This document shows, one piece after another, positions 1 to 64,000 of a DNA stretch of 64,000 bases. The position numbers were made by a program, and so were the translations under genes. The stretch is taken from the NCBI GenBank assembly GCA_028286365.1, contig JAQBRR010000002.1, forward strand, positions 168,165-232,164, written 5' to 3'. The notes beneath the pieces were generated by a model. That model was not told where the DNA came from. It did no database searches and saw only the letters and a program-made list of their open reading frames with translations. The first letter of the stretch is position 1, and each line of letters starts with the position of its first letter. Origin of the DNA: Candidatus Saccharimonadota bacterium (GTDB lineage Bacteria; Patescibacteriota; Saccharimonadia; Saccharimonadales; Saccharimonadaceae).

Positions 1-24
1 GTATCATAAGGTAGGGAGATTTAT

Positions 25-759
25 ATGACAGCGGAAAATCGTTCATTAAAAGGAACAGTGGTTGCAATTACAGGTGCAAGCTCTGGAATTGGGAGAGAAA
101 CAGCTCGACTGTTGGTTGAATCAGGCGCAAAGGTTGTACTGGGCGCTCGGCGGCTCGATCGATTAGAAGATCTAGTGAGCGAACTCGGTTCTGATAATGC
201 GGTGGCAGTTAAAATGGATGTTACTAAATCAGCAGATAATAAAGACTTAGTTGCAAAGGCAGTTAGTACATTCGGCAAGTTAGACAGTATCGTTGCTAAT
301 GCAGGTATTGGTTATTATGGTGGTATCGCTGACAACACAGATGAAGACTTAATTAATATGATTAATGTTAATTTCCTAGGAACAGTCTTCACGGTTCGAG
401 CAGCCATACCAGAATTCCGTAAATCCCATGGCGGCGATATTGTTATTGTTTCGAGCGTTGCTGGTTTTCGTGGTGGTGCAAACGAAGCGGTCTACGCTGG
501 TACTAAATTTGCTCAGGTCGGTTTGTCGGGTGCAATTGATCGCGAGTTGTCACCTGAAGGAGTACGAGTAACCACAATATGCCCTGCTGGGACAAAGACG
601 GAATTTGCTATTGGAGCTGGGCGCACTGAGGGTGATCCAGCACTTGATGAGTACATGAGCCCAGTTGATGTCGCTTTTCAGATCGTTACGTCCTTACAGC
701 AGCCACGTCGTCTAAGGACAGGTATATGGACAACGTGGAGTATGGCTCAATCAAGCTAA
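25..759 (+). CDS. SDR family NAD(P)-dependent oxidoreductase
   Basis: A 244-residue classical short-chain dehydrogenase. The nucleotide-binding motif TGASSGIG is at residues 16-23, NAG at 92-94, the catalytic serine in IVSSVAG near 143, and YxxxK at Tyr157/Lys161. All catalytic residues are present, so an active NAD(P)-dependent reductase of a carbonyl or alcohol substrate is likely. The cofactor-selecting region reads GARR after strand 2, which suggests NADP, and the substrate cannot be told. Start ATG is supported by AGGGAG 9 bases upstream. It is convergent with the MFS gene and separated from it by 5 bases. Confidence 0.9.
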   Translation: MTAENRSLKGTVVAITGASSGIGRETARLLVESGAKVVLGARRLDRLEDLVSELGSDNAVAVKMDVTKSADNKDLVAKAVSTFGKLDSIVANAGIGYYGGIADNTDEDLINMINVNFLGTVFTVRAAIPEFRKSHGGDIVIVSSVAGFRGGANEAVYAGTKFAQVGLSGAIDRELSPEGVRVTTICPAGTKTEFAIGAGRTEGDPALDEYMSPVDVAFQIVTSLQQPRRLRTGIWTTWSMAQSS

Positions 760-764
760 GGCTT

Positions 765-2123
765 CTATTTTTGGCTCTTAGAAAGATTATTCTGAATACC
801 AATTGCTGAAACAGTGCCGCCAGCGACGAGTAATATTGCGCATATGACTATGCCTTCGTGGAAGCCATTAAGTGTCATTTGTGTGCCAATAAAGACACCA
901 ATAACCGCAACGGACAAAAGCCCCGCGATCCTGGCAACCGCATTATTCACTGCTGAACCGATGCCTGCCTGTGATGCTTTGATGGAACCAAGAATTGCTG
1001 ATGTCAGTGGTGCAACGGTCATTGAGAGACCTAGCCCAAAGACGACAATTCCCGGCAATAATTCGGTCCAATAATTTGCAGGTACATTAACGCGGAGCAG
1101 GAGTATTACACCGATCCCTGAAATAATTGGACCAAGCCCCATGAATAAACGAGGACCATATTTGCCAGATAGTGCGCCGAATCTCGATGATAAAAAGAAC
1201 ATAATGATTGTCAGTGGAATCGTTGTAAGCCCAGCGAGCGTTGCAGGGTAACCTGCTGTCTGCTGGAGGAAAATAACCAATACAAAACCTTGTAGCGCCA
1301 GTGCCCCATAGATAAAGAATGTTGCGACGTTACCAACACTAAAGTTACGTGTATGGAATAACTCGAGCGGTAACATAGGTTGTTTGGTTCGACTTTCATG
1401 CCAAATAAACGTCGCGAGCGCCACAAGTCCGATTGCAAAAGTTCCGTAAATAAGTGGACTGCTCCATCTATAATTAGCTTGCTCGATAAGTGCATAGACG
1501 ATGCCACCAAGCCCAATTGCACCAAGGATAATACCTACAGTATCAACCTTCTTACGTGTGCTAAGCTCATCCTTTAGATGGAGCGATCGCATTAACCAAA
1601 GTGCGACAATAATTGGAATAATATTAATTGCAAAGACCAAACGCCACGATAATAAGTCGACCATCAAACCACCAACAAGCGGTCCAATAATAAAGGCAAT
1701 TCCTGTCCATGCGGTCCATGTACCAATTGCTTTTGCCTGCGCTGCTCCGCTAAAGACGCTAATAATAAGAGCTAGCGAACTTGGTACTAATAAGGCACCT
1801 GAAATACCTTGAAGCGCGCGGCTAATAACGAGGAATTCTCCACTTGGCGAAATCGCACATAGGAGCGAGGTCAATAAAAATCCATAAAGACCCACAGTAA
1901 GGATTTTTCTTCGTCCGAAAATGTCCGATAGTGATCCAGCTGCCAAGATCAGTGTACCTAGTGTAATTAAGTAGGCGTCACTCACCCACTGTTGAATGAG
2001 CAGTCCGCCGCCTAGTTCATGACTAATTGCAGGTAGCGCAACATTGACGACTGATCCATCAAGAAATGCGACGAATGACGCAAGGATGCTAATGACAATG
2101 ACGAGTCGTTGATGCTTATCCAT
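765..2123 (-). CDS. MFS transporter, DHA2 (EmrB/QacA) family drug exporter
   Basis: About 452 residues of mostly hydrophobic segments, probably 14 membrane helices. It begins MDKHQRLVIVISILASFVAF and has the family motif LDGSVVNVALPAI in helix 1 and GSLSDIFGRRK in the loop after helix 2 (MFS motif A). The family uses the proton gradient to export drugs or other small amphipathic molecules from the cytoplasm; the substrate here is unknown. An open frame runs further upstream into upp, but the ATG at 2123 is chosen because the family motif starts there and a TATAGT box ends exactly 6 bases before it. It follows upp on the same strand. Confidence 0.88.
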   Translation of the reverse strand: MDKHQRLVIVISILASFVAFLDGSVVNVALPAISHELGGGLLIQQWVSDAYLITLGTLILAAGSLSDIFGRRKILTVGLYGFLLTSLLCAISPSGEFLVISRALQGISGALLVPSSLALIISVFSGAAQAKAIGTWTAWTGIAFIIGPLVGGLMVDLLSWRLVFAINIIPIIVALWLMRSLHLKDELSTRKKVDTVGIILGAIGLGGIVYALIEQANYRWSSPLIYGTFAIGLVALATFIWHESRTKQPMLPLELFHTRNFSVGNVATFFIYGALALQGFVLVIFLQQTAGYPATLAGLTTIPLTIIMFFLSSRFGALSGKYGPRLFMGLGPIISGIGVILLLRVNVPANYWTELLPGIVVFGLGLSMTVAPLTSAILGSIKASQAGIGSAVNNAVARIAGLLSVAVIGVFIGTQMTLNGFHEGIVICAILLVAGGTVSAIGIQNNLSKSQK

Positions 2124-2129
2124 ATCATT

Positions 2130-2157
2130 ACTATAGCGTGCTTTACGATTTTTCGAA
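2130..2157 (-). promoter_or_regulatory. Leaderless promoter for the MFS gene
   Basis: On the minus strand, TTCGAA (2152-2157), a 16-base spacer, then TATAGT (2130-2135). The six bases 2124-2129 separate the -10 box from ATG, placing the expected +1 on the A of the start codon. It lies inside the 3' end of upp. Confidence 0.5.
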
Positions 2158-2799
2158 CTTTTCGCCGTAGCTGATATCACCTGCATCACCGAGTCCTGGC
2201 ACAATAAAGAATTGTTCGTTAAGTTCAGGATCAATTGTTGCAGTATATAGTGTAATGTTTGGAATGTTTTTCTGTAGAAAATCGACGGCTGGCTGGCTGA
2301 CAATAACGCCACTGACAAATACCTGCGTAGGCTGGCCATATTCGAGGAGTTTATTATATATATCAACGATTGTTGTGCCGGTCGCAATCATCGTATCAGC
2401 AATAATGAGTGGTCGACCGTTAAGATTTGGTGATGATGAGTAACCTATAACGCTCTCCATGACGCCCACTTTGTTTAGTTGGCGGTGTGCGGCTATAAAT
2501 GCACTATCGGCATCGTCAAATATCTGGAGGAACCCAGTATATGGAGGTAGTCCAGCGCGAATGATGGTCGCGATAACGGGTTGTACAGCCAGTACGTTAG
2601 TCTCTGCAGTAGTGAGCGGTGTATGCGCCTGATTTTTAGAATAAGCTAGTTCTTTACTAATTTCATAGGCCGAAATTGCGCCAATGCGCTCAAGATTTTG
2701 TACAAATCGCTTACGATCTTTTTGTATATTTGTATCACGAATTTCGTGGAGGTATTGCTGCAGTACGGAAACATTTTTGGACAAATTAACAATCTTCAT
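2143..2799 (-). CDS. upp: Uracil phosphoribosyltransferase
   Basis: Converts uracil plus PRPP to UMP in the cytosol (pyrimidine salvage). The 218-residue protein has the PRPP-binding loop IADTMIATGTT near residue 134 and the uracil-binding C-terminal GLGDAGD near 202, both diagnostic of Upp. Length matches the family (about 208). It sits between ndh and an MFS gene rather than with the pyr genes, so this cell has both salvage and de novo routes to UMP. The start has either a short AGGA element or a -10-like TATTAT ending 6 bases upstream. Confidence 0.95.
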   Translation of the reverse strand: MKIVNLSKNVSVLQQYLHEIRDTNIQKDRKRFVQNLERIGAISAYEISKELAYSKNQAHTPLTTAETNVLAVQPVIATIIRAGLPPYTGFLQIFDDADSAFIAAHRQLNKVGVMESVIGYSSSPNLNGRPLIIADTMIATGTTIVDIYNKLLEYGQPTQVFVSGVIVSQPAVDFLQKNIPNITLYTATIDPELNEQFFIVPGLGDAGDISYGEKFEKS

Positions 2800-2805
2800 G
2801 TTCCT

Positions 2806-2811
2806 ATAATA
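2806..2811 (-). promoter_or_regulatory. Possible -10 box for upp
   Basis: TATTAT on the minus strand ends 6 bases before the upp ATG. No convincing -35 or TG extension is seen, and the intervening AGGAAC could instead act as a Shine-Dalgarno sequence on a transcript from ndh. Confidence 0.3.
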
Positions 2812-2828
2812 ACCCAGTGAGACTCTTT

Positions 2829-4007
2829 TTACTTCTTGTGTACGTTTTCGGCAATGTAAGAATCATCTTCTTTGATTGTCTGCGCATGCCAGACGCCGAG
2901 AGCCTGACCAAATGGTAGAATGTCACTATAACCAACAAAGTCGGCAGCACGGCGGATGAGTGAGCCGATGAGGCCAGCGAAGCGCAGCTTTTTGTATTCA
3001 AAGACTGCCCACTTCTCTCCGACAGGTACAACAACGGGAGGCATTTTAGCGATGTATTTTGCTTTAGATTTTTTAAGGATATGTCGTGCAACAAAAACGC
3101 CATCACGTAGTGCTGTTTGAGCGAGTCCGCTAAATTGTGTCGCAGCATTATCGCCAATTATGTAGATATTGTGATCAGCGCGTAAATAATTATCGACGAG
3201 TACTTTGCCGTTCTTAGCAAATGTAAATTGATCGCCGTTGGCCGCAAAGAAAGGATTGTTTGCAACACCGGACGTCCAGATAACAGTGTGGCTTTTAATT
3301 GGTTTGCCGCTTACGATCAGACTATCGGCTGTCTCTGATTCAACTTTTTTACCAAGCTCAACGTGGACACCAAGACTTTTTAGACGTGCCGTAACAAGCC
3401 TACTCGCCTCTTCGGACATTCTCGGTAGGACTCGTGGCGCAGCCTCAATAAGTGTGATGTTAATTTTTGGCTCAGGTTTGTTGTAGTGTTTTTTGAGGTG
3501 CTTGAGGTATGAACCGAGTGCGGATGATAATTCAACTCCCGTTGGTCCAGCACCGACAATCAAGAAGTTTTTATCAGCGGCATTTGGACGAGAAAATTCT
3601 TCCAGTAAATGTTGTTTGAGCTCAGCTATCTCATCAGCGGATTTAATGCCATATGCGTATTGGTCAAGACCTTCGATGCCGAAGTATGTTGTGATTGATC
3701 CGAGCGCAAGGATGAGCGTGTGGTAGGAATACAGCGTGCCCGATGTACCGGTAATCGTCTGCTCTGCCTTACTTATTTTTGCTATAGAATCAATGATAAT
3801 TGTAACGTTATCCCGACCAGCGAAGATTTCACCCAGTGGAACCCATGACTGCAAATGGCTATATCCCGTCGCTGTACCGTAAAGTGCTGGGTAATATTGA
3901 AAATCAGGCTTGTCGCTGATGAGTGTAATCTGGGATTTCTTGTCCTTGGACAAATGAAGAGCTGCTTTAACACCTCCGAAGCCACCACCAACAATGGTTA
4001 TTTGCAT
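2829..4007 (-). CDS. ndh: Type II NADH:quinone oxidoreductase (NDH-2)
   Basis: A 392-residue FAD-dependent, non-proton-pumping dehydrogenase that passes electrons from NADH to membrane quinone. The FAD-binding GGGFGG is at residues 7-12, a second dinucleotide fold VGAGPTGVELSSAL near 151 binds NADH, and IIGDNAA near 288 is the FAD contact. It is divergent from the quinol oxidase operon 125 bases away, which supports a joint role: NDH-2 reduces quinone and Cyo reoxidises it. It starts at ATG 4007 with AGGA about 7 bases upstream. Confidence 0.92.
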   Translation of the reverse strand: MQITIVGGGFGGVKAALHLSKDKKSQITLISDKPDFQYYPALYGTATGYSHLQSWVPLGEIFAGRDNVTIIIDSIAKISKAEQTITGTSGTLYSYHTLILALGSITTYFGIEGLDQYAYGIKSADEIAELKQHLLEEFSRPNAADKNFLIVGAGPTGVELSSALGSYLKHLKKHYNKPEPKINITLIEAAPRVLPRMSEEASRLVTARLKSLGVHVELGKKVESETADSLIVSGKPIKSHTVIWTSGVANNPFFAANGDQFTFAKNGKVLVDNYLRADHNIYIIGDNAATQFSGLAQTALRDGVFVARHILKKSKAKYIAKMPPVVVPVGEKWAVFEYKKLRFAGLIGSLIRRAADFVGYSDILPFGQALGVWHAQTIKEDDSYIAENVHKK

Positions 4008-4042
4008 AAAATGATCCTGTTTATGTTTTGTCCTATAAACGT

Positions 4043-4071
4043 ATAATAGGGCTAACAGAGTTAATAATCAA
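4043..4071 (-). promoter_or_regulatory. Promoter for ndh
   Basis: On the minus strand, TTGATT (4066-4071), 17 bases, TATTAT (4043-4048). Read on the plus strand the same place gives TATAAT (4042-4047), which could serve cyoA but lacks a good -35. Confidence 0.55.
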
Positions 4072-4132
4072 GCCAGACTAGTGTTTGATGTTTGTGCAAT
4101 ATAACCGAACTAAGCTATCATGTAGTAAGCAT

Positions 4133-5053
4133 ATGCGTAAAGATAGAAAACGTAACTTCAGACGAGCTGGACAGGCCATTCTCTCTAGCCTTGTCGCTGT
4201 CATTATTGTCACTGTTCTTGTGTTCGTAACTCACGGTAGGGATATACCTGTACTTAATCCACATGGTTTGATTGCTGATCAGGAACGCAATTTGATCCTG
4301 CTGACGGTTGGTCTAGGGCTTATTGTTGTCATTCCTGTATTTATTATGTTGTTTTCGATTGCGTGGCGATATCGAGCAAGTAACACCAAGGCGAAGTATC
4401 AGCCTGACTTCGCAAGCCACAAAGGTATCGAAGCACTTTGGTGGGGCCTACCCTGCGTCATTATTCTTATTTTAGCTATCATCACCGGTATTTATACGCA
4501 TGCACTGGATCCATTCAAGCCAATTGATTCATCAGTAAAACCAGTTCAGATTCAAGTTGTTTCACTTCAGTGGAAGTGGCTATTTATTTATCCTGATCAA
4601 AAAATCGCAACGCTTAACTACGTTAATATTCCTAAAGATACGCCAATTAACTTTACGATTACATCCGATGCGCCAATGAACTCGTTTTGGGTACCAGCAC
4701 TTGCTGGCCAAGTTTACGCGATGTCAGGCATGTCGACACAACTTCATTTGATGGCCGATTCGGTTGGATCGTACACGGGCTCATCGGCTAATATTAGCGG
4801 AGACGGCTTTGCTGATATGCATTTTAAGGTCAACTCAATGAATGAATCTGACTTTGCTACATGGGCAAAAAAGACATCAATAGCCAGCCAGTCGCTTACG
4901 AGCAGTAGTTACGATGGGCTTGCAAAACCTAGCCATGATAATTCAGAGTCGGCGTATGTGCTGGGCGACGGTAGCCTGTATAATGAGGTTATAATGAAGT
5001 ATATGTCTCCAGATGCCGAGGGTAGTATGAATATGTCTGGATCAGGAATGTAA
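4133..5053 (+). CDS. cyoA: Cytochrome o ubiquinol oxidase subunit II
   Basis: Membrane subunit with a cupredoxin-like outer domain. Hydrophobic segments lie near residues 15-33, 55-75 and 96-118, followed by SLQWKWLFIYP and the DAPMNSFWVPALAGQVY region of quinol oxidases. The CuA-binding Cys pair of cytochrome c oxidases is missing (ANISGDGF stands at that place), so the electron donor is quinol and not cytochrome c. ATG 4133 (MRKDRKRNF) is preferred; ATGs at 4085/4088 are in frame but would add an unusual N-terminus, and a TATAAC box at 4100-4105 lies downstream of them. There is no lipobox Cys. It overlaps cyoB by one base (TAATG). Confidence 0.93.
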   Translation: MRKDRKRNFRRAGQAILSSLVAVIIVTVLVFVTHGRDIPVLNPHGLIADQERNLILLTVGLGLIVVIPVFIMLFSIAWRYRASNTKAKYQPDFASHKGIEALWWGLPCVIILILAIITGIYTHALDPFKPIDSSVKPVQIQVVSLQWKWLFIYPDQKIATLNYVNIPKDTPINFTITSDAPMNSFWVPALAGQVYAMSGMSTQLHLMADSVGSYTGSSANISGDGFADMHFKVNSMNESDFATWAKKTSIASQSLTSSSYDGLAKPSHDNSESAYVLGDGSLYNEVIMKYMSPDAEGSMNMSGSGM

Positions 5054-7023
5054 TGTTTAGCAATCTTTCCCAGATTATTTTTGGCCGATTAACACCTTCA
5101 GATTTTGTGCACGATCCGATTATGGCGGGCGCAGGCTATGCGATGATTGCTGCTCTGGTCTTGGTTATTATCGGTCTTACCTATTTTAAGAAGTGGAAAT
5201 GGCTGTGGCGTACTTGGATTACTTCACTTGATCCGAAGAAAATCGGTGTGATGTATATTATTGTCGCTGTTATTATGTTACTTCGAGGACTTGCCGACGC
5301 GCTGCTACTGCGAACTCAGCAGGCGACAGACGGTTCAGCAGGAATTCTTACCTCCGATCACTTCCAGCAGATTTTTTCGGCTCATGGCACAATCATGATT
5401 TTCTTTGTTGCGATGGGGATAATCTTTGGAATCTTTAATTTGATTATTCCGACGCAAATTGGCTCACGTGATGTTGCCTTCCCCTTTCTTAACTCAGTAA
5501 GTTTCTGGTTGTTTGCAGCGGGTATGATTCTTATCAATGCGCCACTCATTGTTGGTGAGTTCTCGACTGCGGGATGGCTCGCGTATCCGCCACTCTCGGA
5601 ATTGCAGTATAGTCCAGGTGTTGGTGTCGACTATTGGATATGGAGCCTTCAAATCGCAGGTATCGGTAGTCTTCTTTCAGGAATCAACTTCTTTGTGACG
5701 ATTATTAAAATGCGTGCGCCTGGCATGAAACTTATGATGATGCCGATTTTTGTGTGGAGTGCGCTTGCAAGTACAACGCTCATTATGTTTGCCTTTCCTA
5801 TTCTGACCGCAACGCTCGGGATGCTATCGCTTGATAGGCTTTTGGGAATGCACTTCTTTACCTCAGGTGCGGGTGGCAATCCAATGCTCTATATAAATCT
5901 CATTTGGGCATGGGGGCATCCTGAGGTCTATATTCTCGTACTTCCAGCGTTTGGAATATTTTCTGAGGTGGTGGCGACCTTTTCGGGTAAAAAACTGTTC
6001 GGCTATAAGTCTATGGTGGTTGCCCTTGCGGCCATTACTTTCCTGTCGTTTACAGTTTGGCTACACCACTTCTTCACTATGGGAGCGGGCGCTGACGTCA
6101 ACACATTCTTTGGGATTATGACTATGGTTATTGCAATTCCGACGGGGGTAAAAGTCTTTAACTGGATCTTTACGATGTATCGTGGACGAGTACGATTTAC
6201 GACGCCGATGCTCTGGTTTATGGGCTTTATTGTGACATTTACGCTCGGCGGTCTCGCGGGAGTGCTGATGTCTGTGCCACCAGCCGACTTCCAATTCCAT
6301 AACAGTTTATTCTTGGTCGCACACTTTCACACAATGATTGTTGGAGGAGTATTGTTCGGTGCCTTTGCGGGATTTGCCTACTGGTTCCCAAAGTTCACAG
6401 GCTTTACGCTTAATGAAAGATTAGGTCGGTATGCATTCTGGTTATGGATCGTCGGATTCCTACTTGCCTTTATTCCACTCTACATTCTAGGATTCATGGG
6501 AGCTACTCGCCGACTTGATCATTATGACCCATCACTTGGTTGGCAAGGTCTCTTTATTGTTGCTGGAGTTGGCGTGCTGATTATTTGTGCAGGCGTTGGT
6601 CTTCAAATACTGCAGCTCATCGTTAGTATTGTAAAACGCAACGAAAATCGTGTCGGTAATGACCCCTGGAATGGTCGGACCCTCGAATGGTCAATTGCCT
6701 CACCGCCACAGGAATATAACTATACCGTCATACCGACGGTTACTCATCGTGACGAATTCTGGGAAATGAAAAGAAGACACCATGTCGTTAAGCCTGAGTA
6801 TACTGATATCTGGCTGCCTAAAAATACTGGTGCTGGGGTTATTGTCGGACTGTTCGCTTTGATATTTGGTGCGGCAATTATTTGGCATATTATATGGCTT
6901 GTGATTGTCGGACTCGTTGGGGTGATTATTACGTTAATTATCAGGTTGACGAATGATGAGACCGAGGAAAAATTGACCGCCGCTGAAGTTGCCAAGCGAG
7001 AATTAAAAAGGCAGATAGCATGA
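5053..7023 (+). CDS. cyoB: Cytochrome o ubiquinol oxidase subunit I
   Basis: Catalytic heme-copper subunit, 656 residues, which reduces O2 to water and pumps protons. It carries AWGHPEVYILVLPAFG (CuB histidine cross-linked to tyrosine), WLHHFF (two CuB histidines) and VAHFHTMIVGG (heme histidines), and belongs to the A-type family. Length and the extra N- and C-terminal helices match CyoB. It is translationally coupled to cyoA (TAATG) and to cyoC (ATGA). Confidence 0.97.
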   Translation: MFSNLSQIIFGRLTPSDFVHDPIMAGAGYAMIAALVLVIIGLTYFKKWKWLWRTWITSLDPKKIGVMYIIVAVIMLLRGLADALLLRTQQATDGSAGILTSDHFQQIFSAHGTIMIFFVAMGIIFGIFNLIIPTQIGSRDVAFPFLNSVSFWLFAAGMILINAPLIVGEFSTAGWLAYPPLSELQYSPGVGVDYWIWSLQIAGIGSLLSGINFFVTIIKMRAPGMKLMMMPIFVWSALASTTLIMFAFPILTATLGMLSLDRLLGMHFFTSGAGGNPMLYINLIWAWGHPEVYILVLPAFGIFSEVVATFSGKKLFGYKSMVVALAAITFLSFTVWLHHFFTMGAGADVNTFFGIMTMVIAIPTGVKVFNWIFTMYRGRVRFTTPMLWFMGFIVTFTLGGLAGVLMSVPPADFQFHNSLFLVAHFHTMIVGGVLFGAFAGFAYWFPKFTGFTLNERLGRYAFWLWIVGFLLAFIPLYILGFMGATRRLDHYDPSLGWQGLFIVAGVGVLIICAGVGLQILQLIVSIVKRNENRVGNDPWNGRTLEWSIASPPQEYNYTVIPTVTHRDEFWEMKRRHHVVKPEYTDIWLPKNTGAGVIVGLFALIFGAAIIWHIIWLVIVGLVGVIITLIIRLTNDETEEKLTAAEVAKRELKRQIA

Positions 7024-7604
7024 AACAAATTGCAGATGATGTGGCTGTGAGAGACAAGAAAACACTGGGCTTTTGGATCTACCTGATGACCGACTGTGTA
7101 CTATTTGCAGCTCTTTTTGCAACTTTTGCGGTACTTCATACGAGTACATTCGGTGGTCCAACGGGCGCCAAGCTTTTCGATTTGCCATTCGTGCTCATTG
7201 AGACGATGATACTTCTAACGAGTAGTTTTACAATTGGACTCGCAGTCTTAGGTAGTGCACGAGGCTTCAAGAAACAAACTCTTATTTGGCTGGTTATTAC
7301 CTTCGCGCTCGGCGCAGCGTTCCTGACACTAGAACTAACTGAGTTTAGTCATCTTGTAGCGGATGGTAATGGTTGGGATAGAAGTGCTTTCCTGTCTTCG
7401 TTCTTTACACTTGTGGGTACACACGGACTCCATATTGCAATCGGTCTTTTGTGGCTCATTGTGATGATCATTCGATTATGGAGGTTTAATTTTAAGCAAA
7501 GTGACCTTAATCGCCTTGCGCTATTTGGCCTGTTCTGGCATTTCCTTGATATCGTATGGATATTTATTTTCAGTATTGTCTATCTAATCGGGGGCATGTC
7601 ATGA
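7020..7604 (+). CDS. cyoC: Cytochrome o ubiquinol oxidase subunit III
   Basis: A 194-residue protein with five hydrophobic segments. The start KTLGFWIYLMTDCVLFAALF and the motif GTHGLHIAIGLLWL are typical of heme-copper oxidase subunit III in quinol oxidases. It stabilises subunit I. It overlaps cyoB and cyoD by four bases each (ATGA). Confidence 0.95.
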   Translation: MKQIADDVAVRDKKTLGFWIYLMTDCVLFAALFATFAVLHTSTFGGPTGAKLFDLPFVLIETMILLTSSFTIGLAVLGSARGFKKQTLIWLVITFALGAAFLTLELTEFSHLVADGNGWDRSAFLSSFFTLVGTHGLHIAIGLLWLIVMIIRLWRFNFKQSDLNRLALFGLFWHFLDIVWIFIFSIVYLIGGMS

Positions 7605-7966
7605 AAATAAATGTAGAACAGAGGGATTCATCGACTCGTTATATTTCGTATGTCGTTGGATTTATCCTGTCGATTGTTGCGACCGTACTCGCTTACTTGA
7701 TTGTTGTTAATCATGTCTGGCCAATGGCAACTCTGGTGTACGTTATTCTCGCTATCGCTGTTATTCAATTGGTTACTCAGGCGGTCTTTTTCCTTCATAT
7801 TGGACGAGGTAGCCGCTGGAAGCTCGTTACGTTCGCATTCGCAATTCTTATCGTACTGATTATCGTTATTGGGACACTCTGGATTATGAATAATCTTAAT
7901 TACAATATGACGCGTATGACACCAGACCAGATGCTACTGTACATGAAGCAGAACGAAGGAATTTAA
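7601..7966 (+). CDS. cyoD: Cytochrome o ubiquinol oxidase subunit IV
   Basis: A small three-helix membrane protein of about 121 residues. VWPMATLVYVILAIAVIQLV and the following FFLHIG are characteristic of CyoD. It assists assembly of the oxidase. The ATG at 7601 overlaps the cyoC stop (ATGA); the frame opens upstream but that part is cyoC sequence. Confidence 0.93.
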   Translation: MKINVEQRDSSTRYISYVVGFILSIVATVLAYLIVVNHVWPMATLVYVILAIAVIQLVTQAVFFLHIGRGSRWKLVTFAFAILIVLIIVIGTLWIMNNLNYNMTRMTPDQMLLYMKQNEGI

Positions 7967-8838
7967 TGGAACGACGGTCTCGTTCGTACTTTCAATTGAT
8001 TAAACCCGGCATAACTCTCAGCAATACGCTGACTGGTATAGCTGGATTTTTCTTGGCAGCAAGTGGAATTATTGCGCCATTCAAATTAACTGCGTTTATA
8101 GGCGTGGCCTTGGGCATTGCCTTGATTATTGCATCGGCCTGCGTTGTTAATAACGTTCTTGATCGCAAGATTGATAAGCGTATGAAACGAACCGCAAAAC
8201 GCGACGTCGCGAGCGGAGTGATTAGTGTACCAAAAGCGCTACTATTTGGCGGTGTGCTTGGTGTAGCAGGCTTTATTATTATTCTCGCTTGGACTAACCC
8301 ACTTACCTTTTTGCTTGGCGTCATTGCCTATCTTTGGTATATCGTTGTGTACGGCCTCGCTAAGCGAACCACAGCGCTTAGTACGATCATAGGTGGAGTT
8401 GCAGGGGCACTCCCCCCTGTCGCCGGATACACTGCGTTAACAGGACATATCGATATGGCCGCAATCCTCTTATTTTTAATCCTCTTCTTTTGGCAAATGC
8501 CTCACTTTTACGCGATTGCTATGTTTCGGATGTCAGATTACGCCAGTGCGAAACTTCCCGTTTGGTCGGTGAAATATGGTATGAAGAGCACCAAGCGACA
8601 GATTCTCATCTTCGCTATTTTGTATGCGATTACCGCAACCCTTTTAACATTCTTTGGTTATACTGGGGTCGTTTATTTCGTAGCGAGTATAGCGCTTTCG
8701 ATCTATTGGTTGTCTCGAGGCATCAAGTTTTACAATAAATTAGATGATATAAAGTGGGCTCGAAAAATGTTCGGAGCATCTCTTCTTGTACTACTGTCTG
8801 TGTGTTTGTTGATTGCCGTGAGTGGCTACTTGCCATAG
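7966..8838 (+). CDS. cyoE: Protoheme IX farnesyltransferase (heme O synthase)
   Basis: Membrane UbiA-family prenyltransferase of 290 residues that adds a farnesyl group to heme B to make heme O for CyoB. The Asp-rich substrate motif NNVLDRKIDKRMKRT near residue 62 and the second loop YASAKLPVWSVKYG near 192 are present, with about nine hydrophobic segments. It overlaps the cyoD stop by one base. No heme synthesis genes are visible here, so the heme B source is unknown. Confidence 0.95.
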   Translation: MERRSRSYFQLIKPGITLSNTLTGIAGFFLAASGIIAPFKLTAFIGVALGIALIIASACVVNNVLDRKIDKRMKRTAKRDVASGVISVPKALLFGGVLGVAGFIIILAWTNPLTFLLGVIAYLWYIVVYGLAKRTTALSTIIGGVAGALPPVAGYTALTGHIDMAAILLFLILFFWQMPHFYAIAMFRMSDYASAKLPVWSVKYGMKSTKRQILIFAILYAITATLLTFFGYTGVVYFVASIALSIYWLSRGIKFYNKLDDIKWARKMFGASLLVLLSVCLLIAVSGYLP

Positions 8839-8840
8839 TG

Positions 8841-8846
8841 TATACT
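8841..8846 (+). promoter_or_regulatory. Possible -10 box for the small membrane gene after cyoE
   Basis: TATACT, directly preceded by TG, ends 6 bases before ATG 8853. The six bases AAGGTT could alternatively work as a weak Shine-Dalgarno sequence for the cyo transcript. Confidence 0.35.
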
Positions 8847-8852
8847 AAGGTT

Positions 8853-9113
8853 ATGGTTATTCTTATTCACGTCATCATCGCACTCACAAGCATCGTTATT
8901 GCGAGTCTTGCATTCTTAAGACCAACAATGAAAAAGCTTCTCGTAAGTTATGGATTTATTTTCGCGACAATTGCGACAGGTTCGTATCTTTTGGTGACTA
9001 TCCCAAGTCATATTCTTGAGAGTTGTTTAACAGGTCTGTTTTATCTGACAGTCGTTTCAATGGCAACAATCGCCACACACGTTCGATTGCGCCGCGCTGA
9101 GAATACTCTTTAG
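8853..9113 (+). CDS. Small three-helix membrane protein, unknown function
   Basis: An 86-residue hydrophobic protein with probable helices at residues 1-20, 28-46 and 52-72 and a basic C-terminus (RLRRAENTL). I do not recognise the family. It lies 14 bases after cyoE on the same strand and may be an accessory to the oxidase, but only position suggests this. ATG 8853 is chosen because the open frame further upstream lies inside cyoE. Its stop overlaps the stop of the convergent gene by 3 bases. Confidence 0.65.
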   Translation: MVILIHVIIALTSIVIASLAFLRPTMKKLLVSYGFIFATIATGSYLLVTIPSHILESCLTGLFYLTVVSMATIATHVRLRRAENTL

Positions 9114-9616
9114 AGTTTAGTTGTAGCTTGGGGTATGGTAAGACTTTGCTGGGTGATTCGCCGTCGTATAACCCGAACTAATATATAGAGAATAGCTACT
9201 GCTGCAATCAATGATATTGTGAGGATATTTCGAAGCGCGTTTTCGCTTACAGGGAGAACTGCGAGTGCGGGGTTCTTGGCGCCAGTTGCATCGACACCGC
9301 TAGTAAGTAATGGACACAGCTTTGTCTCATCTGATGTCGCTCTACTCGGCGTGACATATCGTGGGCTGTTGTATACGCATCCGATCTTGTTAGTACTGCC
9401 GAGAGATATGCATGAGACTGGTAGGAATACTTTTGATGGCGTACCTGGAGCAAGGTCAGTACATACTTCTATACTCGTGTATTTTTTGACTGTCGCATAT
9501 TGTGGGAATGCAGTACTGATTAGCAGTGGGACTAGTGCAAGATATGCAATAAGACCGACCACCATAGTGGCTATGATATATTTAAAAATGATATTTTTTC
9601 TTAGTTTATTCCACAT
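9110..9616 (-). CDS. Two-helix membrane protein with Cys-containing outer domain
   Basis: 168 residues: a basic N-terminus, a hydrophobic helix near 12-34, a soluble stretch of about 90 residues with four cysteines (in VCTDL, VSCIS, GCVYN, KLCPL), then a second helix near 130-150 and a basic tail. Two helices with a basic tail at each end place the middle domain outside, where the four cysteines could form two disulfides. The family is not recognised. It is divergent from the amidase gene. Confidence 0.65.
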   Translation of the reverse strand: MWNKLRKNIIFKYIIATMVVGLIAYLALVPLLISTAFPQYATVKKYTSIEVCTDLAPGTPSKVFLPVSCISLGSTNKIGCVYNSPRYVTPSRATSDETKLCPLLTSGVDATGAKNPALAVLPVSENALRNILTISLIAAVAILYILVRVIRRRITQQSLTIPQATTKL

Positions 9617-9722
9617 TTTCTTTACATGTTATTGTACCATTTTACTCAACCATTTCAGGTTTACTATGATATTATTAAAGTGCTAACATTCAAAAACAAA
9701 CATAACAAAGTACCTCCACCAC

Positions 9723-10523
9723 ATGAATCGTACGCACTATACACCTAGCAGGCGCTCTTATTATCAGTCAAGCAACATCTCAAAAACAGAGACGACACAT
9801 CGTCGTTTTAAAAAGCGATCTATCATACTATTCATCTTATTTATCGCCGGAGTCTTTGCGTTTAATTCACAAATTACACATGCTGGTGACCACAAGTCAG
9901 CCACGCCTATATATAGTCACAAGCAAACTGTCTGTATTGATCCAGGTCACGGTGGAGCTGACCCAGGGGCTAGCTCGAACGACGGCTTGATTACTGAGCG
10001 TGATATTAATCTTACGGTTGCGCTTAAACTGCGCGATATTCTAAATGCTCAGGGTTATGAAGTCTTCATGACTCGTACATCTAACTCAGTTTCGATGGAC
10101 AATCGTGTCAGGTATACCTACTGTAATGACCATCACGCGTCTGTTATGGTCTCTGTACATCACAACTTCTTTGATGATGATACGGTCGACTATGCTATGG
10201 ATCTATTCTATAAGCCTGTCGACAAGGGACTCGCAAATAGCATCGTGAGTGCTACTGCCTCAAAGTTGAATATTACAGATAATGGTATTGCCCAGTTTGA
10301 GGATGGTGTTCTGTCAGAGTCCACAATGCCCGCTGCGGTTAGTGAAGGTTTCTTCATAACAAGTAGTGATGAGTACAGTCTACTAACTGATTCAACGTCG
10401 ACTCGCCTAGCTGACGAAGCCTCAGGCATTGCGAGCGGCATTGTCACTTATCTTAACAATCCGGCCAAGGCTAATGCTGCTGCTGAGACTAATATCCAAA
10501 CACTTGATCGATCGAGTGACTAA
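9723..10523 (+). CDS. N-acetylmuramoyl-L-alanine amidase (Amidase_3)
   Basis: A 266-residue zinc amidase that cuts the bond between N-acetylmuramic acid and L-alanine in peptidoglycan. The N-terminus is basic and cytosolic (to about residue 38), followed by one hydrophobic segment (39-55) that acts as signal or anchor. Zinc ligands and catalytic residues are in DPGHGG (near 75), TERD (near 91), SVHHN (near 141) and PAAVSEGFF (near 206). There is no obvious cell-wall binding domain. It could serve own-wall remodelling or act on the wall of a host bacterium; the sequence does not decide. No strong Shine-Dalgarno is seen; TTTACT and TAACAT 18 bases apart lie upstream. Confidence 0.9.
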   Translation: MNRTHYTPSRRSYYQSSNISKTETTHRRFKKRSIILFILFIAGVFAFNSQITHAGDHKSATPIYSHKQTVCIDPGHGGADPGASSNDGLITERDINLTVALKLRDILNAQGYEVFMTRTSNSVSMDNRVRYTYCNDHHASVMVSVHHNFFDDDTVDYAMDLFYKPVDKGLANSIVSATASKLNITDNGIAQFEDGVLSESTMPAAVSEGFFITSSDEYSLLTDSTSTRLADEASGIASGIVTYLNNPAKANAAAETNIQTLDRSSD

Positions 10524-10598
10524 GGGGACTCACTGTCCGTTTTGACCTCAATAGAGTACAATAGGTACAGCAACTAACACTATGGATTTGAGCACATA

Positions 10599-12779
10599 AT
10601 GAACGATAAATTAATCATTGTATCAACTCGTCTTCCTGTGAGTGTCTCTAAAGTCGATGGAAAATTGCGCTATGAATCAAGCGCTGGGGGGCTTTCGACC
10701 GCTATCGACTCATTAAAGAAATCAGCCGATAGTGTTTGGGTTGGTTGGCCCGGTATTGCTGCTGATAACCTGACACAAAAAGAAAAAAATGAAATCACGG
10801 CTGAGCTACAAAAACGTGGTTGTTATCCAGTCTTTTTAAAGACTGAACAAATCGACAAATTCTACTCGGGCTATAGTAATTCGACACTTTGGCCACTGTT
10901 CCACTATTTCCCCAAAGAAGCAAAGTATGATCCATCGTTTTGGCAGGCGTATCAGGACGTTAATGCGCAATTTGCAAAGACAGCTTTAAAATTCGCGACC
11001 GCGAATGCCAAGATATGGATACACGATTACCAACTGATGCTTGTTCCAAAGATGCTTCGGGACATTAATAAGGATCTTACTATTGGTTTCTTTTTGCACA
11101 CACCTTTTCCAACGTCCGAAATCTTTCGTTTAATTCCAGAGCGAGAGGCACTTCTAGAAGGCGTGTTAGGGGCGAGCCTCATCGGTTTTCACACGTATGA
11201 CTATGTCCACTACTTCCTCGCAAGCACCTTAAAAATCTTGGGTTACGAGAATTCACTAGGGACAATAAAATTAGACAATCGTCTCATTCAAACGGACGCC
11301 TTCCCTATTGGAATTGATTACAAGAAGTTCGCACGTGGTTCATATAACCGCAAGGTGAGTTCGATCCAGCGGACTTTTGATTTATTTAGAGCTAAAACCC
11401 AGGTTATTCTATCCGTTGATCGCGCTGACTATACGAAGGGTATCCCAGAGCGACTTGATGCTTTTGAGCTATTCCTTGATCGACACCCTGATTTTCTGCG
11501 TCGAGCAGTCCTAGTGATAGTCGCTGTACCTTCGCGTGGGGATGTAAATGCATACCAAGAATTACGGTCGACGATTGAGCAAAAAGTCAGCCGTATTAAC
11601 GGTAGATTCTCTACAATCGATTGGTCACCTATCACCTATCGTTATCAGCCGTTACCATTTGATGAACTATGCGCCCTATACGCTCGTGCTGATGTGATGC
11701 TTGTGACGCCACTTCGTGATGGTATGAATTTGGTTGCTAAGGAATATGTTGCAGCGCGCCACAGCCATAATGGTGTACTAGTTCTCAGTGACATGGCGGG
11801 TGCTGCGATAGAGCTAACGGATGCACTGCTCGTTAACCCAAACAATACCTCACAAGTTGCGGACGCAATCTATGAAGGGCTTACAATGCGTGAGTCGGCT
11901 CAACGAGCACGTATGAAAAAAATGCAGGCCCGAGTGTCTCAGTACACGATTGAGAAATGGGCACAGGATTTTGTAAAGGAATTATCTGATTCAGTAAAGA
12001 AACGAGATACAAATGCCAAGTGGCTCAATCAGCAACAAGAGAGAGTTTTGTATGATGATTATAAAAAATCTACGAAGCGATTAATCCTGCTAGATTATGA
12101 TGGTACTCTAAAGAATTTTGCAGATTCACCACACGAGGATCGATCTGAGCCAAGTATTAAATTAAAAAAACTACTAAAAGTTTTATCCCAGGATAAACAG
12201 AATAAGGTCATTATCATCAGTGGGCGCAAAAAAAGCACTCTACGGAAATATTTCAGAAATAGAGACATAGGCCTCATTGCTGAACATGGCGGCTGGGTAT
12301 TTGATGAAGGAAAATGGACAAAACTTATTCAAAATGTCGTTGACTGGAAAAAAAGTGTCAAACCAATACTAAAGGAATTTGTTGCTCGAACACCGGGTTC
12401 AGAGCTCGAGGAAAAAGATTTTTCATTCGTATGGCACTATAGACGAGTACAACCTAACCTTGCCTACGTTCGCAAGGAAGCGCTCAAGACAAAACTACGA
12501 AGCGCACTAGATACTGACGATATTGGAGTTTACGAAGGTCAGAAAATTATTGAAGTCAAATCAAAGCGTATGAATAAGGGCGTAGCTGTCGCAGGACTCG
12601 CCGCAAAGAATCAATGGGATTTTATTTTGGCAGTTGGTGATGACTATACGGACGAGGATATGTTCCTCGCGATGCCAACGGACGCCTATACGATTAATGT
12701 AGGAACAGATCATACTAACGCACGCTTCCAAATTCGTGGAGTCAATGATGTTCTGGAGCTCATCCAGCTTCTCGTTTAA
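10599..12779 (+). CDS. otsAB: Fused trehalose-6-phosphate synthase/phosphatase
   Basis: 726 residues in two domains. Residues 1 to about 465 are a GT20 synthase (SSAGGLSTAID near 27, IHDYQLMLVPKML near 140, HTPFPTSEIFR near 167, RDGMNLVAKEYVA near 371) joining UDP-glucose to glucose-6-phosphate. From about 485 a HAD phosphatase follows (LLDYDGTLKNF, later VGDDYTDEDMF near 683) that removes the phosphate to give trehalose. The fusion makes the whole pathway one protein, as in many eukaryotes and some bacteria. Trehalose protects against drying and osmotic stress, in line with a soil-like habitat. It appears monocistronic. Confidence 0.94.
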   Translation: MNDKLIIVSTRLPVSVSKVDGKLRYESSAGGLSTAIDSLKKSADSVWVGWPGIAADNLTQKEKNEITAELQKRGCYPVFLKTEQIDKFYSGYSNSTLWPLFHYFPKEAKYDPSFWQAYQDVNAQFAKTALKFATANAKIWIHDYQLMLVPKMLRDINKDLTIGFFLHTPFPTSEIFRLIPEREALLEGVLGASLIGFHTYDYVHYFLASTLKILGYENSLGTIKLDNRLIQTDAFPIGIDYKKFARGSYNRKVSSIQRTFDLFRAKTQVILSVDRADYTKGIPERLDAFELFLDRHPDFLRRAVLVIVAVPSRGDVNAYQELRSTIEQKVSRINGRFSTIDWSPITYRYQPLPFDELCALYARADVMLVTPLRDGMNLVAKEYVAARHSHNGVLVLSDMAGAAIELTDALLVNPNNTSQVADAIYEGLTMRESAQRARMKKMQARVSQYTIEKWAQDFVKELSDSVKKRDTNAKWLNQQQERVLYDDYKKSTKRLILLDYDGTLKNFADSPHEDRSEPSIKLKKLLKVLSQDKQNKVIIISGRKKSTLRKYFRNRDIGLIAEHGGWVFDEGKWTKLIQNVVDWKKSVKPILKEFVARTPGSELEEKDFSFVWHYRRVQPNLAYVRKEALKTKLRSALDTDDIGVYEGQKIIEVKSKRMNKGVAVAGLAAKNQWDFILAVGDDYTDEDMFLAMPTDAYTINVGTDHTNARFQIRGVNDVLELIQLLV

Positions 12780-12913
12780 CATTGTGATACGAGTGCTTTT
12801 TTGGTAGAGTGGAGTCGTACAAAGATAACGTTAAACTTTGAATATTAAATAGTCAAAGAACGAGTGATCATATAAAAACAAACATCAAAACAATCAGGCT
12901 TTTACAGATAATC

Positions 12914-13873
12914 GTGTCTATCGTCACGATTGTATTTGGTATCTATATTGGTACATCTGTTTCTGCGTATGTAGCAAATATTATCCATCCAGGTGCAGTT
13001 GTTGGTGTTACAAAAGTAGGTCTTAGTCAGCCAAAAACTGTCGTCACTACTCCAACGACTACAGCGCCTGTCACGAAAACAACGACAAAACCAACACCAA
13101 CGACGACGGTTACACAGACTAAAGTCACGACGTCTCCCGCGCCTATTCCAACTCCAACTCCTATTGTTGTCCCTGCGCCTTCTAGTGATGTTACAAGCCT
13201 TGCTCCAGCGCCATCAACGACCACAACTAATAATTCAGGTAGTACAACAAGCTATACATCGACCAACTGGTCTGGTTATTTAGCAACAACAGGTAGTTTT
13301 ACGTCAATTTCAGGTACTTGGACAGTTGCTCGACCGACAGGTAACGGTACCTCTACGACCTCTGATGCTGCGTGGATCGGTATCGGCGGTGTTAGTACGG
13401 CCGATCTTATTCAGGTTGGAACTGACAACACGGTTAGCGCGAGCGGAGCTGTCACGACGTCAGCATTCTATGAACTATTACCAGCTGTTGCTAGTCCAAT
13501 ACTAACGATGATCGTTCAACCAGGTGACTCAATGCAGGCATCTCTTAGTGATGCAAATGGACAATGGACAATTGTGATTACGGATTTGACGAATACACAA
13601 ACGTTTACAAAAGTAGTTGCTTACTCATCAAGCCTCTCTTCTGCTGAGTGGATCGAAGAAGACCCGTTCTATGCTAACGGTACGCAAGTTCCTTTTGATA
13701 CGTTCGGCTCGGTTAACTTTGCAGGGAGTCTGACAACCAACAACGGAACGTCTGTTAACCTAAGTGGTGTCGGCGCCTCGAAAATTACGATGGTAAATCA
13801 AGCTGGAACCCCGATTGCAGTACCATCGGTCATTGGAAATGACGGCGCGAGTTTTACTGTTACTTCACAGTAA
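12914..13873 (+). CDS. Secreted/anchored G1-family glutamic endopeptidase (eqolisin-like)
   Basis: 319 residues from a GTG start. There is a hydrophobic N-terminal segment (1-25), a Thr/Pro/Val-rich linker (about 40-110), then a beta-rich catalytic domain. It begins STNWSGYLA, with the catalytic Gln in WIGIGGVSTADLIQVG (Gln167) and a Glu in SAEWIEEDPF (Glu245 or Glu248), followed by FGSVNFAGS. This pattern is that of peptidase family G1, acid-active proteases known from fungi and some bacteria. It probably acts outside the cell. The frame is open upstream of GTG and reads a basic then hydrophobic stretch without ATG, GTG or TTG, so translation may start earlier at a non-standard codon. The 134 bases before it hold no clear promoter. 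Confidence 0.82.
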   Translation: MSIVTIVFGIYIGTSVSAYVANIIHPGAVVGVTKVGLSQPKTVVTTPTTTAPVTKTTTKPTPTTTVTQTKVTTSPAPIPTPTPIVVPAPSSDVTSLAPAPSTTTTNNSGSTTSYTSTNWSGYLATTGSFTSISGTWTVARPTGNGTSTTSDAAWIGIGGVSTADLIQVGTDNTVSASGAVTTSAFYELLPAVASPILTMIVQPGDSMQASLSDANGQWTIVITDLTNTQTFTKVVAYSSSLSSAEWIEEDPFYANGTQVPFDTFGSVNFAGSLTTNNGTSVNLSGVGASKITMVNQAGTPIAVPSVIGNDGASFTVTSQ

Positions 13874-13880
13874 CAAGGCA

Positions 13881-13914
13881 AATAAATAAAGTCCTAGTTA
13901 GGACTTTATTTATT
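13881..13914. terminator. Bidirectional intrinsic terminator
   Basis: A perfect 14-bp inverted repeat (AATAAATAAAGTCC / GGACTTTATTTATT) around a 6-base loop. Its AT-rich base gives a U-rich 3' arm in both directions. It ends the peptidase gene on the plus strand and the 26-residue peptide gene on the minus strand; the latter's stop codon lies inside the stem. Confidence 0.85.
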
Positions 13915-13986
13915 CATCTGTGATTTAAGCTTTTTCTTTAAAATACGCTTTCTTGATGCACCGTGCCAGTTCTTGTGTTTGGCCAT
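13906..13986 (-). CDS. 26-residue highly basic peptide
   Basis: A short frame from ATG 13986 coding for a 26-residue peptide that begins MAKHKNWHGASRKRILKKKL. Ten of its residues are Lys or Arg and two are His. Such composition is typical of very small ribosomal proteins (bTHX or bS22/COX24-like), but I cannot match it to either. Support for expression comes from the extended -10 box TGCTATGAT about 30 bases upstream and the strong terminator that overlaps its stop. No good Shine-Dalgarno is seen. It lies alone between two plus-strand genes, in a stretch that would otherwise look empty. Confidence 0.5.
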   Translation of the reverse strand: MAKHKNWHGASRKRILKKKLKSQMNK

Positions 13987-14016
13987 AATTTGTTTCGTCC
14001 AATCTTTATATCTGTT

Positions 14017-14025
14017 ATCATAGCA
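14017..14025 (-). promoter_or_regulatory. Extended -10 promoter for the 26-residue peptide gene
   Basis: TGC-TATGAT on the minus strand (TATGAT 14017-14022, TGC 14023-14025). The -35 region is poor, which is usual for extended -10 promoters. The predicted start lies about 24 bases before the ATG. Confidence 0.5.
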
Positions 14026-14089
14026 CGCCTTCAGGTAATAACCTACCCTCTACATTGTTAATACCGCCGCCTTCTAGTATTGTTGATTT

Positions 14090-14686
14090 ATGCCAGTTAA
14101 ATCCAAAACAAAAAGAAACATCACTAATTTTTTTGGTGGTGTTGGTTATTTCTTCTGCAGTCTTCAATGGTTGCTGACTATTATTATTTATTCGAGCTTC
14201 ATTAAGACAACGCTAACTTCATTTACGCCAGTAGATATGAAACCCGCAAAACCTATTCCGGTTGTTATTGATCTTGCCACTAATACACCACTTATGATTA
14301 TCGGAGTAATCTTCACGCTCGCGGTCGTCGCTCTGGCTATATATGTGTTTGTAAAAATTCCCTCGACGGTTGCCAAGACTAGTAAAACGATTGTTCATGA
14401 GGTTACTGAAGCCTCAGTACCTGTCGTGATGCGCATCCAACATTTACCAGAAACAAAGCAAAATCGTAAAAAGATTGTATTTAAGATGACGATAGCTATT
14501 AAAATACTGATTATTATTGCACCACTCGTTATATCGTTTTGTTCACAATTTACGGTTAATCAAACGCTCGATTTCAGCGTTTCTATATATTTGAGCATTT
14601 TGTTGGCGATACTTACCTCATTATTCTTTATATTGCAGTATGTGATGGCGAGACTATTTTCTGTTTCTAAGGAAGAACTCTGGTAA
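14090..14686 (+). CDS. Four-helix membrane protein, unknown function
   Basis: 198 residues with a Lys-rich N-terminus (MPVKSKTKRN) and hydrophobic segments near 15-38, 66-88, 130-150 and 162-185. A basic cytosolic loop lies between helices 2 and 3 (PETKQNRKK). No motif is recognised. The stop is one base before the ATG of the DUF457-type gene, so the two are probably cotranscribed. It is not obviously a transporter, and no enzyme residues stand out. Confidence 0.65.
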   Translation: MPVKSKTKRNITNFFGGVGYFFCSLQWLLTIIIYSSFIKTTLTSFTPVDMKPAKPIPVVIDLATNTPLMIIGVIFTLAVVALAIYVFVKIPSTVAKTSKTIVHEVTEASVPVVMRIQHLPETKQNRKKIVFKMTIAIKILIIIAPLVISFCSQFTVNQTLDFSVSIYLSILLAILTSLFFILQYVMARLFSVSKEELW

Positions 14687-14687
14687 T

Positions 14688-15269
14688 ATGATTGCTCGAA
14701 CACATGATCTTGCTGCGATAACTGCACTTGGTGTCGTATTCGTGTTGATGCCGGCTCAATCTATGAGCCTCGCGACTATCATTATCGCAGTACTTGCGAA
14801 TCTTATTGGTGGTGTTACACCGGACATAGATCAGCCGACGGCTCCGCTATGGAAAAACCTTCCAATTGGCAAATATTTTGGCAAAGTTTTCGGGCATCTC
14901 CTTGGGGGACATAGATTTTTTACACACTCAATTCTTGGCCTAGCACTATTTGGTTTTTTGACTCACCTACTTTTAACTTTCTTGCAGCCGATTATGAGCT
15001 CTGTAAATATAGACATTGTATGGTGGAGCTTTATGATTGGTATGCTTTCTCATTTAGTCATGGATACGTTTACTAAGGAAGGTGTGCCGTGGCTACTGCC
15101 GATCCCAATTAAATTTGGCTTTCCTCCAGTTAGAGCATGGCGAATTACCACAGATACCTGGGTTGAGTTATGGGTAGTATTTCCGTTACTAATTGTTTTT
15201 AATATTTGGTTTTATTTTATGCATTATCAGCAAATATTATTCTTGCTACGACATGTCATAAGCTCGTAA
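14688..15269 (+). CDS. Membrane-bound metal-dependent hydrolase, YdjM/DUF457 family
   Basis: 193 residues. Conserved polar motifs sit in a membrane protein: MIARTHDLAAI at the start, TPDIDQPTAP near residue 45, GHRFFTHSILG near 73 and LSHLVMDTFTKEGVPWLLP near 121. The His/Asp pattern is that of the YdjM family, named as metal-dependent hydrolases related to phospholipase-C-like folds; the true substrate is not known. It starts 2 bases after the stop of the preceding gene and is convergent with, and touching, the next one. Confidence 0.8.
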   Translation: MIARTHDLAAITALGVVFVLMPAQSMSLATIIIAVLANLIGGVTPDIDQPTAPLWKNLPIGKYFGKVFGHLLGGHRFFTHSILGLALFGFLTHLLLTFLQPIMSSVNIDIVWWSFMIGMLSHLVMDTFTKEGVPWLLPIPIKFGFPPVRAWRITTDTWVELWVVFPLLIVFNIWFYFMHYQQILFLLRHVISS

Positions 15270-16019
15270 TCAGGATTGTTTTCGAATTGTCACAATCCCT
15301 ACGACGATTACCCAGCTTAAAAAAGGAAATGTAGCGAGTAAGGTAACACCAGCTCCTCCGGCGGAAAAGAATGATGTTGCACTTGTGCCACCGAATACTG
15401 TCAGCACAGATAAAAGATTGAGCACTGCAACCGCGTATCCTACCCAGCCTGTCCATTTTGGGACTGCGCTTGAAGCGAATGTCGTATAGGCAAAAGTCGC
15501 AGTAACAAGCGCTGTGAGAATACAGCCAATAGACCCGAATAGTAGCATGTGGCCTTCTGTAAGAGCGCGTAAGACCGACGGATTTGCAGCATAGTTACTT
15601 ACTGTATCAAGAGCTGCACCCGCGTCCATGGCATCACCAACGAGTGTAACGGCGACAAAGACAAGTCCAGCCCCGAATGCTAGGTCGGTAATCCAATTCA
15701 AATCTCTCTTTGAGCGGATAATTAGCTGTCTAAAGCCTGCAAAGAAAATAATTAAACAGCTCATCAGGAGTGTATCAATAATGATAATTGCGAGCGTTTG
15801 AGTCGCGTTATTCGTAATGAACTCTGATAATGCGACACTGTCACCAAGCGATGGTCGCGTGCCCATTGCAATCTTGACTAAAAATTCTGTCAGCATGAGT
15901 ATTGCAATTGCAACCGCAGCAAAACCTGTAAGCGTTCTAACTTCAAGACGTTTTGAAACAAATGAATTAGCCTTTCGACGTATAAAACGCAGCGTTCGAC
16001 TATTGTAAGCTTTGTTCAT
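15270..16019 (-). CDS. Six- to seven-helix membrane protein, DUF4386-like
   Basis: 249 residues, basic N-terminus, then hydrophobic segments near 30-50, 75-97, 112-130, 150-180, 190-207 and 222-243. The pattern GDAMDAGAALDT and LTEGHMLLFGSIGCIL with a Gly/Ser-rich late helix resembles DUF4386 proteins, a family without known function. AAGGAG lies 8 bases before ATG 16019, so this gene has a normal leader. It is divergent from the FMN reductase. Confidence 0.62.
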   Translation of the reverse strand: MNKAYNSRTLRFIRRKANSFVSKRLEVRTLTGFAAVAIAILMLTEFLVKIAMGTRPSLGDSVALSEFITNNATQTLAIIIIDTLLMSCLIIFFAGFRQLIIRSKRDLNWITDLAFGAGLVFVAVTLVGDAMDAGAALDTVSNYAANPSVLRALTEGHMLLFGSIGCILTALVTATFAYTTFASSAVPKWTGWVGYAVAVLNLLSVLTVFGGTSATSFFSAGGAGVTLLATFPFLSWVIVVGIVTIRKQS

Positions 16020-16065
16020 AGCTATAACTCCTTATTACTATTAGTGTAGTACGTTTTTCAAACAT

Positions 16066-16074
16066 TGCTATACT
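16066..16074 (+). promoter_or_regulatory. Extended -10 promoter for FMN reductase gene
   Basis: TGC-TATACT (TATACT 16069-16074), the same box as before the HAD gene at 21973, but here followed by a leader containing AGGGAG. Confidence 0.5.
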
Positions 16075-16093
16075 AGAGTAAAGGGAGATGCTT

Positions 16094-16684
16094 ATGGCAA
16101 AACTATATATTTCGGTACTTGCAGGAACAACCAGAGAACAACGAAAAAGCATTTATGCCGCTCGTCTCGTCGCAGAAGTTGGCAGCACTTTTGCGGAAAT
16201 TGAAACTGAAGTCATCGATCCGAAGGACTTTAACTTTCCAGGAGATGGTAACGACCCTGAAGGCAAAGATCCTCGCTACAGTGCAATCACCCAGCGAGCA
16301 GATGGATTTTTTATTGTATCACCCGAATATAATCACAGCTTTCCAGGGTCATTAAAACGAATGCTTGATAGTGAGCTTAAGAATTATATTCATAAAGCAG
16401 TTGCATTTGGTGGTGTATCATCCAGCCAATGGGGCGGCGTTCGGGGTATCGAAGCACTGGTTAGTACAGTGCGCGAGATGGGACTTGTCGCGACATTTAC
16501 CGATATGCAATTTCCGAAAGTTCAAGAACTGTTTAATGATGAAGGTGTCTTACAAAATGAAGCCTACCGCGAATATATAAAAGGTGCTTGGATTGAATTG
16601 ATTTGGATGACGAATGTTCTCAAATATGGCCGAGAAACGATAGAAAGCAAACATCACAAAATATCACAGCAGTTAGAGAACTAA
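16094..16684 (+). CDS. NAD(P)H-dependent FMN reductase-like flavoprotein
   Basis: About 196 residues with a flavodoxin-like fold. The N-terminal phosphate loop AGTTREQRKS near residue 9 binds FMN, and SPEYNHSFPGSLKRMLD near 78 is the hallmark of this NADPH-dependent FMN reductase (azoreductase/ArsH/YieF-like) family. It reduces quinones, azo compounds or free flavin. The ATG at 16094 is chosen over 16088 because AGGGAG abuts the latter. Confidence 0.88.
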   Translation: MAKLYISVLAGTTREQRKSIYAARLVAEVGSTFAEIETEVIDPKDFNFPGDGNDPEGKDPRYSAITQRADGFFIVSPEYNHSFPGSLKRMLDSELKNYIHKAVAFGGVSSSQWGGVRGIEALVSTVREMGLVATFTDMQFPKVQELFNDEGVLQNEAYREYIKGAWIELIWMTNVLKYGRETIESKHHKISQQLEN

Positions 16685-16740
16685 TTCCTTCTGTATAGCT
16701 AGAGTCTTGTATACTTAGTACGTGAGAAACGAGGCTTGGT

Positions 16741-17301
16741 ATGATTCTGCTAATTGATAACTATGACTCTTTTACCTATAACCTGTATCAACAAATTGCA
16801 TCCTTAGGCTATGACGTACATGTTGTCAAACACGACGAAATAACAATTGATGAGATTCGAACAGTGCAACCGAGCCATATTGTTGTTTCGCCAGGACCTA
16901 AAACACCACGTGATAGTGGTATTAGTATGGACGTCATTCGTGAGTTTTATATGACGATGCCAATTCTGGGTGTATGCTTAGGCCATCAGTGTATTAGTGA
17001 AGTGTTCGGAGTACATACGATCGCCGCTAACGAAATCGTACATGGCAAGAGCAGTAACATCACACATATAGCAAAGGGTATATTTGAGGGAGTTCCTAGC
17101 CCTTTCTTAGCTGCCCGTTATCATTCCCTGATGATCGACAAAGTACCCAAAGATTTTTCACTTACGGCATGGTCGGATGATAAAACTATCATGGGTATTC
17201 AACATAATATCTATCCCCTATTTGGTGTGCAGTTTCATCCCGAGTCGTTCATGACTGAACATGGAGAAATAATAATGAGGAATTTTTTGGCATGTCAGTA
17301 G
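16741..17301 (+). CDS. pabA: Aminodeoxychorismate synthase, glutamine amidotransferase subunit
   Basis: 186-residue class I glutamine amidotransferase supplying ammonia to PabB. The nucleophile is in GVCLGHQ near Cys79, and the His-Glu dyad is in VQFHPESF near 167. The N-terminus LIDNYDSFTYNL is typical of TrpG/PabA. Assignment to folate rather than tryptophan rests on its partner PabB, which overlaps it by 10 bases. A TATACT box lies at 16710-16715. Confidence 0.9.
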   Translation: MILLIDNYDSFTYNLYQQIASLGYDVHVVKHDEITIDEIRTVQPSHIVVSPGPKTPRDSGISMDVIREFYMTMPILGVCLGHQCISEVFGVHTIAANEIVHGKSSNITHIAKGIFEGVPSPFLAARYHSLMIDKVPKDFSLTAWSDDKTIMGIQHNIYPLFGVQFHPESFMTEHGEIIMRNFLACQ

Positions 17302-18548
17302 ATCTTAAGGCGCTTGCTTTAGACGATCTACTCGCGCGTCTTGAGGATTCAGAAAAAAACATCAGTGTACTAAGTAGTGCCACGTCAGACGGTTGGACAC
17401 CGACGGTTGCTTGGAGCCCAGTGGAGATTTTTCAAGTTACATCAGATGCGACGAGTGATCCAACTTCACTCCTAGAAGATTTTGCTGAAAAACAACAAAA
17501 GGCAGGCAGACTCTCGATTGGCTATTTGTCATACGATTTAGGCTGTATTCTCCACGATGTTGCACTTTCGACTAATGACGATTTACAGACGCCGCTCTTG
17601 TATGTTTTGAGTTTTGATAATTGGATAACGTTTAATAAACACGGCTCGACATTGCACGAAAAGAGTGATTCGTTTAGTGATGAAGTCAAAAATATTATGA
17701 AACGTATTCCACGTACGTTATCAGCCGAACTTTATAGCAAAGCCCCGAGCGCATCGTGGTCTCGTGAGTCTTATAATGCAGCATACCAAAAAGTTCATGA
17801 CTACATTGAGGCTGGAGATATCTATCAGGTGAACCTCGCTCATCGACTTGAGGGTACGACCCGCGTGCATGGACTCGATATTTATCGTAAGGTTTCGTTA
17901 AGTAGTCACGCCAATTTTCAGAGCTATATTGGCGGTACTGGTTTTGAAATTATTAGTGCTTCACCAGAACGATTTATCCGAATAGCCGACAGGAATATTG
18001 AAACCTCACCTATTAAGGGTACCAGACCCAGGGGCGCTAACCCTGCTCAGGATGAGGCACTACGATTAGATCTAGAGACAAATCCAAAAGATATGGCCGA
18101 GCTGAACATGATAACGGACCTGATGCGTAACGACCTAGGTGTGATTAGTAATGTTGGATCTGTGGTTGTTAGTGAGGAACGCATACTCACTAGCTACCCA
18201 ACTTTGTGGCATGCGCATTCAACAATTCGGGGTCAGCTGCGAACTGATATTAGCCCAATCGCTGCGCTTGTATCGCTGATGCCGGGAGGCTCAATTACCG
18301 GGTGTCCCAAGAAACGAGCTATGGAAATAATTGATGAAGTTGAGCTAATGAGACGCGGAATTTATACAGGATCTATTTTTGTGATTCAGCCGACTGGTGA
18401 GCTTGATAGTAATATCGCAATTCGTACGATGATCAAAAAAGATGACGATATATATTTATCAGTTGGAGGCGGAATTGTCTATGACTCAAAACAAGCTGAC
18501 GAATACGACGAGACGATTCAAAAAGCCGCTGCATTTTTAGATCTCTAA
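17292..18548 (+). CDS. pabB: Aminodeoxychorismate synthase component I
   Basis: 418-residue chorismate-binding enzyme that makes 4-amino-4-deoxychorismate for folate. The signature SPIKGTRPRG near residue 238 carries the catalytic Lys of PabB; anthranilate synthase has Ala at this place. MPGGSITGCPKKRAMEII near 330 and GGGIVYDS near 395 complete the chorismate site. It overlaps pabA and ends 4 bases into folB on the other strand. No PabC (lyase) is visible, so p-aminobenzoate formation needs a gene elsewhere. Confidence 0.93.
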   Translation: MSVDLKALALDDLLARLEDSEKNISVLSSATSDGWTPTVAWSPVEIFQVTSDATSDPTSLLEDFAEKQQKAGRLSIGYLSYDLGCILHDVALSTNDDLQTPLLYVLSFDNWITFNKHGSTLHEKSDSFSDEVKNIMKRIPRTLSAELYSKAPSASWSRESYNAAYQKVHDYIEAGDIYQVNLAHRLEGTTRVHGLDIYRKVSLSSHANFQSYIGGTGFEIISASPERFIRIADRNIETSPIKGTRPRGANPAQDEALRLDLETNPKDMAELNMITDLMRNDLGVISNVGSVVVSEERILTSYPTLWHAHSTIRGQLRTDISPIAALVSLMPGGSITGCPKKRAMEIIDEVELMRRGIYTGSIFVIQPTGELDSNIAIRTMIKKDDDIYLSVGGGIVYDSKQADEYDETIQKAAAFLDL

Positions 18549-18901
18549 GATTCAGTTTGCGTACAGGTAATCTCTACGCCAGGTATACCAGTTTCGAAGG
18601 CATCTAATTTGTAAATTGCAATTGTTGCTTCTAGGATTCGTTTGTCAGTTAAGATTTGATCAGCAATCTCCTGAGCAAGACGTTCGATCAAACTAAAGCT
18701 CGTCGTTTGTACGGTATTAATAACCGTTTGTCTGACATAGGCGTAGTCGATTGTGTCACTAACATTATCAGATTCAAACGCTAGTTCGTTATCAACTTCA
18801 AGCGTCAGGTCAATCTTGAATCGTTGTTCGGTAACTTTTTCGTGATCATAGACACCATGCTTGGCATCGATTACTAAATCCTTCAAATAGATTTTCGACA
18901 T
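18545..18901 (-). CDS. folB: Dihydroneopterin aldolase
   Basis: 118-residue FolB, which cleaves 7,8-dihydroneopterin to 6-hydroxymethyl-dihydropterin in folate synthesis. It has LKDLVIDAKHGVYDHEK at the N-terminus, IDYAYV near 70, FSLIERLAQEIAD near 88 and the late KLDAF region. It is downstream of purH with a one-base overlap (TAATG). PurH and PurN consume formyl-tetrahydrofolate, so pairing purH with a folate gene makes metabolic sense. No folE, folK or folP is seen here. Confidence 0.92.
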   Translation of the reverse strand: MSKIYLKDLVIDAKHGVYDHEKVTEQRFKIDLTLEVDNELAFESDNVSDTIDYAYVRQTVINTVQTTSFSLIERLAQEIADQILTDKRILEATIAIYKLDAFETGIPGVEITCTQTES

Positions 18902-20508
18902 TAGTGTTTTGCGAAGCCTCTTACTTCGCTGTCTGGTTGCATGACGAGCGTAACGCCCATTTTTTCACACATATCAATTGTCAGTTGATCTTTTAGCGAC
19001 CCGCTGCTAGCAAATATTGCCTTTACGCCCGCCTTAGCAAGTACCTCTGGACCATCAGGTGCTGGAAAGAAACTATCGCTCCATGCCATAGATCCTTTGA
19101 TAATGTGACCAGCATCTCGAGCTCGTTTAACAGCAAGTTCAGCGGCACCAACTCGATCTTGTTGACCGACGCCATTACCGATAAGCTGACCATGATTAAT
19201 GAGCGTAATAGTGTTGCTATTACTGATACAACCAATTGCCCAGGCCATGACCATATCTTGTTTTTCTGTTTCACTAATTGGCTCGCCGTGTATATCAGAT
19301 TTTGAAAGGTCAAGGACGAATGTGTAGTTTGGCTGAGTAAGATACCCTCCACGAATTTGCCTACGACGTGTCGTGTGGTCGAGTGAATCAATCGTCAAAG
19401 TGGCGAGTGCTGGGTTTGCCATCAAACGACACTTCCCTTGTTTGCGCTGCAGCATCTCTGGTACGCCATCTTCGAACTCGGGTGCGAAGACACCATCAAA
19501 TAGTCGTGGCGGATCGCCTTCCTCTAGCTCTGTCATAGCTTTCGCAACGGCCTTTGTAATTGGGAAGTTTGTCATAATAACACCACCAAATAGTGCACGT
19601 TTATCACCTGCAATCATTTCTTTGATAACCTTGATTGGATCATCGCCAATGGCTGCACCACAGGCATTACCGTGTTTAACTCCCATTGCCATTAAGGGGA
19701 CTTTACCAAAATTAAGTTCAAAGCCAGCGGCAATATGCGTTAGCCCCTGCAAGAGACAGTCTGCATCGGTCAGGCCGATAAAGCTTCGTGCATCGCCCTC
19801 GACTAATGTGAAATTATGAAGCGCTAATGGATCTGTATCATCGCCAACTTTGTAGTGTGCGGCCGGTGCGAGGTATGGGCTTTCGCCGTATTTCAAGTGC
19901 TCAACGCGCTCACCGAGCATCCCTTCATACTTTGCATCTGAATGATACTTAGCTGCAGGTAAATAATACTTCGAAGTTGTAAAGTAAGCTTTTGCTGCGA
20001 GATCTTTAACGAATGCCTCTTTGTCTGGACTACCGGCATTTAGCCATTCGATAACAGGTTGGTAATCAGATGGGTCACCAATAACGATGCGCTCACCTTT
20101 TGCGCCAGAGTTAAGGGCAGCCGGGCCACCAATGTCAGTTTTCTCAATGACTGATTCAGATGTTGCCTCGGGTTTTGCGATTTCCTCTGCAAGTGGGTAT
20201 AGGTTAAAGCAAACAAGATCAATGTATGGTAGGCCTAGAGACGCCATTTCATCTTCGTCCTCTTTAATATAACGAGCCAAGAGTCCAGCATGAATCTCAC
20301 GTGATAATGTCACAACACGATGGCCAAGGATTGCGCTGCCGCCAACAAGTGTCGCAACGTCTGTTACAGGAAGCCCTGCGTCGGCGATTGCCTTGGCAGT
20401 TCCACCTGATGAATAAATATTCCAATTAAGTTTTACGAGTGACTGAGCAAATTCTACAATGCCAGTTTTGTCGTACACGGATAATAATGCGTTTTTTTGC
20501 GTGCTCAT
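18901..20508 (-). CDS. purH: Bifunctional AICAR transformylase/IMP cyclohydrolase
   Basis: Last two steps to IMP. It has an N-terminal MGS-like cyclohydrolase domain (NALLSVYDKTGIVEFAQ, SSGGTAKAI, then DIGGPAALNSGAK near 130) and a C-terminal transformylase from about 190, with VKHGNACGAAIGD and MAWSDSFFPAPDGP. The transformylase motif reads KHGNACG rather than the usual KHxNPCG; Lys and His are kept. The ATG at 20508 is preferred because GAGGTGAG lies 8 to 10 bases upstream; the GTG at 20523 overlaps that element. Divergent from purA. Confidence 0.95.
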   Translation of the reverse strand: MSTQKNALLSVYDKTGIVEFAQSLVKLNWNIYSSGGTAKAIADAGLPVTDVATLVGGSAILGHRVVTLSREIHAGLLARYIKEDEDEMASLGLPYIDLVCFNLYPLAEEIAKPEATSESVIEKTDIGGPAALNSGAKGERIVIGDPSDYQPVIEWLNAGSPDKEAFVKDLAAKAYFTTSKYYLPAAKYHSDAKYEGMLGERVEHLKYGESPYLAPAAHYKVGDDTDPLALHNFTLVEGDARSFIGLTDADCLLQGLTHIAAGFELNFGKVPLMAMGVKHGNACGAAIGDDPIKVIKEMIAGDKRALFGGVIMTNFPITKAVAKAMTELEEGDPPRLFDGVFAPEFEDGVPEMLQRKQGKCRLMANPALATLTIDSLDHTTRRRQIRGGYLTQPNYTFVLDLSKSDIHGEPISETEKQDMVMAWAIGCISNSNTITLINHGQLIGNGVGQQDRVGAAELAVKRARDAGHIIKGSMAWSDSFFPAPDGPEVLAKAGVKAIFASSGSLKDQLTIDMCEKMGVTLVMQPDSEVRGFAKH

Positions 20509-20562
20509 GCGGGGGAATCTCACCTCTCTTTGTTACCTGATACTCTTATTCTCTCAGTCCGT

Positions 20563-20597
20563 GGACTTTGCCATGGATAAGTATATCAGGAAAGTCC
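20563..20597. promoter_or_regulatory. Inverted repeat between purH and purA, candidate operator
   Basis: Arms GGACTTT (20563-20569) and AAAGTCC (20591-20597) around 21 bases. A third copy, AGTCC at 20557-20561, can pair with the first arm. The repeat covers the purH -10 box (TGATATACT on the minus strand, 20580-20588) and lies 20 bases upstream of the purA -35. It could be a site for a purine regulator or alternative hairpins in the purH leader. Confidence 0.4.
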
Positions 20598-20616
20598 GCT
20601 AACATTAAGTAAAGTG

Positions 20617-20645
20617 TTGTCTGGGTCTCCCATCTCTTGTATGCT
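20617..20645 (+). promoter_or_regulatory. Promoter for purA
   Basis: TTGTCT (20617-20622), 17 bases, TATGCT (20640-20645). Transcription is expected near 20652, about 5 bases before the purA ATG, so the AGAGG at 20646 would not be in the mRNA. Confidence 0.6.
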
Positions 20646-20656
20646 AGAGGTAGTAT

Positions 20657-21955
20657 ATGGCAGTAGACGTAATTGTTGGACTTCAGCGCGGCGACGAAGG
20701 TAAGGGTCGCTTTGTTGATATTGCAGCAAAAGATTATGATATTATTGCTCGTTTTAATGGTGGTAATAATGCAGGACACACGGTCGTTCTCGCAAATGGC
20801 GACGTACTCAAACTTCACTTAGTCCCCTCTGGTATCGCTCACGCTGGTGTCGTTAATATCATTGGCAATGGCACGCTCGTTAACCTTGAAAAACTTGTCG
20901 AAGAGATCGCGAGCATAGAGGCTAAGGGTATTACCGTTACGCTTGATAATTTGAAAATTAGCTCAAGCGCACATCTTATTATTCCGAGTCATATTTACGA
21001 TGACGAGATTCGTGAAGCTGGCGAAGCACGCCAAGGTAGTACTAAATCCGGTATTGCTCAGGTATCAGCAGCCAAGGCACTTCGTATTGGCGTTCGCGCG
21101 GAGATGCTTAAAAATGATCCTGAAGGCCTTAAGACTGCAATATATGATGCATTGATGGTCCAGAAACCACAACGCGCTATCGCCGGCTTACCTGCAATCG
21201 ATGAACGAAAGATTGCTGATGAATATGTTGATAGCACAAAGCATTTAGCTGATTTTGTGACTGATACGGTTGTCTATGTTAACGACGCGCTTCGTGCAGA
21301 AAAACCTGCACGTGTTCTCGCTGAAGGTGCACAAGCATTCCTACTCGATATTGATCACGGTATGTATCCATACACGACATCCACCTCGACGACATCTGGC
21401 GGTGTTGCCTCAGGGCTCGGCATTGCACCATCGTTCATCGGTAAAGTTACTGGTGTTGCGAAGGCTGTCCAATCACATGTTGGCGGCGGCCCATACATAA
21501 CAGAAGTTACTGACGAAGCTGAACTTGCGAAACTTCATGGTGATATGACAACAGTTGATGCTGAATATGGCACAACAACAGGGCGCAAGCGTCGTCTTGG
21601 CTATCTTGACTTGCCGCAAATTCGACGCGCAAATTTGATTAATGGTACAAATGAGGTTATCTTGTCAAAAGTTGATTGGGTCCCCCGTTATGGTGACACT
21701 ATTAAGATTTGTGTTGCCTATGAAAAAGATGGTCAACGCATTGAAATTGCGCCTGATTCTGCAATTGCAATTGAACAGTCCACACCAATCTATGAGTCAC
21801 TACCAGCATGGACAGATGATATTCAGGGTATCCGAAATTTTGGCGACTTACCAAAAGAGGCTAAAGAGTATGTTGAATTTATTGAGAAAAAACTTGACGT
21901 AAAAGTTGCAGTTTTAGGTGTTGGCCCCGACCCGGATCAGATTATTATTCGCTAG
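20657..21955 (+). CDS. purA: Adenylosuccinate synthetase
   Basis: 432-residue GTP-dependent enzyme joining IMP and aspartate, the first step from IMP to AMP. It has GDEGKG at residues 12-17, NGGNNAGHTV near 35, STKSGIAQVSAAK near 129 and GTTTGRKRRLGYLD near 305. The usual QWGDEGKGK reads QRGDEGKGR, with the catalytic Asp and Lys kept. It starts at ATG 20657 with a very short predicted leader and is followed by a HAD hydrolase with its own promoter. Confidence 0.96.
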   Translation: MAVDVIVGLQRGDEGKGRFVDIAAKDYDIIARFNGGNNAGHTVVLANGDVLKLHLVPSGIAHAGVVNIIGNGTLVNLEKLVEEIASIEAKGITVTLDNLKISSSAHLIIPSHIYDDEIREAGEARQGSTKSGIAQVSAAKALRIGVRAEMLKNDPEGLKTAIYDALMVQKPQRAIAGLPAIDERKIADEYVDSTKHLADFVTDTVVYVNDALRAEKPARVLAEGAQAFLLDIDHGMYPYTTSTSTTSGGVASGLGIAPSFIGKVTGVAKAVQSHVGGGPYITEVTDEAELAKLHGDMTTVDAEYGTTTGRKRRLGYLDLPQIRRANLINGTNEVILSKVDWVPRYGDTIKICVAYEKDGQRIEIAPDSAIAIEQSTPIYESLPAWTDDIQGIRNFGDLPKEAKEYVEFIEKKLDVKVAVLGVGPDPDQIIIR

Positions 21956-21957
21956 CT

Positions 21958-21966
21958 TGCTATACT
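21958..21966 (+). promoter_or_regulatory. Leaderless extended -10 promoter for HAD hydrolase
   Basis: TGC-TATACT, with TATACT at 21961-21966 and exactly six bases to ATG 21973. The -35 is weak. Confidence 0.55.
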
Positions 21967-21972
21967 GATTAT

Positions 21973-22638
21973 ATGGAAGCGATTATTTTTGATATGGATG
22001 GTGTGATCGTCGATAGTGAGCCTCTCAATGATGCGCACATGAAGGCACATCTCGTTGAACTAGGCGCCGATCTTGAAAATAAACCATTCCAACCTCGTCG
22101 TGGTCTAACAACGTATGCAACGTGGGAGATATTGAGGGCTGAGTACGAGTTAGAACATGAGATTACATACCTCGTAGAGCGAGGACGTAAACGCTATATG
22201 GAATTTCTTGATACGCTTGAGGAAATTCCGATTATCGATGGAGTTCGAGAATTACTAACGTCTCTTCAGAATGCTCATTACCGCATAGGTCTTGCATCAT
22301 CTGCAAACCCAAAGCGGATTGCTTTCTTCCTCGATAAACTTCAACTTACAGATATTTTCGAAGTTGTTGTATCGGGTGATGACGTAGAACATGGTAAACC
22401 AGCACCAGATTGTTACCAGCTCGCTGCTAAAAAATTAGGTGTCGATCCTAAAGATTGTGTGGTAATTGAAGACGCTACCTTCGGCGTTCGCGCAGCTAAA
22501 AGTGCGGGTATGAAATGTATTGGCTTTGCCGGTATGCCTGAAAACGACCAAGATTTATCGGAGGCTGATGTGATTATTGCTGATTTTTATAAGGTAGCAA
22601 ATTTCGTCAAAGACGGCGGACGACTGTTAGACTTGTAG
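21973..22638 (+). CDS. HAD-superfamily hydrolase, beta-phosphoglucomutase-like
   Basis: 221 residues. Motif I FDMDGVIVDSEP (Asp7/Asp9), a helical cap domain at about 18-80, motif II ASSANPKR near 114, motif III Lys in HGKPAPDCY near 144 and motif IV VIEDATFGVRAAKSAG near 162. All HAD catalytic residues are present. It most resembles the beta-phosphoglucomutase/2-deoxyglucose-6-phosphatase group, but substrate cannot be assigned. It overlaps the purL stop by 12 bases in convergent orientation. Confidence 0.88.
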   Translation: MEAIIFDMDGVIVDSEPLNDAHMKAHLVELGADLENKPFQPRRGLTTYATWEILRAEYELEHEITYLVERGRKRYMEFLDTLEEIPIIDGVRELLTSLQNAHYRIGLASSANPKRIAFFLDKLQLTDIFEVVVSGDDVEHGKPAPDCYQLAAKKLGVDPKDCVVIEDATFGVRAAKSAGMKCIGFAGMPENDQDLSEADVIIADFYKVANFVKDGGRLLDL

Positions 22639-25600
22639 GGAATTATCCTCGATCCATTCGCGGGCGTTTTGGAACATCTTGAACCATGGGCTATTTTCTC
22701 CGAAGTCTTCTGGATGCCATGATAACTGCTGCGTCAGGAAGACACGCTCTGGGTGTGGCATCACAATTGTAGAGCGACCATCGGGTGTTGTAAGCGCCGT
22801 AATGCCAAGGGGTGAGCCATTTGGATTACGTGGATAGCTTTCGCTGACTGTTTCTTGACCATCAACAAACTGCCAAGGAACGAGTTCGTCTTGTAGCGCC
22901 TGTTGCATAGCATCATCGTTAGCAAATACTGCCCGACCCTCGCCGTGCGCAACTGGCACAGGCAGAATTGAACCTGCCATGTCTTTGAAGAAAATTGATG
23001 GTGATTCGTTAATGCGTACGTTAACAAGTCGAGCCTCAAATTGTTCGGAAGCATTCTTTAGGAATCGTGGCCATAGTTCTGTTCCTGGAATAAGTTCCTT
23101 TAGGCTTGATAACATTTGGCAGCCGTTACAAACGCCGAGACTAAATGTATCTTTGCGCATGAAGAACGCACTAAATTGTTTACGTAATTTGTCGTGGAAT
23201 AAAATTGTCTTTGCCCAGCCCTCGCCTGCTCCAAGGACATCTCCATATGAGAATCCACCGCAGGCAACGAGACCTACGAAGTCCTTGAGGTGTACTTTAC
23301 CGTCCAGTAAATCCTGAATATGAACATCAACACTGGTAAATCCCGCCTTATCAAATGCTGCGGCCATTTCAACTTGACCATTGACGCCTTGTTCGCGAAA
23401 AATTGCGATCTTTGGCTTTGTCTGATAACTCTTTTTTGTAACCGCAAAAGTTGCCTCGGCAATTAAGCCAGGGTCTTGGTCATCCATGATTGCATCGAAT
23501 TCTTGCTTGGCGCTTTTGGCATTATCACGGAGTGACTGAATTTCATAACTAGTACTTGCCCACCAAGTTTCCAGAACTGAGCGAGAGTTTCGATACACTT
23601 CAGACCCACTGTCCTCAATAACTAGCTCTTGCACGTCGGTGACTTTACCAAGACGATATACACATTTACCAATGGTCTCAGTAAGTCTCGCTTGCACTTC
23701 CTCGATATCGTCAGCGCCAACTTGTATAACGGCACCGAGCTCTTCGTTGAAGAGTTTGTCGAGTGTGCTACCAGGTAATTTTGTAAGATCTAACTCTGCG
23801 CCACGACGTCCTGCGAAGATCATTTCTGATACGGTTGTGAAGAGGCCGCCATCTGAGCGGTCATGGTACGCAAGAAGTTTGCCATCTTTGTTGAGGCTTT
23901 GAATGGTGTCGAAGAAGCTTTTGAGTAGTTCAGGCGCAATATCAGGGGTCTGATTGCCAATCTGGTTATACACCTGCGCAAGTGCTGAACCGCCTAAGCG
24001 ATTTTCACCAAGTCCCAGGTCAATAAGAATTAGTTCGCTATCGCCTGACTTTAAATCTGGTGTTAGTGTTCGTTTTATATGATCGACAGGGCTAAATGCG
24101 GTAATAATAACCGACAAAGGAGACGTCACACTTTTAGCTATGTCGCCATCTTGCCATACGGTACGCATACTAAGTGAATCTTTACCGACAGGAATCGTTA
24201 GGCCAATTGGCGGACAGAAATCTTCACCGACAGCTTTAACCGCATCATATAATCGTTCGTCCTCGGATTCGTATCCTGCAGCAGCCATCCAGTTAGCTGA
24301 TAATTTAATGTCTGACAAATTCTTAATCGAAGCTGCTGCAATGTTGGTAATTGCCTCACCTACTGCAATGCGGGCTGATGCAGCTGAGTCGATGAGCGCA
24401 AGTGGTGTTCGCTCACCCATTGACATAGCCTCACCGGTTGTTCCGCTAAATGAACTCGAAGTTACCGCAACATCACTAACGGGAATTTGCCATTTGCCAA
24501 CCATTTGATCACGCACAACCATTCCGCCGATGGTGCGATCACCAATCGTAATCAGGAATTTTTTGCTCCCAACGGCAGGTAGATGTAAGACTCGTTTAAC
24601 TGCATCATCGAGGTCGATTTGGCTATCGTCAAATACAGGTAGTTTTGAAGCCTTGCGTTTAATCGTGCGAGCCATCTTAGGTGGTTTACCAAACAAAACT
24701 GATAATGGTAAATCAACTGGGCTACCACCGAGTAGTGAATCGGTAACGACAAGTTGTTCTTCTGTCGTCGTCTCACCAACAACTGAATACGGGCAACGCT
24801 CACGTTCACAGATCTTTTCGAAAGCTTTTAGCTCTTTGTTTGCAATACCAAGTACGTAACGCTCTTGGGCCTCGTTACACCAGATTTCCATCGGTGATAA
24901 TCCTGGATCAGCGCTTGGAATCTTACGTAGTTCAAATACAGCGCCTACACCTGAATCGTGAACGAGCTCTGGCAGAGCATTCGATACACCACCAGCACCA
25001 ACATCGTGGATAGAGATGATTGGATTGCTATCGCCCATTGCCCAGCACCTGTCGATGACTTCTTGCACGCGTCGCTCAATCTCACCATTACCTCGTTGGA
25101 CCGATGCAAAGTCGAGATCTTCTTTGCTTGATCCTGTTTGCATACTTGATGCAGCTCCACCGCCAAGTCCAATCAGCATTGAGGGGCCACCCAGTACGAT
25201 AATCTGCGTACCGGCCGGAAGTGTTTCCTTGAGGACATGTTCATCGCGGATATTGCCAAGGCCTCCAGCAATCATGATTGGCTTGTGATAGCCCCAAACA
25301 GTATGTGGGTCAAGTGGTGGTAGTGATTGTTCGTATGTTCTGAAGTATCCTGTTAGATTAGGTCGACCAAACTCATTAGCAAAACTTGCGGCTCCGACTG
25401 GTGCTTCGATCATAATATCAAGTGCCGATGTGATACGGCTTGGTTTTCCGCCGGTTGATTCCCATGGCTGCGTGGCCTTTGGGATCATGAGGTTCGATAC
25501 AGTATAACCAGCGAGGCCCATCTTTGGCTTTGCCCCCCGACCGGTCGCACCTTCGTCGCGAATTTCACCACCAGCCCCAGTTGCAGCACCTTGAGCGGGC

Positions 25601-26496
25601 GCGATTGCTGTCGGATGGTTATGAGTCTCAACCTTAATAACTAAATGAACTGGTTCATTGTGAGCACGGTAGACATTATCTGCAGGATCAGCAAAAAAGC
25701 GCTCTGATGTATTACCACGCAGGACTGCCGCATTATCAGAATATGCAGATAACACATCCTTGCTGTAATGTTCGTAGGTGTTTTTGATCATTTTGAATAA
25801 GCTTTTACCTGCAGCATGTCCGTCGATCGTCCAGTCGGCGTTAAAAATTTTGTGGCGACAATGTTCACTATTAACCTGAGCGAACATCATTAATTCCATA
25901 TCAGTTGGGTTACGCTGCAATTCGTTATAAGCATCGTAGAGATATTCTATTTCATCCTCAGCAATCGCAAGACCAAGTTCAGAATTAGCCGTGATCAAAG
26001 CTTCCTTGCCGCCAGAAATAATATCAATCTCAATAACAGAGCGAGGCTTTACTTCGTTAAATAATGCCGATGCTTCATCGAATTGGCTCAGCACAGTTTC
26101 GGTCATACGATCATGTAGTAGTGCACTAATTAATTTGTGACTAATTGGTGTTTTGCTCGACACAAAGTATGCAATACCACGTTCAACTCTATCAATATCG
26201 GTGAGTCCTGCGTTATGGACGATGTCTGTTGCCTTTGATGACCATGGGGATATTGTGCCAATTCGTGGGACGATCAAAAACAATTCACCAGCACTAAGAT
26301 CGGCGGACGTTTCGCCATAAGATAGTAATTGATTCAGCTGTCCTGCTTGCTCGTTGGATAGCGTGGCTTTTGTATCAACGAAATGAATGTATTGAGCCTG
26401 AACGTTTGTAATTGATTCATCGATTCCCTGAAGAGTTTTGAGCAGTCGTGTCTGACGGAACTTGCTGAGTGCACGACTTCCTCGGAGCGTTAACAT
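22627..26496 (-). CDS. purL: Phosphoribosylformylglycinamidine synthase, single-chain
   Basis: 1289 residues: the large one-chain form with an N-terminal domain, a linker with NSEHCRHKIFNADW near 209, two AIR-synthase-like halves (VKVETHNHPTAIAPAQGAATG near 287), and a C-terminal glutamine amidotransferase (GVCNGCQMLSSL with Cys near 1123; MPHPERVFL near 1250). It makes FGAM from FGAR, ATP and glutamine. The form is that of Proteobacteria and eukaryotes, not the PurS/PurQ/small PurL set of most Gram-positive bacteria. The start codon directly follows the purM stop. Confidence 0.96.
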   Translation of the reverse strand: MLTLRGSRALSKFRQTRLLKTLQGIDESITNVQAQYIHFVDTKATLSNEQAGQLNQLLSYGETSADLSAGELFLIVPRIGTISPWSSKATDIVHNAGLTDIDRVERGIAYFVSSKTPISHKLISALLHDRMTETVLSQFDEASALFNEVKPRSVIEIDIISGGKEALITANSELGLAIAEDEIEYLYDAYNELQRNPTDMELMMFAQVNSEHCRHKIFNADWTIDGHAAGKSLFKMIKNTYEHYSKDVLSAYSDNAAVLRGNTSERFFADPADNVYRAHNEPVHLVIKVETHNHPTAIAPAQGAATGAGGEIRDEGATGRGAKPKMGLAGYTVSNLMIPKATQPWESTGGKPSRITSALDIMIEAPVGAASFANEFGRPNLTGYFRTYEQSLPPLDPHTVWGYHKPIMIAGGLGNIRDEHVLKETLPAGTQIIVLGGPSMLIGLGGGAASSMQTGSSKEDLDFASVQRGNGEIERRVQEVIDRCWAMGDSNPIISIHDVGAGGVSNALPELVHDSGVGAVFELRKIPSADPGLSPMEIWCNEAQERYVLGIANKELKAFEKICERERCPYSVVGETTTEEQLVVTDSLLGGSPVDLPLSVLFGKPPKMARTIKRKASKLPVFDDSQIDLDDAVKRVLHLPAVGSKKFLITIGDRTIGGMVVRDQMVGKWQIPVSDVAVTSSSFSGTTGEAMSMGERTPLALIDSAASARIAVGEAITNIAAASIKNLSDIKLSANWMAAAGYESEDERLYDAVKAVGEDFCPPIGLTIPVGKDSLSMRTVWQDGDIAKSVTSPLSVIITAFSPVDHIKRTLTPDLKSGDSELILIDLGLGENRLGGSALAQVYNQIGNQTPDIAPELLKSFFDTIQSLNKDGKLLAYHDRSDGGLFTTVSEMIFAGRRGAELDLTKLPGSTLDKLFNEELGAVIQVGADDIEEVQARLTETIGKCVYRLGKVTDVQELVIEDSGSEVYRNSRSVLETWWASTSYEIQSLRDNAKSAKQEFDAIMDDQDPGLIAEATFAVTKKSYQTKPKIAIFREQGVNGQVEMAAAFDKAGFTSVDVHIQDLLDGKVHLKDFVGLVACGGFSYGDVLGAGEGWAKTILFHDKLRKQFSAFFMRKDTFSLGVCNGCQMLSSLKELIPGTELWPRFLKNASEQFEARLVNVRINESPSIFFKDMAGSILPVPVAHGEGRAVFANDDAMQQALQDELVPWQFVDGQETVSESYPRNPNGSPLGITALTTPDGRSTIVMPHPERVFLTQQLSWHPEDFGENSPWFKMFQNAREWIEDNSLQV

Positions 26497-27603
26497 TTAG
26501 CGAACCTCCAAGGTATCGCCGGTGAATGTGATGTTTTTAGGCTTGATGGTGACTTGCTTTGGTCCGTCTTCAACTTTACCTGCGATAAGCGCAGCGAAGC
26601 CTTTGGTAGTTGCGGCATCAACAACTTTTTGTGCGTCTGATTCTGAAACGTAAATAGCGAAGCCTGCGCCCATATTAAAGTTGCCATACATTTCTTGGTC
26701 ATTAATTCCGGCTTGTTCCTGGATGAATAACAATTCAGTTGGTACATCAGGGACTGTATCAATAACGTAGCTAAGATCTTTGGTTGCACGCATAAGCTTG
26801 CGCCAACCGTGACCAGTAATATTAACCATGTAGTGAACATCAATGTTGACCTCTTGGAGCGCGCGAACGATAGGGACATAGATTGGTGTTGGAGTAAGTA
26901 ACGCTTCACCGTACATTCGACCATCGCTGAGCTTTGTGGCAAAACCTTCGGTTTGCTCGCCACCTATTTTTCGTGCGAGAGTCAGACCATTAGCGTGAAT
27001 ACCACTACTTGTGATTAGGACGATGCTGTCGCCAGCCTGTAACTTGTCACCGAGCACTAAGTTCTTTTTATCGGCAATAATACCAACTGCAGATCCACCA
27101 AGATCGATTGTCTCAGGATTAATGATCCCCTTAAGAGTTGGCGTCTCGCCACCACCCCACGTTGCACCAGATAAATCGCAGGCATTGGCCCAACCATTGA
27201 TCAGGTCACTAGCACGCTGTTCGTCCTTCATCCAATTAGAATCGCCAATTGCAAAATACGCATTCACGACTTGTGGTAATGCGCCGACAACAATTAGGTC
27301 ATTGACGACCATTGCAACTGTGTCTTGGGCGATTGAATCGTAGTATGTCTTTTCTCCAAATGCGCGCATCGCATCCGCAACAAGATTCTTAGTACCAAGG
27401 CCTTCAATAACAAGTGAGCGATATGAATCTACTTCTTCCCAGACGTAGGCTGATTCACCGCGACTCGCAAGTACTTCGCTGGCATTAAAAGATGATAAAT
27501 TGTCCGCTGTTTGAGCAGCTCTTTTTTGAGCCAAGACTTTAATTGGGTCCATGGCGCTGTAGTCGACACCCGACTCGGCATAGCTATTATTCGTGTCTGT
27601 CAT
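26497..27603 (-). CDS. purM: Phosphoribosylformylglycinamidine cyclo-ligase (AIR synthetase)
   Basis: About 368 residues; closes the imidazole ring from FGAM to AIR. It has YAESGVDYSAMDPIKVLAQ at the start, a metal/ATP region around AQDTVAMVVNDLIVVGA near 91, GGETPTLKGI near 155 and NITGHGWRKLMRATK near 261. The ATG at 27603 has GGGAG 8 bases upstream; the ATG at 27618 would lie within that Shine-Dalgarno. It forms a two-gene unit with purL, the enzyme of the step before it. Confidence 0.95.
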   Translation of the reverse strand: MTDTNNSYAESGVDYSAMDPIKVLAQKRAAQTADNLSSFNASEVLASRGESAYVWEEVDSYRSLVIEGLGTKNLVADAMRAFGEKTYYDSIAQDTVAMVVNDLIVVGALPQVVNAYFAIGDSNWMKDEQRASDLINGWANACDLSGATWGGGETPTLKGIINPETIDLGGSAVGIIADKKNLVLGDKLQAGDSIVLITSSGIHANGLTLARKIGGEQTEGFATKLSDGRMYGEALLTPTPIYVPIVRALQEVNIDVHYMVNITGHGWRKLMRATKDLSYVIDTVPDVPTELLFIQEQAGINDQEMYGNFNMGAGFAIYVSESDAQKVVDAATTKGFAALIAGKVEDGPKQVTIKPKNITFTGDTLEVR

Positions 27604-27701
27604 TAGGCTTGCTCCCATCCTACTTGCGGTCTACTATTTAGCCTCTTCATCTACATCTATCGTAACAATATATAAGGTGTACGTCTACCTTTAGAAACAA
27701 C

Positions 27702-27729
27702 TTGTCATAAGTTAATTTGGGGGTATGAT
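27702..27729 (+). promoter_or_regulatory. Promoter for the 105-residue gene
   Basis: TTGTCA (27702-27707), 16 bases, TATGAT (27724-27729), followed by a leader with AAGGAG. One of the best -35/-10 pairs in the window. Confidence 0.65.
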
Positions 27730-27752
27730 GTACCTAAGGAGAAGTATGGCCA

Positions 27753-28070
27753 ATGACCGAAGCTGAACCAGTGGGCCAATTCAAAACTCGTAAAGAGTTG
27801 ATGGAGCAATTAGAGACGGATCCGAATCTTAGTTTGTTCTTTGCTGAGCTTCAAGAGGCCTTAGTAACAGATCCAGGTTTTGTTATGACAATCAGATTTA
27901 TGGCAGAACGACTTGTTCCCGATTCTTTGGATGAACGAATCGAAGATAGAGAAGCGCGTATTTCGGTCAATGTTTCTAAACTCGTAAGTATGGGTTTACT
28001 ACAAGCGCGTCGCTTTAAAACAGAACATTTTGGTGACTACTTACCTACCTATATGGCTACTGGTCTGTAG
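27753..28070 (+). CDS. Small acidic protein, unknown function
   Basis: 105 residues, mostly predicted helix. The N-terminus is acidic (TEAEPVGQFKTRKELMEQLE); a late segment NVSKLVSMGLLQARRFKTEH looks like a turn-helix followed by a basic wing, but is too short to call a DNA-binding domain. The family is not recognised. It has a strong promoter and AAGGAG 12 bases upstream, so it is likely a real, separately expressed gene. It lies alone on the plus strand between purM and the AAA gene, overlapping the latter's end by 14 bases. Confidence 0.65.
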   Translation: MTEAEPVGQFKTRKELMEQLETDPNLSLFFAELQEALVTDPGFVMTIRFMAERLVPDSLDERIEDREARISVNVSKLVSMGLLQARRFKTEHFGDYLPTYMATGL

Positions 28071-28602
28071 AATTAATTTCGTTTAGGATAATTTTAAGAC
28101 GCTCTTTGATTCCAATATCAGGGACTAAAATTGGGTTCATCCCTGCATTCGTATAAGCTTCTAGTAACAAATCATGGACTTCTTTCATGAATGTTTTGTC
28201 TTCTGTCCGAGCATAATCTGCTTTGTAGGCTGCAAGAGGCTCAAGTAAGAATACCTTTTTGTACGACGAAGTTTTCATCATTTTTTCAATTTCAGGATTT
28301 ATAACGAAGTCATAGTACTGCATATATGCGACTGTGTCCTGCATACCTCGATCAAAAAAAGTTAGCCTTTTCGGATCACGTGCAGCTTCGATATGTTGTT
28401 TACGTACAGCGACTTCTTCTTGAAATTTTTTCTCATCAGCACGAATCGTCGACAAACTCATACCATGTTCGAGTCCTTCATCAATGACAGTTCGTGCCGC
28501 TTCAGGTACGACATCGTAGCCTAATTTCGCAAGCTCGCTGAGCAGGCTCGTTTTGCCAACCGATGGACCACCAGTAATGACATACCAGTTATTATTTGTC
28601 AT
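28057..28602 (-). CDS. AAA_28-type ATP-binding protein (NadR kinase-like)
   Basis: 181 residues with the P-loop ITGGPSVGKTSLL at residues 8-20, a conserved VVPEAARTVIDEGLE after it and FFDRGMQDTVAYMQYY near 95. This is the pattern of small nucleotide kinase-like ATPases in the AAA_28 group, related to the ribosylnicotinamide kinase part of NadR. The substrate is unknown. The start MTNNNWYV is chosen because the preceding open frame lies inside the upstream HAD gene, which overlaps by 11 bases. Confidence 0.78.
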   Translation of the reverse strand: MTNNNWYVITGGPSVGKTSLLSELAKLGYDVVPEAARTVIDEGLEHGMSLSTIRADEKKFQEEVAVRKQHIEAARDPKRLTFFDRGMQDTVAYMQYYDFVINPEIEKMMKTSSYKKVFLLEPLAAYKADYARTEDKTFMKEVHDLLLEAYTNAGMNPILVPDIGIKERLKIILNEINSTDQ

Positions 28603-29404
28603 GGTGACTTTCGTTAAGGCCGATTCTTCCAAGATCGAGACTTTTGCCGAACTTTTTCCAGGCTTCGGCAGAATTTTTTTGGCTGATAAGGCTAAAGTCA
28701 ACGCCACTGTTGAATGCGAGGCCACCATCCATAATTTCACTATCGCCAATGTATTTTATTCGAGACCGATCATTTGTACCCACAGGAATTTTTCGATTGA
28801 GGCCGTAATTTTGGCGCCATAAACCTTCAGCTAAGTCCATAAGAACAGGCGAAGGTTTATATATGTGACCGAGCTTTAATTCCTTCAATGTTTCCTCGGC
28901 GATAATGTGATCAGGCAGTGTCGCCTCCCATGAATCGAACGTTTTTTCGATAAACGGCATATGGCCTGAGGATAAAATTAAATCATCAATAGGTTGCCCG
29001 TTTTCTCGTGCGGCCTCAAGCTCTTTTAGGAATTCTAAATATCCTGGCATCGATCGTGGCCATGTACCACCTTCGCTAAAATGTGTTCCGACCTCTGCTA
29101 AAAGTACATCTAGCTTTACGCGTACCAATTGTTCGGTGAGTTGCTTGACTTGGTCAGAGCTTGCTTCTGGTGCTAGGCTTTGAACAACTTCAATCGGTGC
29201 ACGATTTTGTAGGCCGCCAGCTTCTTCATATTTTTCTAAGCCATCCTGACCAAAAACAAATTCGACAGCGGCCTCATAGGCGATGCGTACATCAATACCA
29301 GCTGGTGACTGCTCAAATGTTTGTGCAGCAGTGCCATCAAAGTCGGCTATCGCTAATTGGGAATGCTCAAACGAATCAGGGGTTCGCAGGTCAGGCCTAG
29401 GCAT
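28592..29404 (-). CDS. HAD-like hydrolase
   Basis: 270 residues with an HAD motif I AIADFDGTAAQTFE near residue 18, a helical cap, LILSSGHMPF near 140 as probable motif II and KYIGDSEIMDGGLAF near 230 as probable motif IV. The lysine of motif III could be in HIYKPSP near 183. It probably removes phosphate from a small molecule. It lies between purE and an AAA_28 kinase-like gene on the same strand, 4 bases after the purE stop, so it may act in nucleotide metabolism; this is only suggested by position. Confidence 0.7.
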   Translation of the reverse strand: MPRPDLRTPDSFEHSQLAIADFDGTAAQTFEQSPAGIDVRIAYEAAVEFVFGQDGLEKYEEAGGLQNRAPIEVVQSLAPEASSDQVKQLTEQLVRVKLDVLLAEVGTHFSEGGTWPRSMPGYLEFLKELEAARENGQPIDDLILSSGHMPFIEKTFDSWEATLPDHIIAEETLKELKLGHIYKPSPVLMDLAEGLWRQNYGLNRKIPVGTNDRSRIKYIGDSEIMDGGLAFNSGVDFSLISQKNSAEAWKKFGKSLDLGRIGLNESHHDK

Positions 29405-29408
29405 ACTT

Positions 29409-29927
29409 TTATTTTTCTTCTAAGTACTTCTGCCAGCCTTTAGTTTGTAGTTCATCATCAATATCATAGACTGCTTGTGACTGATTTTTACGAAATTCAT
29501 CATATTTTGCTGCAAGTGATTCGTCATTCAAAGCAAGAATTTCGATAGCAAGTAAGGCGGCATTTTTTGCACCATTTTCTGGCATCGTCGCAAGGGCGAT
29601 TCCGGGGGGCATTTTAATGTTCGACCAAAATGCTTCGTGTCCGTGATTTTCGCGCTTAATTGGAACGGCAATTACAGGAATTGGCGTATGTGATGCGGTC
29701 ATTCCAGGCAGGTGTGCGGATCCACCAGCTCCAGCGATAATAAGTTTCAGCCCACGCTCTTTGGCAGTCGCCCCGTAGTCGCTCATTACATCTGGTGTGC
29801 GGTGTGCGGAGATAATATGTACTTCGTTTGCGACGCCGAATTCATCTAAAGTTTTTGCTGCCTGGCTCATGATGTCTAAGTCAGAATCAGATCCCATAAT
29901 AATACCAACTAAAATATCTGTATTCAC
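29409..29927 (-). CDS. purE: N5-carboxyaminoimidazole ribonucleotide mutase
   Basis: 172 residues; moves the carboxyl group to form CAIR. It has GIIMGSDSDLDIM, the catalytic His in SAHRTPDV and AGAGGSAHLPGM. The loop after it reads PIKRENHGHEAFWSNIKMPPG instead of the usual class I VPVQS...LSGxDSL...MPxG and partly resembles class II (WSSLRxPSG). GTG 29927 is chosen because GGAGG lies 5 bases before it; an ATG at 29939, overlapping the purK stop (TAATG), is the alternative and would place GGAGG inside the gene. It follows purK, as expected for the two-step class I route. Confidence 0.9.
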   Translation of the reverse strand: MNTDILVGIIMGSDSDLDIMSQAAKTLDEFGVANEVHIISAHRTPDVMSDYGATAKERGLKLIIAGAGGSAHLPGMTASHTPIPVIAVPIKRENHGHEAFWSNIKMPPGIALATMPENGAKNAALLAIEILALNDESLAAKYDEFRKNQSQAVYDIDDELQTKGWQKYLEEK

Positions 29928-29938
29928 GCTGTCCTCCA

Positions 29939-31072
29939 TTATATCGAAATTGCCTTTCGTGCGGCTCGGGCACGCTCACGCGCCTCTTCAATTGTTTTGC
30001 CAGTTGATGTTATGTGGCCCATTTTGCGGTCAATCTTGGTTGGTGACTTGCCATACAGATGAACGCTTGTTTCAGGGATCGATAGTGCTTCATTCAGGCC
30101 TTCAAGGATTGTTGGACCGTCACGCTCACCTAGTATATTGATCATAACGGCTGCGGGGACGACCATGCTAGTATCGCCTAAAGGCAGACCACTAATCGCA
30201 CGAATGTGCTGTTCAAATTGCGATGTTCGCGAAGCCTCGGTCGTGTAGTGACCAGAATTATGGACACGTGGTGCGATTTCATTGATGAGGATTTTGCCAG
30301 ACTTAGTCAGGAACATCTCAATACCGAATGTGCCAGCACCTTGAAGTAGTTCTGCGACAGAATTAGCAATATCGAGTGCCTTCTTGTGGATGTCGTTACT
30401 GACGGGTGCAGGTGCTAATACTTCAATACAAATATTACGTTCATGGATAGTCTGCACGAGTGGATAGAGCGCAATATCATCATTCATACTACGAGCGACC
30501 ATAACGGCTAGTTCTTTTTCAAATGGAATGAATTGTTCAGCATACAGGGGTGTGCCAGCAAATTGCTCAAACGCTTTTTTGATATCTTCATCAGACTCCA
30601 CAACCATATTGCCACGGCCGTCGTAGGCACCCAGGCGAGTTTTGATGAGCATCTTACCGTCGAATTGCTTCAGTGCTGCACGGGCATCTTTTTCTGACTC
30701 GATACCGACAAATGGCGCAACAGGAATGCCTGCGCTATCAAGGAATTCTTTCTGGAATAACTTGTCCTGAATGATGCGGATAATTTCAGGTGATGGATTG
30801 ACAGGTTTACCAAGTCGTTCGATTTGTTGCAATTCATTTACATCCAAGTGTTCGATCTCAATCGTAATAAAGTCCGATTTTTCGGCAAGTTCATGAAGTG
30901 CGACGGAATCGTACAGATCACCGACGATTTCCTCAGCACCGACCTGGGCTGCAGGGCTCCCAGGTGTCGGATTAACCACGACCACGCGAAAGCCAAGTGG
31001 TAATGCGGCAAGGGTCAGCATTCGTCCCAACTGGCCACCTCCGATAATTCCAATAGTCTTTTGAGACTCCAT
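29939..31072 (-). CDS. purK: N5-carboxyaminoimidazole ribonucleotide synthase
   Basis: 377-residue ATP-grasp enzyme that carboxylates AIR with bicarbonate. The N-terminal fold IGIIGGGQLGRMLTLAA is diagnostic; ATP-grasp residues are in KTRLGAYDGRGN near 147 and the metal site in NEIAPRVHNSGHYTTEA near 262. A -10 box TACAAT ends 7 bases before the ATG, so its mRNA is nearly leaderless. It is divergent from purC, which encodes the enzyme two steps later. Confidence 0.95.
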   Translation of the reverse strand: MESQKTIGIIGGGQLGRMLTLAALPLGFRVVVVNPTPGSPAAQVGAEEIVGDLYDSVALHELAEKSDFITIEIEHLDVNELQQIERLGKPVNPSPEIIRIIQDKLFQKEFLDSAGIPVAPFVGIESEKDARAALKQFDGKMLIKTRLGAYDGRGNMVVESDEDIKKAFEQFAGTPLYAEQFIPFEKELAVMVARSMNDDIALYPLVQTIHERNICIEVLAPAPVSNDIHKKALDIANSVAELLQGAGTFGIEMFLTKSGKILINEIAPRVHNSGHYTTEASRTSQFEQHIRAISGLPLGDTSMVVPAAVMINILGERDGPTILEGLNEALSIPETSVHLYGKSPTKIDRKMGHITSTGKTIEEARERARAARKAISI

Positions 31073-31079
31073 GCCACTT

Positions 31080-31140
31080 ATTGTAGCCTATTATCTCCGT
31101 AAACAGAACAGTTCAACAGGGTATTTTTATCTGATACGCT
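31080..31140. promoter_or_regulatory. Divergent purK/purC promoters
   Basis: Minus strand: TTCTGT (31103-31108), 17 bases, TACAAT (31080-31085), 7 bases to purK ATG. Plus strand: TTCAAC (31112-31117), 17 bases, TACGCT (31135-31140) with a TGA extension, 10 bases to purC ATG. The purC -35 lies in GTTCAACA, which also occurs between purD and carA. Confidence 0.5.
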
Positions 31141-31150
31141 AAATGGTAAA

Positions 31151-32122
31151 ATGAAGGTAATGACTACAAATGCTATCAGCACGACTGATTTTGAATTTCC
31201 AGAACAAACAAAGGTGTATCACGGCAAGGTTCGTGACGTCTACACAATTAATGATGACATTCTTGTCGCCGTAGCAACAGATCGTATTTCTGCTTTTGAC
31301 GTTATTCTCCCCCGTCCAATTCCATTTAAGGGTCAAGTGCTCAACCAACTTGCCGAATACTTTCTGAATAAAACAACGGACATTTTGCCTAATTGGTTAA
31401 TTAGTGTGCCTGATCCAAGCGTCAGTATTGGTCACAAATTAGAGCCATACAAAATCGAAATGGTTGTTCGTGGTGGTTTGGTTGGCCACGCTGCGCGTGA
31501 ATATAATGATGGTAAGCGTGAGCTCTGTGGAGTTGCAATGCCCGATGGCCTGCAGGAATACGACATGTTCCCTAGCCCGATTATTACACCATCAACCAAG
31601 GCTGATGCGGGCCATGACGAGGATATTTCAGCCGAGAAGATTATTGAGACTGGTCTTGCGACTACGGATGAATTTGTAAAGTTGTCTGATTATGCCTTAC
31701 AGTTATTTGCTCGCGGCCAAGAACTCGCGCGTGAACGCGGACTAGTCCTAATGGATACTAAGTATGAGTTTGGTAAGAATGCTCACGGCGAGATTTATGT
31801 CATTGATGAGATCCACACACCTGATTCATCACGTTATTTTTACGGGGATACTTATGATGCATATCTTGCTGATCGCACCCAGGAACAACCACGTCATCTA
31901 TCAAAGGAATTTGTTCGTGAATGGTTAATGGAGCGAAACTTCAGCGGACAGACCGGTGAAACGATTCCTGAAATGACCGATGAGTTCGTCACGCAAACAT
32001 CTGATCGTTACATTGAGTTATTTGAACAGCTCAGCGGCCAGACATTTGAACGACCAAGTACTGATATTGATCCAATCGAACGAATTAAAACCAACGTCAC
32101 CAATGCACTGAAAGGCTTATAA
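31151..32122 (+). CDS. purC: Phosphoribosylaminoimidazole-succinocarboxamide synthase
   Basis: 323 residues, the longer form of SAICAR synthetase. It has VYHGKVRDVYTINDD near residue 19 (ATP loop), VATDRISAFDVILP near 37, EMVVRGGLVGHAAREY near 105 and LMDTKYEFGKN near 197. It joins CAIR and aspartate. ATG 31151 fits the upstream promoter (about 4 bases of leader); an in-frame ATG at 31160 is possible. It is followed immediately by purB, the next enzyme. Confidence 0.94.
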   Translation: MKVMTTNAISTTDFEFPEQTKVYHGKVRDVYTINDDILVAVATDRISAFDVILPRPIPFKGQVLNQLAEYFLNKTTDILPNWLISVPDPSVSIGHKLEPYKIEMVVRGGLVGHAAREYNDGKRELCGVAMPDGLQEYDMFPSPIITPSTKADAGHDEDISAEKIIETGLATTDEFVKLSDYALQLFARGQELARERGLVLMDTKYEFGKNAHGEIYVIDEIHTPDSSRYFYGDTYDAYLADRTQEQPRHLSKEFVREWLMERNFSGQTGETIPEMTDEFVTQTSDRYIELFEQLSGQTFERPSTDIDPIERIKTNVTNALKGL

Positions 32123-33520
32123 ATGAAACAACTTGCACCAATCGTATTACCCGAAACCTCAGACGCTCGTAATTATGACTCGATTGATCCACTCGATAAT
32201 CGCTACTATGATATCGAAATTGGTCACTACCTATCAGAACGTAGTCGCGTTGCCTACCAGGCTTATGTCGAGGCTGCACTTGCGAATACGCTCGCAGATT
32301 ACGGTGTATGTTCTCAGGAAATTGCTGACGAAATCGCAATTGCCGCATCGAAGGTAACTACAGAGGAAGTCTACGCCGAGGAAAAAACGACTCGTCATGA
32401 TATCAAGGCACTCGTAAACGTCATTAAGTCAAAGTTGTCAGAAGACGCTCAGCCATACGTTCACTTCGGCGCAACTTCTCATGACGTGATTGGTACAGCT
32501 AGCTCATTACAGATGAAAGACGCCATGACGAATGTTGTTATTCCACGTCTTACAACACTCCTTCGTAGTCTCGCTGAGATGAGTGAGAAATACGCCGACA
32601 CTGTCCAGGTTGGTCGTACTCATGGTCAGCATGCGGTGCCAATTACCTTTGGTTTTGCGATTGCAGAATATGTCAGTCGCCTTGGTCAAAGTCTCGAGAT
32701 TATTCAAAAATCGACCGACAATCTATTTGGTAAATTCTCTGGTGCAGTTGGATCATATAATGCGCTGAGTGTCTTTATTGATAATCCTGAGGAATTTGAG
32801 GAAAAGATTGTGACCAGCCTTGGTCTCAAAGTTGCACCATACTCTACGCAGATTATTCCTGCTGAAAACGTCGTGCGACTGCTCGATGAGCTCAGCCTTG
32901 CCGCTGGAATCATGTCGAATCTTGCACATGACATGCGTCACCTACAACGTACCGAAATTGGCGAAGTTCGTGAACGCTTCGAACCAGGTCAAACCGGTTC
33001 ATCAACCATGGCTCACAAGCGTAATCCATGGAATTTTGAGAATGTTGTTAGTATGTGGAAGCAAGTTACCGCGCAGACGATTAACGCGCGCTTAAACATC
33101 AGTAGCGAACACCAACGCGACTTGACTGACTCTGCATCGTCTCGATTCTACGTGATTATCCCTGCATCAGTCGTTGCAATGGCAACTCGCCTCAATACTA
33201 TTATGAATAAGCTCGAAGTCGATGAAGAAAACATGCAGCGCAACCTCAAATTAACTGGTGGTGCGATTGCAGCTGAGCCACTTTATCTGTTATTTGAAAA
33301 GTACGGTCATACGACCGCACACGAGAAATCAAAAGCCCTCGCCCACTCTGCGATGGAAAGTAACACGCCACTTGTTGAGGTGATTACGGCAGATGCTGAA
33401 GCCCTAGAATACTGGAACAAGTTCACCGATAATGAAAAGCAAATTATCTCAGAGCCAGAGAAATACTACATCGGCCGCGCAGCCGAAAAAGCCCGTCGCA
33501 TCGCGCAGAACTATAAATAA
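32123..33520 (+). CDS. purB: Adenylosuccinate lyase
   Basis: 465 residues of the fumarase/aspartase fold. It cleaves SAICAR and adenylosuccinate, so it serves both IMP and AMP synthesis. Key motifs are TTRHDIKALV near 89, HFGATSHDVIGTA near 113, GRTHGQHAVPITFG near 160 and the flexible signature loop GSSTMAHKRNPWNFEN near 293. The start codon directly follows the purC stop. Confidence 0.96.
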   Translation: MKQLAPIVLPETSDARNYDSIDPLDNRYYDIEIGHYLSERSRVAYQAYVEAALANTLADYGVCSQEIADEIAIAASKVTTEEVYAEEKTTRHDIKALVNVIKSKLSEDAQPYVHFGATSHDVIGTASSLQMKDAMTNVVIPRLTTLLRSLAEMSEKYADTVQVGRTHGQHAVPITFGFAIAEYVSRLGQSLEIIQKSTDNLFGKFSGAVGSYNALSVFIDNPEEFEEKIVTSLGLKVAPYSTQIIPAENVVRLLDELSLAAGIMSNLAHDMRHLQRTEIGEVRERFEPGQTGSSTMAHKRNPWNFENVVSMWKQVTAQTINARLNISSEHQRDLTDSASSRFYVIIPASVVAMATRLNTIMNKLEVDEENMQRNLKLTGGAIAAEPLYLLFEKYGHTTAHEKSKALAHSAMESNTPLVEVITADAEALEYWNKFTDNEKQIISEPEKYYIGRAAEKARRIAQNYK

Positions 33521-33532
33521 AGTAGATTCAGG

Positions 33533-33964
33533 CTACTGAACTATGTCGTCGTCGAGCTCGGGTGCTTGCTTCCATCCCGCAACAAGTGATACCTGATACA
33601 AGAAATTGTCAAAGGCTACATCATTATTAATTGATACATCCTTCTCTGCACTAATCCATTCGTTTTTGGAACGGCCTCTAATAAGGACTAGATCACTTAT
33701 AGGTTTTTTGAATACTTTGACGCGTTTATCTGTATTAACTCCAGGACCTCGATATTGAACTTGTAGAGGCTCATCATCCTGCCTCTTAATGACAATCATT
33801 GATTCGCTAATATCAACGTCCAGTCTTGTTTTGTCTTCTCTGTGTTCTCTAAGTGCATTTAATTGCACAATTTTCTTATGGAGTGGTACACCCATATCTA
33901 AAGAACCTATCTGTAAATCACTAAGATTATGAGACTTAAAAGAGTATCCTTCCGATTCAATCAT
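33533..33964 (-). CDS. 143-residue soluble protein, unknown function
   Basis: A mixed alpha/beta, mostly polar protein without signal peptide or membrane segment. I do not recognise any domain. Its promoter is the cleanest in the window (TTGCTT, 17 bases, TGA-TATAAT) and the -10 ends exactly 6 bases before ATG 33964, so the mRNA should be leaderless. It is monocistronic between purB (convergent) and purN. Base composition is more AT-rich near the start. Confidence 0.65.
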   Translation of the reverse strand: MIESEGYSFKSHNLSDLQIGSLDMGVPLHKKIVQLNALREHREDKTRLDVDISESMIVIKRQDDEPLQVQYRGPGVNTDKRVKVFKKPISDLVLIRGRSKNEWISAEKDVSINNDVAFDNFLYQVSLVAGWKQAPELDDDIVQ

Positions 33965-33970
33965 ATCTAT

Positions 33971-33999
33971 ATTATATCACAAATAGATATATAAAGCAA
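33971..33999 (-). promoter_or_regulatory. Consensus leaderless promoter
   Basis: Minus strand: TTGCTT (33994-33999), 17 bases whose last three are TGA, then TATAAT (33971-33976), then six bases to the ATG. The surrounding bases are AT-rich. Confidence 0.75.
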
Positions 34000-34004
34000 T
34001 TTAA

Positions 34005-34619
34005 CTATAAAGATTTAAGATAGGCGTCGACTTCAACGCCAATGTAAGCTTTTTCCATGATTTGTACCGTGGCGTTGAGTGATTCGACGGTATCCCAGGA
34101 CATGACAGGTAGTTTGTGCTCGGCGACGATGCGGCCTGAGTCGTATTCCGCTATAACTTCGTGTAAGGTTTGGCCGGTGAATTCGTGATGATTCTCGAGG
34201 ACGAATTGCTGCACTCCCTCACCGTGAAGTCCACGAGTAATTGGCAGTAATCCAGGGTGAGTGTTGAGGATTTGTAGATCCAGCAGTGGTGGCATAACTT
34301 TTCGTAAGTATCCAAGGAGCAAGATTAAATCAATGTCATATTCCTTGACTGCGTCGTAAATGGCCTGTGCCTCAGCAGGTGTTTGTTCGCCGCGTCCTGT
34401 ATCGCCTGGATGAGTCTGGCCATTAATGACGAGTACCTTAATATCGAGATCTTGTCTGTTAAAGCGCTCAATTTTCTGCAAAATACCTGCATCTTCTTTG
34501 TTTGTAATAACGAGACGAACATCAGCATCCAGGACCCCGCTTTGTGTGGCATGAATCAGTGCCTCTGCGGTCGTGCCACTACCTGATGCCAGAATTGCGA
34601 TCTTGGGACGATCAGACAC
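34005..34619 (-). CDS. purN: Phosphoribosylglycinamide formyltransferase
   Basis: 204 residues; transfers a formyl group from 10-formyl-tetrahydrofolate to GAR. It has ILASGSGTTAEALI at the N-terminus (phosphate loop), the catalytic Asn/His in ILNTHPGLLPITRGLHG near 115 and the catalytic Asp in IAEYDSGRIV near 160. The start overlaps the purD stop by one base. No formate-dependent PurT is seen. Confidence 0.94.
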   Translation of the reverse strand: MSDRPKIAILASGSGTTAEALIHATQSGVLDADVRLVITNKEDAGILQKIERFNRQDLDIKVLVINGQTHPGDTGRGEQTPAEAQAIYDAVKEYDIDLILLLGYLRKVMPPLLDLQILNTHPGLLPITRGLHGEGVQQFVLENHHEFTGQTLHEVIAEYDSGRIVAEHKLPVMSWDTVESLNATVQIMEKAYIGVEVDAYLKSL

Positions 34620-35908
34620 TACGTTGTTCTCGCTTGCTTGCCAATATCAGTGCGGTACTGCATACCCTCGAAATGAACTCCGTTATCACCAATAACGCTG
34701 TAGGCGTTTGTGGCTGCCTCATCAATTGTGTCAGCAACCGATGTCACATAGAGGACTCGTCCACCGTTTGTGACAACGTCGCCGTCATTATTAAGGGTCG
34801 TTGCCGCATGATGGACAAAGACACCATCAGGAAATTCTGTATCAAGACCAAGAATCTCATCACCCTTATGTGATGACTCAGGATAACCAGCGGATGCAAA
34901 ACAAATAGTGAGGGCCGATTGAGTAAGATTTAATCCCTCAAGGAGTTCACCGTTGAGTTTACTATCGGTAGATTTGAGTAATTCATAGACATCAACGCCA
35001 GCCTCGGCCAGGATAGTCAGCACTACCTCGGCCTCTGGATCACCAAATCGCGCGTTATATTCAATAACGACAGGATCACCGCCACGCTCCTGGGCAAGCA
35101 TGACACCAATGTAGAGGATCCCCTGGTATGGGTGACCGTCGGCTTTCATGCCATCAACGGTCTTTTTGGCAATATCTTTGATCTTTTCGTATTGTGCGGG
35201 ACTGACGATCGACTCTGGTACTGGTGCATAGGCGCCCATACCGCCAGTATTTGGTCCTTTGTCACCGTCCTTGAGGCGTTTATGGTCTTGGGCGAATGGT
35301 AATAGGACAAAATCGGTTCCATCGGTCAGCGCAAAGGCGGATACCTCAGGACCACTTAGTCGTTCTTGAATAACGACACCATTTTTGCCCGCGCCGTCGT
35401 AGGCTCCGTCGAACATTGCTTCGAGGGTAGCAGTCGCTACCGCATTTGATTCAGGTAGTACGACGCCCTTACCACCTGCAAGACCATCTGCCTTGATAAC
35501 AATAGTTGTTGCGTCATCAGTAATAGCGTTGTACTGATCTAGGTTGTGAACTGTCGTGCTCTTTGGGTAGGCAATGCCGTGCTTGTCCATAAAGTTACAA
35601 GCGAAGCTTTTACTTGATTCAAGTTGTGCGGCAAACTGACTAGGCCCAACGACAGTTACATCAGCCGATCGTAGATTGTCACTTACACCAGCAACCAGCG
35701 GTGCCTCAGGGCCAATAATAGTGACATCAATGCTGTGCTCGGTTACAAACGTCGCGGGATCATCAACCACGACATTCGTAACATTTGACATGAGGCCTGT
35801 GCCGGCATTACCTGGTGCAACGTAAATAGTTACGTTGTCGCCGAGTGTTTTGGCAAACGCATGTTCTCTGCCTCCGTTTCCAATGATGAGTGCTGATCGT
35901 TCGCTCAC
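34619..35908 (-). CDS. purD: Phosphoribosylamine-glycine ligase (GAR synthetase)
   Basis: 429-residue ATP-grasp enzyme joining phosphoribosylamine and glycine. It has ALIIGNGGREHAFAK at the start, KADGLAGGKGVVLPES near 139 (ATP loop) and VIEYNARFGDPEAEV near 285 (metal ligands). It starts at GTG 35908 with GGGAG 7 bases upstream. With purN it forms a two-gene unit for consecutive steps; the enzyme before it, PurF, is not in this window. Confidence 0.95.
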   Translation of the reverse strand: MSERSALIIGNGGREHAFAKTLGDNVTIYVAPGNAGTGLMSNVTNVVVDDPATFVTEHSIDVTIIGPEAPLVAGVSDNLRSADVTVVGPSQFAAQLESSKSFACNFMDKHGIAYPKSTTVHNLDQYNAITDDATTIVIKADGLAGGKGVVLPESNAVATATLEAMFDGAYDGAGKNGVVIQERLSGPEVSAFALTDGTDFVLLPFAQDHKRLKDGDKGPNTGGMGAYAPVPESIVSPAQYEKIKDIAKKTVDGMKADGHPYQGILYIGVMLAQERGGDPVVIEYNARFGDPEAEVVLTILAEAGVDVYELLKSTDSKLNGELLEGLNLTQSALTICFASAGYPESSHKGDEILGLDTEFPDGVFVHHAATTLNNDGDVVTNGGRVLYVTSVADTIDEAATNAYSVIGDNGVHFEGMQYRTDIGKQARTT

Positions 35909-35933
35909 GTATGTCTCCCTGGTTAATTACCCT

Positions 35934-35963
35934 ATTCTAACTTTTATGAAGGAGTAAATGCAA
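35934..35963 (-). promoter_or_regulatory. Promoter for purD-purN
   Basis: Minus strand: TTGCAT (35958-35963), 18 bases, TAGAAT (35934-35939). Next to it, at 35972-35987, is an inverted repeat GTGTT-N6-AACAC between the purD and carA promoters. Confidence 0.45.
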
Positions 35964-35987
35964 GTCACCCTGTGTTCAACAAAACAC

Positions 35988-36016
35988 TTGTGCTGGCTCG
36001 TGATATTTGCTAGACT
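35988..36016 (+). promoter_or_regulatory. Promoter for carAB
   Basis: TTGTGC (35988-35993), 17 bases ending in TGC, TAGACT (36011-36016). Transcription should begin near 36023, about 5 bases before the ATG at 36028. Confidence 0.55.
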
Positions 36017-36027
36017 ACTATTTGAAT

Positions 36028-37128
36028 ATGTCAAAGTTGCCAATCACAACTAGCAAATCTACGCACGGAAATCGCTCCAATGGGGGCGATTTTTTTGTAA
36101 GCAAAAACTCAAAATTGTACTTATCTGACGGTACGACCTTCGGTGGACTTGCGCCTGATTGGCAGACCGGAGCCTTTAGTGGCGAAGTTGTCTTTAATAC
36201 TGGTATGACCGGCTATCCTGAGTCACTTACTGACCCATCGTATTCCAACCAGATCTTGGTATTCACCTTCCCCCTTATCGGCAACTACGGCGTTGATATC
36301 AATGCGACAGAATCAGGCAAAATCCAAGTTGCGGGCGTTATTGTTAGTGAAGCCGCCGAAGGCTGGAGCCACACGAAATCCGACCGTTCATTAATCGAAT
36401 GGTTACACTCACAGAATATTCCAATTATGACTGACGTTGATACGCGGGCACTGACCAAATATCTTCGAACTCGCGGTACAATGGGCGGTGCGATCTCCGA
36501 TAGCCCTATCAAGACGACTGATATTAAACTTGAACAAAAATTCGTTTCGATTGATGCTCCAGTCACGTATAACAAGGGCGGTAAGAAAAAAGTTATCTTG
36601 GTTGATTGTGGCGCCAAAGAAAATATCGTTCGCTCACTCGTTGCCGAGGGTCTCGAAGTGAAGCGTGTTCCTTACGACTACGACTATACAGATGAAGATT
36701 ATGACGGTGTCATGCTTTCTAATGGTCCTGGCGACCCAACAGATTATGTACCGACAATTGAAAACGCTCGCAAAGCACTTGAGCTCGGTCGCCCAGTCTT
36801 TGGTATCTGTCTTGGTACACAAATCATGGCTCTCGCTGCTGGTGCCAAGACGTACAAATTAAAGTACGGCCACCGCGGTCATAATCAGCCTTGTCTTGAG
36901 ATTGAAACAAACAAGGGCTATATCACTAGTCAGAATCATGGCTACGCAATCGACAGTGAAACCCTTCCAAAGGGCTGGAAAGTCTCTTTTAAGAACCTCA
37001 ACGATAACTCAGTCGAGGGAATCGAACATGTATCAAAGCCTTTCTTCTCGGTACAGTTCCACCCAGAGGCAACGCCTGGTCCAACAGATACGGCATGGCT
37101 GTTTGAGAAATTTAGAGGTAAATTATGA
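36028..37128 (+). CDS. carA: Carbamoyl-phosphate synthase small subunit
   Basis: About 366 residues. It supplies ammonia from glutamine to CarB: Cys in FGICLGTQIM near 258 and His/Glu in QFHPEATPG near 344. The usual CarA core starts at LYLSDGTTFGG, so residues 1 to about 28 are an extra N-terminal stretch, and this stretch is encoded over a perfect terminator hairpin. ATG 36028 is chosen because the promoter ends just before it; the alternatives are TTG 36007, inside the promoter, or an undetected start near 36100. The stop overlaps carB (ATGA). Confidence 0.92.
   Translation: MSKLPITTSKSTHGNRSNGGDFFVSKNSKLYLSDGTTFGGLAPDWQTGAFSGEVVFNTGMTGYPESLTDPSYSNQILVFTFPLIGNYGVDINATESGKIQVAGVIVSEAAEGWSHTKSDRSLIEWLHSQNIPIMTDVDTRALTKYLRTRGTMGGAISDSPIKTTDIKLEQKFVSIDAPVTYNKGGKKKVILVDCGAKENIVRSLVAEGLEVKRVPYDYDYTDEDYDGVMLSNGPGDPTDYVPTIENARKALELGRPVFGICLGTQIMALAAGAKTYKLKYGHRGHNQPCLEIETNKGYITSQNHGYAIDSETLPKGWKVSFKNLNDNSVEGIEHVSKPFFSVQFHPEATPGPTDTAWLFEKFRGKL
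36069..36097 (+). promoter_or_regulatory. Intrinsic terminator/attenuator inside the start of carA
   Basis: A 10-bp stem (36069-36078 with 36083-36092, one G-T pair) with loop AATG, followed by Ts to 36096. It lies about 45 bases after the expected transcription start and in frame within carA codons 14-23. As a Rho-independent terminator it would stop most transcription before the enzyme core unless ribosomes or another factor open it. Confidence 0.7.
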
Positions 37129-40100
37129 ACATTAAAAAAGTAGTTATCCTAGGATCAGGCGGTCTTCGTATCGGGCAGGCTGGCGAGTTCGACTATTCTG
37201 GCTCACAGGCGATTAAATCATTCAAACAAGAAAAAATCTTTACCGTTCTGATTAACCCAAACATCGCAACCGTTCAGACTGATGACGATATGGCTGATCG
37301 CGTCTACTTCCAGCCGCTTAACATTGAGACAGTTACAAAGATTCTCGAGCGCGAAAAACCTGACGCGGTCGCACTCAGTTTTGGTGGCCAAACGGCATTG
37401 AACCTGGGACTGGATCTGCATGATGCCGGCGTATTCAAACGGCTTGGTATTCAGGTATTAGGTACTCCGGTATCTGTTATTAAGGCAACCGAAGATCGCG
37501 ATATCTTTAAGAACAAGTTGGCAGAAATTGATGTTCACACTGCCCGCAGCCTTGCAACCTACAGTGTTAAAGAAGCGCTCGAAGCCGCTCGAACGATCGG
37601 CTACCCAATTATGATGCGTTCTGGCTATAGCCTTGGTGGACTTGGTTCTGGGCTTGTGACGAACGAAAAAGATCTTGAGGCTAAACTTGCTGAAGTCTTT
37701 AATAACGTTTCACAGGTTCTTATCGAAGAATACTTAACAGGCTGGAAAGAGGTTGAGTACGAAGTCGTTCGTGATATCGACGGCAACACGATTACTGTCT
37801 GTAACATGGAAAACTTTGATCCAATGGGTGTTCACACCGGTGAGAGTATCGTGGTCGCACCATCCCAGACCCTCACGAATGAAGAATACCATCGCCTCCG
37901 CGAAGTTGCGATTAAGACGATTAATCACCTCGGTATTATCGGTGAATGTAATATTCAGTACGCCCTTAATCCAGCTGATGGTGATTATCGCGTTATCGAG
38001 GTTAATGCTCGCCTCTCACGTTCGAGTGCGCTTGCCTCTAAGGCAACTGGCTATCCCCTCGCCTTCGTCGCGTCTAAACTGATGCTTGGAAAACGACTAC
38101 ACGAAATTAAGAATGCGGTAACAGGCACAACGACAGCATTCTTTGAGCCAGCGCTTGATTATATCGCGGTTAAAATGCCTCGATGGGATCTATCAAAGCT
38201 TAAGGCTAGCGATCACCACATTGGCTCAGAAATGAAAAGTGTCGGTGAAGTGATGGCACTCGGACGATCGTTCCCTGAGGCCTTGCAGAAGGCTATTCGT
38301 TCGCTCAATATTGGTGCAAATGGCTTTACAGATCATCCATACGAAATCGAGAATCCGATGGATGAAATCAAATTCGCGACTGATCGTCGTCTGTTTGCAA
38401 TCGCTGATGTTCTCGCGAAGGGCGTGAGCGTTGAAGAGATTCACAAACAGTCATATATTGACCCTTGGTTTCTCAAACACCTTGCTGACATCGAGGCAAC
38501 TAAAAGACAGCTCCAAACTGAGCCACTTAAAAGTGAGTTGCTCCACACAGCCAAGCAAAAAGGCTTCTCGGATAAGACTATCGCGAAATTAATTGATACC
38601 ACTGAGCACCTTGTTCGTAAAACTCGACTCAAGATGGGAATTATACCCGTCGTGAAGCAAATCGACACGCTGGCTGGTGAGTTCGATGCCGAAACAAACT
38701 ATCTGTATGTTACCTATCACGGTAACGTAAACGATATTAAGCCACTTGGTAAGAAAGCAATCGCGATTATTGGATCTGGGCCATACTGTATCGGATCATC
38801 CGTTGAGTTTGACTGGTCTGCGGTTAACACTGCTAAGACCCTGAACAAACGCGGCTACAAGACGATTATGATCAACTCAAATCCTGAAACTGTCTCGACT
38901 GACTTTGACCGCTCAGACCGACTTTACTTTGATGAGTTAACTCTCGAGCGAATCCAGGACATTGCTGACTTTGAGCAAGCACACGGTATTATCGTCTCGG
39001 TTGGTGGTCAGATTGCCAATAACCTCGCTCTACCTCTTGCTCAAGCTCAATACAACATTCTTGGCACATCTGCCGAGCAAATTGATAACGCCGAGGATCG
39101 TCAGAAGTTTTCTGCGATGCTTAATCGTCTTGGTATTGATCAGCCAGAGTGGCAAGAAGTTACCACGCTAAAGGCTGCCAAGAAGTTTGGTCTCGACGTT
39201 GGCTACCCACTGTTGATTAGGCCTTCATACGTCCTCTCAGGTGGTGCGATGAATGTCGTGCAGGACGAAAAGGAGCTCGAGACGTATCTTGGTGAAGCGG
39301 CCAAGTTGTCACCTGACCATCCAGTTGTCATCTCTCGATTTATCTTGAATGCTAAGGAACTCGAGATTGACGGTGTCGCCCAAAACGGTAAATTAGTCAT
39401 CTATGCGATCTCTGAACACATCGAAAATGCCGGTGTTCACTCAGGTGACGCAACAGTAGTCTATCCGGCGCAGAAACTGTATCTAGAAACTGTTCGTCAA
39501 GCCAAGAATATCGCTAAGGCTGTCGTCAAGAATCTGGACATCACTGGTCCATTCAATATCCAGTTCCTCGCCAAGGATAACGAGCTAAAGGTCATCGAGA
39601 CGAATGTGCGTGCCTCGAGGTCGTTCCCCTTTGTATCGAAAGTATCTGGGCATAACTTTATCGCCATCGCGACCGATGCAATCCTTGGTATCAAGAATGA
39701 CATGGTCTATCAGACGCTTGAACTTGACCACGTTGGTGTCAAGAACCCCCAGTTCTCATATAATCGACTCAAGGGGGCTGACCCTGTCGCTGGTGTCGAG
39801 ATGGCGTCAACCGGTGAAGTCGCTTGCTTCGGAGATAACCTCGAAGAGGCATTCTATGCATCATGGCTAGCAACAGATCAAAAAATCACTGGTAAACACT
39901 TATTCCTCAGTATTCCGACTCAGCAGAAGCATAAATTTGTAGAGGAAGCAGCGCTGCTTGTGGCTGACGGCTGGACTATCTATACGACCGAAGGGACACA
40001 TGATTATCTTAAGTCACATGACGTGAAGACCACCAAACTATACAAGATATCAGATCACAAGGAGCCATCGGTTCATTCTGCACTTCTGGGTAAGAAGTTT

Positions 40101-40292
40101 GACCTGGTTATTAATGTGCCAACCCCGCAAGACACTTCTACAGATGGCGCGACGATTCGCCGACTGGCCATCGACAATCACCTGCCTCTTATGACGAATC
40201 CTGAAACTGGCCGACTACTTCTTCGCTGTCTAACGGATCCAGAACTTAAAGATGTCCAGCCAAAATATTGGCAAGAATACGTTCCGAAGTAG
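37125..40292 (+). CDS. carB: Carbamoyl-phosphate synthase large subunit
   Basis: 1055 residues with two ATP-grasp halves: the first has GSGGLRIGQAGEFDYSG and RSGYSLGGLGSG near 165, the second GSGPYCIGSSVEFDWS near 548 and RPSYVLSGGAMNVV near 700. Both are followed by metal-binding VNARLSRSSALASKATGYP and TNVRASRSFPFVSKVSG motifs. The C-terminal MGS-like domain (from about 930) is the usual allosteric site. It makes carbamoyl phosphate for pyrimidines; no arginine genes are in the window. It is coupled to carA and ends before a terminator. Confidence 0.97.
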   Translation: MNIKKVVILGSGGLRIGQAGEFDYSGSQAIKSFKQEKIFTVLINPNIATVQTDDDMADRVYFQPLNIETVTKILEREKPDAVALSFGGQTALNLGLDLHDAGVFKRLGIQVLGTPVSVIKATEDRDIFKNKLAEIDVHTARSLATYSVKEALEAARTIGYPIMMRSGYSLGGLGSGLVTNEKDLEAKLAEVFNNVSQVLIEEYLTGWKEVEYEVVRDIDGNTITVCNMENFDPMGVHTGESIVVAPSQTLTNEEYHRLREVAIKTINHLGIIGECNIQYALNPADGDYRVIEVNARLSRSSALASKATGYPLAFVASKLMLGKRLHEIKNAVTGTTTAFFEPALDYIAVKMPRWDLSKLKASDHHIGSEMKSVGEVMALGRSFPEALQKAIRSLNIGANGFTDHPYEIENPMDEIKFATDRRLFAIADVLAKGVSVEEIHKQSYIDPWFLKHLADIEATKRQLQTEPLKSELLHTAKQKGFSDKTIAKLIDTTEHLVRKTRLKMGIIPVVKQIDTLAGEFDAETNYLYVTYHGNVNDIKPLGKKAIAIIGSGPYCIGSSVEFDWSAVNTAKTLNKRGYKTIMINSNPETVSTDFDRSDRLYFDELTLERIQDIADFEQAHGIIVSVGGQIANNLALPLAQAQYNILGTSAEQIDNAEDRQKFSAMLNRLGIDQPEWQEVTTLKAAKKFGLDVGYPLLIRPSYVLSGGAMNVVQDEKELETYLGEAAKLSPDHPVVISRFILNAKELEIDGVAQNGKLVIYAISEHIENAGVHSGDATVVYPAQKLYLETVRQAKNIAKAVVKNLDITGPFNIQFLAKDNELKVIETNVRASRSFPFVSKVSGHNFIAIATDAILGIKNDMVYQTLELDHVGVKNPQFSYNRLKGADPVAGVEMASTGEVACFGDNLEEAFYASWLATDQKITGKHLFLSIPTQQKHKFVEEAALLVADGWTIYTTEGTHDYLKSHDVKTTKLYKISDHKEPSVHSALLGKKFDLVINVPTPQDTSTDGATIRRLAIDNHLPLMTNPETGRLLLRCLTDPELKDVQPKYWQEYVPK

Positions 40293-40317
40293 AAACTAAG
40301 TATTTCTGGATATGAGA

Positions 40318-40369
40318 AGGGCTCCGTCGAATCGACGGAGCCCTAGATTCTCTCTTTCTTAGAGAATCT
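40318..40369 (+). terminator. Terminator after carB (two hairpins)
   Basis: A GC-rich stem with arms 40318-40328 and 40334-40344, then a second 9-bp stem (40345-40353 with 40361-40369) with a T-rich loop. There is no long T run, so strength is uncertain. It may work both ways, since the convergent surface-protein gene ends at 40486. The remaining bases 40370-40485 hold a 9-bp imperfect hairpin at 40443-40463 and no gene. Confidence 0.6.
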
Positions 40370-40485
40370 CTCTTCCCTGGATCATGACTCGTTCAAGCTC
40401 AACAGGGCGCGGTTTGCTGGAAACGTCCAGCGGCGATTTGGTATGGTTAGACCTAAGGTCTTACCACTTGACTCACTACAACAAC

Positions 40486-42615
40486 TTAGTCAACGATGGA
40501 CGTCTTGCGGCTGCGACCACGGATGAGCAGGAGTGCGATTCCGAGGATGAGCGCTCCGCCCGCGATGCCGAGACCACCCCATGCGATGGTCCCACCGGTG
40601 AAGGCGAGGCCAGCGATGCAGATGGTTGCAGCCGGGATGGTGTAGGTCACGATCCGAGTCAGAGATCCAAGGTCGGATCCGTTATCGAACTTAAACCCGG
40701 TGTCGGCCGTGAGGCTGACATCGTGAGTGCCGACGGACTGGTCGAGCGGTGCGTCGACTGTGAAGTGGGCGTTAATGGGGGTCACCGTAGCAACTCCCGT
40801 CACGCCGCACTTTGCAGCCACACTGACGCTGGACGACGAGTCCGCGCCACTTGTTGCACAAACTAGATCAGACAACGCTGCAAGCGAGTAGGTCGTCGCC
40901 GACCCATCCGTAAGCACGTAGCCATCCTCAGCCGAGAACGAGACCGTCCCGTCGCCGTTGTCCGTGGTGTGGACACCGGTCGGCTGGTCAGCCTGAATCT
41001 CCGAGAACGTCAACGCCGGGTTCGGCGTGTTCGTGTCGGTGTTGCAGGTTGCCTGCGGGGTGACCGGAGTTACCGGCGTCAACGGGCAGTCGTACGACGT
41101 GAACGTGTACGTGTGGCTTCCCTGCTGGTGAGTAATGTCACTCGCCAGCGTGTGGGCCACTACTGTTACCGTGCCAACGAGCGGGTGGGTTCCCGCCGTG
41201 TAGCGCGTGATGCCGTCGGACTCGAGCGGGTACTTCTCGTAGGACTCCAGGGTCGGCAACGTGTACGTGTTGCAGGTCTGGCTTCCGTCAGGGAAGGTTG
41301 CCTCTGGCGCGACATAGCTAACCGTACCGCAGTCGCCTGCGTATCCGGTGAGTGTCGCGCCGTCAGACGTCGGACCACCGTTACCGGGGTACGACGAACC
41401 TGTCTGGAATGCGTAGCCTGTGTACGTGTTGTGCGGGTAGGCCGTAGCCACCTGCGCAATCGTGAGGCCAAGCACGTGGCTGTTCGAGCCAACACCCGCG
41501 ACCGAGTTCTGGTCGATGGTGTTGCCCGGTGAAACGGAGAACGAAGCATAGCTAGGTCCACCGTCAGCCGACAGGTTGAAGATCAATCGTGAGAACATCC
41601 CATTGCCGACGACATTCGTGTCGGTGAACGAGAGACTCACGACTCCTTGAGCGTTGCCGCTGACCGGAATGACCGTGCCTGTGGCGTGACCGTCATGGTA
41701 CGAACGGTAGTCCACGCCAGCTGCGATTTGAGTCGGAGTGTGATCCCCGGACTCGGTGTACGCAGGTCCGTTCACCGTGCAGGTGATACCAGCAGGCGGC
41801 GGTGGTGGCGGGCACGGGTCGTTGACGACGTAGATGTAAGCGACGCCGTTTCCACCCGGTGCCAGGTACGAGCCGTCTTGTGCTCCGTCCGGTCCTGCGA
41901 GAGAAGTGGTACCTGTAAGCCAGGTGCTCTCTGCAGTCCCGTGAATGTAGACGTCACCCTGCCACGAGGTCCCACAGGTTGTGGGAATCGTGGGAAGCGT
42001 GATTGTTGTCTCGTTCGTGACGGAGACCTTCGTCTGCGGGTACTTCACGTTGTACGCGTCGGTCTGCCACAGCGTTGCGTCGTAGGTCTGGATGACCACG
42101 ATGGGCTTCACGCAATCGGGGTACGCGAGGAGCGACTGATCGCCCTGCGCATCCCACGAGTGGGTGACGCCCTTCTTGACGATCGAGCCAGCCGGGAATA
42201 TGTCTCCCGAGTGGTCGATGTGACCGGCCTGGTAGAACGCCGCGGTGCTGGTCGTGAGCTTGTTGTAGTTCCCGCTCTTGCCATCTGCATGACAGAACGT
42301 GATCTGCGACGAGTCCTCGTTGCCATCACTCGAGACGGTAGCCATGGCCGCTGCGAATACGGGTGCCGGAACTGGCGGAGGTGTTGGATCAGGCGCCGGG
42401 ATGACCGGTGCCGTTGTTGATCCGTCGGTTGGCGTAGCGGACTGCGTCGGGTCCGATGTGGAGACAACGCTGGTTGGCGTGTCCGTGGGCGGGGTTGTGT
42501 CGTCGGCCGAGGCCGGTGACACGACCAGAACTAATGAAACGAGCCAGCCAAGCACAACTGCGAGTGCTGTGGCCGCGAATACGGACGCCTTGCGGCGTCC
42601 TCGCTTGCTTTTCAT
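40486..42615 (-). CDS. Large secreted surface protein with LAFTG sortase signal
   Basis: 709 residues. Signal peptide at 1-38 (basic KSKRGRRK, hydrophobic core, ASA cleavage site), a Thr/Pro-rich linker to about 90, then a long Thr/Ser/Gly-rich beta region with many Cys (for example ITFCHADGKSGNYNKL near 108 and a PCPPPPPP break near 268). It ends with LAFTGG at 670, a hydrophobic helix and the basic tail RGRSRK. This C-terminus matches the LAxTG signals cut by class E sortases in Actinobacteria. Codon use is strongly GC-rich (60% in a sampled 60-base line), unlike every neighbour, which suggests recent transfer from a high-GC donor. The start has AAGGAGGG upstream. The binding target or role is unknown. 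Confidence 0.85.
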   Translation of the reverse strand: MKSKRGRRKASVFAATALAVVLGWLVSLVLVVSPASADDTTPPTDTPTSVVSTSDPTQSATPTDGSTTAPVIPAPDPTPPPVPAPVFAAAMATVSSDGNEDSSQITFCHADGKSGNYNKLTTSTAAFYQAGHIDHSGDIFPAGSIVKKGVTHSWDAQGDQSLLAYPDCVKPIVVIQTYDATLWQTDAYNVKYPQTKVSVTNETTITLPTIPTTCGTSWQGDVYIHGTAESTWLTGTTSLAGPDGAQDGSYLAPGGNGVAYIYVVNDPCPPPPPPAGITCTVNGPAYTESGDHTPTQIAAGVDYRSYHDGHATGTVIPVSGNAQGVVSLSFTDTNVVGNGMFSRLIFNLSADGGPSYASFSVSPGNTIDQNSVAGVGSNSHVLGLTIAQVATAYPHNTYTGYAFQTGSSYPGNGGPTSDGATLTGYAGDCGTVSYVAPEATFPDGSQTCNTYTLPTLESYEKYPLESDGITRYTAGTHPLVGTVTVVAHTLASDITHQQGSHTYTFTSYDCPLTPVTPVTPQATCNTDTNTPNPALTFSEIQADQPTGVHTTDNGDGTVSFSAEDGYVLTDGSATTYSLAALSDLVCATSGADSSSSVSVAAKCGVTGVATVTPINAHFTVDAPLDQSVGTHDVSLTADTGFKFDNGSDLGSLTRIVTYTIPAATICIAGLAFTGGTIAWGGLGIAGGALILGIALLLIRGRSRKTSIVD

Positions 42616-42701
42616 TTTATTCCCTCCTTGGGAATCTGGAATCGAACGAGTGCCAATTGGCCTTCGCTTTGTTACTTGTAGTGAGTTGTGAGATGTACGT
42701 A

Positions 42702-42728
42702 GTGGAGCCAGGGGCCCCTTGGCTCCAC
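42702..42728. repeat. Strong GC-rich hairpin in the surface-protein leader
   Basis: Arms GTGGAGCCA (42702-42710) and TGGCTCCAC (42720-42728), with further pairing of GGG to CCC inside. It lies between the promoter at 42750-42778 and the ATG at 42615, so it should be part of the 5' leader RNA on the minus strand. Confidence 0.6.
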
Positions 42729-42749
42729 GTGCATCGCACTAACTCACTC

Positions 42750-42778
42750 ATTTTACCACAAATAGACCTTTTTGTAAA
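42750..42778 (-). promoter_or_regulatory. Promoter for the surface-protein gene
   Basis: Minus strand: TTTACA (42773-42778), 17 bases, TAAAAT (42750-42755). This gives a leader of about 128 bases. Confidence 0.65.
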
Positions 42779-42806
42779 GCTTATGTATGGTAATAAAGGT
42801 TACGTA

Positions 42807-42837
42807 TTGACACCGATTCTATCCACGGGTGTATACT
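42807..42837 (+). promoter_or_regulatory. Promoter for the 83-residue gene and its long leader
   Basis: TTGACA (42807-42812), 19 bases, TATACT (42832-42837). Transcription is expected near 42844, some 284 bases before the gene. Confidence 0.5.
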
Positions 42838-42843
42838 AATTAC

Positions 42844-43127
42844 AGTCATGTAGGTACTGGCACAAAACACCTTTTCACCTACAGATTTATGCGAGAAGTC
42901 ACTCTACTTCAAATCAGCGACGATATGCACACTGGTAGTCATTTACTCCCAAGCGCCCCTGTTGATCGTACAATCTCAAACAGTAATTCAGTAAACAGAA
43001 AACATTCGAACGGCTTGTTTTCCTCTCTGAATCACTTCCTCCTAAATCCGTTCGTCGACCAATCACCTCGTGTCGGCATTTTTGCGTTTACCTATATAAA
43101 AATACAATCTCTTGGAGGATACAGATC
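42844..43127 (+). other. Long structured leader or small RNA
   Basis: No convincing gene lies here. Pairing elements in order: TGTAGGT/ACCTACA (42849-42855 with 42877-42883) right at the predicted RNA start, ACGAT/ATCGT (42920-42924 with 42965-42969) and CGAACGG/CCGTTCG (43007-43013 with 43048-43054). It ends with GGAGG before the next ATG. It could be a cis-regulatory leader or an independent RNA; no known RNA family was recognised. Confidence 0.4.
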
Positions 43128-43379
43128 ATGAACCGAACAGAAATAAACGAACTAGTCATCGTACCAGTAATGGGTTTTAAGAAGGACCTCGCAGCCTACC
43201 CACGTCGCATGGTATACGAAGGTGCAACTTATGACTTTCTGGACGCAGGTCTTCGCTGCCTGGTACGCCACGGCGGACGCATTGCAGAAATCCTGACGCT
43301 ATCAGATGGCCGCGCTAACTTCCGCCTTCGTAGTGACAACCGTGGAGGTAACTGGACGCTCTTAAGTATTACCGCTTAA
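43128..43379 (+). CDS. Small basic protein, unknown function
   Basis: 83 residues, mixed beta/alpha, slightly basic, without signal or membrane helix. It contains a run of Arg-rich strands near the end (ANFRLRSDNRGGNWTLLSITA). The family is not recognised. GGAGG 10 bases before the ATG and a strong terminator 60 bases after the stop support a real gene. The terminator at 43438-43465 is shared with the convergent gnd. Confidence 0.65.
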   Translation: MNRTEINELVIVPVMGFKKDLAAYPRRMVYEGATYDFLDAGLRCLVRHGGRIAEILTLSDGRANFRLRSDNRGGNWTLLSITA

Positions 43380-43437
43380 GAGTTCTAGTTGGTCGGGTGC
43401 TACCCCACCGAACGTCACCCGCAGATAAACTGTCGTC

Positions 43438-43465
43438 AAAAGAACCCTCGCCAGAGGGTTCTTTT
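43438..43465. terminator. Bidirectional intrinsic terminator
   Basis: A perfect 12-bp stem, AAAAGAACCCTC with GAGGGTTCTTTT, loop GCCA. The T-rich arm gives a U tract in either direction. It ends the 83-residue gene and, from the other side, the gnd transcript. Confidence 0.85.
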
Positions 43466-43497
43466 AGTTGCAGAGGACGGACCTTGGCAGAATATAT

Positions 43498-44406
43498 TTA
43501 CTGTTTGCCGTCAATGTTGTGGCCACCGAACTTGTTGCGCATGGCAGCAAGTAGTTTGGTAGCGAAGTTTATATCACCCTTTTGTGAGGCTAAACGTACG
43601 TCGAAGGATGTTTGGATTGCAGGTAGCGGAATACCAAGCTCCTTAGCCGTTTCAAGTGTCCAGCGAGCTTCACCTGATTCAGCAACAACCCCTTCGATAC
43701 CATCGAGCGTTGGGTTCTCGTGTAGGGCCTGACGTGTTAGGTCATTAAGCCATGAAGTTACCACGCTACTTTGCTGCCAGATATCCCCTGCTTTCGCGAG
43801 ATCAATATCGCTGTAAGGGCCTTCCTTGAGCATGCGATACCCCTCAGCGAGGCTTTCCATCATGCCATATTCGATTGCATTGTGAACCATTTTAACGTAG
43901 TGCCCGCTACCGCTGGTACTAAAGTGCTGATGGCCACCGCGAGGGGTCGAAAGTGTGTCTAGGGCGCTAGAAATGGCCTCGTACGCGGATTGATCACCAC
44001 CGACCATCATCGAAAAGCCGTTTTCATAGCCCCACACGCCACCACTGGTGCCGATATCAAGCAGTATGCTACCCTTAGCGGCGACTTTGTCAGCGCGGGC
44101 TTTATCACCACGATAGTCGCTGTTACCACCGTCAATGATCGTACTGCCTGTTGGTAGGACTTCAAGCCATGCGTCAAGTTCGCTCTCGATAACATCAGCA
44201 GGAATCATGATCCATAAAGTAACTGGTTGGCCATCAAATACTGCCACAACGTCAGCTTTTTCGTAGGCTGCGATTGCACCGTGCGTAACGGCTTCGTCGA
44301 TGGGAGCACGGCTACGATTGTGAGCGATGACTTCATGGTTACCTTCTGCTAGTTTTTGGGCAATCTGGCCACCCATACGTCCAAGTCCTGAAATTGCAAT
44401 TTTCAT
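43498..44406 (-). CDS. gnd: 6-phosphogluconate dehydrogenase (decarboxylating), short form
   Basis: 302 residues, the short bacterial type that usually prefers NAD. It has ISGLGRMGGQIAQKLAE at the N-terminus, IDGGNSDYRGDKARA near 92, LDIGTSGGVWGYENGFSMM near 115 and the catalytic Lys/His region HYVKMVHNAIEYGMMESLAEG near 167. It converts 6-phosphogluconate to ribulose-5-phosphate and CO2. The product leads to ribose-5-phosphate and PRPP, the start of both nucleotide pathways here. It follows pgl by 2 bases. Confidence 0.94.
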   Translation of the reverse strand: MKIAISGLGRMGGQIAQKLAEGNHEVIAHNRSRAPIDEAVTHGAIAAYEKADVVAVFDGQPVTLWIMIPADVIESELDAWLEVLPTGSTIIDGGNSDYRGDKARADKVAAKGSILLDIGTSGGVWGYENGFSMMVGGDQSAYEAISSALDTLSTPRGGHQHFSTSGSGHYVKMVHNAIEYGMMESLAEGYRMLKEGPYSDIDLAKAGDIWQQSSVVTSWLNDLTRQALHENPTLDGIEGVVAESGEARWTLETAKELGIPLPAIQTSFDVRLASQKGDINFATKLLAAMRNKFGGHNIDGKQ

Positions 44407-44408
44407 GT

Positions 44409-45068
44409 TTATTCCTCCTTATAATCTGTAAATAGTGTGCTTTTGGTGACTGATTTTAATACTTGGGCTGGTTGAGTCTTAATCTCAATATCTTCGTGTA
44501 AAAGCGAATAAAGGATAGCCGTTTTATCTGTGCCCATTGCCTGAACAACGATCTCGTCAAGCTGTTTAATCGCCTCAAATGTCATTGTGATTCGTTCAAA
44601 GTCACTACCGGTTAAAGCGGTTGTCCAGCCGGTTGCGTCAACTGCGGGCGTACCAGGCTTTAGGCCAGCCGTGTGGCCATCCGTCCCTATGCCAAATACT
44701 CCTATCTTGTAATCAGCTCGCGGAAACTGTTCCTTGAGCCATTCACCTAAGTCGGTTGTCGTTGATGCACGGTCTTTATTCTCTATTGGTCGATAGGTTA
44801 ATGCACCAGGTACACTAAATCCAAAATCGAGTAGTTGCTGCCAATTCTCATCAGGATCACCAAGGGGGAGATATCGTTCATCGCTAAGTGTTGTAATGAG
44901 GTTAGACAGATCACCTGTAAGTCGTTTTGAGACCTCAGCACAGACTTTACCGCCAGATCCACCTGATAATATCCAGAGGACTTTCTCACCTGCTGCAAGG
45001 TGGCTGCTTATGGTATCGGCAAGATAGCTGATGACTGATTCGGTGTCGGTAGCGTAGACGTATTTCAT
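44409..45068 (-). CDS. pgl: 6-phosphogluconolactonase
   Basis: 219 residues of the SOL/DevB family. It has LWILSGGSGGKVCAEVSK near 32, TLSDERYLPLGDPDENW near 60 and GVFGIGTDGHTAGLKPG near 123. It opens 6-phosphogluconolactone to give the substrate of the next gene, gnd. It begins directly after the MFS gene's stop, so MFS-pgl-gnd read as one unit. No glucose-6-phosphate dehydrogenase is in the window. Confidence 0.92.
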   Translation of the reverse strand: MKYVYATDTESVISYLADTISSHLAAGEKVLWILSGGSGGKVCAEVSKRLTGDLSNLITTLSDERYLPLGDPDENWQQLLDFGFSVPGALTYRPIENKDRASTTTDLGEWLKEQFPRADYKIGVFGIGTDGHTAGLKPGTPAVDATGWTTALTGSDFERITMTFEAIKQLDEIVVQAMGTDKTAILYSLLHEDIEIKTQPAQVLKSVTKSTLFTDYKEE

Positions 45069-46775
45069 TTACGCCCCCATAACCGTATCGTCATGATGAA
45101 ACTTTTTCGGAAGCAAGAAGCTGAGACAGATGGTCGCTGCGATAATAATTACCTCAAAGACAATTGCCCACCTAAAGGCATATTGGAAGTTAATCGCATT
45201 CGCTTTCCTGACGCCATTAGTAATAATCGTCGTGAGCTGGCTCGAAGTCTGAGGGCTATTTGAGAGTACTTTACAGCTAGCCGGAACGACAGTCGAATCT
45301 TTTTCCTGAGAACGATCAACAAAACACGTCTTGGTACCATCTATTATTGCGGTTTGGGTGGCAGCTGGCACGTGAGCAGCCGCTAGTTGTGATTGAATCT
45401 GAGGTTTAACAGCGTCGAAGTGAACCGCACTTCCCGATGACAATTGACCGAAGTAAATGACGCCGATGATAGCGATACCGATAGCTCCGCCTACCTGCTG
45501 AACCGCATTGAGCGTACCTGAGGCTGAACCGGCGTGCTTGGTATCAACTCCGTTGAGGACTGCTGTATAGAGTGCGCCGAACAAGAATCCCATGCCGATA
45601 CCAGCAATGAATAGTCCAGGGGCAATTTGCCAGCTATTGATGTCGACTCCGATTGCAAAGATCAACCATATGAGCACAGCGAGGCCTGTAGCCATACCAC
45701 CAGCACCAATCATAATAGCTCGCCTACCGAGCTTTGGAATAAGGCTATGACCGAATACAACCATTGTAAAGGTAATGCCGACCGCGAGAGGTAGCCCGGT
45801 TACGGCTGCGTGAATCGCGCTAAAACCAAGTCCGATCTGGGTGAATAGACCAAAAGTTAGGAAAAATCCGGACATCGCAATCTGAAAAATGAGGTTGATA
45901 GTTAGTCCTGATCCAAATGACTTCACCCTAAATAGTGATGGTTGGACTAGGGCTGAACCGTCTTTGCGGTCCTTGCGACGTTGTGACCAGATAAATATCA
46001 GGAATACTGGAATAGCTGAGGCCAGCATAACAAAGGTCCAGGTTGGCCAGTTGAGCTCTCGGCCTTGAATCAATGGATACACAAGCAGGCTGAGTGTCAA
46101 AACAACAAGGACGGTGCCGATCACATCAAGCTTGAGCGGATGCGGAGATTTACCTTCTGGAAGGAATCGCGAGGCCAAAATTAACGCCACAATACCGACT
46201 GGTACGTTGATAAAAAAGATTGGGCGCCAGTCAAGGCCGAAAAGATTAGCTTGGATCAATAAACCACCAATAACAGGTCCAAGTGACGCTGATAGCCCAC
46301 CGAGCGCGCCAAATAAACCATTAATTGCTCCACGTTCACTTGGTTTATACATAATCTGCATCATTGACATGACTTGAGGAACCATCATTGCGGCAGATGC
46401 ACCCTGAAGTACACGAGTGAATATTAAGATTTCAGGGCTCCATGCAAGACCACTCAGGAGTGAGGCGACGGTAAATCCACCGACACCGATCATGAATATT
46501 TTTTTATAGCCAAAGACATCACCCATGCGTCCACCGGTAATCAGGAATGTTGCAAATGCGAGTAAGTAACCGGCAACGAGCCACTGAATTGAGGCGAAAC
46601 TAGCATGAAGGTTGGTTTGAATTGCGGGAATTGCGATATTAACAATCGTTGAATCTAAAAGATCCATGATAAAAGCGGCTGCGACTACTGTTAGTGCGAT
46701 TTTCTTTTGTTTGTCGGTAAAGCCCGAGGCATGCTCATGTGCTGATTTAAGTTGTGCGATCTCGGTATCCTCCAA
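45069..46775 (-). CDS. MFS transporter, DHA2 (EmrB/QacA) family
   Basis: 568 residues, about 14 helices: MDLLDSTIVNIAIPAIQ in helix 1, GGRMGDVFGYKK after helix 2 and RVLQGASAAMMVP in helix 4. A long extracytoplasmic loop (about 455-530) with two Cys precedes the last helix. It exports drugs or metabolites by proton antiport; substrate unknown. The start is odd: GGAGG sits at the very beginning of the frame. The only nearby standard start is TTG 46775, which overlaps that element, and no ATG or GTG follows at a good distance. Confidence 0.85.
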   Translation of the reverse strand: MEDTEIAQLKSAHEHASGFTDKQKKIALTVVAAAFIMDLLDSTIVNIAIPAIQTNLHASFASIQWLVAGYLLAFATFLITGGRMGDVFGYKKIFMIGVGGFTVASLLSGLAWSPEILIFTRVLQGASAAMMVPQVMSMMQIMYKPSERGAINGLFGALGGLSASLGPVIGGLLIQANLFGLDWRPIFFINVPVGIVALILASRFLPEGKSPHPLKLDVIGTVLVVLTLSLLVYPLIQGRELNWPTWTFVMLASAIPVFLIFIWSQRRKDRKDGSALVQPSLFRVKSFGSGLTINLIFQIAMSGFFLTFGLFTQIGLGFSAIHAAVTGLPLAVGITFTMVVFGHSLIPKLGRRAIMIGAGGMATGLAVLIWLIFAIGVDINSWQIAPGLFIAGIGMGFLFGALYTAVLNGVDTKHAGSASGTLNAVQQVGGAIGIAIIGVIYFGQLSSGSAVHFDAVKPQIQSQLAAAHVPAATQTAIIDGTKTCFVDRSQEKDSTVVPASCKVLSNSPQTSSQLTTIITNGVRKANAINFQYAFRWAIVFEVIIIAATICLSFLLPKKFHHDDTVMGA

Positions 46776-46820
46776 AGTTTTGAACGTTACTACAATAATA
46801 AGCTATCGTAGAGGTAACGT

Positions 46821-47720
46821 CTAGCGTAGAAGATGCTCGAGGAGTGCCATTCTGACCAGCACGCCGTACTTAGCCTGCTTGAAATAAACAGCCTTAGGCG
46901 ACGAATCGACTTCAGTCAATATCTCATCTACTCGAGGCAAAGGATGCATAATAATGGCATTTGGTTTCATTTTTCCTGTCATCTCAAGGTCGATTTGATA
47001 ATAGCCTTTATATTTTTTGTATTCTTCTTCGGTCGCAAAGCGTTCTTTTTGGATACGAGTTTGGTAAATAACGTCAACAATACCGACAACTGACGAAAGA
47101 TCATCAGTCTCGTGATAGGTTACGTTGTGCTTGTCGAGATAGTCCTTGATATCCTGACCAACTTCGAGTGCTTTTGGTGCGACAAAATAAATTGTCACAT
47201 CTGTATATTTGCCGAGTAGATACGAAAGTGACCGAATTGTGCGACCGTGTTTAAGGTCACCAACCATTGCAATACTAACTCCATCAACCTGGCCGTGCTC
47301 TTTTTGAACCGTATACAGATCAAGCAGAGCTTGGGTTGGGTGTTGTCCAGGCCCGTCGCCAGCGTTAACGACAGGAATATCAGATACTGCAGCTGCTTTC
47401 GCTGCAGTGCCTTCTTCGTAGTGTCTTAGGACGATAACGTCACTGTAAAAGTTAATGACCTTAATGGTGTCTTCGATCGTTTCGCCCTTGGCAGCTGATG
47501 AAAACTCTTTAGCGTTCTCGGTCGTTATAACGCTTCCACCAAGGCGAAGCATGGCAGACTCGAACGAGAACCTCGTTCTGGTACTTGGCTCGTAGAATAA
47601 CGAAGCCATAATCTTACCTTCAAGCGTATTCTCGGGCTTTTTTTCGAGTTCATCCGCTCGACTAAATAATGAACCAATGAGTTCCGGGTCAAGATCCTGT
47701 GAGTCTATTAAGTGCTTCAT
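46821..47720 (-). CDS. pyrB: Aspartate carbamoyltransferase, catalytic subunit
   Basis: 299 residues; joins carbamoyl phosphate and aspartate. It has FYEPSTRTRFSFESAMLRLGG near 44, NAGDGPGQHPTQALLDLYT near 119, MVGDLKHGRTIRSL near 153 and MHPLPRVDEI near 259. No regulatory PyrI is seen. An extended -10 TGC-TATAGT ends 8 bases before the ATG (minus strand 47729-47737), so it can be expressed separately from the GreA-like gene upstream. Confidence 0.96.
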   Translation of the reverse strand: MKHLIDSQDLDPELIGSLFSRADELEKKPENTLEGKIMASLFYEPSTRTRFSFESAMLRLGGSVITTENAKEFSSAAKGETIEDTIKVINFYSDVIVLRHYEEGTAAKAAAVSDIPVVNAGDGPGQHPTQALLDLYTVQKEHGQVDGVSIAMVGDLKHGRTIRSLSYLLGKYTDVTIYFVAPKALEVGQDIKDYLDKHNVTYHETDDLSSVVGIVDVIYQTRIQKERFATEEEYKKYKGYYQIDLEMTGKMKPNAIIMHPLPRVDEILTEVDSSPKAVYFKQAKYGVLVRMALLEHLLR

Positions 47721-47728
47721 ATACTTTT

Positions 47729-47737
47729 ACTATAGCA
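47729..47737 (-). promoter_or_regulatory. Extended -10 promoter for pyrB
   Basis: Minus strand: TGC-TATAGT with 8 bases to the pyrB ATG, giving a leader of about 2 bases. Confidence 0.5.
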
Positions 47738-47760
47738 TAGGCTCATAGGGTAAATGAACG

Positions 47761-48240
47761 CTACGAGATACTAATGAGTTGTAGGCGGTTTGCTCTTACG
47801 CCAGCCGACCATTCGACAACGTCACGGACTGTTTTACCGAGCAGGTTTTGACCTAAAGGACTTGCAATTGAGATGCGTCCATCACTAGGATTTGCTTCGA
47901 TGCTATCAACGAGCATGTAGCGGAACATACGTCCCTGTGTGTCGATAAGATCAACCACAGAGCCGATCGCTACTTGCATACGTGCACGCCTCGTAGGGAT
48001 TAACCTAGCCGACTTTAGCGCAAGTTGTTTATCTTGCAGCTGTGACTCGATAATGTCGAGACGTGCGAGTTTTTCTAGGTGGTTCAAACGCGTGTCACGG
48101 TCACTCATTTTATCTAGCTCGTGGAGTTCTTGAATTGCTTTTTGGCGGTCGTGTGTCAGGCTGGCAATTGAACGTTTGAGCTCCTTCATACCTCGCTTAC
48201 TAAGTAGAAGTGTTTTTTCTTTGGTGGCGGTGGTGTTCAT
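47761..48240 (-). CDS. GreA/GreB-family transcription factor
   Basis: 159 residues. The N-terminal half is a charged helical coiled coil (about 12-80), and the C-terminal half an FKBP-like domain with ISIASPLGQNLLGKTVRDVVEW near 124. Gre factors enter the secondary channel of RNA polymerase and stimulate cleavage of backtracked RNA by acidic residues at the coiled-coil tip. Here the tip reads LDKMSDRDTRL in place of the usual GDLxENAEY; acidic residues are present but the arrangement differs, so cleavage activity is uncertain. AAGGAGG lies 8 bases upstream, after a structured RNA element. Confidence 0.82.
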   Translation of the reverse strand: MNTTATKEKTLLLSKRGMKELKRSIASLTHDRQKAIQELHELDKMSDRDTRLNHLEKLARLDIIESQLQDKQLALKSARLIPTRRARMQVAIGSVVDLIDTQGRMFRYMLVDSIEANPSDGRISIASPLGQNLLGKTVRDVVEWSAGVRANRLQLISIS

Positions 48241-48259
48241 ATTGAATCCTCCTTTTCGT

Positions 48260-48337
48260 ATACTTATGTTCGTTGTAGCTGGTGCTACTGGTCTCAGTAT
48301 GGCCCTCTATCCTGAGGGATTACTGAAACATAAGTAT
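48260..48337 (-). ncRNA. Three-way-junction RNA element before the GreA-like gene
   Basis: Bases 48260-48270 pair with 48327-48337 over 11 perfect base pairs. Inside are a 5-bp hairpin (48275-48279 with 48284-48288, loop of 4) and a two-part stem (48294-48299 with 48321-48326, then 48303-48307 with 48314-48318). The outer stem begins at the stop codon of the ABC ATPase gene and ends about 20 bases before the GreA-like Shine-Dalgarno. It may be a cis-regulatory leader or an RNA-processing site; no known riboswitch consensus was matched. Confidence 0.45.
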
Positions 48338-49008
48338 TATTTTGTTGTAATTTTTCCATCCTTTAAAATAAAGGTTTTATCAGTTTTGCCAGCAATATCC
48401 ATATCGTGCGTTACGGCGATGATTGTGGTGTTCTCGCTGCGCGACAAGTCGTGTAGGAGGTCGAATATCTTTTGACCAGTCTCACTATCGAGGTTACCCG
48501 TCGGTTCATCAGCGAGGATGATCGCAGGATGGTTAGCAAGTGCCCGGGCGATTGCGACACGCTGCTGCTGTCCACCACTCAGTCTTGAAGGCTTACGCAT
48601 CTGCTGATCTGTATCAATGCCTACGTCGTTTAGTAACTGTTCTGCTCTCACCTTACGAATTCGTGCTGGCGTCCCACCGAACTCGAGTGCGAGCATGACG
48701 TTCTGCAAGGCAGATAGGTTTGGTATGAGATTGTAGTGCTGAAACACGAAGCCGATTTGATTTGCACGGTAGGCTGTTTGCTTGTGCGCTGAAAGCTTGG
48801 CGATGTCGACATCATCGACGTCAATACTACCGCTTGTCGGGACGTCGAGCGCACCAAGCATGCTCAGTAGGGTGCTTTTACCGCTTCCTGACTTACCGAT
48901 GATACTGGCAAACTCGCCTGTTTTAACACTGAGGGTAACGTTGCTTAAGGCTGTTACTTTGCCACTTGGGCTATTGAATGACTTGGTGAGGTTTTTAACT
49001 GCTAACAT
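48337..49008 (-). CDS. ABC transporter ATP-binding protein, MacB/LolD type
   Basis: 223 residues. Walker [10 protein letters not shown] near 38, Q-loop [10 protein letters not shown] near 86, signature LSGGQQQR near 143, Walker [12 protein letters not shown] near 165 and the switch His in AVTHD near 199. It drives the FtsX-like permease encoded just upstream. Systems of this type move peptides, lipoproteins or antibiotics outward, or act as peptide sensors. Confidence 0.93.
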
Positions 49009-49018
49009 AATATAACTC

Positions 49019-50368
49019 CTATTCTGTCCTTAATACTTCTGCAGGGCGAACGCGTGCGATGAACCAGGCTGGGACGGCACTACCAATGATTGCGATCAGT
49101 AGAGTTAGTCCGCCAGCGATGAGGAACGTTTGTGGTGTGACTGCTGCGGATACCTGTGTGAGGTTTGATCCAATTTGGTTAAGACCACCGCCGAATCCGC
49201 CACCGCCGCCACCTCGTGTTCCAGGTGTCGTCGTCGAGGTTGTACTCGATGAACTGCTTTGGACTAATGAGGTTGTCATAGGGCCGCTGACGAGCACTCC
49301 AAGTACGAGACCGATGACTGCACCGATGACGGTGAGTGTTAGCGCCTCAGTCATAAACTGAGCGATAACTTTGCCATTTGTCCCACCGATTGCTTTAATA
49401 ACTCCGATCTCTCGTCGTCGTTCGCGAACGACCATGATCATGGCAAGGAGAACGATAATTGCGCCTGCAATGGTTGCACCGATCACACCGGCTAATGCCA
49501 AGCTTGAGATGCTTTGAAGTGACGAGACACTTGCCGCTGCTTGCTCTGCCTCTGAGGTTATATCTGCTGCTGTTCCGAGACTAGTCTTTAGTGCACTGAC
49601 TGTTGAGTTGACATTGTTACTACTATCAACGGTTGCTTTGACACTTGATACGGCACCCGCTTGGGTAGTCAGTGTCTGAACAGTCTTAAGAGGCATGATG
49701 ATACCACTATCTAGGAATGTATTACCACTTGAGTAAATACCGCTAACCGTCGTAGTCTGGCCATAGGCAGTGAAGGTACTTCCAACCTTAAGATTATTCT
49801 TGGTTGCGAGGCTTGTACCGACGAGGGCGACATCACTCGAACTTGAGCCGTCAATTGTGCTACCGCTTGAGATTGTCAAAGTGCCACCTGTTGGTGATAT
49901 GGAGTTTGGATCGGTCGTACCAGTTACGCTAATGCGTGGTGTTGGCGCTGGACGCGCTGTGACTGTTGAGCTTCCTGAACCTGTCGTTGTACTTGTACTA
50001 TCAAAACGTTGCTGTCTTGCGCCGAAGCTTCCGAGCTGTAGTGACGAGACAAGGTTTGTATCACTTGTTCCTAATTGGTCACTCAGGGATGGCACGATAC
50101 TTGCAACGTGTGGTGTTGCCGCAATCTGTGCAACCTGCGTGCTTGTTAATGGATTGCCGCCACCAGCGAAGCCACTAACACCAGCTGGACTAACTGTTAC
50201 GAGCGTACCGGATGTCGCTTCGACTGAGCTTATCTTTGACTCGACACTGCTTCTAGCTACTAACATTGCTAAAACGAGTCCAATACTAATCGCGAGCATC
50301 AGTACGATTGCTCCGCTGCGAATCGGGCTTCTTAGAGCATTCTTAATGCCTCTTGTTACAACGTTCAT
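49019..50368 (-). CDS. ABC transporter permease, FtsX/MacB type
   Basis: 449 residues: helix 1 near 18-38, a large outer domain to about 285, then three helices near 290-320, 340-365 and 415-435 with the FtsX-like segment MVVRERRREIGVIKAIGG between them. The outer loop after helix 3 carries a Ser/Thr run and TRGGGGGGFGGG, a low-complexity stretch. With the ATPase it forms a type VII ABC system. It lies 57 bases after the histidine kinase gene; that gap contains a perfect 16-base palindrome. Confidence 0.88.
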   Translation of the reverse strand: MNVVTRGIKNALRSPIRSGAIVLMLAISIGLVLAMLVARSSVESKISSVEATSGTLVTVSPAGVSGFAGGGNPLTSTQVAQIAATPHVASIVPSLSDQLGTSDTNLVSSLQLGSFGARQQRFDSTSTTTGSGSSTVTARPAPTPRISVTGTTDPNSISPTGGTLTISSGSTIDGSSSSDVALVGTSLATKNNLKVGSTFTAYGQTTTVSGIYSSGNTFLDSGIIMPLKTVQTLTTQAGAVSSVKATVDSSNNVNSTVSALKTSLGTAADITSEAEQAAASVSSLQSISSLALAGVIGATIAGAIIVLLAMIMVVRERRREIGVIKAIGGTNGKVIAQFMTEALTLTVIGAVIGLVLGVLVSGPMTTSLVQSSSSSTTSTTTPGTRGGGGGGFGGGLNQIGSNLTQVSAAVTPQTFLIAGGLTLLIAIIGSAVPAWFIARVRPAEVLRTE

Positions 50369-50406
50369 ATGGACAGTACTCCTTATTTTATGTGCTTATA
50401 TACCGC

Positions 50407-50422
50407 ACACTATATATAGTGT
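50407..50422. promoter_or_regulatory. Perfect palindrome before the ABC permease, candidate operator
   Basis: ACACTATATATAGTGT, an ACAC-N8-GTGT site. The same ACAC-N8-GTGT spacing occurs over the HxlR promoter at 52467-52486, so one regulator may bind both. Confidence 0.45.
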
Positions 50423-50425
50423 TTC

Positions 50426-51424
50426 TTAGTTTTTGCTTGAGTGAGGCTGAAAAGCAGGCAATAAAGCAGTGAAAATTGTTGATTGTCCAGGTGTACTTGT
50501 CACAGATAACTCACCCTGTGATAGCTCGACTATCTTTTTAGCTAAGGATAAACCAAGTCCATAGCCAACTCGATTTGTTCTTGACGTATCTGCACGGTAG
50601 AAGCGATCAAATATGTAAGGTAGTTTTTTCTCGTCGATTCCATCACCAGTATTAATAATTTCGAAACAGACCTGATTCTCGTGAGTCGAGAGTGTAATGA
50701 GGACCAACGAATGAGGCGGGCTGTATTTGAGTGCGTTATCAATAAGTATTGATACTAACTCGACAATAGCCGGTTCGTTCGCTAGGACGATAGATTTCTG
50801 AGCAGATTTTATGTGTATACGGTCAGGCGAGACATTGTAGCGACGTATGACGTCCTGCGTAATAGCCTTAATGTTCACCGCAGTCGATTTCAGTTTATCG
50901 TGATCGAGGCGCGAGAGGTTGAGTAGCATCTGTGAAAGGTTGGTCAATTTGTCGACCTCCTCTAGATTACTTTTCATAATGAATTCAAGGTCTTTTTTGG
51001 TGGCTGACTTATCACGTAAAGCCACCTCAATCTCGGTTTTCATTGCGGCAAGTGGGGTTCGTAGCTCGTGGCTGGCGTCACTCGTAAAACGCGACTGGGC
51101 TTCGTGCATTTCCTTTATAGGACGAAGTGTCAGGCGCGCTAATAGATAACTGAGTCCCCCACCAAGAATGAGAACGACAAGGTTCGCAGTCAGGAGACCT
51201 GTGATGATATTTTGAGAAGCCATGTTGATTTCATTGGTTCTGAGAGCCTCAACAGGTTGTTTTGGGATACCTGATGTCATCTGTAGGTTATGTTCAAACC
51301 GCTCGAGTCGAGCACTCACCTCAGTAGTAGTGATCTCAAAAATAGCCACACTAAAAAGGATACTGATTGTCATCAGTATCAATAGGTACCAGCCCGTCAA
51401 TTTTATCGTTGCCGATTGGAACAT
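50426..51424 (-). CDS. Sensor histidine kinase
   Basis: 332 residues with two helices (about 10-30 and 72-95) flanking a small sensor region of about 40 residues, a HAMP-like linker, the H-box SHELRTPLAAMKTE near 119, N-box LIDNALKYSPP near 228, and G boxes NTGDGIDEKKLPYIFDRFY and GLGLSLAKKIVEL. The short sensor region suggests it senses within the membrane or through the neighbouring ABC system, as in peptide-detoxification modules. It begins one base after the response-regulator stop. Confidence 0.92.
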   Translation of the reverse strand: MFQSATIKLTGWYLLILMTISILFSVAIFEITTTEVSARLERFEHNLQMTSGIPKQPVEALRTNEINMASQNIITGLLTANLVVLILGGGLSYLLARLTLRPIKEMHEAQSRFTSDASHELRTPLAAMKTEIEVALRDKSATKKDLEFIMKSNLEEVDKLTNLSQMLLNLSRLDHDKLKSTAVNIKAITQDVIRRYNVSPDRIHIKSAQKSIVLANEPAIVELVSILIDNALKYSPPHSLVLITLSTHENQVCFEIINTGDGIDEKKLPYIFDRFYRADTSRTNRVGYGLGLSLAKKIVELSQGELSVTSTPGQSTIFTALLPAFQPHSSKN

Positions 51425-51425
51425 C

Positions 51426-52100
51426 TTACTTTGCCTCTAGTTTGTAACCAAAGCCACGGATTGTGTGTATCATATCCGTCTTATAAGGAGCATCAATCTT
51501 GGTTCGTAGGTATTTAACATAGACCTCGACTGTATTTGGCAAAATGTCAGAGTCATAATCCCATACGTGACTAATAATCACATCTTTACTGATAGGTCGT
51601 CCTGGATTACGCATCAGGTATTCTAGGAGTGCAAACTCTTTGCTGGTAAGGCTAATTTCGTCCCCTGCTCGCCTAACGACATAACTCAGTGTATCGAGGG
51701 TAAGGTCACCAACAGTAAGTAGTGTTGACTGTTGTTCAACTGGGCGACGTAAAAGTGCACGAACGCGGGCAAGTAGCTCTTCGAGAGCAAATGGCTTAAC
51801 CAGATAATCATCTGCACCACTATCAAGACCCTTCGTGCGATCACGCACGTTGCTCATTGCGGTTAGTAATAGGACTGGTGTGTGTATTTTTGCCTCACGC
51901 ATTGCTTCTACGATAGCAAGCCCATCATATTCACCAGGGATCATACGGTCAATAATTGCGACATCGTATGGTTCAGTCGTTGCCATTGCGTAGCCATCGT
52001 CACCGTCGTAGGATACGTCGACAGCGTAGCTTTCCTGTTCCAATGCCTTCTTAAGGGCACCAGCAATTTTGTGTTCGTCTTCGATAATTAAAACTCTCAT
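51426..52100 (-). CDS. OmpR/PhoB-family response regulator
   Basis: 224 residues: receiver domain with acidic pocket IIEDEH, phosphorylated Asp51 in AIIDRMIPGEYDG, Thr in LLLTAMS and Lys in LVKPFALEEL; C-terminal winged helix with TSKEFALLEYLMRNPGRPISKD and VYVKYLRTKID. It is first in the order regulator-kinase-permease-ATPase. A TATTAT box ends exactly 6 bases before the ATG. It most likely controls the ABC genes. Confidence 0.94.
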   Translation of the reverse strand: MRVLIIEDEHKIAGALKKALEQESYAVDVSYDGDDGYAMATTEPYDVAIIDRMIPGEYDGLAIVEAMREAKIHTPVLLLTAMSNVRDRTKGLDSGADDYLVKPFALEELLARVRALLRRPVEQQSTLLTVGDLTLDTLSYVVRRAGDEISLTSKEFALLEYLMRNPGRPISKDVIISHVWDYDSDILPNTVEVYVKYLRTKIDAPYKTDMIHTIRGFGYKLEAK

Positions 52101-52106
52101 ATACCT

Positions 52107-52112
52107 ATAATA
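52107..52112 (-). promoter_or_regulatory. Possible leaderless -10 box for the response regulator operon
   Basis: TATTAT on the minus strand, six bases (AGGTAT) before the ATG. No clear -35 is visible. Confidence 0.35.
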
Positions 52113-52140
52113 TAACTCTAAGCTGAGAGAATACTGAAAT

Positions 52141-52461
52141 CTACGCTACAATCGGGGCGTATTTATCACTCCATGATTGCATATTTTGAAGGACTGGGAG
52201 TAGATCGTAACCCTTGTCTGTTAGGCTATACTCGCAACGTGATGAGTTTGTTGCGCTTTTTACGATAATACCCTGCTCTTCAAGGTGTGCGAGGCGAGCT
52301 GATAAGGTTCGAGGATTAATACCTGCAGTTAGGTCTTGTAGTTGACAGAAGCGAACTGTCTTTTCGTTTACGAAGAACCTGAGAAGCTGTGGCGTCCATT
52401 TATCACCTAGTACTTCTGTCGCTGCATCAACGCAGCCAATAGATGCTTGTGCTGTAGTCAT
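52141..52461 (-). CDS. HxlR-family transcriptional regulator
   Basis: 106 residues, winged helix of the HxlR type: CVDAATEVLGDKWTPQLLRFF, LQDLTAGINPRTLSARLAHLEEQGIIVK and the wing ending YSLTDKGYDLLPVL. These regulators often sense electrophiles, quinones or oxidants through an N-terminal Cys (Cys10 here). The ATG at 52461 is chosen over the one at 52479 because the latter lies within the promoter. A palindrome covers that promoter, which suggests self-repression. Confidence 0.9.
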   Translation of the reverse strand: MTTAQASIGCVDAATEVLGDKWTPQLLRFFVNEKTVRFCQLQDLTAGINPRTLSARLAHLEEQGIIVKSATNSSRCEYSLTDKGYDLLPVLQNMQSWSDKYAPIVA

Positions 52462-52466
52462 AGTAT

Positions 52467-52499
52467 CTACACTATACATTGTGTAGTGATTTTTGTCAA
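52467..52499 (-). promoter_or_regulatory. HxlR promoter with overlapping operator
   Basis: Minus strand: TTGACA (52494-52499), 17 bases, TATAGT (52471-52476), then 9 bases to the ATG at 52461. The palindrome CTACAC-N8-GTGTAG (52467-52486) lies over the -10 and part of the spacer, a typical autorepression arrangement. Confidence 0.7.
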
Positions 52500-52567
52500 A
52501 GTAATTGATTGTTTTTATCCGTAGTGGACACTTACTGAAGAATTAAAATCTTAAAACAAGCTGAGCA

Positions 52568-52616
52568 AAGGTCCGTCCTCTGCACAGTTAATTTTAAGCA
52601 AAGAGAGGACTATTTT
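52568..52616 (+). other. Repeat copy and possible terminator hairpin in the HxlR/perM gap
   Basis: Bases 52568-52584 are the inverted copy of 43469-43485 (17 bases identical). Part of it, GTCCTCT (52575-52581), pairs with AGAGGAC (52604-52610) followed by TATTTT, so a small RNA could end here. No promoter for such an RNA was identified. Confidence 0.35.
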
Positions 52617-52650
52617 GAAATTTGTTATTTAGTTATATCAGTTAAAAAAA

Positions 52651-52659
52651 TGATATACT
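52651..52659 (+). promoter_or_regulatory. Leaderless extended -10 promoter for the AI-2E-type permease
   Basis: TGA-TATACT (TATACT 52654-52659), exactly six bases before ATG 52666. The gene is first on its strand, so a promoter is required here. Confidence 0.6.
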
Positions 52660-52665
52660 AGCCTC

Positions 52666-53796
52666 ATGAAAACACGTATTGATATTGATACACACGTATT
52701 TGTTCGATTTTGGTTGGTTATTGTTGGTCTTGGGCTGGTTGCGCTCGCTATTTATAGTGCTCGTGTCGCACTACTTATTTTAGGCATCTCCCTATTCCTT
52801 GCCTTAGCACTTAATATTCCTGTATCAAAAATTGCTCGCAGGCTTCCCGGTAAAAGCCGCGTCGGCGCGACGGCAATATCATACCTGGTCGTTATCGTGC
52901 TACTGGGAGCAGTTATTTTCTTAGTCATTCCTCCAATCGTGCAACAGACTGCGAAGTTTGCTCAAACCGTACCAACAATTGTTGATCACGCAACTACCCA
53001 GGTGCACGCTCTTAAAGACTTTATCGCTAAGTATCACCTCCAGCCACAGGTTGATCAGGCCGTAAAATCTATTAACCAAACTGCGTCGTCATGGGCTGGT
53101 AGTGTCGGTCAGAATGTTTTAAGCGGTATTGGCTCTGTCTTTAGCTTCTTTACAGCCACGATTTTGATCCTCGTACTCACCTTCTTGATGCTCGTTGAGG
53201 GGCCATCATGGGTCAAGCGATTTTGGAGCGTCTACAGTAACGAGCCACGCATGATGAAACACAAGGACGTCGCTGGACGCATGTACGGGGTATTCACTGG
53301 TTATGTAACAGGCCAGTTAACAGTATCTGCGATTGATGCCACAACTGCTGGTTTGATGGTGTTTGTCCTTAGTTTTATATTCCCGATTATTCCTGCAAGT
53401 CTTGCAATGCCAACTGCGGCGATCGCCTTTGTACTTTCACTGATCCCAATGTTTGGTGCGACGATTGGTGGCATTATAATCACCCTTTTGCTTGCCTTTA
53501 ACAGTGTACCCGCGGCAATTATTTATGTTATCTACTTTGTTATTTACCAACAGGTTGAAAATAATTTCATTGCGCCACACATTCAGTCAAAGAAGATTGA
53601 TTTATCTGCGCTTGCGGTCCTTGGTTCTGTGACGATTGGGCTGTACGTCTTTGGTATCGTAGGTGGTATTATTGCAATTCCGATTGCAGGTGTCGTTAAG
53701 ATCTTAATAGAAGAATATATTGATGCTCACAAGAAGCGACATGCAGCTGACGATGATAGTGAAAAACCTACGAGAGCCGTAAAACTCGAAAACTAA
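52666..53796 (+). CDS. AI-2E family transporter (PerM/UPF0118)
   Basis: 376 residues with about eight helices: two pairs at the N-terminus, a soluble segment (about 95-145), then the conserved LSFIFPIIPASLAMP and LSLIPMFGATIGGIIITLL blocks and a C-terminal basic tail. The family includes exporters of the signal AI-2 and proteins of the sodium/proton antiport kind; function here is open. It stands alone, divergent from HxlR and convergent with cysS. Confidence 0.87.
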   Translation: MKTRIDIDTHVFVRFWLVIVGLGLVALAIYSARVALLILGISLFLALALNIPVSKIARRLPGKSRVGATAISYLVVIVLLGAVIFLVIPPIVQQTAKFAQTVPTIVDHATTQVHALKDFIAKYHLQPQVDQAVKSINQTASSWAGSVGQNVLSGIGSVFSFFTATILILVLTFLMLVEGPSWVKRFWSVYSNEPRMMKHKDVAGRMYGVFTGYVTGQLTVSAIDATTAGLMVFVLSFIFPIIPASLAMPTAAIAFVLSLIPMFGATIGGIIITLLLAFNSVPAAIIYVIYFVIYQQVENNFIAPHIQSKKIDLSALAVLGSVTIGLYVFGIVGGIIAIPIAGVVKILIEEYIDAHKKRHAADDDSEKPTRAVKLEN

Positions 53797-53802
53797 ACTC
53801 TT

Positions 53803-55206
53803 TTAGTTAACATATTCCCAGATACTGCCATGCGGTGTATCTCGAATTGCAATACCAAGGCTAACGAGTTCATCGCGCAAACGATCTGACTCTTTCCAGT
53901 CCTGATTATCACGCGCATGTTGTCTTTGTAATATTAAGCGCTTAGCATCGTCATCAATGTCGGGTGTAGATTTTATTAACTCAATACCCAGCGTCTCATC
54001 TATCATCTCGAGCAGTTCCGTCAATGCATGCTGGTGTATATCTTGAAGTTGGGACGATACTAGTCTCGAGAAGGCTTCATCAATGATCGTAAGTCCAGCA
54101 GGCGTATTAAGATCATCATTCAGTGCCTCTAGTAGGGCCTGTGAGGTTGCATAAAGCGAGACTGACTTGTCAGCGCTACTCTTCTTGTCATCGTCCTGTA
54201 GGGTGTCGTGTGTCTGGTGACGAAGTGCTGCAATATTACGCCAGTTATTCATGCGATTCTTTGCCGCGTCAAGGTTCTCGAATGTAAAGTTTATTGGCGA
54301 ACGGTAGTGAGACTGAAGCATAAACAAACGGATCGCTATAGGATCGTAACCCTTTTCGATAACTTCACGAATGGTATAAAAATTGCCTGCGCTCTTGGCC
54401 ATTTTCTCGCTATCAATCGTGAGGAAACCTGTGTGCACCCAATAGCCAACCATCGGCATCTTACCTGATATAGACTCCATTTGCGTGATTTCTGCCTCGT
54501 GATGGGGAAAAATAAGATCGACTGCTCCACCATGTACGTCGTACTGTGGACCAAAGAAATGTTCAGTTATCGCTGTATCCTCGATATGCCAACCAGGTCG
54601 TCCAGCACCAAATGGCGCATCCCAGACAGGTTCACCAGGTTTAGAGAACTTCCATAGGCAAAAATCATTCCAGCCGCGCTTATCATCGCTTTCGTCAATA
54701 CGCGTCCTAGCATCATCCTTTTGTACTTCACTACGACCAGACAACTTGCCATATTCAGGGAAAGTTGAGATTTCAAAATAGATGCCGTCATTGTTAATTG
54801 TGTAGGCATGCCCGTTATCGATGAGTCTCGTCACTTGGCTGATGATATCGTCAATGTAATCAGTCGCTCGAGCATATTCAGTCACAGAGGTGTTGTTAAG
54901 GCTCGTCATATCTTTGATGTATTCATCCTGAAACGACGCGCGTAGTTCTTGCCAGTCTATATTTCGTTCAGCTGATCGGATGATGATCTTATCGTCAATG
55001 TCGGTAATATTTTGTAGGTAAAACAACTCATAGTCATTTGCGCGAATGACTCGTGCCAGTACGTCCATTTGAACGTAAGTCTTGGCGTGTCCTAAGTGGG
55101 AGAGATCATAGACGGTTGGACCACAGACGAACAAATTTACTTTACCTTCTTGTCTTGGTGTAAAGTCTTCGACTTTTTTTGTGAGGGTATTATGCAGTCT
55201 GAGCAT
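53803..55206 (-). CDS. cysS: Cysteinyl-tRNA synthetase
   Basis: 467 residues, class I synthetase: LFVCGPTVYDLSHLGHAKTYV (HIGH motif as HLGH near 39) and KMAKSAGNF (KMSKS motif near 262). Zinc in this family is held by two Cys, a His and a Glu. The first Cys (near 28) and the HHEAE region are present, but the second Cys in GWHIECSAM is Asp here (GWHIEDTAI). It overlaps the stop of the DHH gene by 17 bases. Confidence 0.95.
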   Translation of the reverse strand: MLRLHNTLTKKVEDFTPRQEGKVNLFVCGPTVYDLSHLGHAKTYVQMDVLARVIRANDYELFYLQNITDIDDKIIIRSAERNIDWQELRASFQDEYIKDMTSLNNTSVTEYARATDYIDDIISQVTRLIDNGHAYTINNDGIYFEISTFPEYGKLSGRSEVQKDDARTRIDESDDKRGWNDFCLWKFSKPGEPVWDAPFGAGRPGWHIEDTAITEHFFGPQYDVHGGAVDLIFPHHEAEITQMESISGKMPMVGYWVHTGFLTIDSEKMAKSAGNFYTIREVIEKGYDPIAIRLFMLQSHYRSPINFTFENLDAAKNRMNNWRNIAALRHQTHDTLQDDDKKSSADKSVSLYATSQALLEALNDDLNTPAGLTIIDEAFSRLVSSQLQDIHQHALTELLEMIDETLGIELIKSTPDIDDDAKRLILQRQHARDNQDWKESDRLRDELVSLGIAIRDTPHGSIWEYVN

Positions 55207-56188
55207 TTTCTTGGTCCTTTAAGGCTTTATCTGTCGCGTCAATTAGTTCTGGGATTATTTTATCAATAGATTCATAGACACGAAAGCCTGATGCGTATGG
55301 GTGTCCCCCGCCACCAAAGAAGCCTGCAATAGTCGTCGATATCGGCAGATTACTGCGTAATTTACCCGTTAGCTTGCCGTCTGGATATGTTTTAATGGCG
55401 ACACCAATCTCGACACCTTCGACTAAGCGCATTTCGTCGAGAACCAAAACACTTGGGTTGTATTGATCACTATATTGTTGGATTTCTTCCCACGGAATGC
55501 GAATAACTGCTAATTTGCCGTCTAAGTAATATTCAATACGTTCAATAAGAACACCTTTGTATTTCAGTATTTCTGCCGATTTTTTCATAAATTCACGACG
55601 ACGTTCTTCGATTGATGCTGGAGATGCGCCAAGTGCAGCAAGCTTACTCGCAACGAGATACGCTGATTCTCCGACGTTTTGTGTCGACAGACCCAAAGTG
55701 TCTGAAAGTAATCCAGCAAGTAAGTCTTCGGCAGCTTGCTTGTTAATTTTCCAGCCATGCTTTTCTGCAATTTTATAAATCACCTCAGTGCTTGACCCTG
55801 CTTCTTCGACAACGAGAGTATGGTCAAAGCTCAGCGTAGACTCGGTCTCATGATGATGATCGATGACCAATACTGGATGTGTTTCCAGGAAGTGTCGTAC
55901 GCCTGGAATCTGTAGGGCTTTGCCAATCAATGTATCGCTGCTGGTATCGACAATAATTACAAGATCAACTGATGTATCGAAATCTTGGGATACACGGTCC
56001 CAGCCATTAATATAGCGAAGATATTTAGGCGTTTCTACGTCGCAGTAGAGCGATATAGCCTTACCTAAGTCGCCGAGAATTTCTTCAAGGGCAAGAGCAC
56101 TTCCAAGCGAATCGCCATCAGGATTTTCGGCCTGGATGACAAGGATTTTTTGAGCAGAATCAATCAGCTCTTTTGCTTTATCGAACAT
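55190..56188 (-). CDS. DHH-family phosphoesterase (NrnA-like)
   Basis: 332 residues. The N-terminal DHH domain has AENPDGDSLGSALALEEIL near 20, VIIVDTSSD near 78 and VIDHHHETE near 110; the C-terminal DHHA1 domain has FFGGGGHPYASGFRV near 292. This matches NrnA-type enzymes that degrade very short RNAs and 3'-phosphoadenosine phosphate. An extended -10 (TGA-TATACT) ends 6 bases before the ATG. Confidence 0.9.
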   Translation of the reverse strand: MFDKAKELIDSAQKILVIQAENPDGDSLGSALALEEILGDLGKAISLYCDVETPKYLRYINGWDRVSQDFDTSVDLVIIVDTSSDTLIGKALQIPGVRHFLETHPVLVIDHHHETESTLSFDHTLVVEEAGSSTEVIYKIAEKHGWKINKQAAEDLLAGLLSDTLGLSTQNVGESAYLVASKLAALGASPASIEERRREFMKKSAEILKYKGVLIERIEYYLDGKLAVIRIPWEEIQQYSDQYNPSVLVLDEMRLVEGVEIGVAIKTYPDGKLTGKLRSNLPISTTIAGFFGGGGHPYASGFRVYESIDKIIPELIDATDKALKDQENAQTA

Positions 56189-56194
56189 GTACCA

Positions 56195-56203
56195 AGTATA
56201 TCA
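56195..56203 (-). promoter_or_regulatory. Leaderless extended -10 promoter for the DHH gene
   Basis: Minus strand: TGA-TATACT (TATACT 56195-56200), then six bases to the ATG at 56188. Confidence 0.55.
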
Positions 56204-56210
56204 GATGAGG

Positions 56211-56870
56211 CTACTCTTTAGGTCGAAGAGAGTCCAGGAGACTTTGCGGTATGGGACGAACTGTCCTTACGACTGGATTTTGACTAGGAGGTGGTAGTAA
56301 TGACCTCTTGTCTCGTTCTTGTGTTTGTAGTGACCGACGCCTCGGGATACTCACAGGGCTCAAGGTAATGCTTGGAGGAATACCGTCAGATAGTTGAGCG
56401 AGAAGCGACGCTGTTGCCATCTCTGGCCGTATCCGTGCAAGAGTCAAACTGAACTCGAAGCGGTCAGTATTTGGCCTTTGGCCTCGAGCTCGTTCAAGGT
56501 ACTTTTGTCTTTCGTCGTTCAGTACTCCATCTTGGTCATCAATGACGAGTGAAACGTTTCGCCAGTCTTTGTGATTACCAAAATAGTTCACACTATCAAT
56601 ACCTACCTCTATTGGTGCTAAGGTTGATTCTGGGGCAGGTTCAAAAATTGTTCTCACGTTTTTTGCTGGATCGTTATCTAGGACGCCAGATCTTTGCATC
56701 TCAAGATATAATTCGCGGCGTCGAAGGAGTGCAACGTTGCGCCCGAAGAGTTGGCTTTTCTGCTGACGTGGAATTTTAAGTACATCAACAATTACCTCGT
56801 CGATATACTTATAATCATCTAGACTAACGGGTCGTGATACAGGAAAGAATTCTTCTTCGCTCAAAGCCAT
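56211..56870 (-). CDS. Soluble Arg-rich protein, unknown function
   Basis: 219 residues from ATG 56870 (MALSEEEFFPVSRPV). The first 70 residues look helical (IDEVIVDVLKIPRQQKSQLFG). The middle is mixed (VGIDSVNYFGNHKDWRNVSLVIDDQDGVL), and the last 60 residues are Pro/Arg/Ser-rich and probably disordered (SIPRRRSLQTQERDKRSLLP). The family is not recognised. The upstream frame to 56927 is dropped because the promoter TTGATT-N17-TATAAT lies there. Confidence 0.62.
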   Translation of the reverse strand: MALSEEEFFPVSRPVSLDDYKYIDEVIVDVLKIPRQQKSQLFGRNVALLRRRELYLEMQRSGVLDNDPAKNVRTIFEPAPESTLAPIEVGIDSVNYFGNHKDWRNVSLVIDDQDGVLNDERQKYLERARGQRPNTDRFEFSLTLARIRPEMATASLLAQLSDGIPPSITLSPVSIPRRRSLQTQERDKRSLLPPPSQNPVVRTVRPIPQSLLDSLRPKE

Positions 56871-56879
56871 AATATATAC

Positions 56880-56908
56880 ATTATAACACTTTTGTTTATA
56901 AAAATCAA
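56880..56908 (-). promoter_or_regulatory. Consensus promoter for the 219-residue gene
   Basis: Minus strand: TTGATT (56903-56908), 17 bases, TATAAT (56880-56885), then 9 bases to ATG, giving a leader of about 3 bases. Confidence 0.65.
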
Positions 56909-56935
56909 TAAGTAGATCTGTGGGCAAGTATTGTA

Positions 56936-57550
56936 CTAGTTGCTCTTGATGAAGTCTAGAACTGTATCATGTTGTTCTTGATTGATTTTTTGCTGTGCAA
57001 ATAAACTTTCAATAAGCTGCGTAATGCCAAAGGCAGCTTCGATCTCATAGCCTTCTTTTCGAATCATAGCAAGCCCACCTTGTTCCCGGTCAACCAGGAC
57101 AATAAACTTCTCGATTGAAAGGCCTGCAGCTTGAACTTGAGCGATTGCTTCGAGTTTAGAATCACCCTTTGTAATAAGATCATCAACTAGTACGACTTTA
57201 TCTCCGTCGCTAAAAGCACCCTCTACTGAGCTTTTTGTACCATGGTCTTTAACGACTTTGCGTGGTTGCAGAAGTTTGCGGTGTAGCTTGTAACCAAGTG
57301 CTGCAGCCAGCGGCGTTGCTGCCTCGGGGACACCTGCAAGGAACACGGATTCGTCAGTATCAGCCAGCATCTCGCTGTAGGCATCAATGATTGCAGCGAA
57401 TGTATCTGGGAATGATTGAGCCTGGCGCAGGTCGATATAAAACGGTGAAACTAGTCCACTTTTGAGCGTAAATTCGCCAAATTTTAGTAAACCGCTGTCA
57501 AACATCGCTGCAGCTACTTTTTCAATTGTTTGCGGGGATACGGTCGACAT
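56936..57550 (-). CDS. pyrE: Orotate phosphoribosyltransferase
   Basis: 204 residues; adds ribose-5-phosphate from PRPP to orotate. It has FTLKSGLVSPFYIDLR near 22, RKVVKDHGTKSSVEGAF near 97 and the PRPP loop VVLVDDLITKGDSKLEAI near 117. It directly follows pyrF on the same strand (9-base gap), the enzyme of the next step. Confidence 0.95.
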   Translation of the reverse strand: MSTVSPQTIEKVAAAMFDSGLLKFGEFTLKSGLVSPFYIDLRQAQSFPDTFAAIIDAYSEMLADTDESVFLAGVPEAATPLAAALGYKLHRKLLQPRKVVKDHGTKSSVEGAFSDGDKVVLVDDLITKGDSKLEAIAQVQAAGLSIEKFIVLVDREQGGLAMIRKEGYEIEAAFGITQLIESLFAQQKINQEQHDTVLDFIKSN

Positions 57551-57559
57551 AATTTGCTC

Positions 57560-58303
57560 CTAGCTTATTTCTTCAATGATTTTTAGTATAGCATCTCGTG
57601 GTGTCCCAATTTCGCTTGGCGGTTGGGTAATCGGTCGGCCAATAACGAGATAATCTGCACCATTTTCGATTGCTTGCTTTGGTGTAGTGATACGTTGCTG
57701 GTCGCCACTTGCAGCCCATGCAGGTCGAATACCCGGCGTAACAAGCAGTAAGTCTGTTGTTGCTGGGTTATCTCGAAGTGCACTGGCTTCCTGTGCCGAG
57801 CACACCACACCGTCCAGGCCTGCTTGTGCTGCGCTCGTCGCAAATTGGAGGACTTTAGATGCTGAATCGGCACCATAAATACTAACTGACTCGTCATTAC
57901 TAATGGACGTTAAAACAGTGACACCGAGTAGTATTGGTTTTTTAACGGCGAAGTCCTGAACAGCCGAATCGACACCATCGACTGCAAATTTGAGTGTATC
58001 TAAGGTTGTATCGGCCATGACGTTAAAAAAATCTGGTTCTAGACGCGTCATAGCTCGTGATGATTTCTTGACTGTTTCTGGTATATCCTTGAATTTTGTA
58101 TCGCAGAAAATTAACGCACCATATTCGTGAGCGAATTCGATCGCTGCCTTCCAACCTTCGTATGTACCTAGTTGATTGCCAATTTTAAACGTGACACCTA
58201 GATCACGAATACTTTCAGCAATTATTTTTGCTTCAGATAACTCATCGACATCAAATGCAACCATGATCCTTTCGGCAGGATTTGAAAAAACTTTCCTACT
58301 CAT
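57560..58303 (-). CDS. pyrF: Orotidine 5'-phosphate decarboxylase
   Basis: 247 residues; makes UMP. The catalytic Asp-Lys-Asp array is in IFCDTKFKDIPETV near 66, the N-terminal strand is RIMVAFDVDEL, and the phosphate-binding end is LLVTPGIRP...NGADYLVIGRPIT. It overlaps the pyrD stop by one base. ATG 58303 is chosen; an inner ATG (MVAFD) has AGGA too close to it. Confidence 0.95.
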   Translation of the reverse strand: MSRKVFSNPAERIMVAFDVDELSEAKIIAESIRDLGVTFKIGNQLGTYEGWKAAIEFAHEYGALIFCDTKFKDIPETVKKSSRAMTRLEPDFFNVMADTTLDTLKFAVDGVDSAVQDFAVKKPILLGVTVLTSISNDESVSIYGADSASKVLQFATSAAQAGLDGVVCSAQEASALRDNPATTDLLLVTPGIRPAWAASGDQQRITTPKQAIENGADYLVIGRPITQPPSEIGTPRDAILKIIEEIS

Positions 58304-59157
58304 TAAAAGAGCCTTTCGATAGCACTGTGTCCATCGCGTACGATCAGGGTCGTTGCCTGTACGCCACTTGCGCCTACCTGTTTGTATAACTCAACGTCGG
58401 CTTTTGTCTCGATTCCACCTGCGCCGATAACCTGGATAGATTCGGGTAAAATACTTCTGAATTGTTTGACCTGCCCTAGGCCGATTGGCAGGAATGAGTG
58501 CCCAGTAAATCCGGCATACTCGGCGACGATTACAGGTTTACCATCTACGTTCATCGTGCTGTTTGGGAAGCTATTTGAGGTGACGACCGCACTGACTTTA
58601 TTGCTCTTCGTGAGGACGTCTGCAACTAATTTTAGCTCTGCAGGATTTGAATAAGGAGACAATTTTACCATTAATGGAATCACTGTTACCGCACTAACGG
58701 CATTGATAATCTCAATCATTTTTTCTCTGTCAAAACTTACAATTGGTTTTTGTACACCATCAACACTAATGTTAGGGCATCCTAGGTTTAGCTCGAGTAG
58801 ATCTACTTTTGCACTCTCGGCCATGCTCGCGAGTTGTACGTACTCATCCGTTGAGAAACCCGCAATTGATAGGGATAATTTCTTGTCTGCGTCGTGTGCA
58901 AGATGGATCATTTCAGGTAAATTTTCCCGGTAAAATTCTATTCCCCCATTGGGCATACCAAATGAGTTGAGTGCGTAGCCGTCACCAACGAACCAGCGTG
59001 GTTCGGCGTTGCCGTCGCGTGGTTGTACAGTAATTGAGCCGACGGTGATCGCACCAACACTCGTCTTGGCGTATTCTTTAACGTCATCAATAGTTTTTGC
59101 GATATTACAGGCACCGTTCATCACGGCAGGTTCAACGGTAACAGTTCCTATCTTCAT
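58303..59157 (-). CDS. pyrD: Dihydroorotate dehydrogenase, class 1
   Basis: 284 residues, FMN enzyme oxidising dihydroorotate to orotate. The catalytic Cys of class 1 is in LLELNLGCPNISVDG near 122 (class 2 has Ser). VTSNSFPNS near 193 and VIGAGGIETKADVELY near 242 are FMN and substrate contacts. No PyrK partner is seen, so it may be the class 1A type with fumarate as acceptor. It overlaps pyrC by 4 bases. Confidence 0.93.
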   Translation of the reverse strand: MKIGTVTVEPAVMNGACNIAKTIDDVKEYAKTSVGAITVGSITVQPRDGNAEPRWFVGDGYALNSFGMPNGGIEFYRENLPEMIHLAHDADKKLSLSIAGFSTDEYVQLASMAESAKVDLLELNLGCPNISVDGVQKPIVSFDREKMIEIINAVSAVTVIPLMVKLSPYSNPAELKLVADVLTKSNKVSAVVTSNSFPNSTMNVDGKPVIVAEYAGFTGHSFLPIGLGQVKQFRSILPESIQVIGAGGIETKADVELYKQVGASGVQATTLIVRDGHSAIERLF

Positions 59158-60209
59158 AATTTATCCTTCAGGACGCGACCTGAACCAGGCTTGGCGACTA
59201 CTTTCCCATCTTCAAATACTAACTCGCCACGGATATATACTTTCTTTACTTTACCGTTAACTGTTTGGCCAGCAAATGGCGACCAGCCGCATTTGGTGAG
59301 TAGCTCATCGTTGCGTATTACATATTCGTCTAAGTCAACTTCAATATAGGTGTCGTCATCGGTTGGGATGTTAAAGATTCGAGCGGGAGCCGTGAAACAC
59401 TTATCGATAATTTGCTCACGAGTAATTCTACCTTGTTTCTCAGCAGTTAGTAGTAGCGGCAAGGTTGTCTCTAAGCCTGGAACACCATGTGCTCCAGCTT
59501 GTTTTTCTTCGTCAGTATGTGGTGCGTGGTCAGACTCGAAAATATCAATATCGTCGAGGTGCTCCCATAGATAGTCTTGATCGGCCTTAGTCTTGAGCGA
59601 TGGTAGCATATCACCATAGACGCCTAAACGATCAAGGTCTTGATTAGTTAGGAACATGTGATGAGGGCAAACACCGCACGTCACAGGTAGACCTTGCTTT
59701 TTGGCGATGATAATCTTTTCGAGAATGGCCTGGCTTGGCATATGACAGACATGAACAGGTCGATTAAGGCCTTCTAACGACTCAATCGCAATATCAATAA
59801 CATCCTCTTCAACATGCAGAAGTACGACACTTTCCTTGGGCCATGCTGCGTAGATTTCACGCAGATGTTTTGCATCGAGTAAATATCCACCAGTCGTATT
59901 ATTAAGGTAGAGCTTTAGCCCTATAGTCGATTTGGCTGCTTCCTCAAACGTATCGAGATTATCACCGAGGGACCCATAGTGAAATCCAATATCTGACACG
60001 ACTTTCTTACTTGCAATGTCACGTTTTTCCTTCAGGCGCTCAATGGTCGTAATTGGCTGCGAGTTATTAGGCATATCAACAACGGTCGTAAAGCCGCCAG
60101 CAAGTGCGGCACTCGTACCCGTCGTAAAGTCCTCTTTCTCTGTTTGACCGGGGTCGCGTAAGTGAACGTGGACGTCGATAAGTCCAGGTAAACGGACAAT
60201 ATTACTCAT
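59154..60209 (-). CDS. pyrC: Dihydroorotase
   Basis: 351 residues, zinc amidohydrolase closing carbamoyl-aspartate to dihydroorotate. It has GLIDVHVHLRDPGQTEKEDF near 9 (HxH zinc ligands), VCHMPSQA near 153 and VTCGVCPHHMFLTNQDL near 176 (further His ligands), and the catalytic Asp in FESDHAPHTDEEK near 233. It overlaps recR by 4 bases (ATGA), so recR-pyrC-pyrD-pyrF-pyrE form one tight unit. Confidence 0.95.
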   Translation of the reverse strand: MSNIVRLPGLIDVHVHLRDPGQTEKEDFTTGTSAALAGGFTTVVDMPNNSQPITTIERLKEKRDIASKKVVSDIGFHYGSLGDNLDTFEEAAKSTIGLKLYLNNTTGGYLLDAKHLREIYAAWPKESVVLLHVEEDVIDIAIESLEGLNRPVHVCHMPSQAILEKIIIAKKQGLPVTCGVCPHHMFLTNQDLDRLGVYGDMLPSLKTKADQDYLWEHLDDIDIFESDHAPHTDEEKQAGAHGVPGLETTLPLLLTAEKQGRITREQIIDKCFTAPARIFNIPTDDDTYIEVDLDEYVIRNDELLTKCGWSPFAGQTVNGKVKKVYIRGELVFEDGKVVAKPGSGRVLKDKL

Positions 60210-60820
60210 AGTGCGCGTCTCCCTTCGAGTGCGTGTGTTAAGGTAATTTGATCGGCATATTCGAGGTCAACGCCAACAGGAATACCGCGGGCTAAGCGCG
60301 TCATTTTTACCTCAATACCTTCGTCGAGTATATGACGTTGTAGGAACAGGGCTGTTGATTCGCCTTCAACACTGGCGTTAGTCGCAATAATGACTTCCTC
60401 GACTTCATCATCAACGAGACGTTTCAGTAACTCTGGAATATGAAGTTGTTCTGGGCCGACACCATCAATAGGGCTAATTGCACCACCGAGTACATGATAT
60501 GTGCCGTTGTATTGTCCTGTCCGTTCCAACGCGATAATATCCAGTGGTTCTTCGACGACGGCAACAAGTTTTTTATTACGATCAGGGTCGCTGTAAAGTG
60601 AAGATACATCCTCGTCAGCATCAATCAATGCGAAAGTGACTGGGCAATTTTTGACACCAGAATGGAGTTTTGTGAGCGCATTAGCAAGTTTATCACTCGT
60701 ACTAGAGTCTGCTTTTAGCAGATAGTATGCGTAGCGTTCAGCGGTACGTGCACCTACGCCAGGAAGGCGTCCGAGTTGATCAATGGCCTCAACGAGTGCC
60801 GATGGGAGTAATTGAGCCAA
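60206..60820 (-). CDS. recR: Recombination mediator RecR, without zinc finger
   Basis: 204 residues. A helix-hairpin-helix (LGRLPGVGARTAERYAYYLL) is followed by a Toprim domain (VVEEPLDIIALE, YHVLGGAISPIDGVGPEQL). The zinc finger between them normally has four Cys; here NCPVTFALIDADEDVSSLYSD keeps only the first. RecR with RecO loads RecA on gapped DNA. The pairing with ybaB upstream is the common ybaB-recR order. Confidence 0.92.
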   Translation of the reverse strand: MAQLLPSALVEAIDQLGRLPGVGARTAERYAYYLLKADSSTSDKLANALTKLHSGVKNCPVTFALIDADEDVSSLYSDPDRNKKLVAVVEEPLDIIALERTGQYNGTYHVLGGAISPIDGVGPEQLHIPELLKRLVDDEVEEVIIATNASVEGESTALFLQRHILDEGIEVKMTRLARGIPVGVDLEYADQITLTHALEGRRAL

Positions 60821-60829
60821 GTGAGCCGC

Positions 60830-61120
60830 CTATAGCCCCAGGCTACCGAGTCCACCCATGAGTGGCTTCATCTTTTCTGCGGCAACTTCCTGTGCTTTGG
60901 CAAGACCATCGCGAATAGCAATTTCAATCCAGTGCTCAAGCTCACTGATATCTTCGAGATCAACTTGTTCTGGATCGATCTTGATACTCTTAATTTTTAG
61001 TTCACCAGTTACTTGAATGACAACGGCACCATCGCCAGCTTCAACTTCAATAACTTCTTTTTTTAGTTCACTCTGCGCTTTACGTAGTTTATTCAACATT
61101 TTTACTTGGTCAAAAGCCAT
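60830..61120 (-). CDS. YbaB/EbfC family nucleoid-associated protein
   Basis: 96 residues: helical N-terminus KMLNKLRKAQSELKKEVIEV, a central beta sheet (VVIQVTGELKIKSIKIDPEQV) and a helical C-terminus ending in the common MKPLMGG. The family binds DNA as a dimer. GGGAG lies before the ATG, and a TATACT box on the minus strand at 61147-61152 may start the ybaB-recR-pyr transcript. Confidence 0.9.
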   Translation of the reverse strand: MAFDQVKMLNKLRKAQSELKKEVIEVEAGDGAVVIQVTGELKIKSIKIDPEQVDLEDISELEHWIEIAIRDGLAKAQEVAAEKMKPLMGGLGSLGL

Positions 61121-61157
61121 GATTTTCTCCCTGTATTACTCTCTCCAGTATACGTTA

Positions 61158-62585
61158 CTAGTTCGTCTTTTTGTAGATGTAAAAACGGTCTGCTTCTACG
61201 GTTGCGGAAGACGTCACAATTTTTTCAATCTTGAAAGAAGGATGGGTTGTTGTGTTTGCGTCATGAGATACTGTAAATGTATCGCTTAGAGGTGATGTTG
61301 TTGCAACGTCTAGGCCACTGCGATGCTCGGCGACTACTTGGTAGAATGATAGCTCGTCGGACGATACGACAAGGTGCTTGGTGTCTTTTGGTAGAAGTGA
61401 TAAATCTTGGGAGAAATTAGCGGCAGTATATGGGTCATAATGATAGCCATATACATAGCGTTCTAAGCCTGATAGTACAAGTACGCCAACTAATACAACA
61501 AGTGGGATAAGCCCAGCTAATCGTGCATACGGGTTTAGTGGAAATAGTCGGTACCAGTAGCCAAGCAAGCTCTCAAGACCAGTTGCAAGCAGCAACACTA
61601 GTGGCAAAAACGTGACGCTTGTGAAGTTGGGATTGGTAATCAATATTGGGATAAGACAGATTAGCCAGATGATAATGAGGTAACTTTGTGTGCTTTCGCG
61701 GGTCCGAATTAATTTATAAACACCAAAAACAATAATTAGTATCGATCCGAGACCAAAGACTGGCGTCATAAGGCCAGTCGTACTTTGAAGTGAGAATCCT
61801 AAGTACTGCTGAGATAGGAGTGACGCGTTCGCAAGAATATTTGGCCAGCTTGAAGGTATACCAAGGATAGTGAGGCCGAGTCCGGGTGTATGAACGATCC
61901 CCAAAATGAGAGGTAAAGTAATCACTAGTCCTAGTAATGCGGCTAAAACGAGCGGAGCTTTGGGTAGTTGCCTCACAATAAATCGAAGGTGTGGATGTAG
62001 TATCGCTGCAATACCGAGTGCAATAAGTGCGTAAATACTGAGGGGTGTATAGAGACTTAGAGCTGCAACGACAAAAAATAGTATCTGCCATAACATTTGC
62101 AGACGCACTTTCTTGGCAATTAACGTGCCGAATAGTAGCAAGCAAACAGACCAAAGGACATATAAAATTCCTGGTGTGCCATTTTGTGCGATGAACAAAA
62201 ATTGCCCCGTCGTAACGGCAATGATAGAGGCTAGTACTGCAATGTTTGGCTTGAACCATCTCTGGAGTAATAGAATCAAACCTACAGCGGATATAAGAGC
62301 TAATATTAATGACGGTAGTTTAATACTAAATTCTGTAACTCCAAACAGATTAATACTCGCTAGTTGTAAAAGGTGAAATGGCAAATTCGTGATCGCGAGG
62401 CTAGCTATACTTGTTAGGTCAATACCAGAAGTTTTTACGACCATACTCATCTCCTGGGCAGAAATACCGCCAGGCGTGTATAGACCTGCGAAAATAAGAA
62501 GGCCAATTAAAAGTAGAGCAATCAGGCCATACCCTAAGAAGTAGCGCAAGCGATAGATATAAAACGACGTAATATCAATACCCAT
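61158..62585 (-). CDS. Multi-pass membrane glycosyltransferase-like protein (GT39/ArnT type)
   Basis: 475 residues with about ten helices. The order INLFGVTEFSIKLPSLILALI, a first outer loop and TGQFLFIAQNGTPGILYVLWSVCLL are typical of the PMT_2/ArnT group, which moves sugars from lipid carriers to outer targets. The N-terminal acidic motif of active enzymes is not clear (GGISAQEMSM where the DExxY region is expected), so activity is uncertain. The last 80 residues form an outer domain. Confidence 0.7.
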   Translation of the reverse strand: MGIDITSFYIYRLRYFLGYGLIALLLIGLLIFAGLYTPGGISAQEMSMVVKTSGIDLTSIASLAITNLPFHLLQLASINLFGVTEFSIKLPSLILALISAVGLILLLQRWFKPNIAVLASIIAVTTGQFLFIAQNGTPGILYVLWSVCLLLFGTLIAKKVRLQMLWQILFFVVAALSLYTPLSIYALIALGIAAILHPHLRFIVRQLPKAPLVLAALLGLVITLPLILGIVHTPGLGLTILGIPSSWPNILANASLLSQQYLGFSLQSTTGLMTPVFGLGSILIIVFGVYKLIRTRESTQSYLIIIWLICLIPILITNPNFTSVTFLPLVLLLATGLESLLGYWYRLFPLNPYARLAGLIPLVVLVGVLVLSGLERYVYGYHYDPYTAANFSQDLSLLPKDTKHLVVSSDELSFYQVVAEHRSGLDVATTSPLSDTFTVSHDANTTTHPSFKIEKIVTSSATVEADRFYIYKKTN

Positions 62586-62596
62586 ATATTGTATCG

Positions 62597-62605
62597 ATTA
62601 TAGCA
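62597..62605 (-). promoter_or_regulatory. Extended -10 promoter for the glycosyltransferase-like gene
   Basis: Minus strand: TGC-TATAAT, a full consensus extended -10, with 11 bases to the ATG. Confidence 0.6.
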
Positions 62606-62611
62606 CGATGA

Positions 62612-63958
62612 CTACTCGTGTTTACGGTCGAGTGACATGAAGCGGAGACGTTCTGGGTGGAAGTACAACTCAATTTTACCGGTTGGACCGTTACGATGCT
62701 TGGCAATGATAAGGTCAGTCAAGTTCTCACGCTCTGTTTCGGGGTTATAGTATGCTTCGCGGTAAATAAACATAACGATGTCGGCGTCCTGCTCGATTGA
62801 TCCAGATTCACGAAGGTCGGCAAGCTGTGGGATTTGAGGGCTGCGTGATTCAACAGATCGAGATAATTGCGAAAGTGCAATGACTGGTACATTGAGCTCT
62901 CTAGCGATAAGCTTGAGGCCTCGGCTGATTTCACTTACTTCTTGAACACGGTTGCCGCCATCTCGTCCGCTTCCCTGCATCAACTGTAAGTAGTCAATGA
63001 TAATAAGTCCTAAGGGCTGTTCGTGCATTGCGCGACGTGCTTTTGTGCGGATTTCAAGCACGCTCATACCTGGTGTATCGTCAATAAAGATTGGTGCTTC
63101 GGCCATTTCGCCCATGGCTTCAGATAATTTTGAGAAATCGTCGTCTGATAGATTACCAGTACGAATATTCCAAGCATCAACTCCAGATGCGTCGGCAAGC
63201 ATACGATCAACCAGTTGTTCCTTGCTCATCTCGAGGCTAAAGAATAAAACTGGTTGCTTAGCGATGGTTGCGACGTTATACGCCAGATTCGTAACAAGTG
63301 TTGTCTTACCCATTGCTGGACGAGCGGCTAGGATAATAAGGTCACTGCGTTGCAAACCGGCTGTCATATTATCAAGGTCACGATAACCTGTTCGTACGCC
63401 ACGTAGCGTTCCTTTATTGCGGTGAAGTTCTTCCATGCGGTCGAAACTCTCCGTTAGAATACTTTCAATACTTACCAGGTCTTGTTTGAGTGATTGGTCG
63501 CTTACGCTAAATAACTCGGCCTCTGCTTTCTCTAGTAGCTCTTGTGTCGTTGTATCTTCGTTGTAGCCTAGTTCTGAGATCTCCCCGCTGGCTTTAATGA
63601 GGCGACGCCTGACAGCCTTTTGGGCAACCAATTCGGCGTACGCTTCGGCATGAGCTGCAGTCGGAACATAATTGGTTAACTCTGTAATATAGGCAGATCC
63701 ACCAATGAGCTCGATCTCGTTTTTACGTTTTAGCTCCTCTGTGAGCGTAAGTAGATCGACAGGTTTATGCTTTTCGTAGAGGCGCATCATACCCGCAAAG
63801 ATAATCGCGTGACGTTTTTCGTAAAAGTCCTTTGTTGTAACGTGTTCGGATATATCAGCCAGGGTTTCCTCGTCAATCAAAACAGCACCGAGTAGACTTT
63901 TCTCGGCATCTAAATTTTGTGGCGGTACTTTTCCCGCGGGAACTTCTTTAGCGCTCAT
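62612..63958 (-). CDS. dnaB: Replicative DNA helicase
   Basis: 448 residues: N-terminal helical domain (PPQNLDAEKSLLGAVLIDEE), linker, then a RecA-type motor with Walker A ARPAMGKTTLVTNLAYNVA near 211, IFIDDTPGMSV near 290, Walker B LIIIDYLQLM near 317 and LSQLSRSVESR near 360. It unwinds DNA ahead of the fork. No intein is seen. A good Shine-Dalgarno (GAGG) precedes the ATG. Confidence 0.97.
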   Translation of the reverse strand: MSAKEVPAGKVPPQNLDAEKSLLGAVLIDEETLADISEHVTTKDFYEKRHAIIFAGMMRLYEKHKPVDLLTLTEELKRKNEIELIGGSAYITELTNYVPTAAHAEAYAELVAQKAVRRRLIKASGEISELGYNEDTTTQELLEKAEAELFSVSDQSLKQDLVSIESILTESFDRMEELHRNKGTLRGVRTGYRDLDNMTAGLQRSDLIILAARPAMGKTTLVTNLAYNVATIAKQPVLFFSLEMSKEQLVDRMLADASGVDAWNIRTGNLSDDDFSKLSEAMGEMAEAPIFIDDTPGMSVLEIRTKARRAMHEQPLGLIIIDYLQLMQGSGRDGGNRVQEVSEISRGLKLIARELNVPVIALSQLSRSVESRSPQIPQLADLRESGSIEQDADIVMFIYREAYYNPETERENLTDLIIAKHRNGPTGKIELYFHPERLRFMSLDRKHE

Positions 63959-64000
63959 CCTCTACAATTACCTCTTCTCCTCCGCCCATAATAGCAGCAA
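63959..64000. other. Window edge upstream of dnaB
   Basis: These 42 bases contain the dnaB Shine-Dalgarno region and no complete gene; the preceding gene is outside the window. Confidence 0.6.

Follow-up and report, generated by a model that had tools for sequence, protein, structure and literature searches.

Extended -10 promoters abutting the start codon and predicted leaderless expression at about a third of genes in a Saccharimonadia genome

Known leaderless systems and the boxes of the analysed window

Leaderless genes are established for Actinobacteria and Deinococcus, as an earlier note on the DNA described here had stated (Zheng et al., 2011, PMC3160421; PMC12340547). In Deinococcus-Thermus, a TANNNT box is situated about 6-7 bp before the start in approximately a third of genes, and a separate class of Shine-Dalgarno (SD) genes exists alongside the leaderless ones (PMC12340547; Zheng et al., 2011, PMC3160421). 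About 20% of actinobacterial genes are TA-led, with TANNNT near the start, and are mixed with SD genes (PMC3160421). PMC9581028 cites leaderless genes of M. tuberculosis and gives 21.6% as the portion of bacterial species for which leaderless transcription was predicted in the GeneMarkS-2 survey.

The genome considered here resembles Deinococcus-Thermus in the distance of the box from the start (about 6-7), in the share of genes involved (about a third) and in the presence of a separate SD class, but it differs in that its box is fuller (TATAAT, TATACT or TACAAT), usually carries TGn and is known from sequence alone, and in that the host is a member of Patescibacteria with a genome of 0.85 Mb and 44% GC. 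With Actinobacteria it shares the mixture of TA-led and SD genes, being distinguished by a box more informative in its middle positions, by mid-range GC content and by its affiliation to another phylum. No account of leaderless expression in Saccharibacteria, Patescibacteria, CPR or TM7 came out of a search of the open-licence literature, the mentions being reference lists or a remark on YchF; leaderless expression is a known kind of expression, and its extensive use in Saccharimonadia appears, within the scope of this search, to be unreported.

The genome comprises 850,738 bases in two contigs, and the window, i.e., the whole stretch of 64,000 nucleotides that was analysed, corresponds to positions 168165-232164 of the second contig (G000:C2). 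The protein encoded by its nrnA (DHH) gene is 93% identical to a protein from a Patescibacteria MAG, other matches falling mostly within 63-87%, and its closest relatives come largely from genomes labelled Candidatus Saccharibacteria, Saccharimonas or Patescibacteria; based on these names and identities, the organism is a saccharibacterium. The earlier note had drawn attention to eight genes in which a -10-like hexamer ends exactly 6 bases 5' of ATG, four of them having TGn ahead of the box, and to a second set with 7-11 bases. All eight were verified base by base and TGn was found in four (HAD, 143-aa, AI-2E and DHH), while in the second set the distance amounts to 7 for purK, 8 for pyrB, 9 for the 56870 gene and HxlR, 10 for purC and 11 for carA, purA and the glycosyltransferase (those of purC and carA were taken by reading the sequence). 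In window coordinates, the features are as follows.

2121..2135, minus strand: MFS transporter (Pfam MFS_1); TATAGT, 6 nt, ATG at 2123
2797..2811, minus strand: upp, uracil phosphoribosyltransferase (Pfam UPRTase); TATTAT, AGGAAC, ATG at 2799
8841..8855, plus strand: 86-aa gene; TATACT, AAGGTT, ATG at 8853
21958..21975, plus strand: HAD hydrolase (Pfam HAD_2); TGC TATACT GATTAT ATG, start 21973
33962..33979, minus strand: 143-aa gene; TGA TATAAT ATAGAT ATG, start 33964
52098..52112, minus strand: response regulator (Pfam Response_reg); TATTAT AGGTAT ATG, start 52100
52651..52668, plus strand: AI-2E family transporter (orthologues); TGA TATACT AGCCTC ATG, start 52666
56186..56203, minus strand: DHH/NrnA-type phosphoesterase (orthologues); TGA TATACT TGGTAC ATG, start 56188
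31070..31085, minus strand: purK; TACAAT, 7 nt, ATG
47718..47737, minus strand: pyrB-like gene; TGC TATAGT, 8 nt, ATG
31132..31153, plus strand: purC-like gene; TGA TACGCT, 10 nt, ATG
20640..20659, plus strand: purA; TATGCT, 11 nt, ATG
62583..62605, minus strand: glycosyltransferase gene; TGC TATAAT, 11 nt, ATG

The six bases between box and ATG in upp, the 8853 gene and the response regulator had been suggested as a possible weak SD; they are rich in purines, but need not be SD sites, because purines 3' of the box typify the whole class.

Several other traits of the window were observed along the way. Genes resembling those of cytochrome bo oxidase (cyo) were recognized by eye at 4085-8838, the first of them (start 4133) having a weak box at distance 11. 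The segment 20657-62585 contains many purine and pyrimidine genes (purA, purC, purK, pyrB, carA and others), exceeding in number what we expected for a host-dependent saccharibacterium. At 40486-42615, a minus-strand gene of 709 aa lies within DNA of 55% GC vs 44% around it, has a signal-peptide-like N-terminus and a strong SD (AAGGAGG), is without Pfam match and is possibly an acquired gene or encodes a surface protein.

Distance between box and start codon over the genome

Gene calling relied on a home-made dicodon model, and start codons were picked by coding signal only, so that upstream sequence had no influence on predicted starts; this resulted in 832 genes for the whole genome, 772 of them outside the window. 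Some starts are misplaced by the caller (that of the MFS gene was set too far upstream, and upp was dropped as a consequence), and these two errors act against the box signal. For the distance counts, a box was defined as TA.AAT, TATA.T or TAT.AT. Over all genes, no box ends at distance 5, while distances 6-11 account for 75, 52, 39, 26, 19 and 19 boxes, respectively, and each position beyond 11 for 3-12. Outside the window, the series is much the same (0 at 5; 70, 50, 37, 26, 19 and 17 at 6-11) over a background of 6.9 boxes per position at 12-39, which makes 70 boxes at distance 6 vs about 7 expected (Poisson p about 6e-45). If only TGn-bearing boxes are counted, the contrast becomes sharper than without TGn, with 33 boxes at distance 6 and none at 3-5. 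In the E. coli K-12 control, a box at 6-11 is found in 1 of 90 annotated genes.

Thus the genome-wide profile is not flat and peaks sharply at 6, as the earlier note had anticipated, and the fixed spacing of six bases proposed there holds as a peak, but the spacing really follows a distribution, cut off sharply below 6 and trailing off to 11. The proposal of widespread leaderless mRNAs is narrowed in the same way: distance 6 would be strictly leaderless, but genes at distances 7-11 would have leaders of some 1-5 nt.

The regions upstream of genes are rich in A (35%) and T (28%), and such composition could in principle yield TATAAT-like words by chance. We regard this explanation as practically negligible, since the 21,795 ATGs outside gene frames give no distance peak (0.27% have a box at 6 vs 9.0% of gene starts), nor do the 805 intergenic non-start ATGs, the count at distance 5 drops to zero, and the box is conserved in orthologues against a random background. 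A different reservation concerns the start codons themselves, which are predictions with a few misplaced by the caller: the promoters may be real and translation may begin at a downstream in-frame codon with SD, leaving ordinary leaders. We consider this highly improbable as a general account, because start choice ignored upstream signals, because the 361 genes with an unambiguous start (no rival start within 45 nt) peak alike, with 34 boxes at 6 and 0 at 5, and because alignments of nrnA orthologues begin with residue 1 at the predicted ATG. Nevertheless, a minor portion of the peak may consist of promoters for leadered transcripts whose true start codon is located further downstream.

Promoter features of the box, gene context and translation machinery

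An EM mixture model in which all distances had equal weight at the outset converges on TGnTATAAT at 6-11. Upon alignment by the box, T occurs in 59% and G in 67% of sequences at the TGn positions, and a weak TTG appears upstream, at a position corresponding to a 17-bp spacer. The usual transcription start lies about 7 bases 3' of a -10 box. In distance-6 genes, where this would be the A of ATG, a pyrimidine occupies position -1 in 81% of cases vs 60% in SD genes. For distances 8, 9 and 10, the seventh base after the box is A in 62%, 73% and 56%, respectively, and in distance-11 genes A is found at the eighth base (78%). Since at distances 8-10 this A keeps register with the box as the ATG recedes, the leaders there would be about 2-4 nt long; a ribosome site holds its spacing to ATG rather than to the initiator A. 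Start codons of the box class (distances 6-9, n=190) are ATG in 185 cases, GTG in 5 and TTG in none.

The same model places 262 of 832 genes (about 31%) in the box class at 6-11 and 430 in the SD class, and the two are directly seen to complement each other: SD is present in 19 of 190 box-class genes (6-9) vs 352 of 642 others. Partition between them follows gene context, the box occurring chiefly in genes that head a transcription unit. Where a gene overlaps or abuts its upstream neighbour, the box share is 3% (SD 82%); it is 56% in genes with an upstream gap of 20-59 nt (SD 28%) and 43% in divergently transcribed genes (SD 39%). Leaderless expression as a main mode, as the earlier note had put it, is therefore to be read as one of two modes, embracing about 31% of genes, the other being SD-led initiation at about 50%.

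The position of the box, roughly that of a ribosome site, its anticorrelation with SD and the presence of an encoded protein with four S1 domains also permit a translational reading, according to which the TA-rich box is no promoter and serves as an AT-rich non-SD site as in Bacteroidetes, or as an S1 site. We find it very improbable, since the box is accompanied by TGn and, at canonical spacing, by a -35-like TTG, the initiator moves with the box instead of with ATG, and the box is scarce (3%) precisely where a gene overlaps its upstream neighbour and would still need a ribosome site; an element of the Bacteroidetes type is expected to be independent of operon position. By its sequence features, then, the box is predicted to be a promoter element and not a ribosome site, and transcription initiation on the A of ATG in distance-6 genes, as had been proposed, is supported by TGn, the -35 motif, the initiator, gene context and orthologues.

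Loss of the SD machinery was considered as a cause and rejected: the 16S 3' end bears a normal anti-SD CACCTCCTT, and both IF3 and the protein with four S1 domains are present. Given these components, leaderless use would parallel SD initiation and not replace it. An alternative sigma factor was rejected as well, a single sigma-70 region-2 gene having been found in the genome.

The most probable interpretation, in which we place high confidence, is that about a third of genes are expressed leaderless or near-leaderless from extended -10 promoters abutting ATG, with SD-led initiation alongside. According to this scheme, the sole sigma-70 factor found would use extended -10 promoters of the TGnTATAAT type at about a third of genes; RNA polymerase would start some 7 bases past the box, which at distance 6 means the A of ATG itself and at distances 7-11 a point up to about 5 nt ahead of ATG, giving leaders of 0-5 nt overall. 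Such mRNAs would be too short to include an SD, and the ribosome would have to start on a 5'-terminal AUG. SD-led initiation with the intact anti-SD would be reserved for operon-internal genes and genes with longer leaders. The placement and sequence of these promoters are read directly from the genome, and we infer from them the transcript ends and the translation of leaderless messages.

Orthologues and other genomes of Patescibacteria

Among 46 distinct nrnA/DHH orthologues with the same ATG, 40 have a box at 6-11 (33 of them at 6-7), 39 of these 40 carry TGn, and an SD-like stretch accompanies the box in 2 of the 40; farther upstream, pairwise identity falls to 0.26, as in random sequence. 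All six box-less orthologues possess an SD-like purine stretch, and inspection of their sequences revealed coding-like sequence upstream reaching into the start. For the AI-2E transporter, a box at 6-7 is found in 14 of 22 orthologues and SD in 5 of the remaining 8. Judging from these alignments, box placement is under selection, and the box appears to have been exchanged for SD more than once. Upstream of nrnA, two more conserved bases (identity 0.65 each) precede TGn, forming approximately TCTGnTACAAT; they exceed the general promoter and are possibly gene-specific.

The same pipeline applied to five other Patescibacteria genomes gave a peak at 6 in all five.

G328, same family: 29 boxes at distance 6
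G109, same family: 17 boxes at distance 6
G067, same order: 16 boxes at distance 6
G049, same class, 60% GC: 16 boxes at distance 6
G032, other lineage of the phylum: 35 boxes at distance 6

The model assigns a leaderless share of 23-31% to the four genomes of the class, compared with 2% for E. coli. For G032 it is 46%, a value which is less certain, because here the SD component of the model turned into AAAAA and the box lost TGn; the fact that the model found no canonical SD motif suggests little SD use in this genome. In a crude count over 380 genomes, TATAATN6-7ATG was compared with the same words at N13-14. The class displays a 3.2-fold excess (30 of 37 genomes at p<0.01), and 195 further hand-tabulated genomes 1.8-fold, with some families near 1 (f20, f53, f61, f71 and f85). 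The crude ratio of G032 is about 1.25 despite its clear gene-anchored peak, so this count is a weak index, and a ratio of about 1 in the five families is therefore no proof of absence.

Whether leaderless or near-leaderless expression from start-abutting promoters is an old trait common to much of Patescibacteria (CPR), being one of two main initiation modes there, with genes switching repeatedly between promoter-led and SD-led states as they enter or leave operons and with terminators fused in places to the next -10 box, is a proposition for which we see evenly balanced prospects. A large and for the most part uncultured share of bacterial diversity falls to CPR bacteria, whose translation start is little understood. 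Should a third of genes prove leaderless, SD-based annotation of start codons would be unreliable in CPR; expression tools for Saccharibacteria should then use start-abutting promoters, and the small CPR ribosome would offer a natural system for studies of leaderless initiation. The same result would bear on the question of leaderless initiation as an old bacterial trait vs a repeated product of genome compaction.

At some sites, intrinsic terminators of the upstream gene merge into the -10 box of the next one in the order stem, GATTTTTGGTATAAT, ATG, and compaction of terminator and promoter is extreme there. Such fusions were observed at G000:C1 minus 109234, plus 389129 and plus 487437, and at G000:C2 plus 35575 (counted from 0 along the strand read), and 5 of the 9 detected hairpins end 20-21 nt 5' of the start codon.

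Follow-up and report, generated by a model that had tools for sequence, protein, structure and literature searches.

A probable conserved expression site for recombining, GC-rich surface-protein genes in two genera of Saccharibacteria

The window, a 64,000-nt stretch of DNA from a Candidatus Saccharimonadota bacterium, contains a GC-rich surface-protein gene, one allele of a locus that is long established and has been exchanged repeatedly (Table 1). Near relatives carry unrelated coding regions between conserved flanks, behind a conserved promoter and hairpin; modules are shared between alleles, and the gene itself combines atypical codons with a C-terminal anchor. The locus is probably a conserved site of expression for proteins that recombine, are anchored by a sortase or in the membrane, and come from a high-GC pool; we infer them to be adhesins.

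The reverse-strand open reading frame begins with ATG and has the same coordinates as in the first-pass annotation, which had singled it out by its base composition. The local GC content is 59–63% within the gene versus 45–50% in the adjoining genes. In a ranking of the 686 ORFs with 150 aa or more in the genome (850,738 bp in two contigs, 99.98% complete, 0.13% contamination), its GC of 0.615 is the highest (mean 0.446, sd 0.029) and its GC3 of 0.731 is the third highest (mean 0.394, sd 0.057). Moreover, C-ending codons make up 85% of its two-fold codons, compared to 39% genome-wide, and its codon fit to its own genome is the second worst of the 686. The gene is indeed a compositional outlier, and the gene-by-gene comparison of codon use that had been proposed as a check also sets it apart; its composition is foreign-looking.

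Table 1. Features of the surface-protein gene and of the site that holds it (window positions)
Feature	Positions	Strand	Basis or remark
carB, convergent neighbour, synteny marker	37125..40292	+	96% identical in G023
Conserved 3′ flank, begins 7 bp past the stop codon, ends in inverted repeat AGGGCTCCGTCGAATCGACGGAGCCCT (40318-40344)	40318..40479	-	DNA comparison
GC-rich mosaic surface-protein gene, 709 aa	40486..42615	-	Signal peptide, Pro/Thr/Ser-rich stretch, several modules, LAFTG anchor
LAFTG sorting pentapeptide, residues 670-674, then hydrophobic helix and RGRSRK	40594..40608	-	Translation, NF058582 score
Module 3, residues 586-662	40630..40860	-	Stretches in G705 and G753 GC-rich ORFs
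Module 2, residues 277-434	41314..41787	-	gp78 match, Microbacterium phages Kozie and MO526
Module 1, residues 104-165 (ITFCH..LTTS..AFY..GH..HSGDI.PAGS..SW.AQGDQSLL)	42121..42306	-	Matches in family genomes and a phage contig
Signal peptide, residues 1-37 (MKSKRGRRK-hydrophobic-ASA)	42505..42615	-	By eye from the translation
Leader with Shine-Dalgarno AGGAGGG	42616..42676	-	Differs from nearest relative; belongs to the exchanged segment
5′ UTR stem-loop, core GTGGAGCCAAGGGGCCCCTGGCTCCAC at 42702-42728	42681..42748	-	In 12/12 occupied sites, sequence differing
Extended -10 promoter TTTACA-N17-(TG)TAAAAT	42750..42778	-	Conserved across two genera
Conserved 83-aa ORF, marker of the site, oriented divergently to the surface-protein gene	43128..43379	+	Orthologues in 150/295 genomes of the order
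gnd-type 6-phosphogluconate dehydrogenase, synteny marker	43498..44406	-	94% identical in G023

The borders of the site emerge from a comparison with the closest relative, G023, whose carB and gnd genes are 96% and 94% identical to those of the window (G000 denotes the window's own genome and the other G-numbers are the relatives compared). Between these two genes, G023 encodes an unrelated protein of 666–679 aa (65% GC) ending in LALTG. The DNA of the two genomes is 83–87% identical up to window position ~42676 and 80% identical from ~40479 onward, whereas their coding DNA is unalignable; the divergent segment extends from ~60 bp before the ATG through the stop codon. No whole-protein homologue was found in 59 relatives (E 1e-3, the own genome aside), and single modules occur in a few members of the family. 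The genome itself contains no spare copies or silent cassettes, which indicates an external source and leaves gene conversion from internal copies unsupported. The divergent 83-aa protein has no Pfam match; its leader (42830–43127) is unusually long and conserved, and the ORF is a useful marker of the site.

Occupied sites lie beside the 83-aa ORF in 12 genomes from two genera (g1 and g8), with a different GC-rich surface-protein gene each time. Across these sites, the coding GC is 0.59–0.66 (0.69 for a short C-terminal piece in G010) and GC3 is 0.69–0.90, while the neighbouring genes have native GC. Further alleles include a third protein, with LASTG, that is divided between two contig ends in G010, a LAFTG protein in G013, a GC-rich ORF extending past the contig end in G004, and a 367-aa protein in G014. 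Six of the nine g8 genomes inspected have a GC-rich gene divergent from the 83-aa ORF: G304 (LASTG), G272 (LAFTG), G210, G160, G034 and G184, the last disrupted or gapped. In a second group of the window's genus, pyrG comes after gnd with no surface-protein gene, and the site is empty in other relatives. Close homologues of similar GC across relatives had been named as evidence against acquisition; genes of similar GC do recur at the site, and close homologues were not among them.

Other GC-rich DNA was observed away from this site. GC-rich or LPNTG surface proteins also occupy a second site in G312, G152 and G705, where the neighbours are RNase-J/TlyA-like and YchF-like genes. In G152 and G312, the gene between the tlyA-like and ychF-like genes encodes a module-1 protein (GC 66%, GC3 0.91) and adjoins a sortase-like ORF; the protein in G705 is the one with LPNTG. 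The 46%-GC genome G272 includes ~20 kb of DNA with 64–68% GC (G272:C1 ~375000–397000), an integrated high-GC element or foreign stretch. Another GC-rich patch of the window's genome (G000:C1:360854-362628) encodes a predicted lipoprotein of 403 aa (59% GC) and a membrane protein of 181 aa (GC3 0.75); it adjoins an LPHTG surface protein and has a REP-type transposase nearby.

The promoter, and a stem-loop directly downstream of it, are present at all 12 occupied sites. The sequence of the hairpin varies between genera and the stem-loop persists, with a folding z of -6.1 in G000 and -1.8 to -6.2 across the 12 sites; an Rfam search at the hairpin found no known RNA family. The absence of a U-run makes a terminator unlikely, and the hairpin may instead stabilise the mRNA. 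The view that both the promoter and the Shine-Dalgarno sequence are native is correct for the promoter, which is common to relatives, and fails for the Shine-Dalgarno sequence, which lies within the unshared last ~60 bp before the ATG.

An all-against-all comparison of the site alleles reveals their mosaic structure. In particular, the first 121 aa of the G023 and G014 proteins are 87% identical, with no similarity beyond. The G013 protein (g1) is 54% identical over 125 aa to that of G184 (g8) and 51% identical over 79 aa to that of G034, and the G160 and G272 proteins are 65% identical over 214 aa. Modules are common to both genera, in differing order. At the DNA level, G034 and G160 have flanks that are 86–87% identical, a single 339-bp module that is 93.2% identical, and an unalignable remainder over most of the coding region; the higher similarity of the module compared to its core surroundings suggests that it was exchanged recently. 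Overall, near relatives retain flanks and promoter around unrelated coding regions, and modules are shuffled between alleles. With one genome compared per species, these sequence comparisons place the exchange between species. ComEC is present in the window's genome, and Saccharibacteria are naturally competent (PMC10633639).

The translated C-terminus reads LAFTG-GTIAWGGLGIAGGALILGIALLLI-RGRSRK, and the C-terminal sequence of the whole protein is LAFTGGTIAWGGLGIAGGALILGIALLLIRGRSRKTSIVD. Module 3 has stretches with 42–45% identity in GC-rich ORFs of G705 and G753. A Pfam scan returned nothing convincing and recognised no stalk or adhesive domain; weak matches to Pfam MauE and PHROG Zot were rejected as transmembrane or low-complexity matches. 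AlphaFold single-sequence models of two segments had pLDDT values of 30 and 34 and no recognised fold, and a sequence search of the PDB gave one chance match (14 bits). From its sequence, the protein is predicted to be secreted, surface-exposed and anchored. Its anatomy (secretion signal, anchor, modularity, and diversification with kept expression) fits a protein that is exposed and under pressure to vary. The simplest role would be a host-directed adhesin or recognition protein, or a cloak against host or phage; with no recognised domain or fold, it is from this anatomy that we infer adhesion.

LAXTG proteins are the substrates of class E sortases in Actinobacteria (PMC5148588), and the first-pass annotation had assigned the LAFTG end to that class. 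The anchor is of this type: like the actinobacterial substrates, the protein has LAxTG, a hydrophobic helix, a basic tail, a signal peptide (recognised by eye) and high GC. Its score against the NCBIfam model NF058582 (‘LAVTG motif-containing sortase-dependent surface protein’) is 24.9 bits (E 1.6e-5), close to and below the cut-off of 27. Unlike for those substrates, no class E sortase accompanies it. The genome encodes five Sortase-domain proteins, four nearest to class F and one (~394 aa) nearest to class C, all far under the cut-offs of their classes; against the class E model, they score 28.9–53.8 bits versus a cut-off of 160, and none of the 28 same-genus genomes has a sortase over that cut-off. 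The proposed search for a class E sortase gene thus came back empty in both the genome and the genus.

Every one of the 15 genomes examined has a sortase of ~400 aa, and no other sortase was found in G004, G010 and G272. The clear sorting signals in the main contig of G272 (796 kb) are two LPRTG, one LPVTG and one LAFTG, which belongs to the allele at the surface-protein site; with one sortase and both LPxTG and LAFTG proteins, one enzyme would serve both, if LAFTG is cut. In the window's genome, LAFTG occurs in the surface-protein gene only, and the other clear sorting signals (LPHTG twice, LPNTG and LPTTG) belong without exception to genes of ordinary GC. The ~400-aa sortase, universal in the group, may take both LAxTG and LPxTG as substrates. 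Four alleles, those of G014, G210, G160 and G034, are without LAxTG, and each precedes a GC-rich ORF that matches Sortase weakly; three of these four sortase-like ORFs have a Leu-Ile/Met-Thr-Cys motif. No sortase adjoins any of the six LAxTG alleles. This split of six versus four is suggestive and, because the genomes are related, does not amount to a statistical test. The four adjacent sortase-like ORFs indicate that some alleles travel with a private sortase.

One Sortase-domain protein of the window's genome (G000:C2:294347-295030) has LNLMTFDGKW where active relatives have LNLITCEGTW. As it contains no cysteine at all, it cannot be a catalytically normal sortase; it is flanked by secY-like and ribosomal-protein genes, and is probably inactive or repurposed.

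Two of the modules have relatives in phages. Module 1 matches segments of surface proteins from three genomes in other genera of the family (G155, G152 and G312) at 55–60% identity, and, at 63%, a secreted protein encoded on a 32.7-kb, 67%-GC viral contig, a tailed phage bearing endolysin and tape-measure genes. In G155, module 1 is found in a protein of native GC (50%), which implies that the pool is not wholly foreign in composition. Module 2 has 30% identity over 159 aa to gp78 of the Microbacterium phages Kozie and MO526, itself a LAQTG-anchored protein with a signal peptide; apart from a weak match in G013, module 2 was not found in the other 378 genomes sampled across the phylum. A scan of viral contigs with the full protein and with module 2 gave no match, and the other alleles had none among phages either. 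Plasmids, searched with several queries, yielded nothing useful (a Rhodococcus stretch, 39 bits and E 0.7, was disregarded). A scan of 84,980 bacterial and archaeal species genomes for exact 8-residue patterns of the surface protein found no relative; a 33-aa match in Chitinophaga is spurious because it is antisense in another gene's region. Taken together, these matches point to a pool that high-GC bacteria and their phages have in common with the group. No donor sequence emerged, with the actinobacterial genomes covered by this one scan of exact 8-residue patterns.

These observations are best explained by a site whose frame and contents probably have separate histories. The promoter, the 5′ UTR stem-loop, the divergent 83-aa ORF and the 3′ flank would be inherited vertically, and the segment that opens ~60 bp ahead of the start codon and ends with the stop codon would be replaced or reshuffled by recombination, either whole or module by module. 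The replacing GC-rich surface-protein genes would circulate among Saccharibacteria-type bacteria, with high-GC bacteria and their phages, probably the actinobacterial hosts, as their ultimate source. Natural competence, together with homologous recombination in the flanks, may mediate the exchange. The protein itself would be exported by the Sec pathway, cleaved and anchored by the universal sortase of ~400 aa or simply retained by its C-terminal helix, and would act towards the host as an adhesin or cloak.

The first-pass annotation had proposed an acquired, host-like gene. Its foreign composition and its link to high-GC bacteria, through two phage-borne modules, both stand; a single recent transfer finds no support in that form. 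Such a transfer, of an intact actinobacterial host surface protein that uses a class E sortase, agrees with the atypical composition and codon use, with the nearness of the LAxTG anchor to the actinobacterial model, and with the Microbacterium-phage relative of module 2. It is largely refuted and improbable, as neither the genome nor the genus has a class E sortase, the 8-residue pattern scan of 84,980 species genomes gave no close relative, and 11 other genomes hold different GC-rich genes, for LAxTG or variant proteins, at the same site and behind the same promoter. This recurrence of GC-rich alleles is the reason for rejecting plain acquisition from the host. Contaminant actinobacterial DNA, joined between carB and gnd by an error of assembly or binning, is scarcely credible when promoter and UTR are continuous from the native flank, the same arrangement with different GC-rich ORFs exists in 12 genomes, and the two-contig genome is nearly complete with little contamination.

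Alternatively, the gene could be vertically inherited and very fast-evolving, its GC upheld internally by codon selection or by GC-biased repair at a recombination hot spot, with no foreign input. The constancy of high GC at the site over two genera and the relatives of module 1 in other genera of the family both suit this explanation. It is unlikely, because the coding DNA of G000 and G023 is unalignable between flanks of 80–87% identity, the G034/G160 module is more similar than the core flanks, genera have modules in common in different orders, and module 1 matches a high-GC phage protein at 63% identity. The finding that both modules with outside relatives lie on tailed-phage contigs as short secreted or LAQTG-anchored proteins would also fit if the surface proteins were phage ‘morons’, brought by lysogeny or transduction of phages infecting both partners and serving the phage through receptor masking or superinfection exclusion. 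There is little probability in this account, given that no phage genes or att-like repeats lie beside the gene and that the borders of the exchanged segment are a UTR and a stop codon, not a phage attachment site.

The preferred reading, an expression site with exchanged contents, has parallels in other bacteria. The FCT region of Streptococcus pyogenes has variable adhesin and pilus genes, and sortases, between conserved flanks. The two are alike in a fixed chromosomal site, conserved flanks, mosaic surface-protein genes and a sortase that accompanies some alleles; they differ in phylum and proteins, and the present site usually holds one gene behind one conserved promoter and hairpin, with coding DNA 15–20 points above genome GC. 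A hypervariable locus of Gracilibacteria has one predicted extracellular protein, long UTR stem-loops and a repeat shared with a co-existing bacterium (PMC6851277). It too is in a CPR bacterium and joins a hypervariable, predicted extracellular protein to a UTR stem-loop; there, nucleotide repeats vary and the PTD repeat is kept, whereas here whole modules and proteins are exchanged. As in domain-shuffled fibrillar adhesins (PMC10952558), the anchored surface proteins are modular and evolve by domain shuffling, although no adhesive or stalk domain is recognised in the window protein. Kozie gp78 and its MO526 homologue resemble it in module 2, the signal peptide and an LAxTG-type anchor (LAQTG in the phage), and differ in being phage-borne and in having that single module in common, at 30% identity.

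Several other features of the window were observed. It contains genes for a quinol/cytochrome o-type oxidase together with protohaem farnesyltransferase (4085–8838), an aerobic respiratory cluster in a 0.85-Mb genome, and numerous purine and pyrimidine biosynthesis genes (18901–60209); as carB is present in only 3 of the 28 genomes of the genus, the pathway is patchy in this group. A secreted 319-aa protein (12914–13873; NWSGY...GTWTVARP...AAWIGIGG) resembles, by eye, the G1 (eqolisin-like) peptidases.

Known relatives of the window bacterium live on other bacteria. Tentatively, and with less than even probability, the locus could be a dedicated capture-and-express site through which small epibionts would take surface modules from the host and its phages, edit them by recombination, and switch or tune the target of attachment, with some alleles bringing a sortase with a matching signal. 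The site, with its own promoter, fixed position and species-specific content, is a concrete candidate for a host-determining surface molecule of epibiotic Patescibacteria; it holds high-GC modules, some of them in phages of high-GC bacteria, and its address can be found in any genome of both genera.
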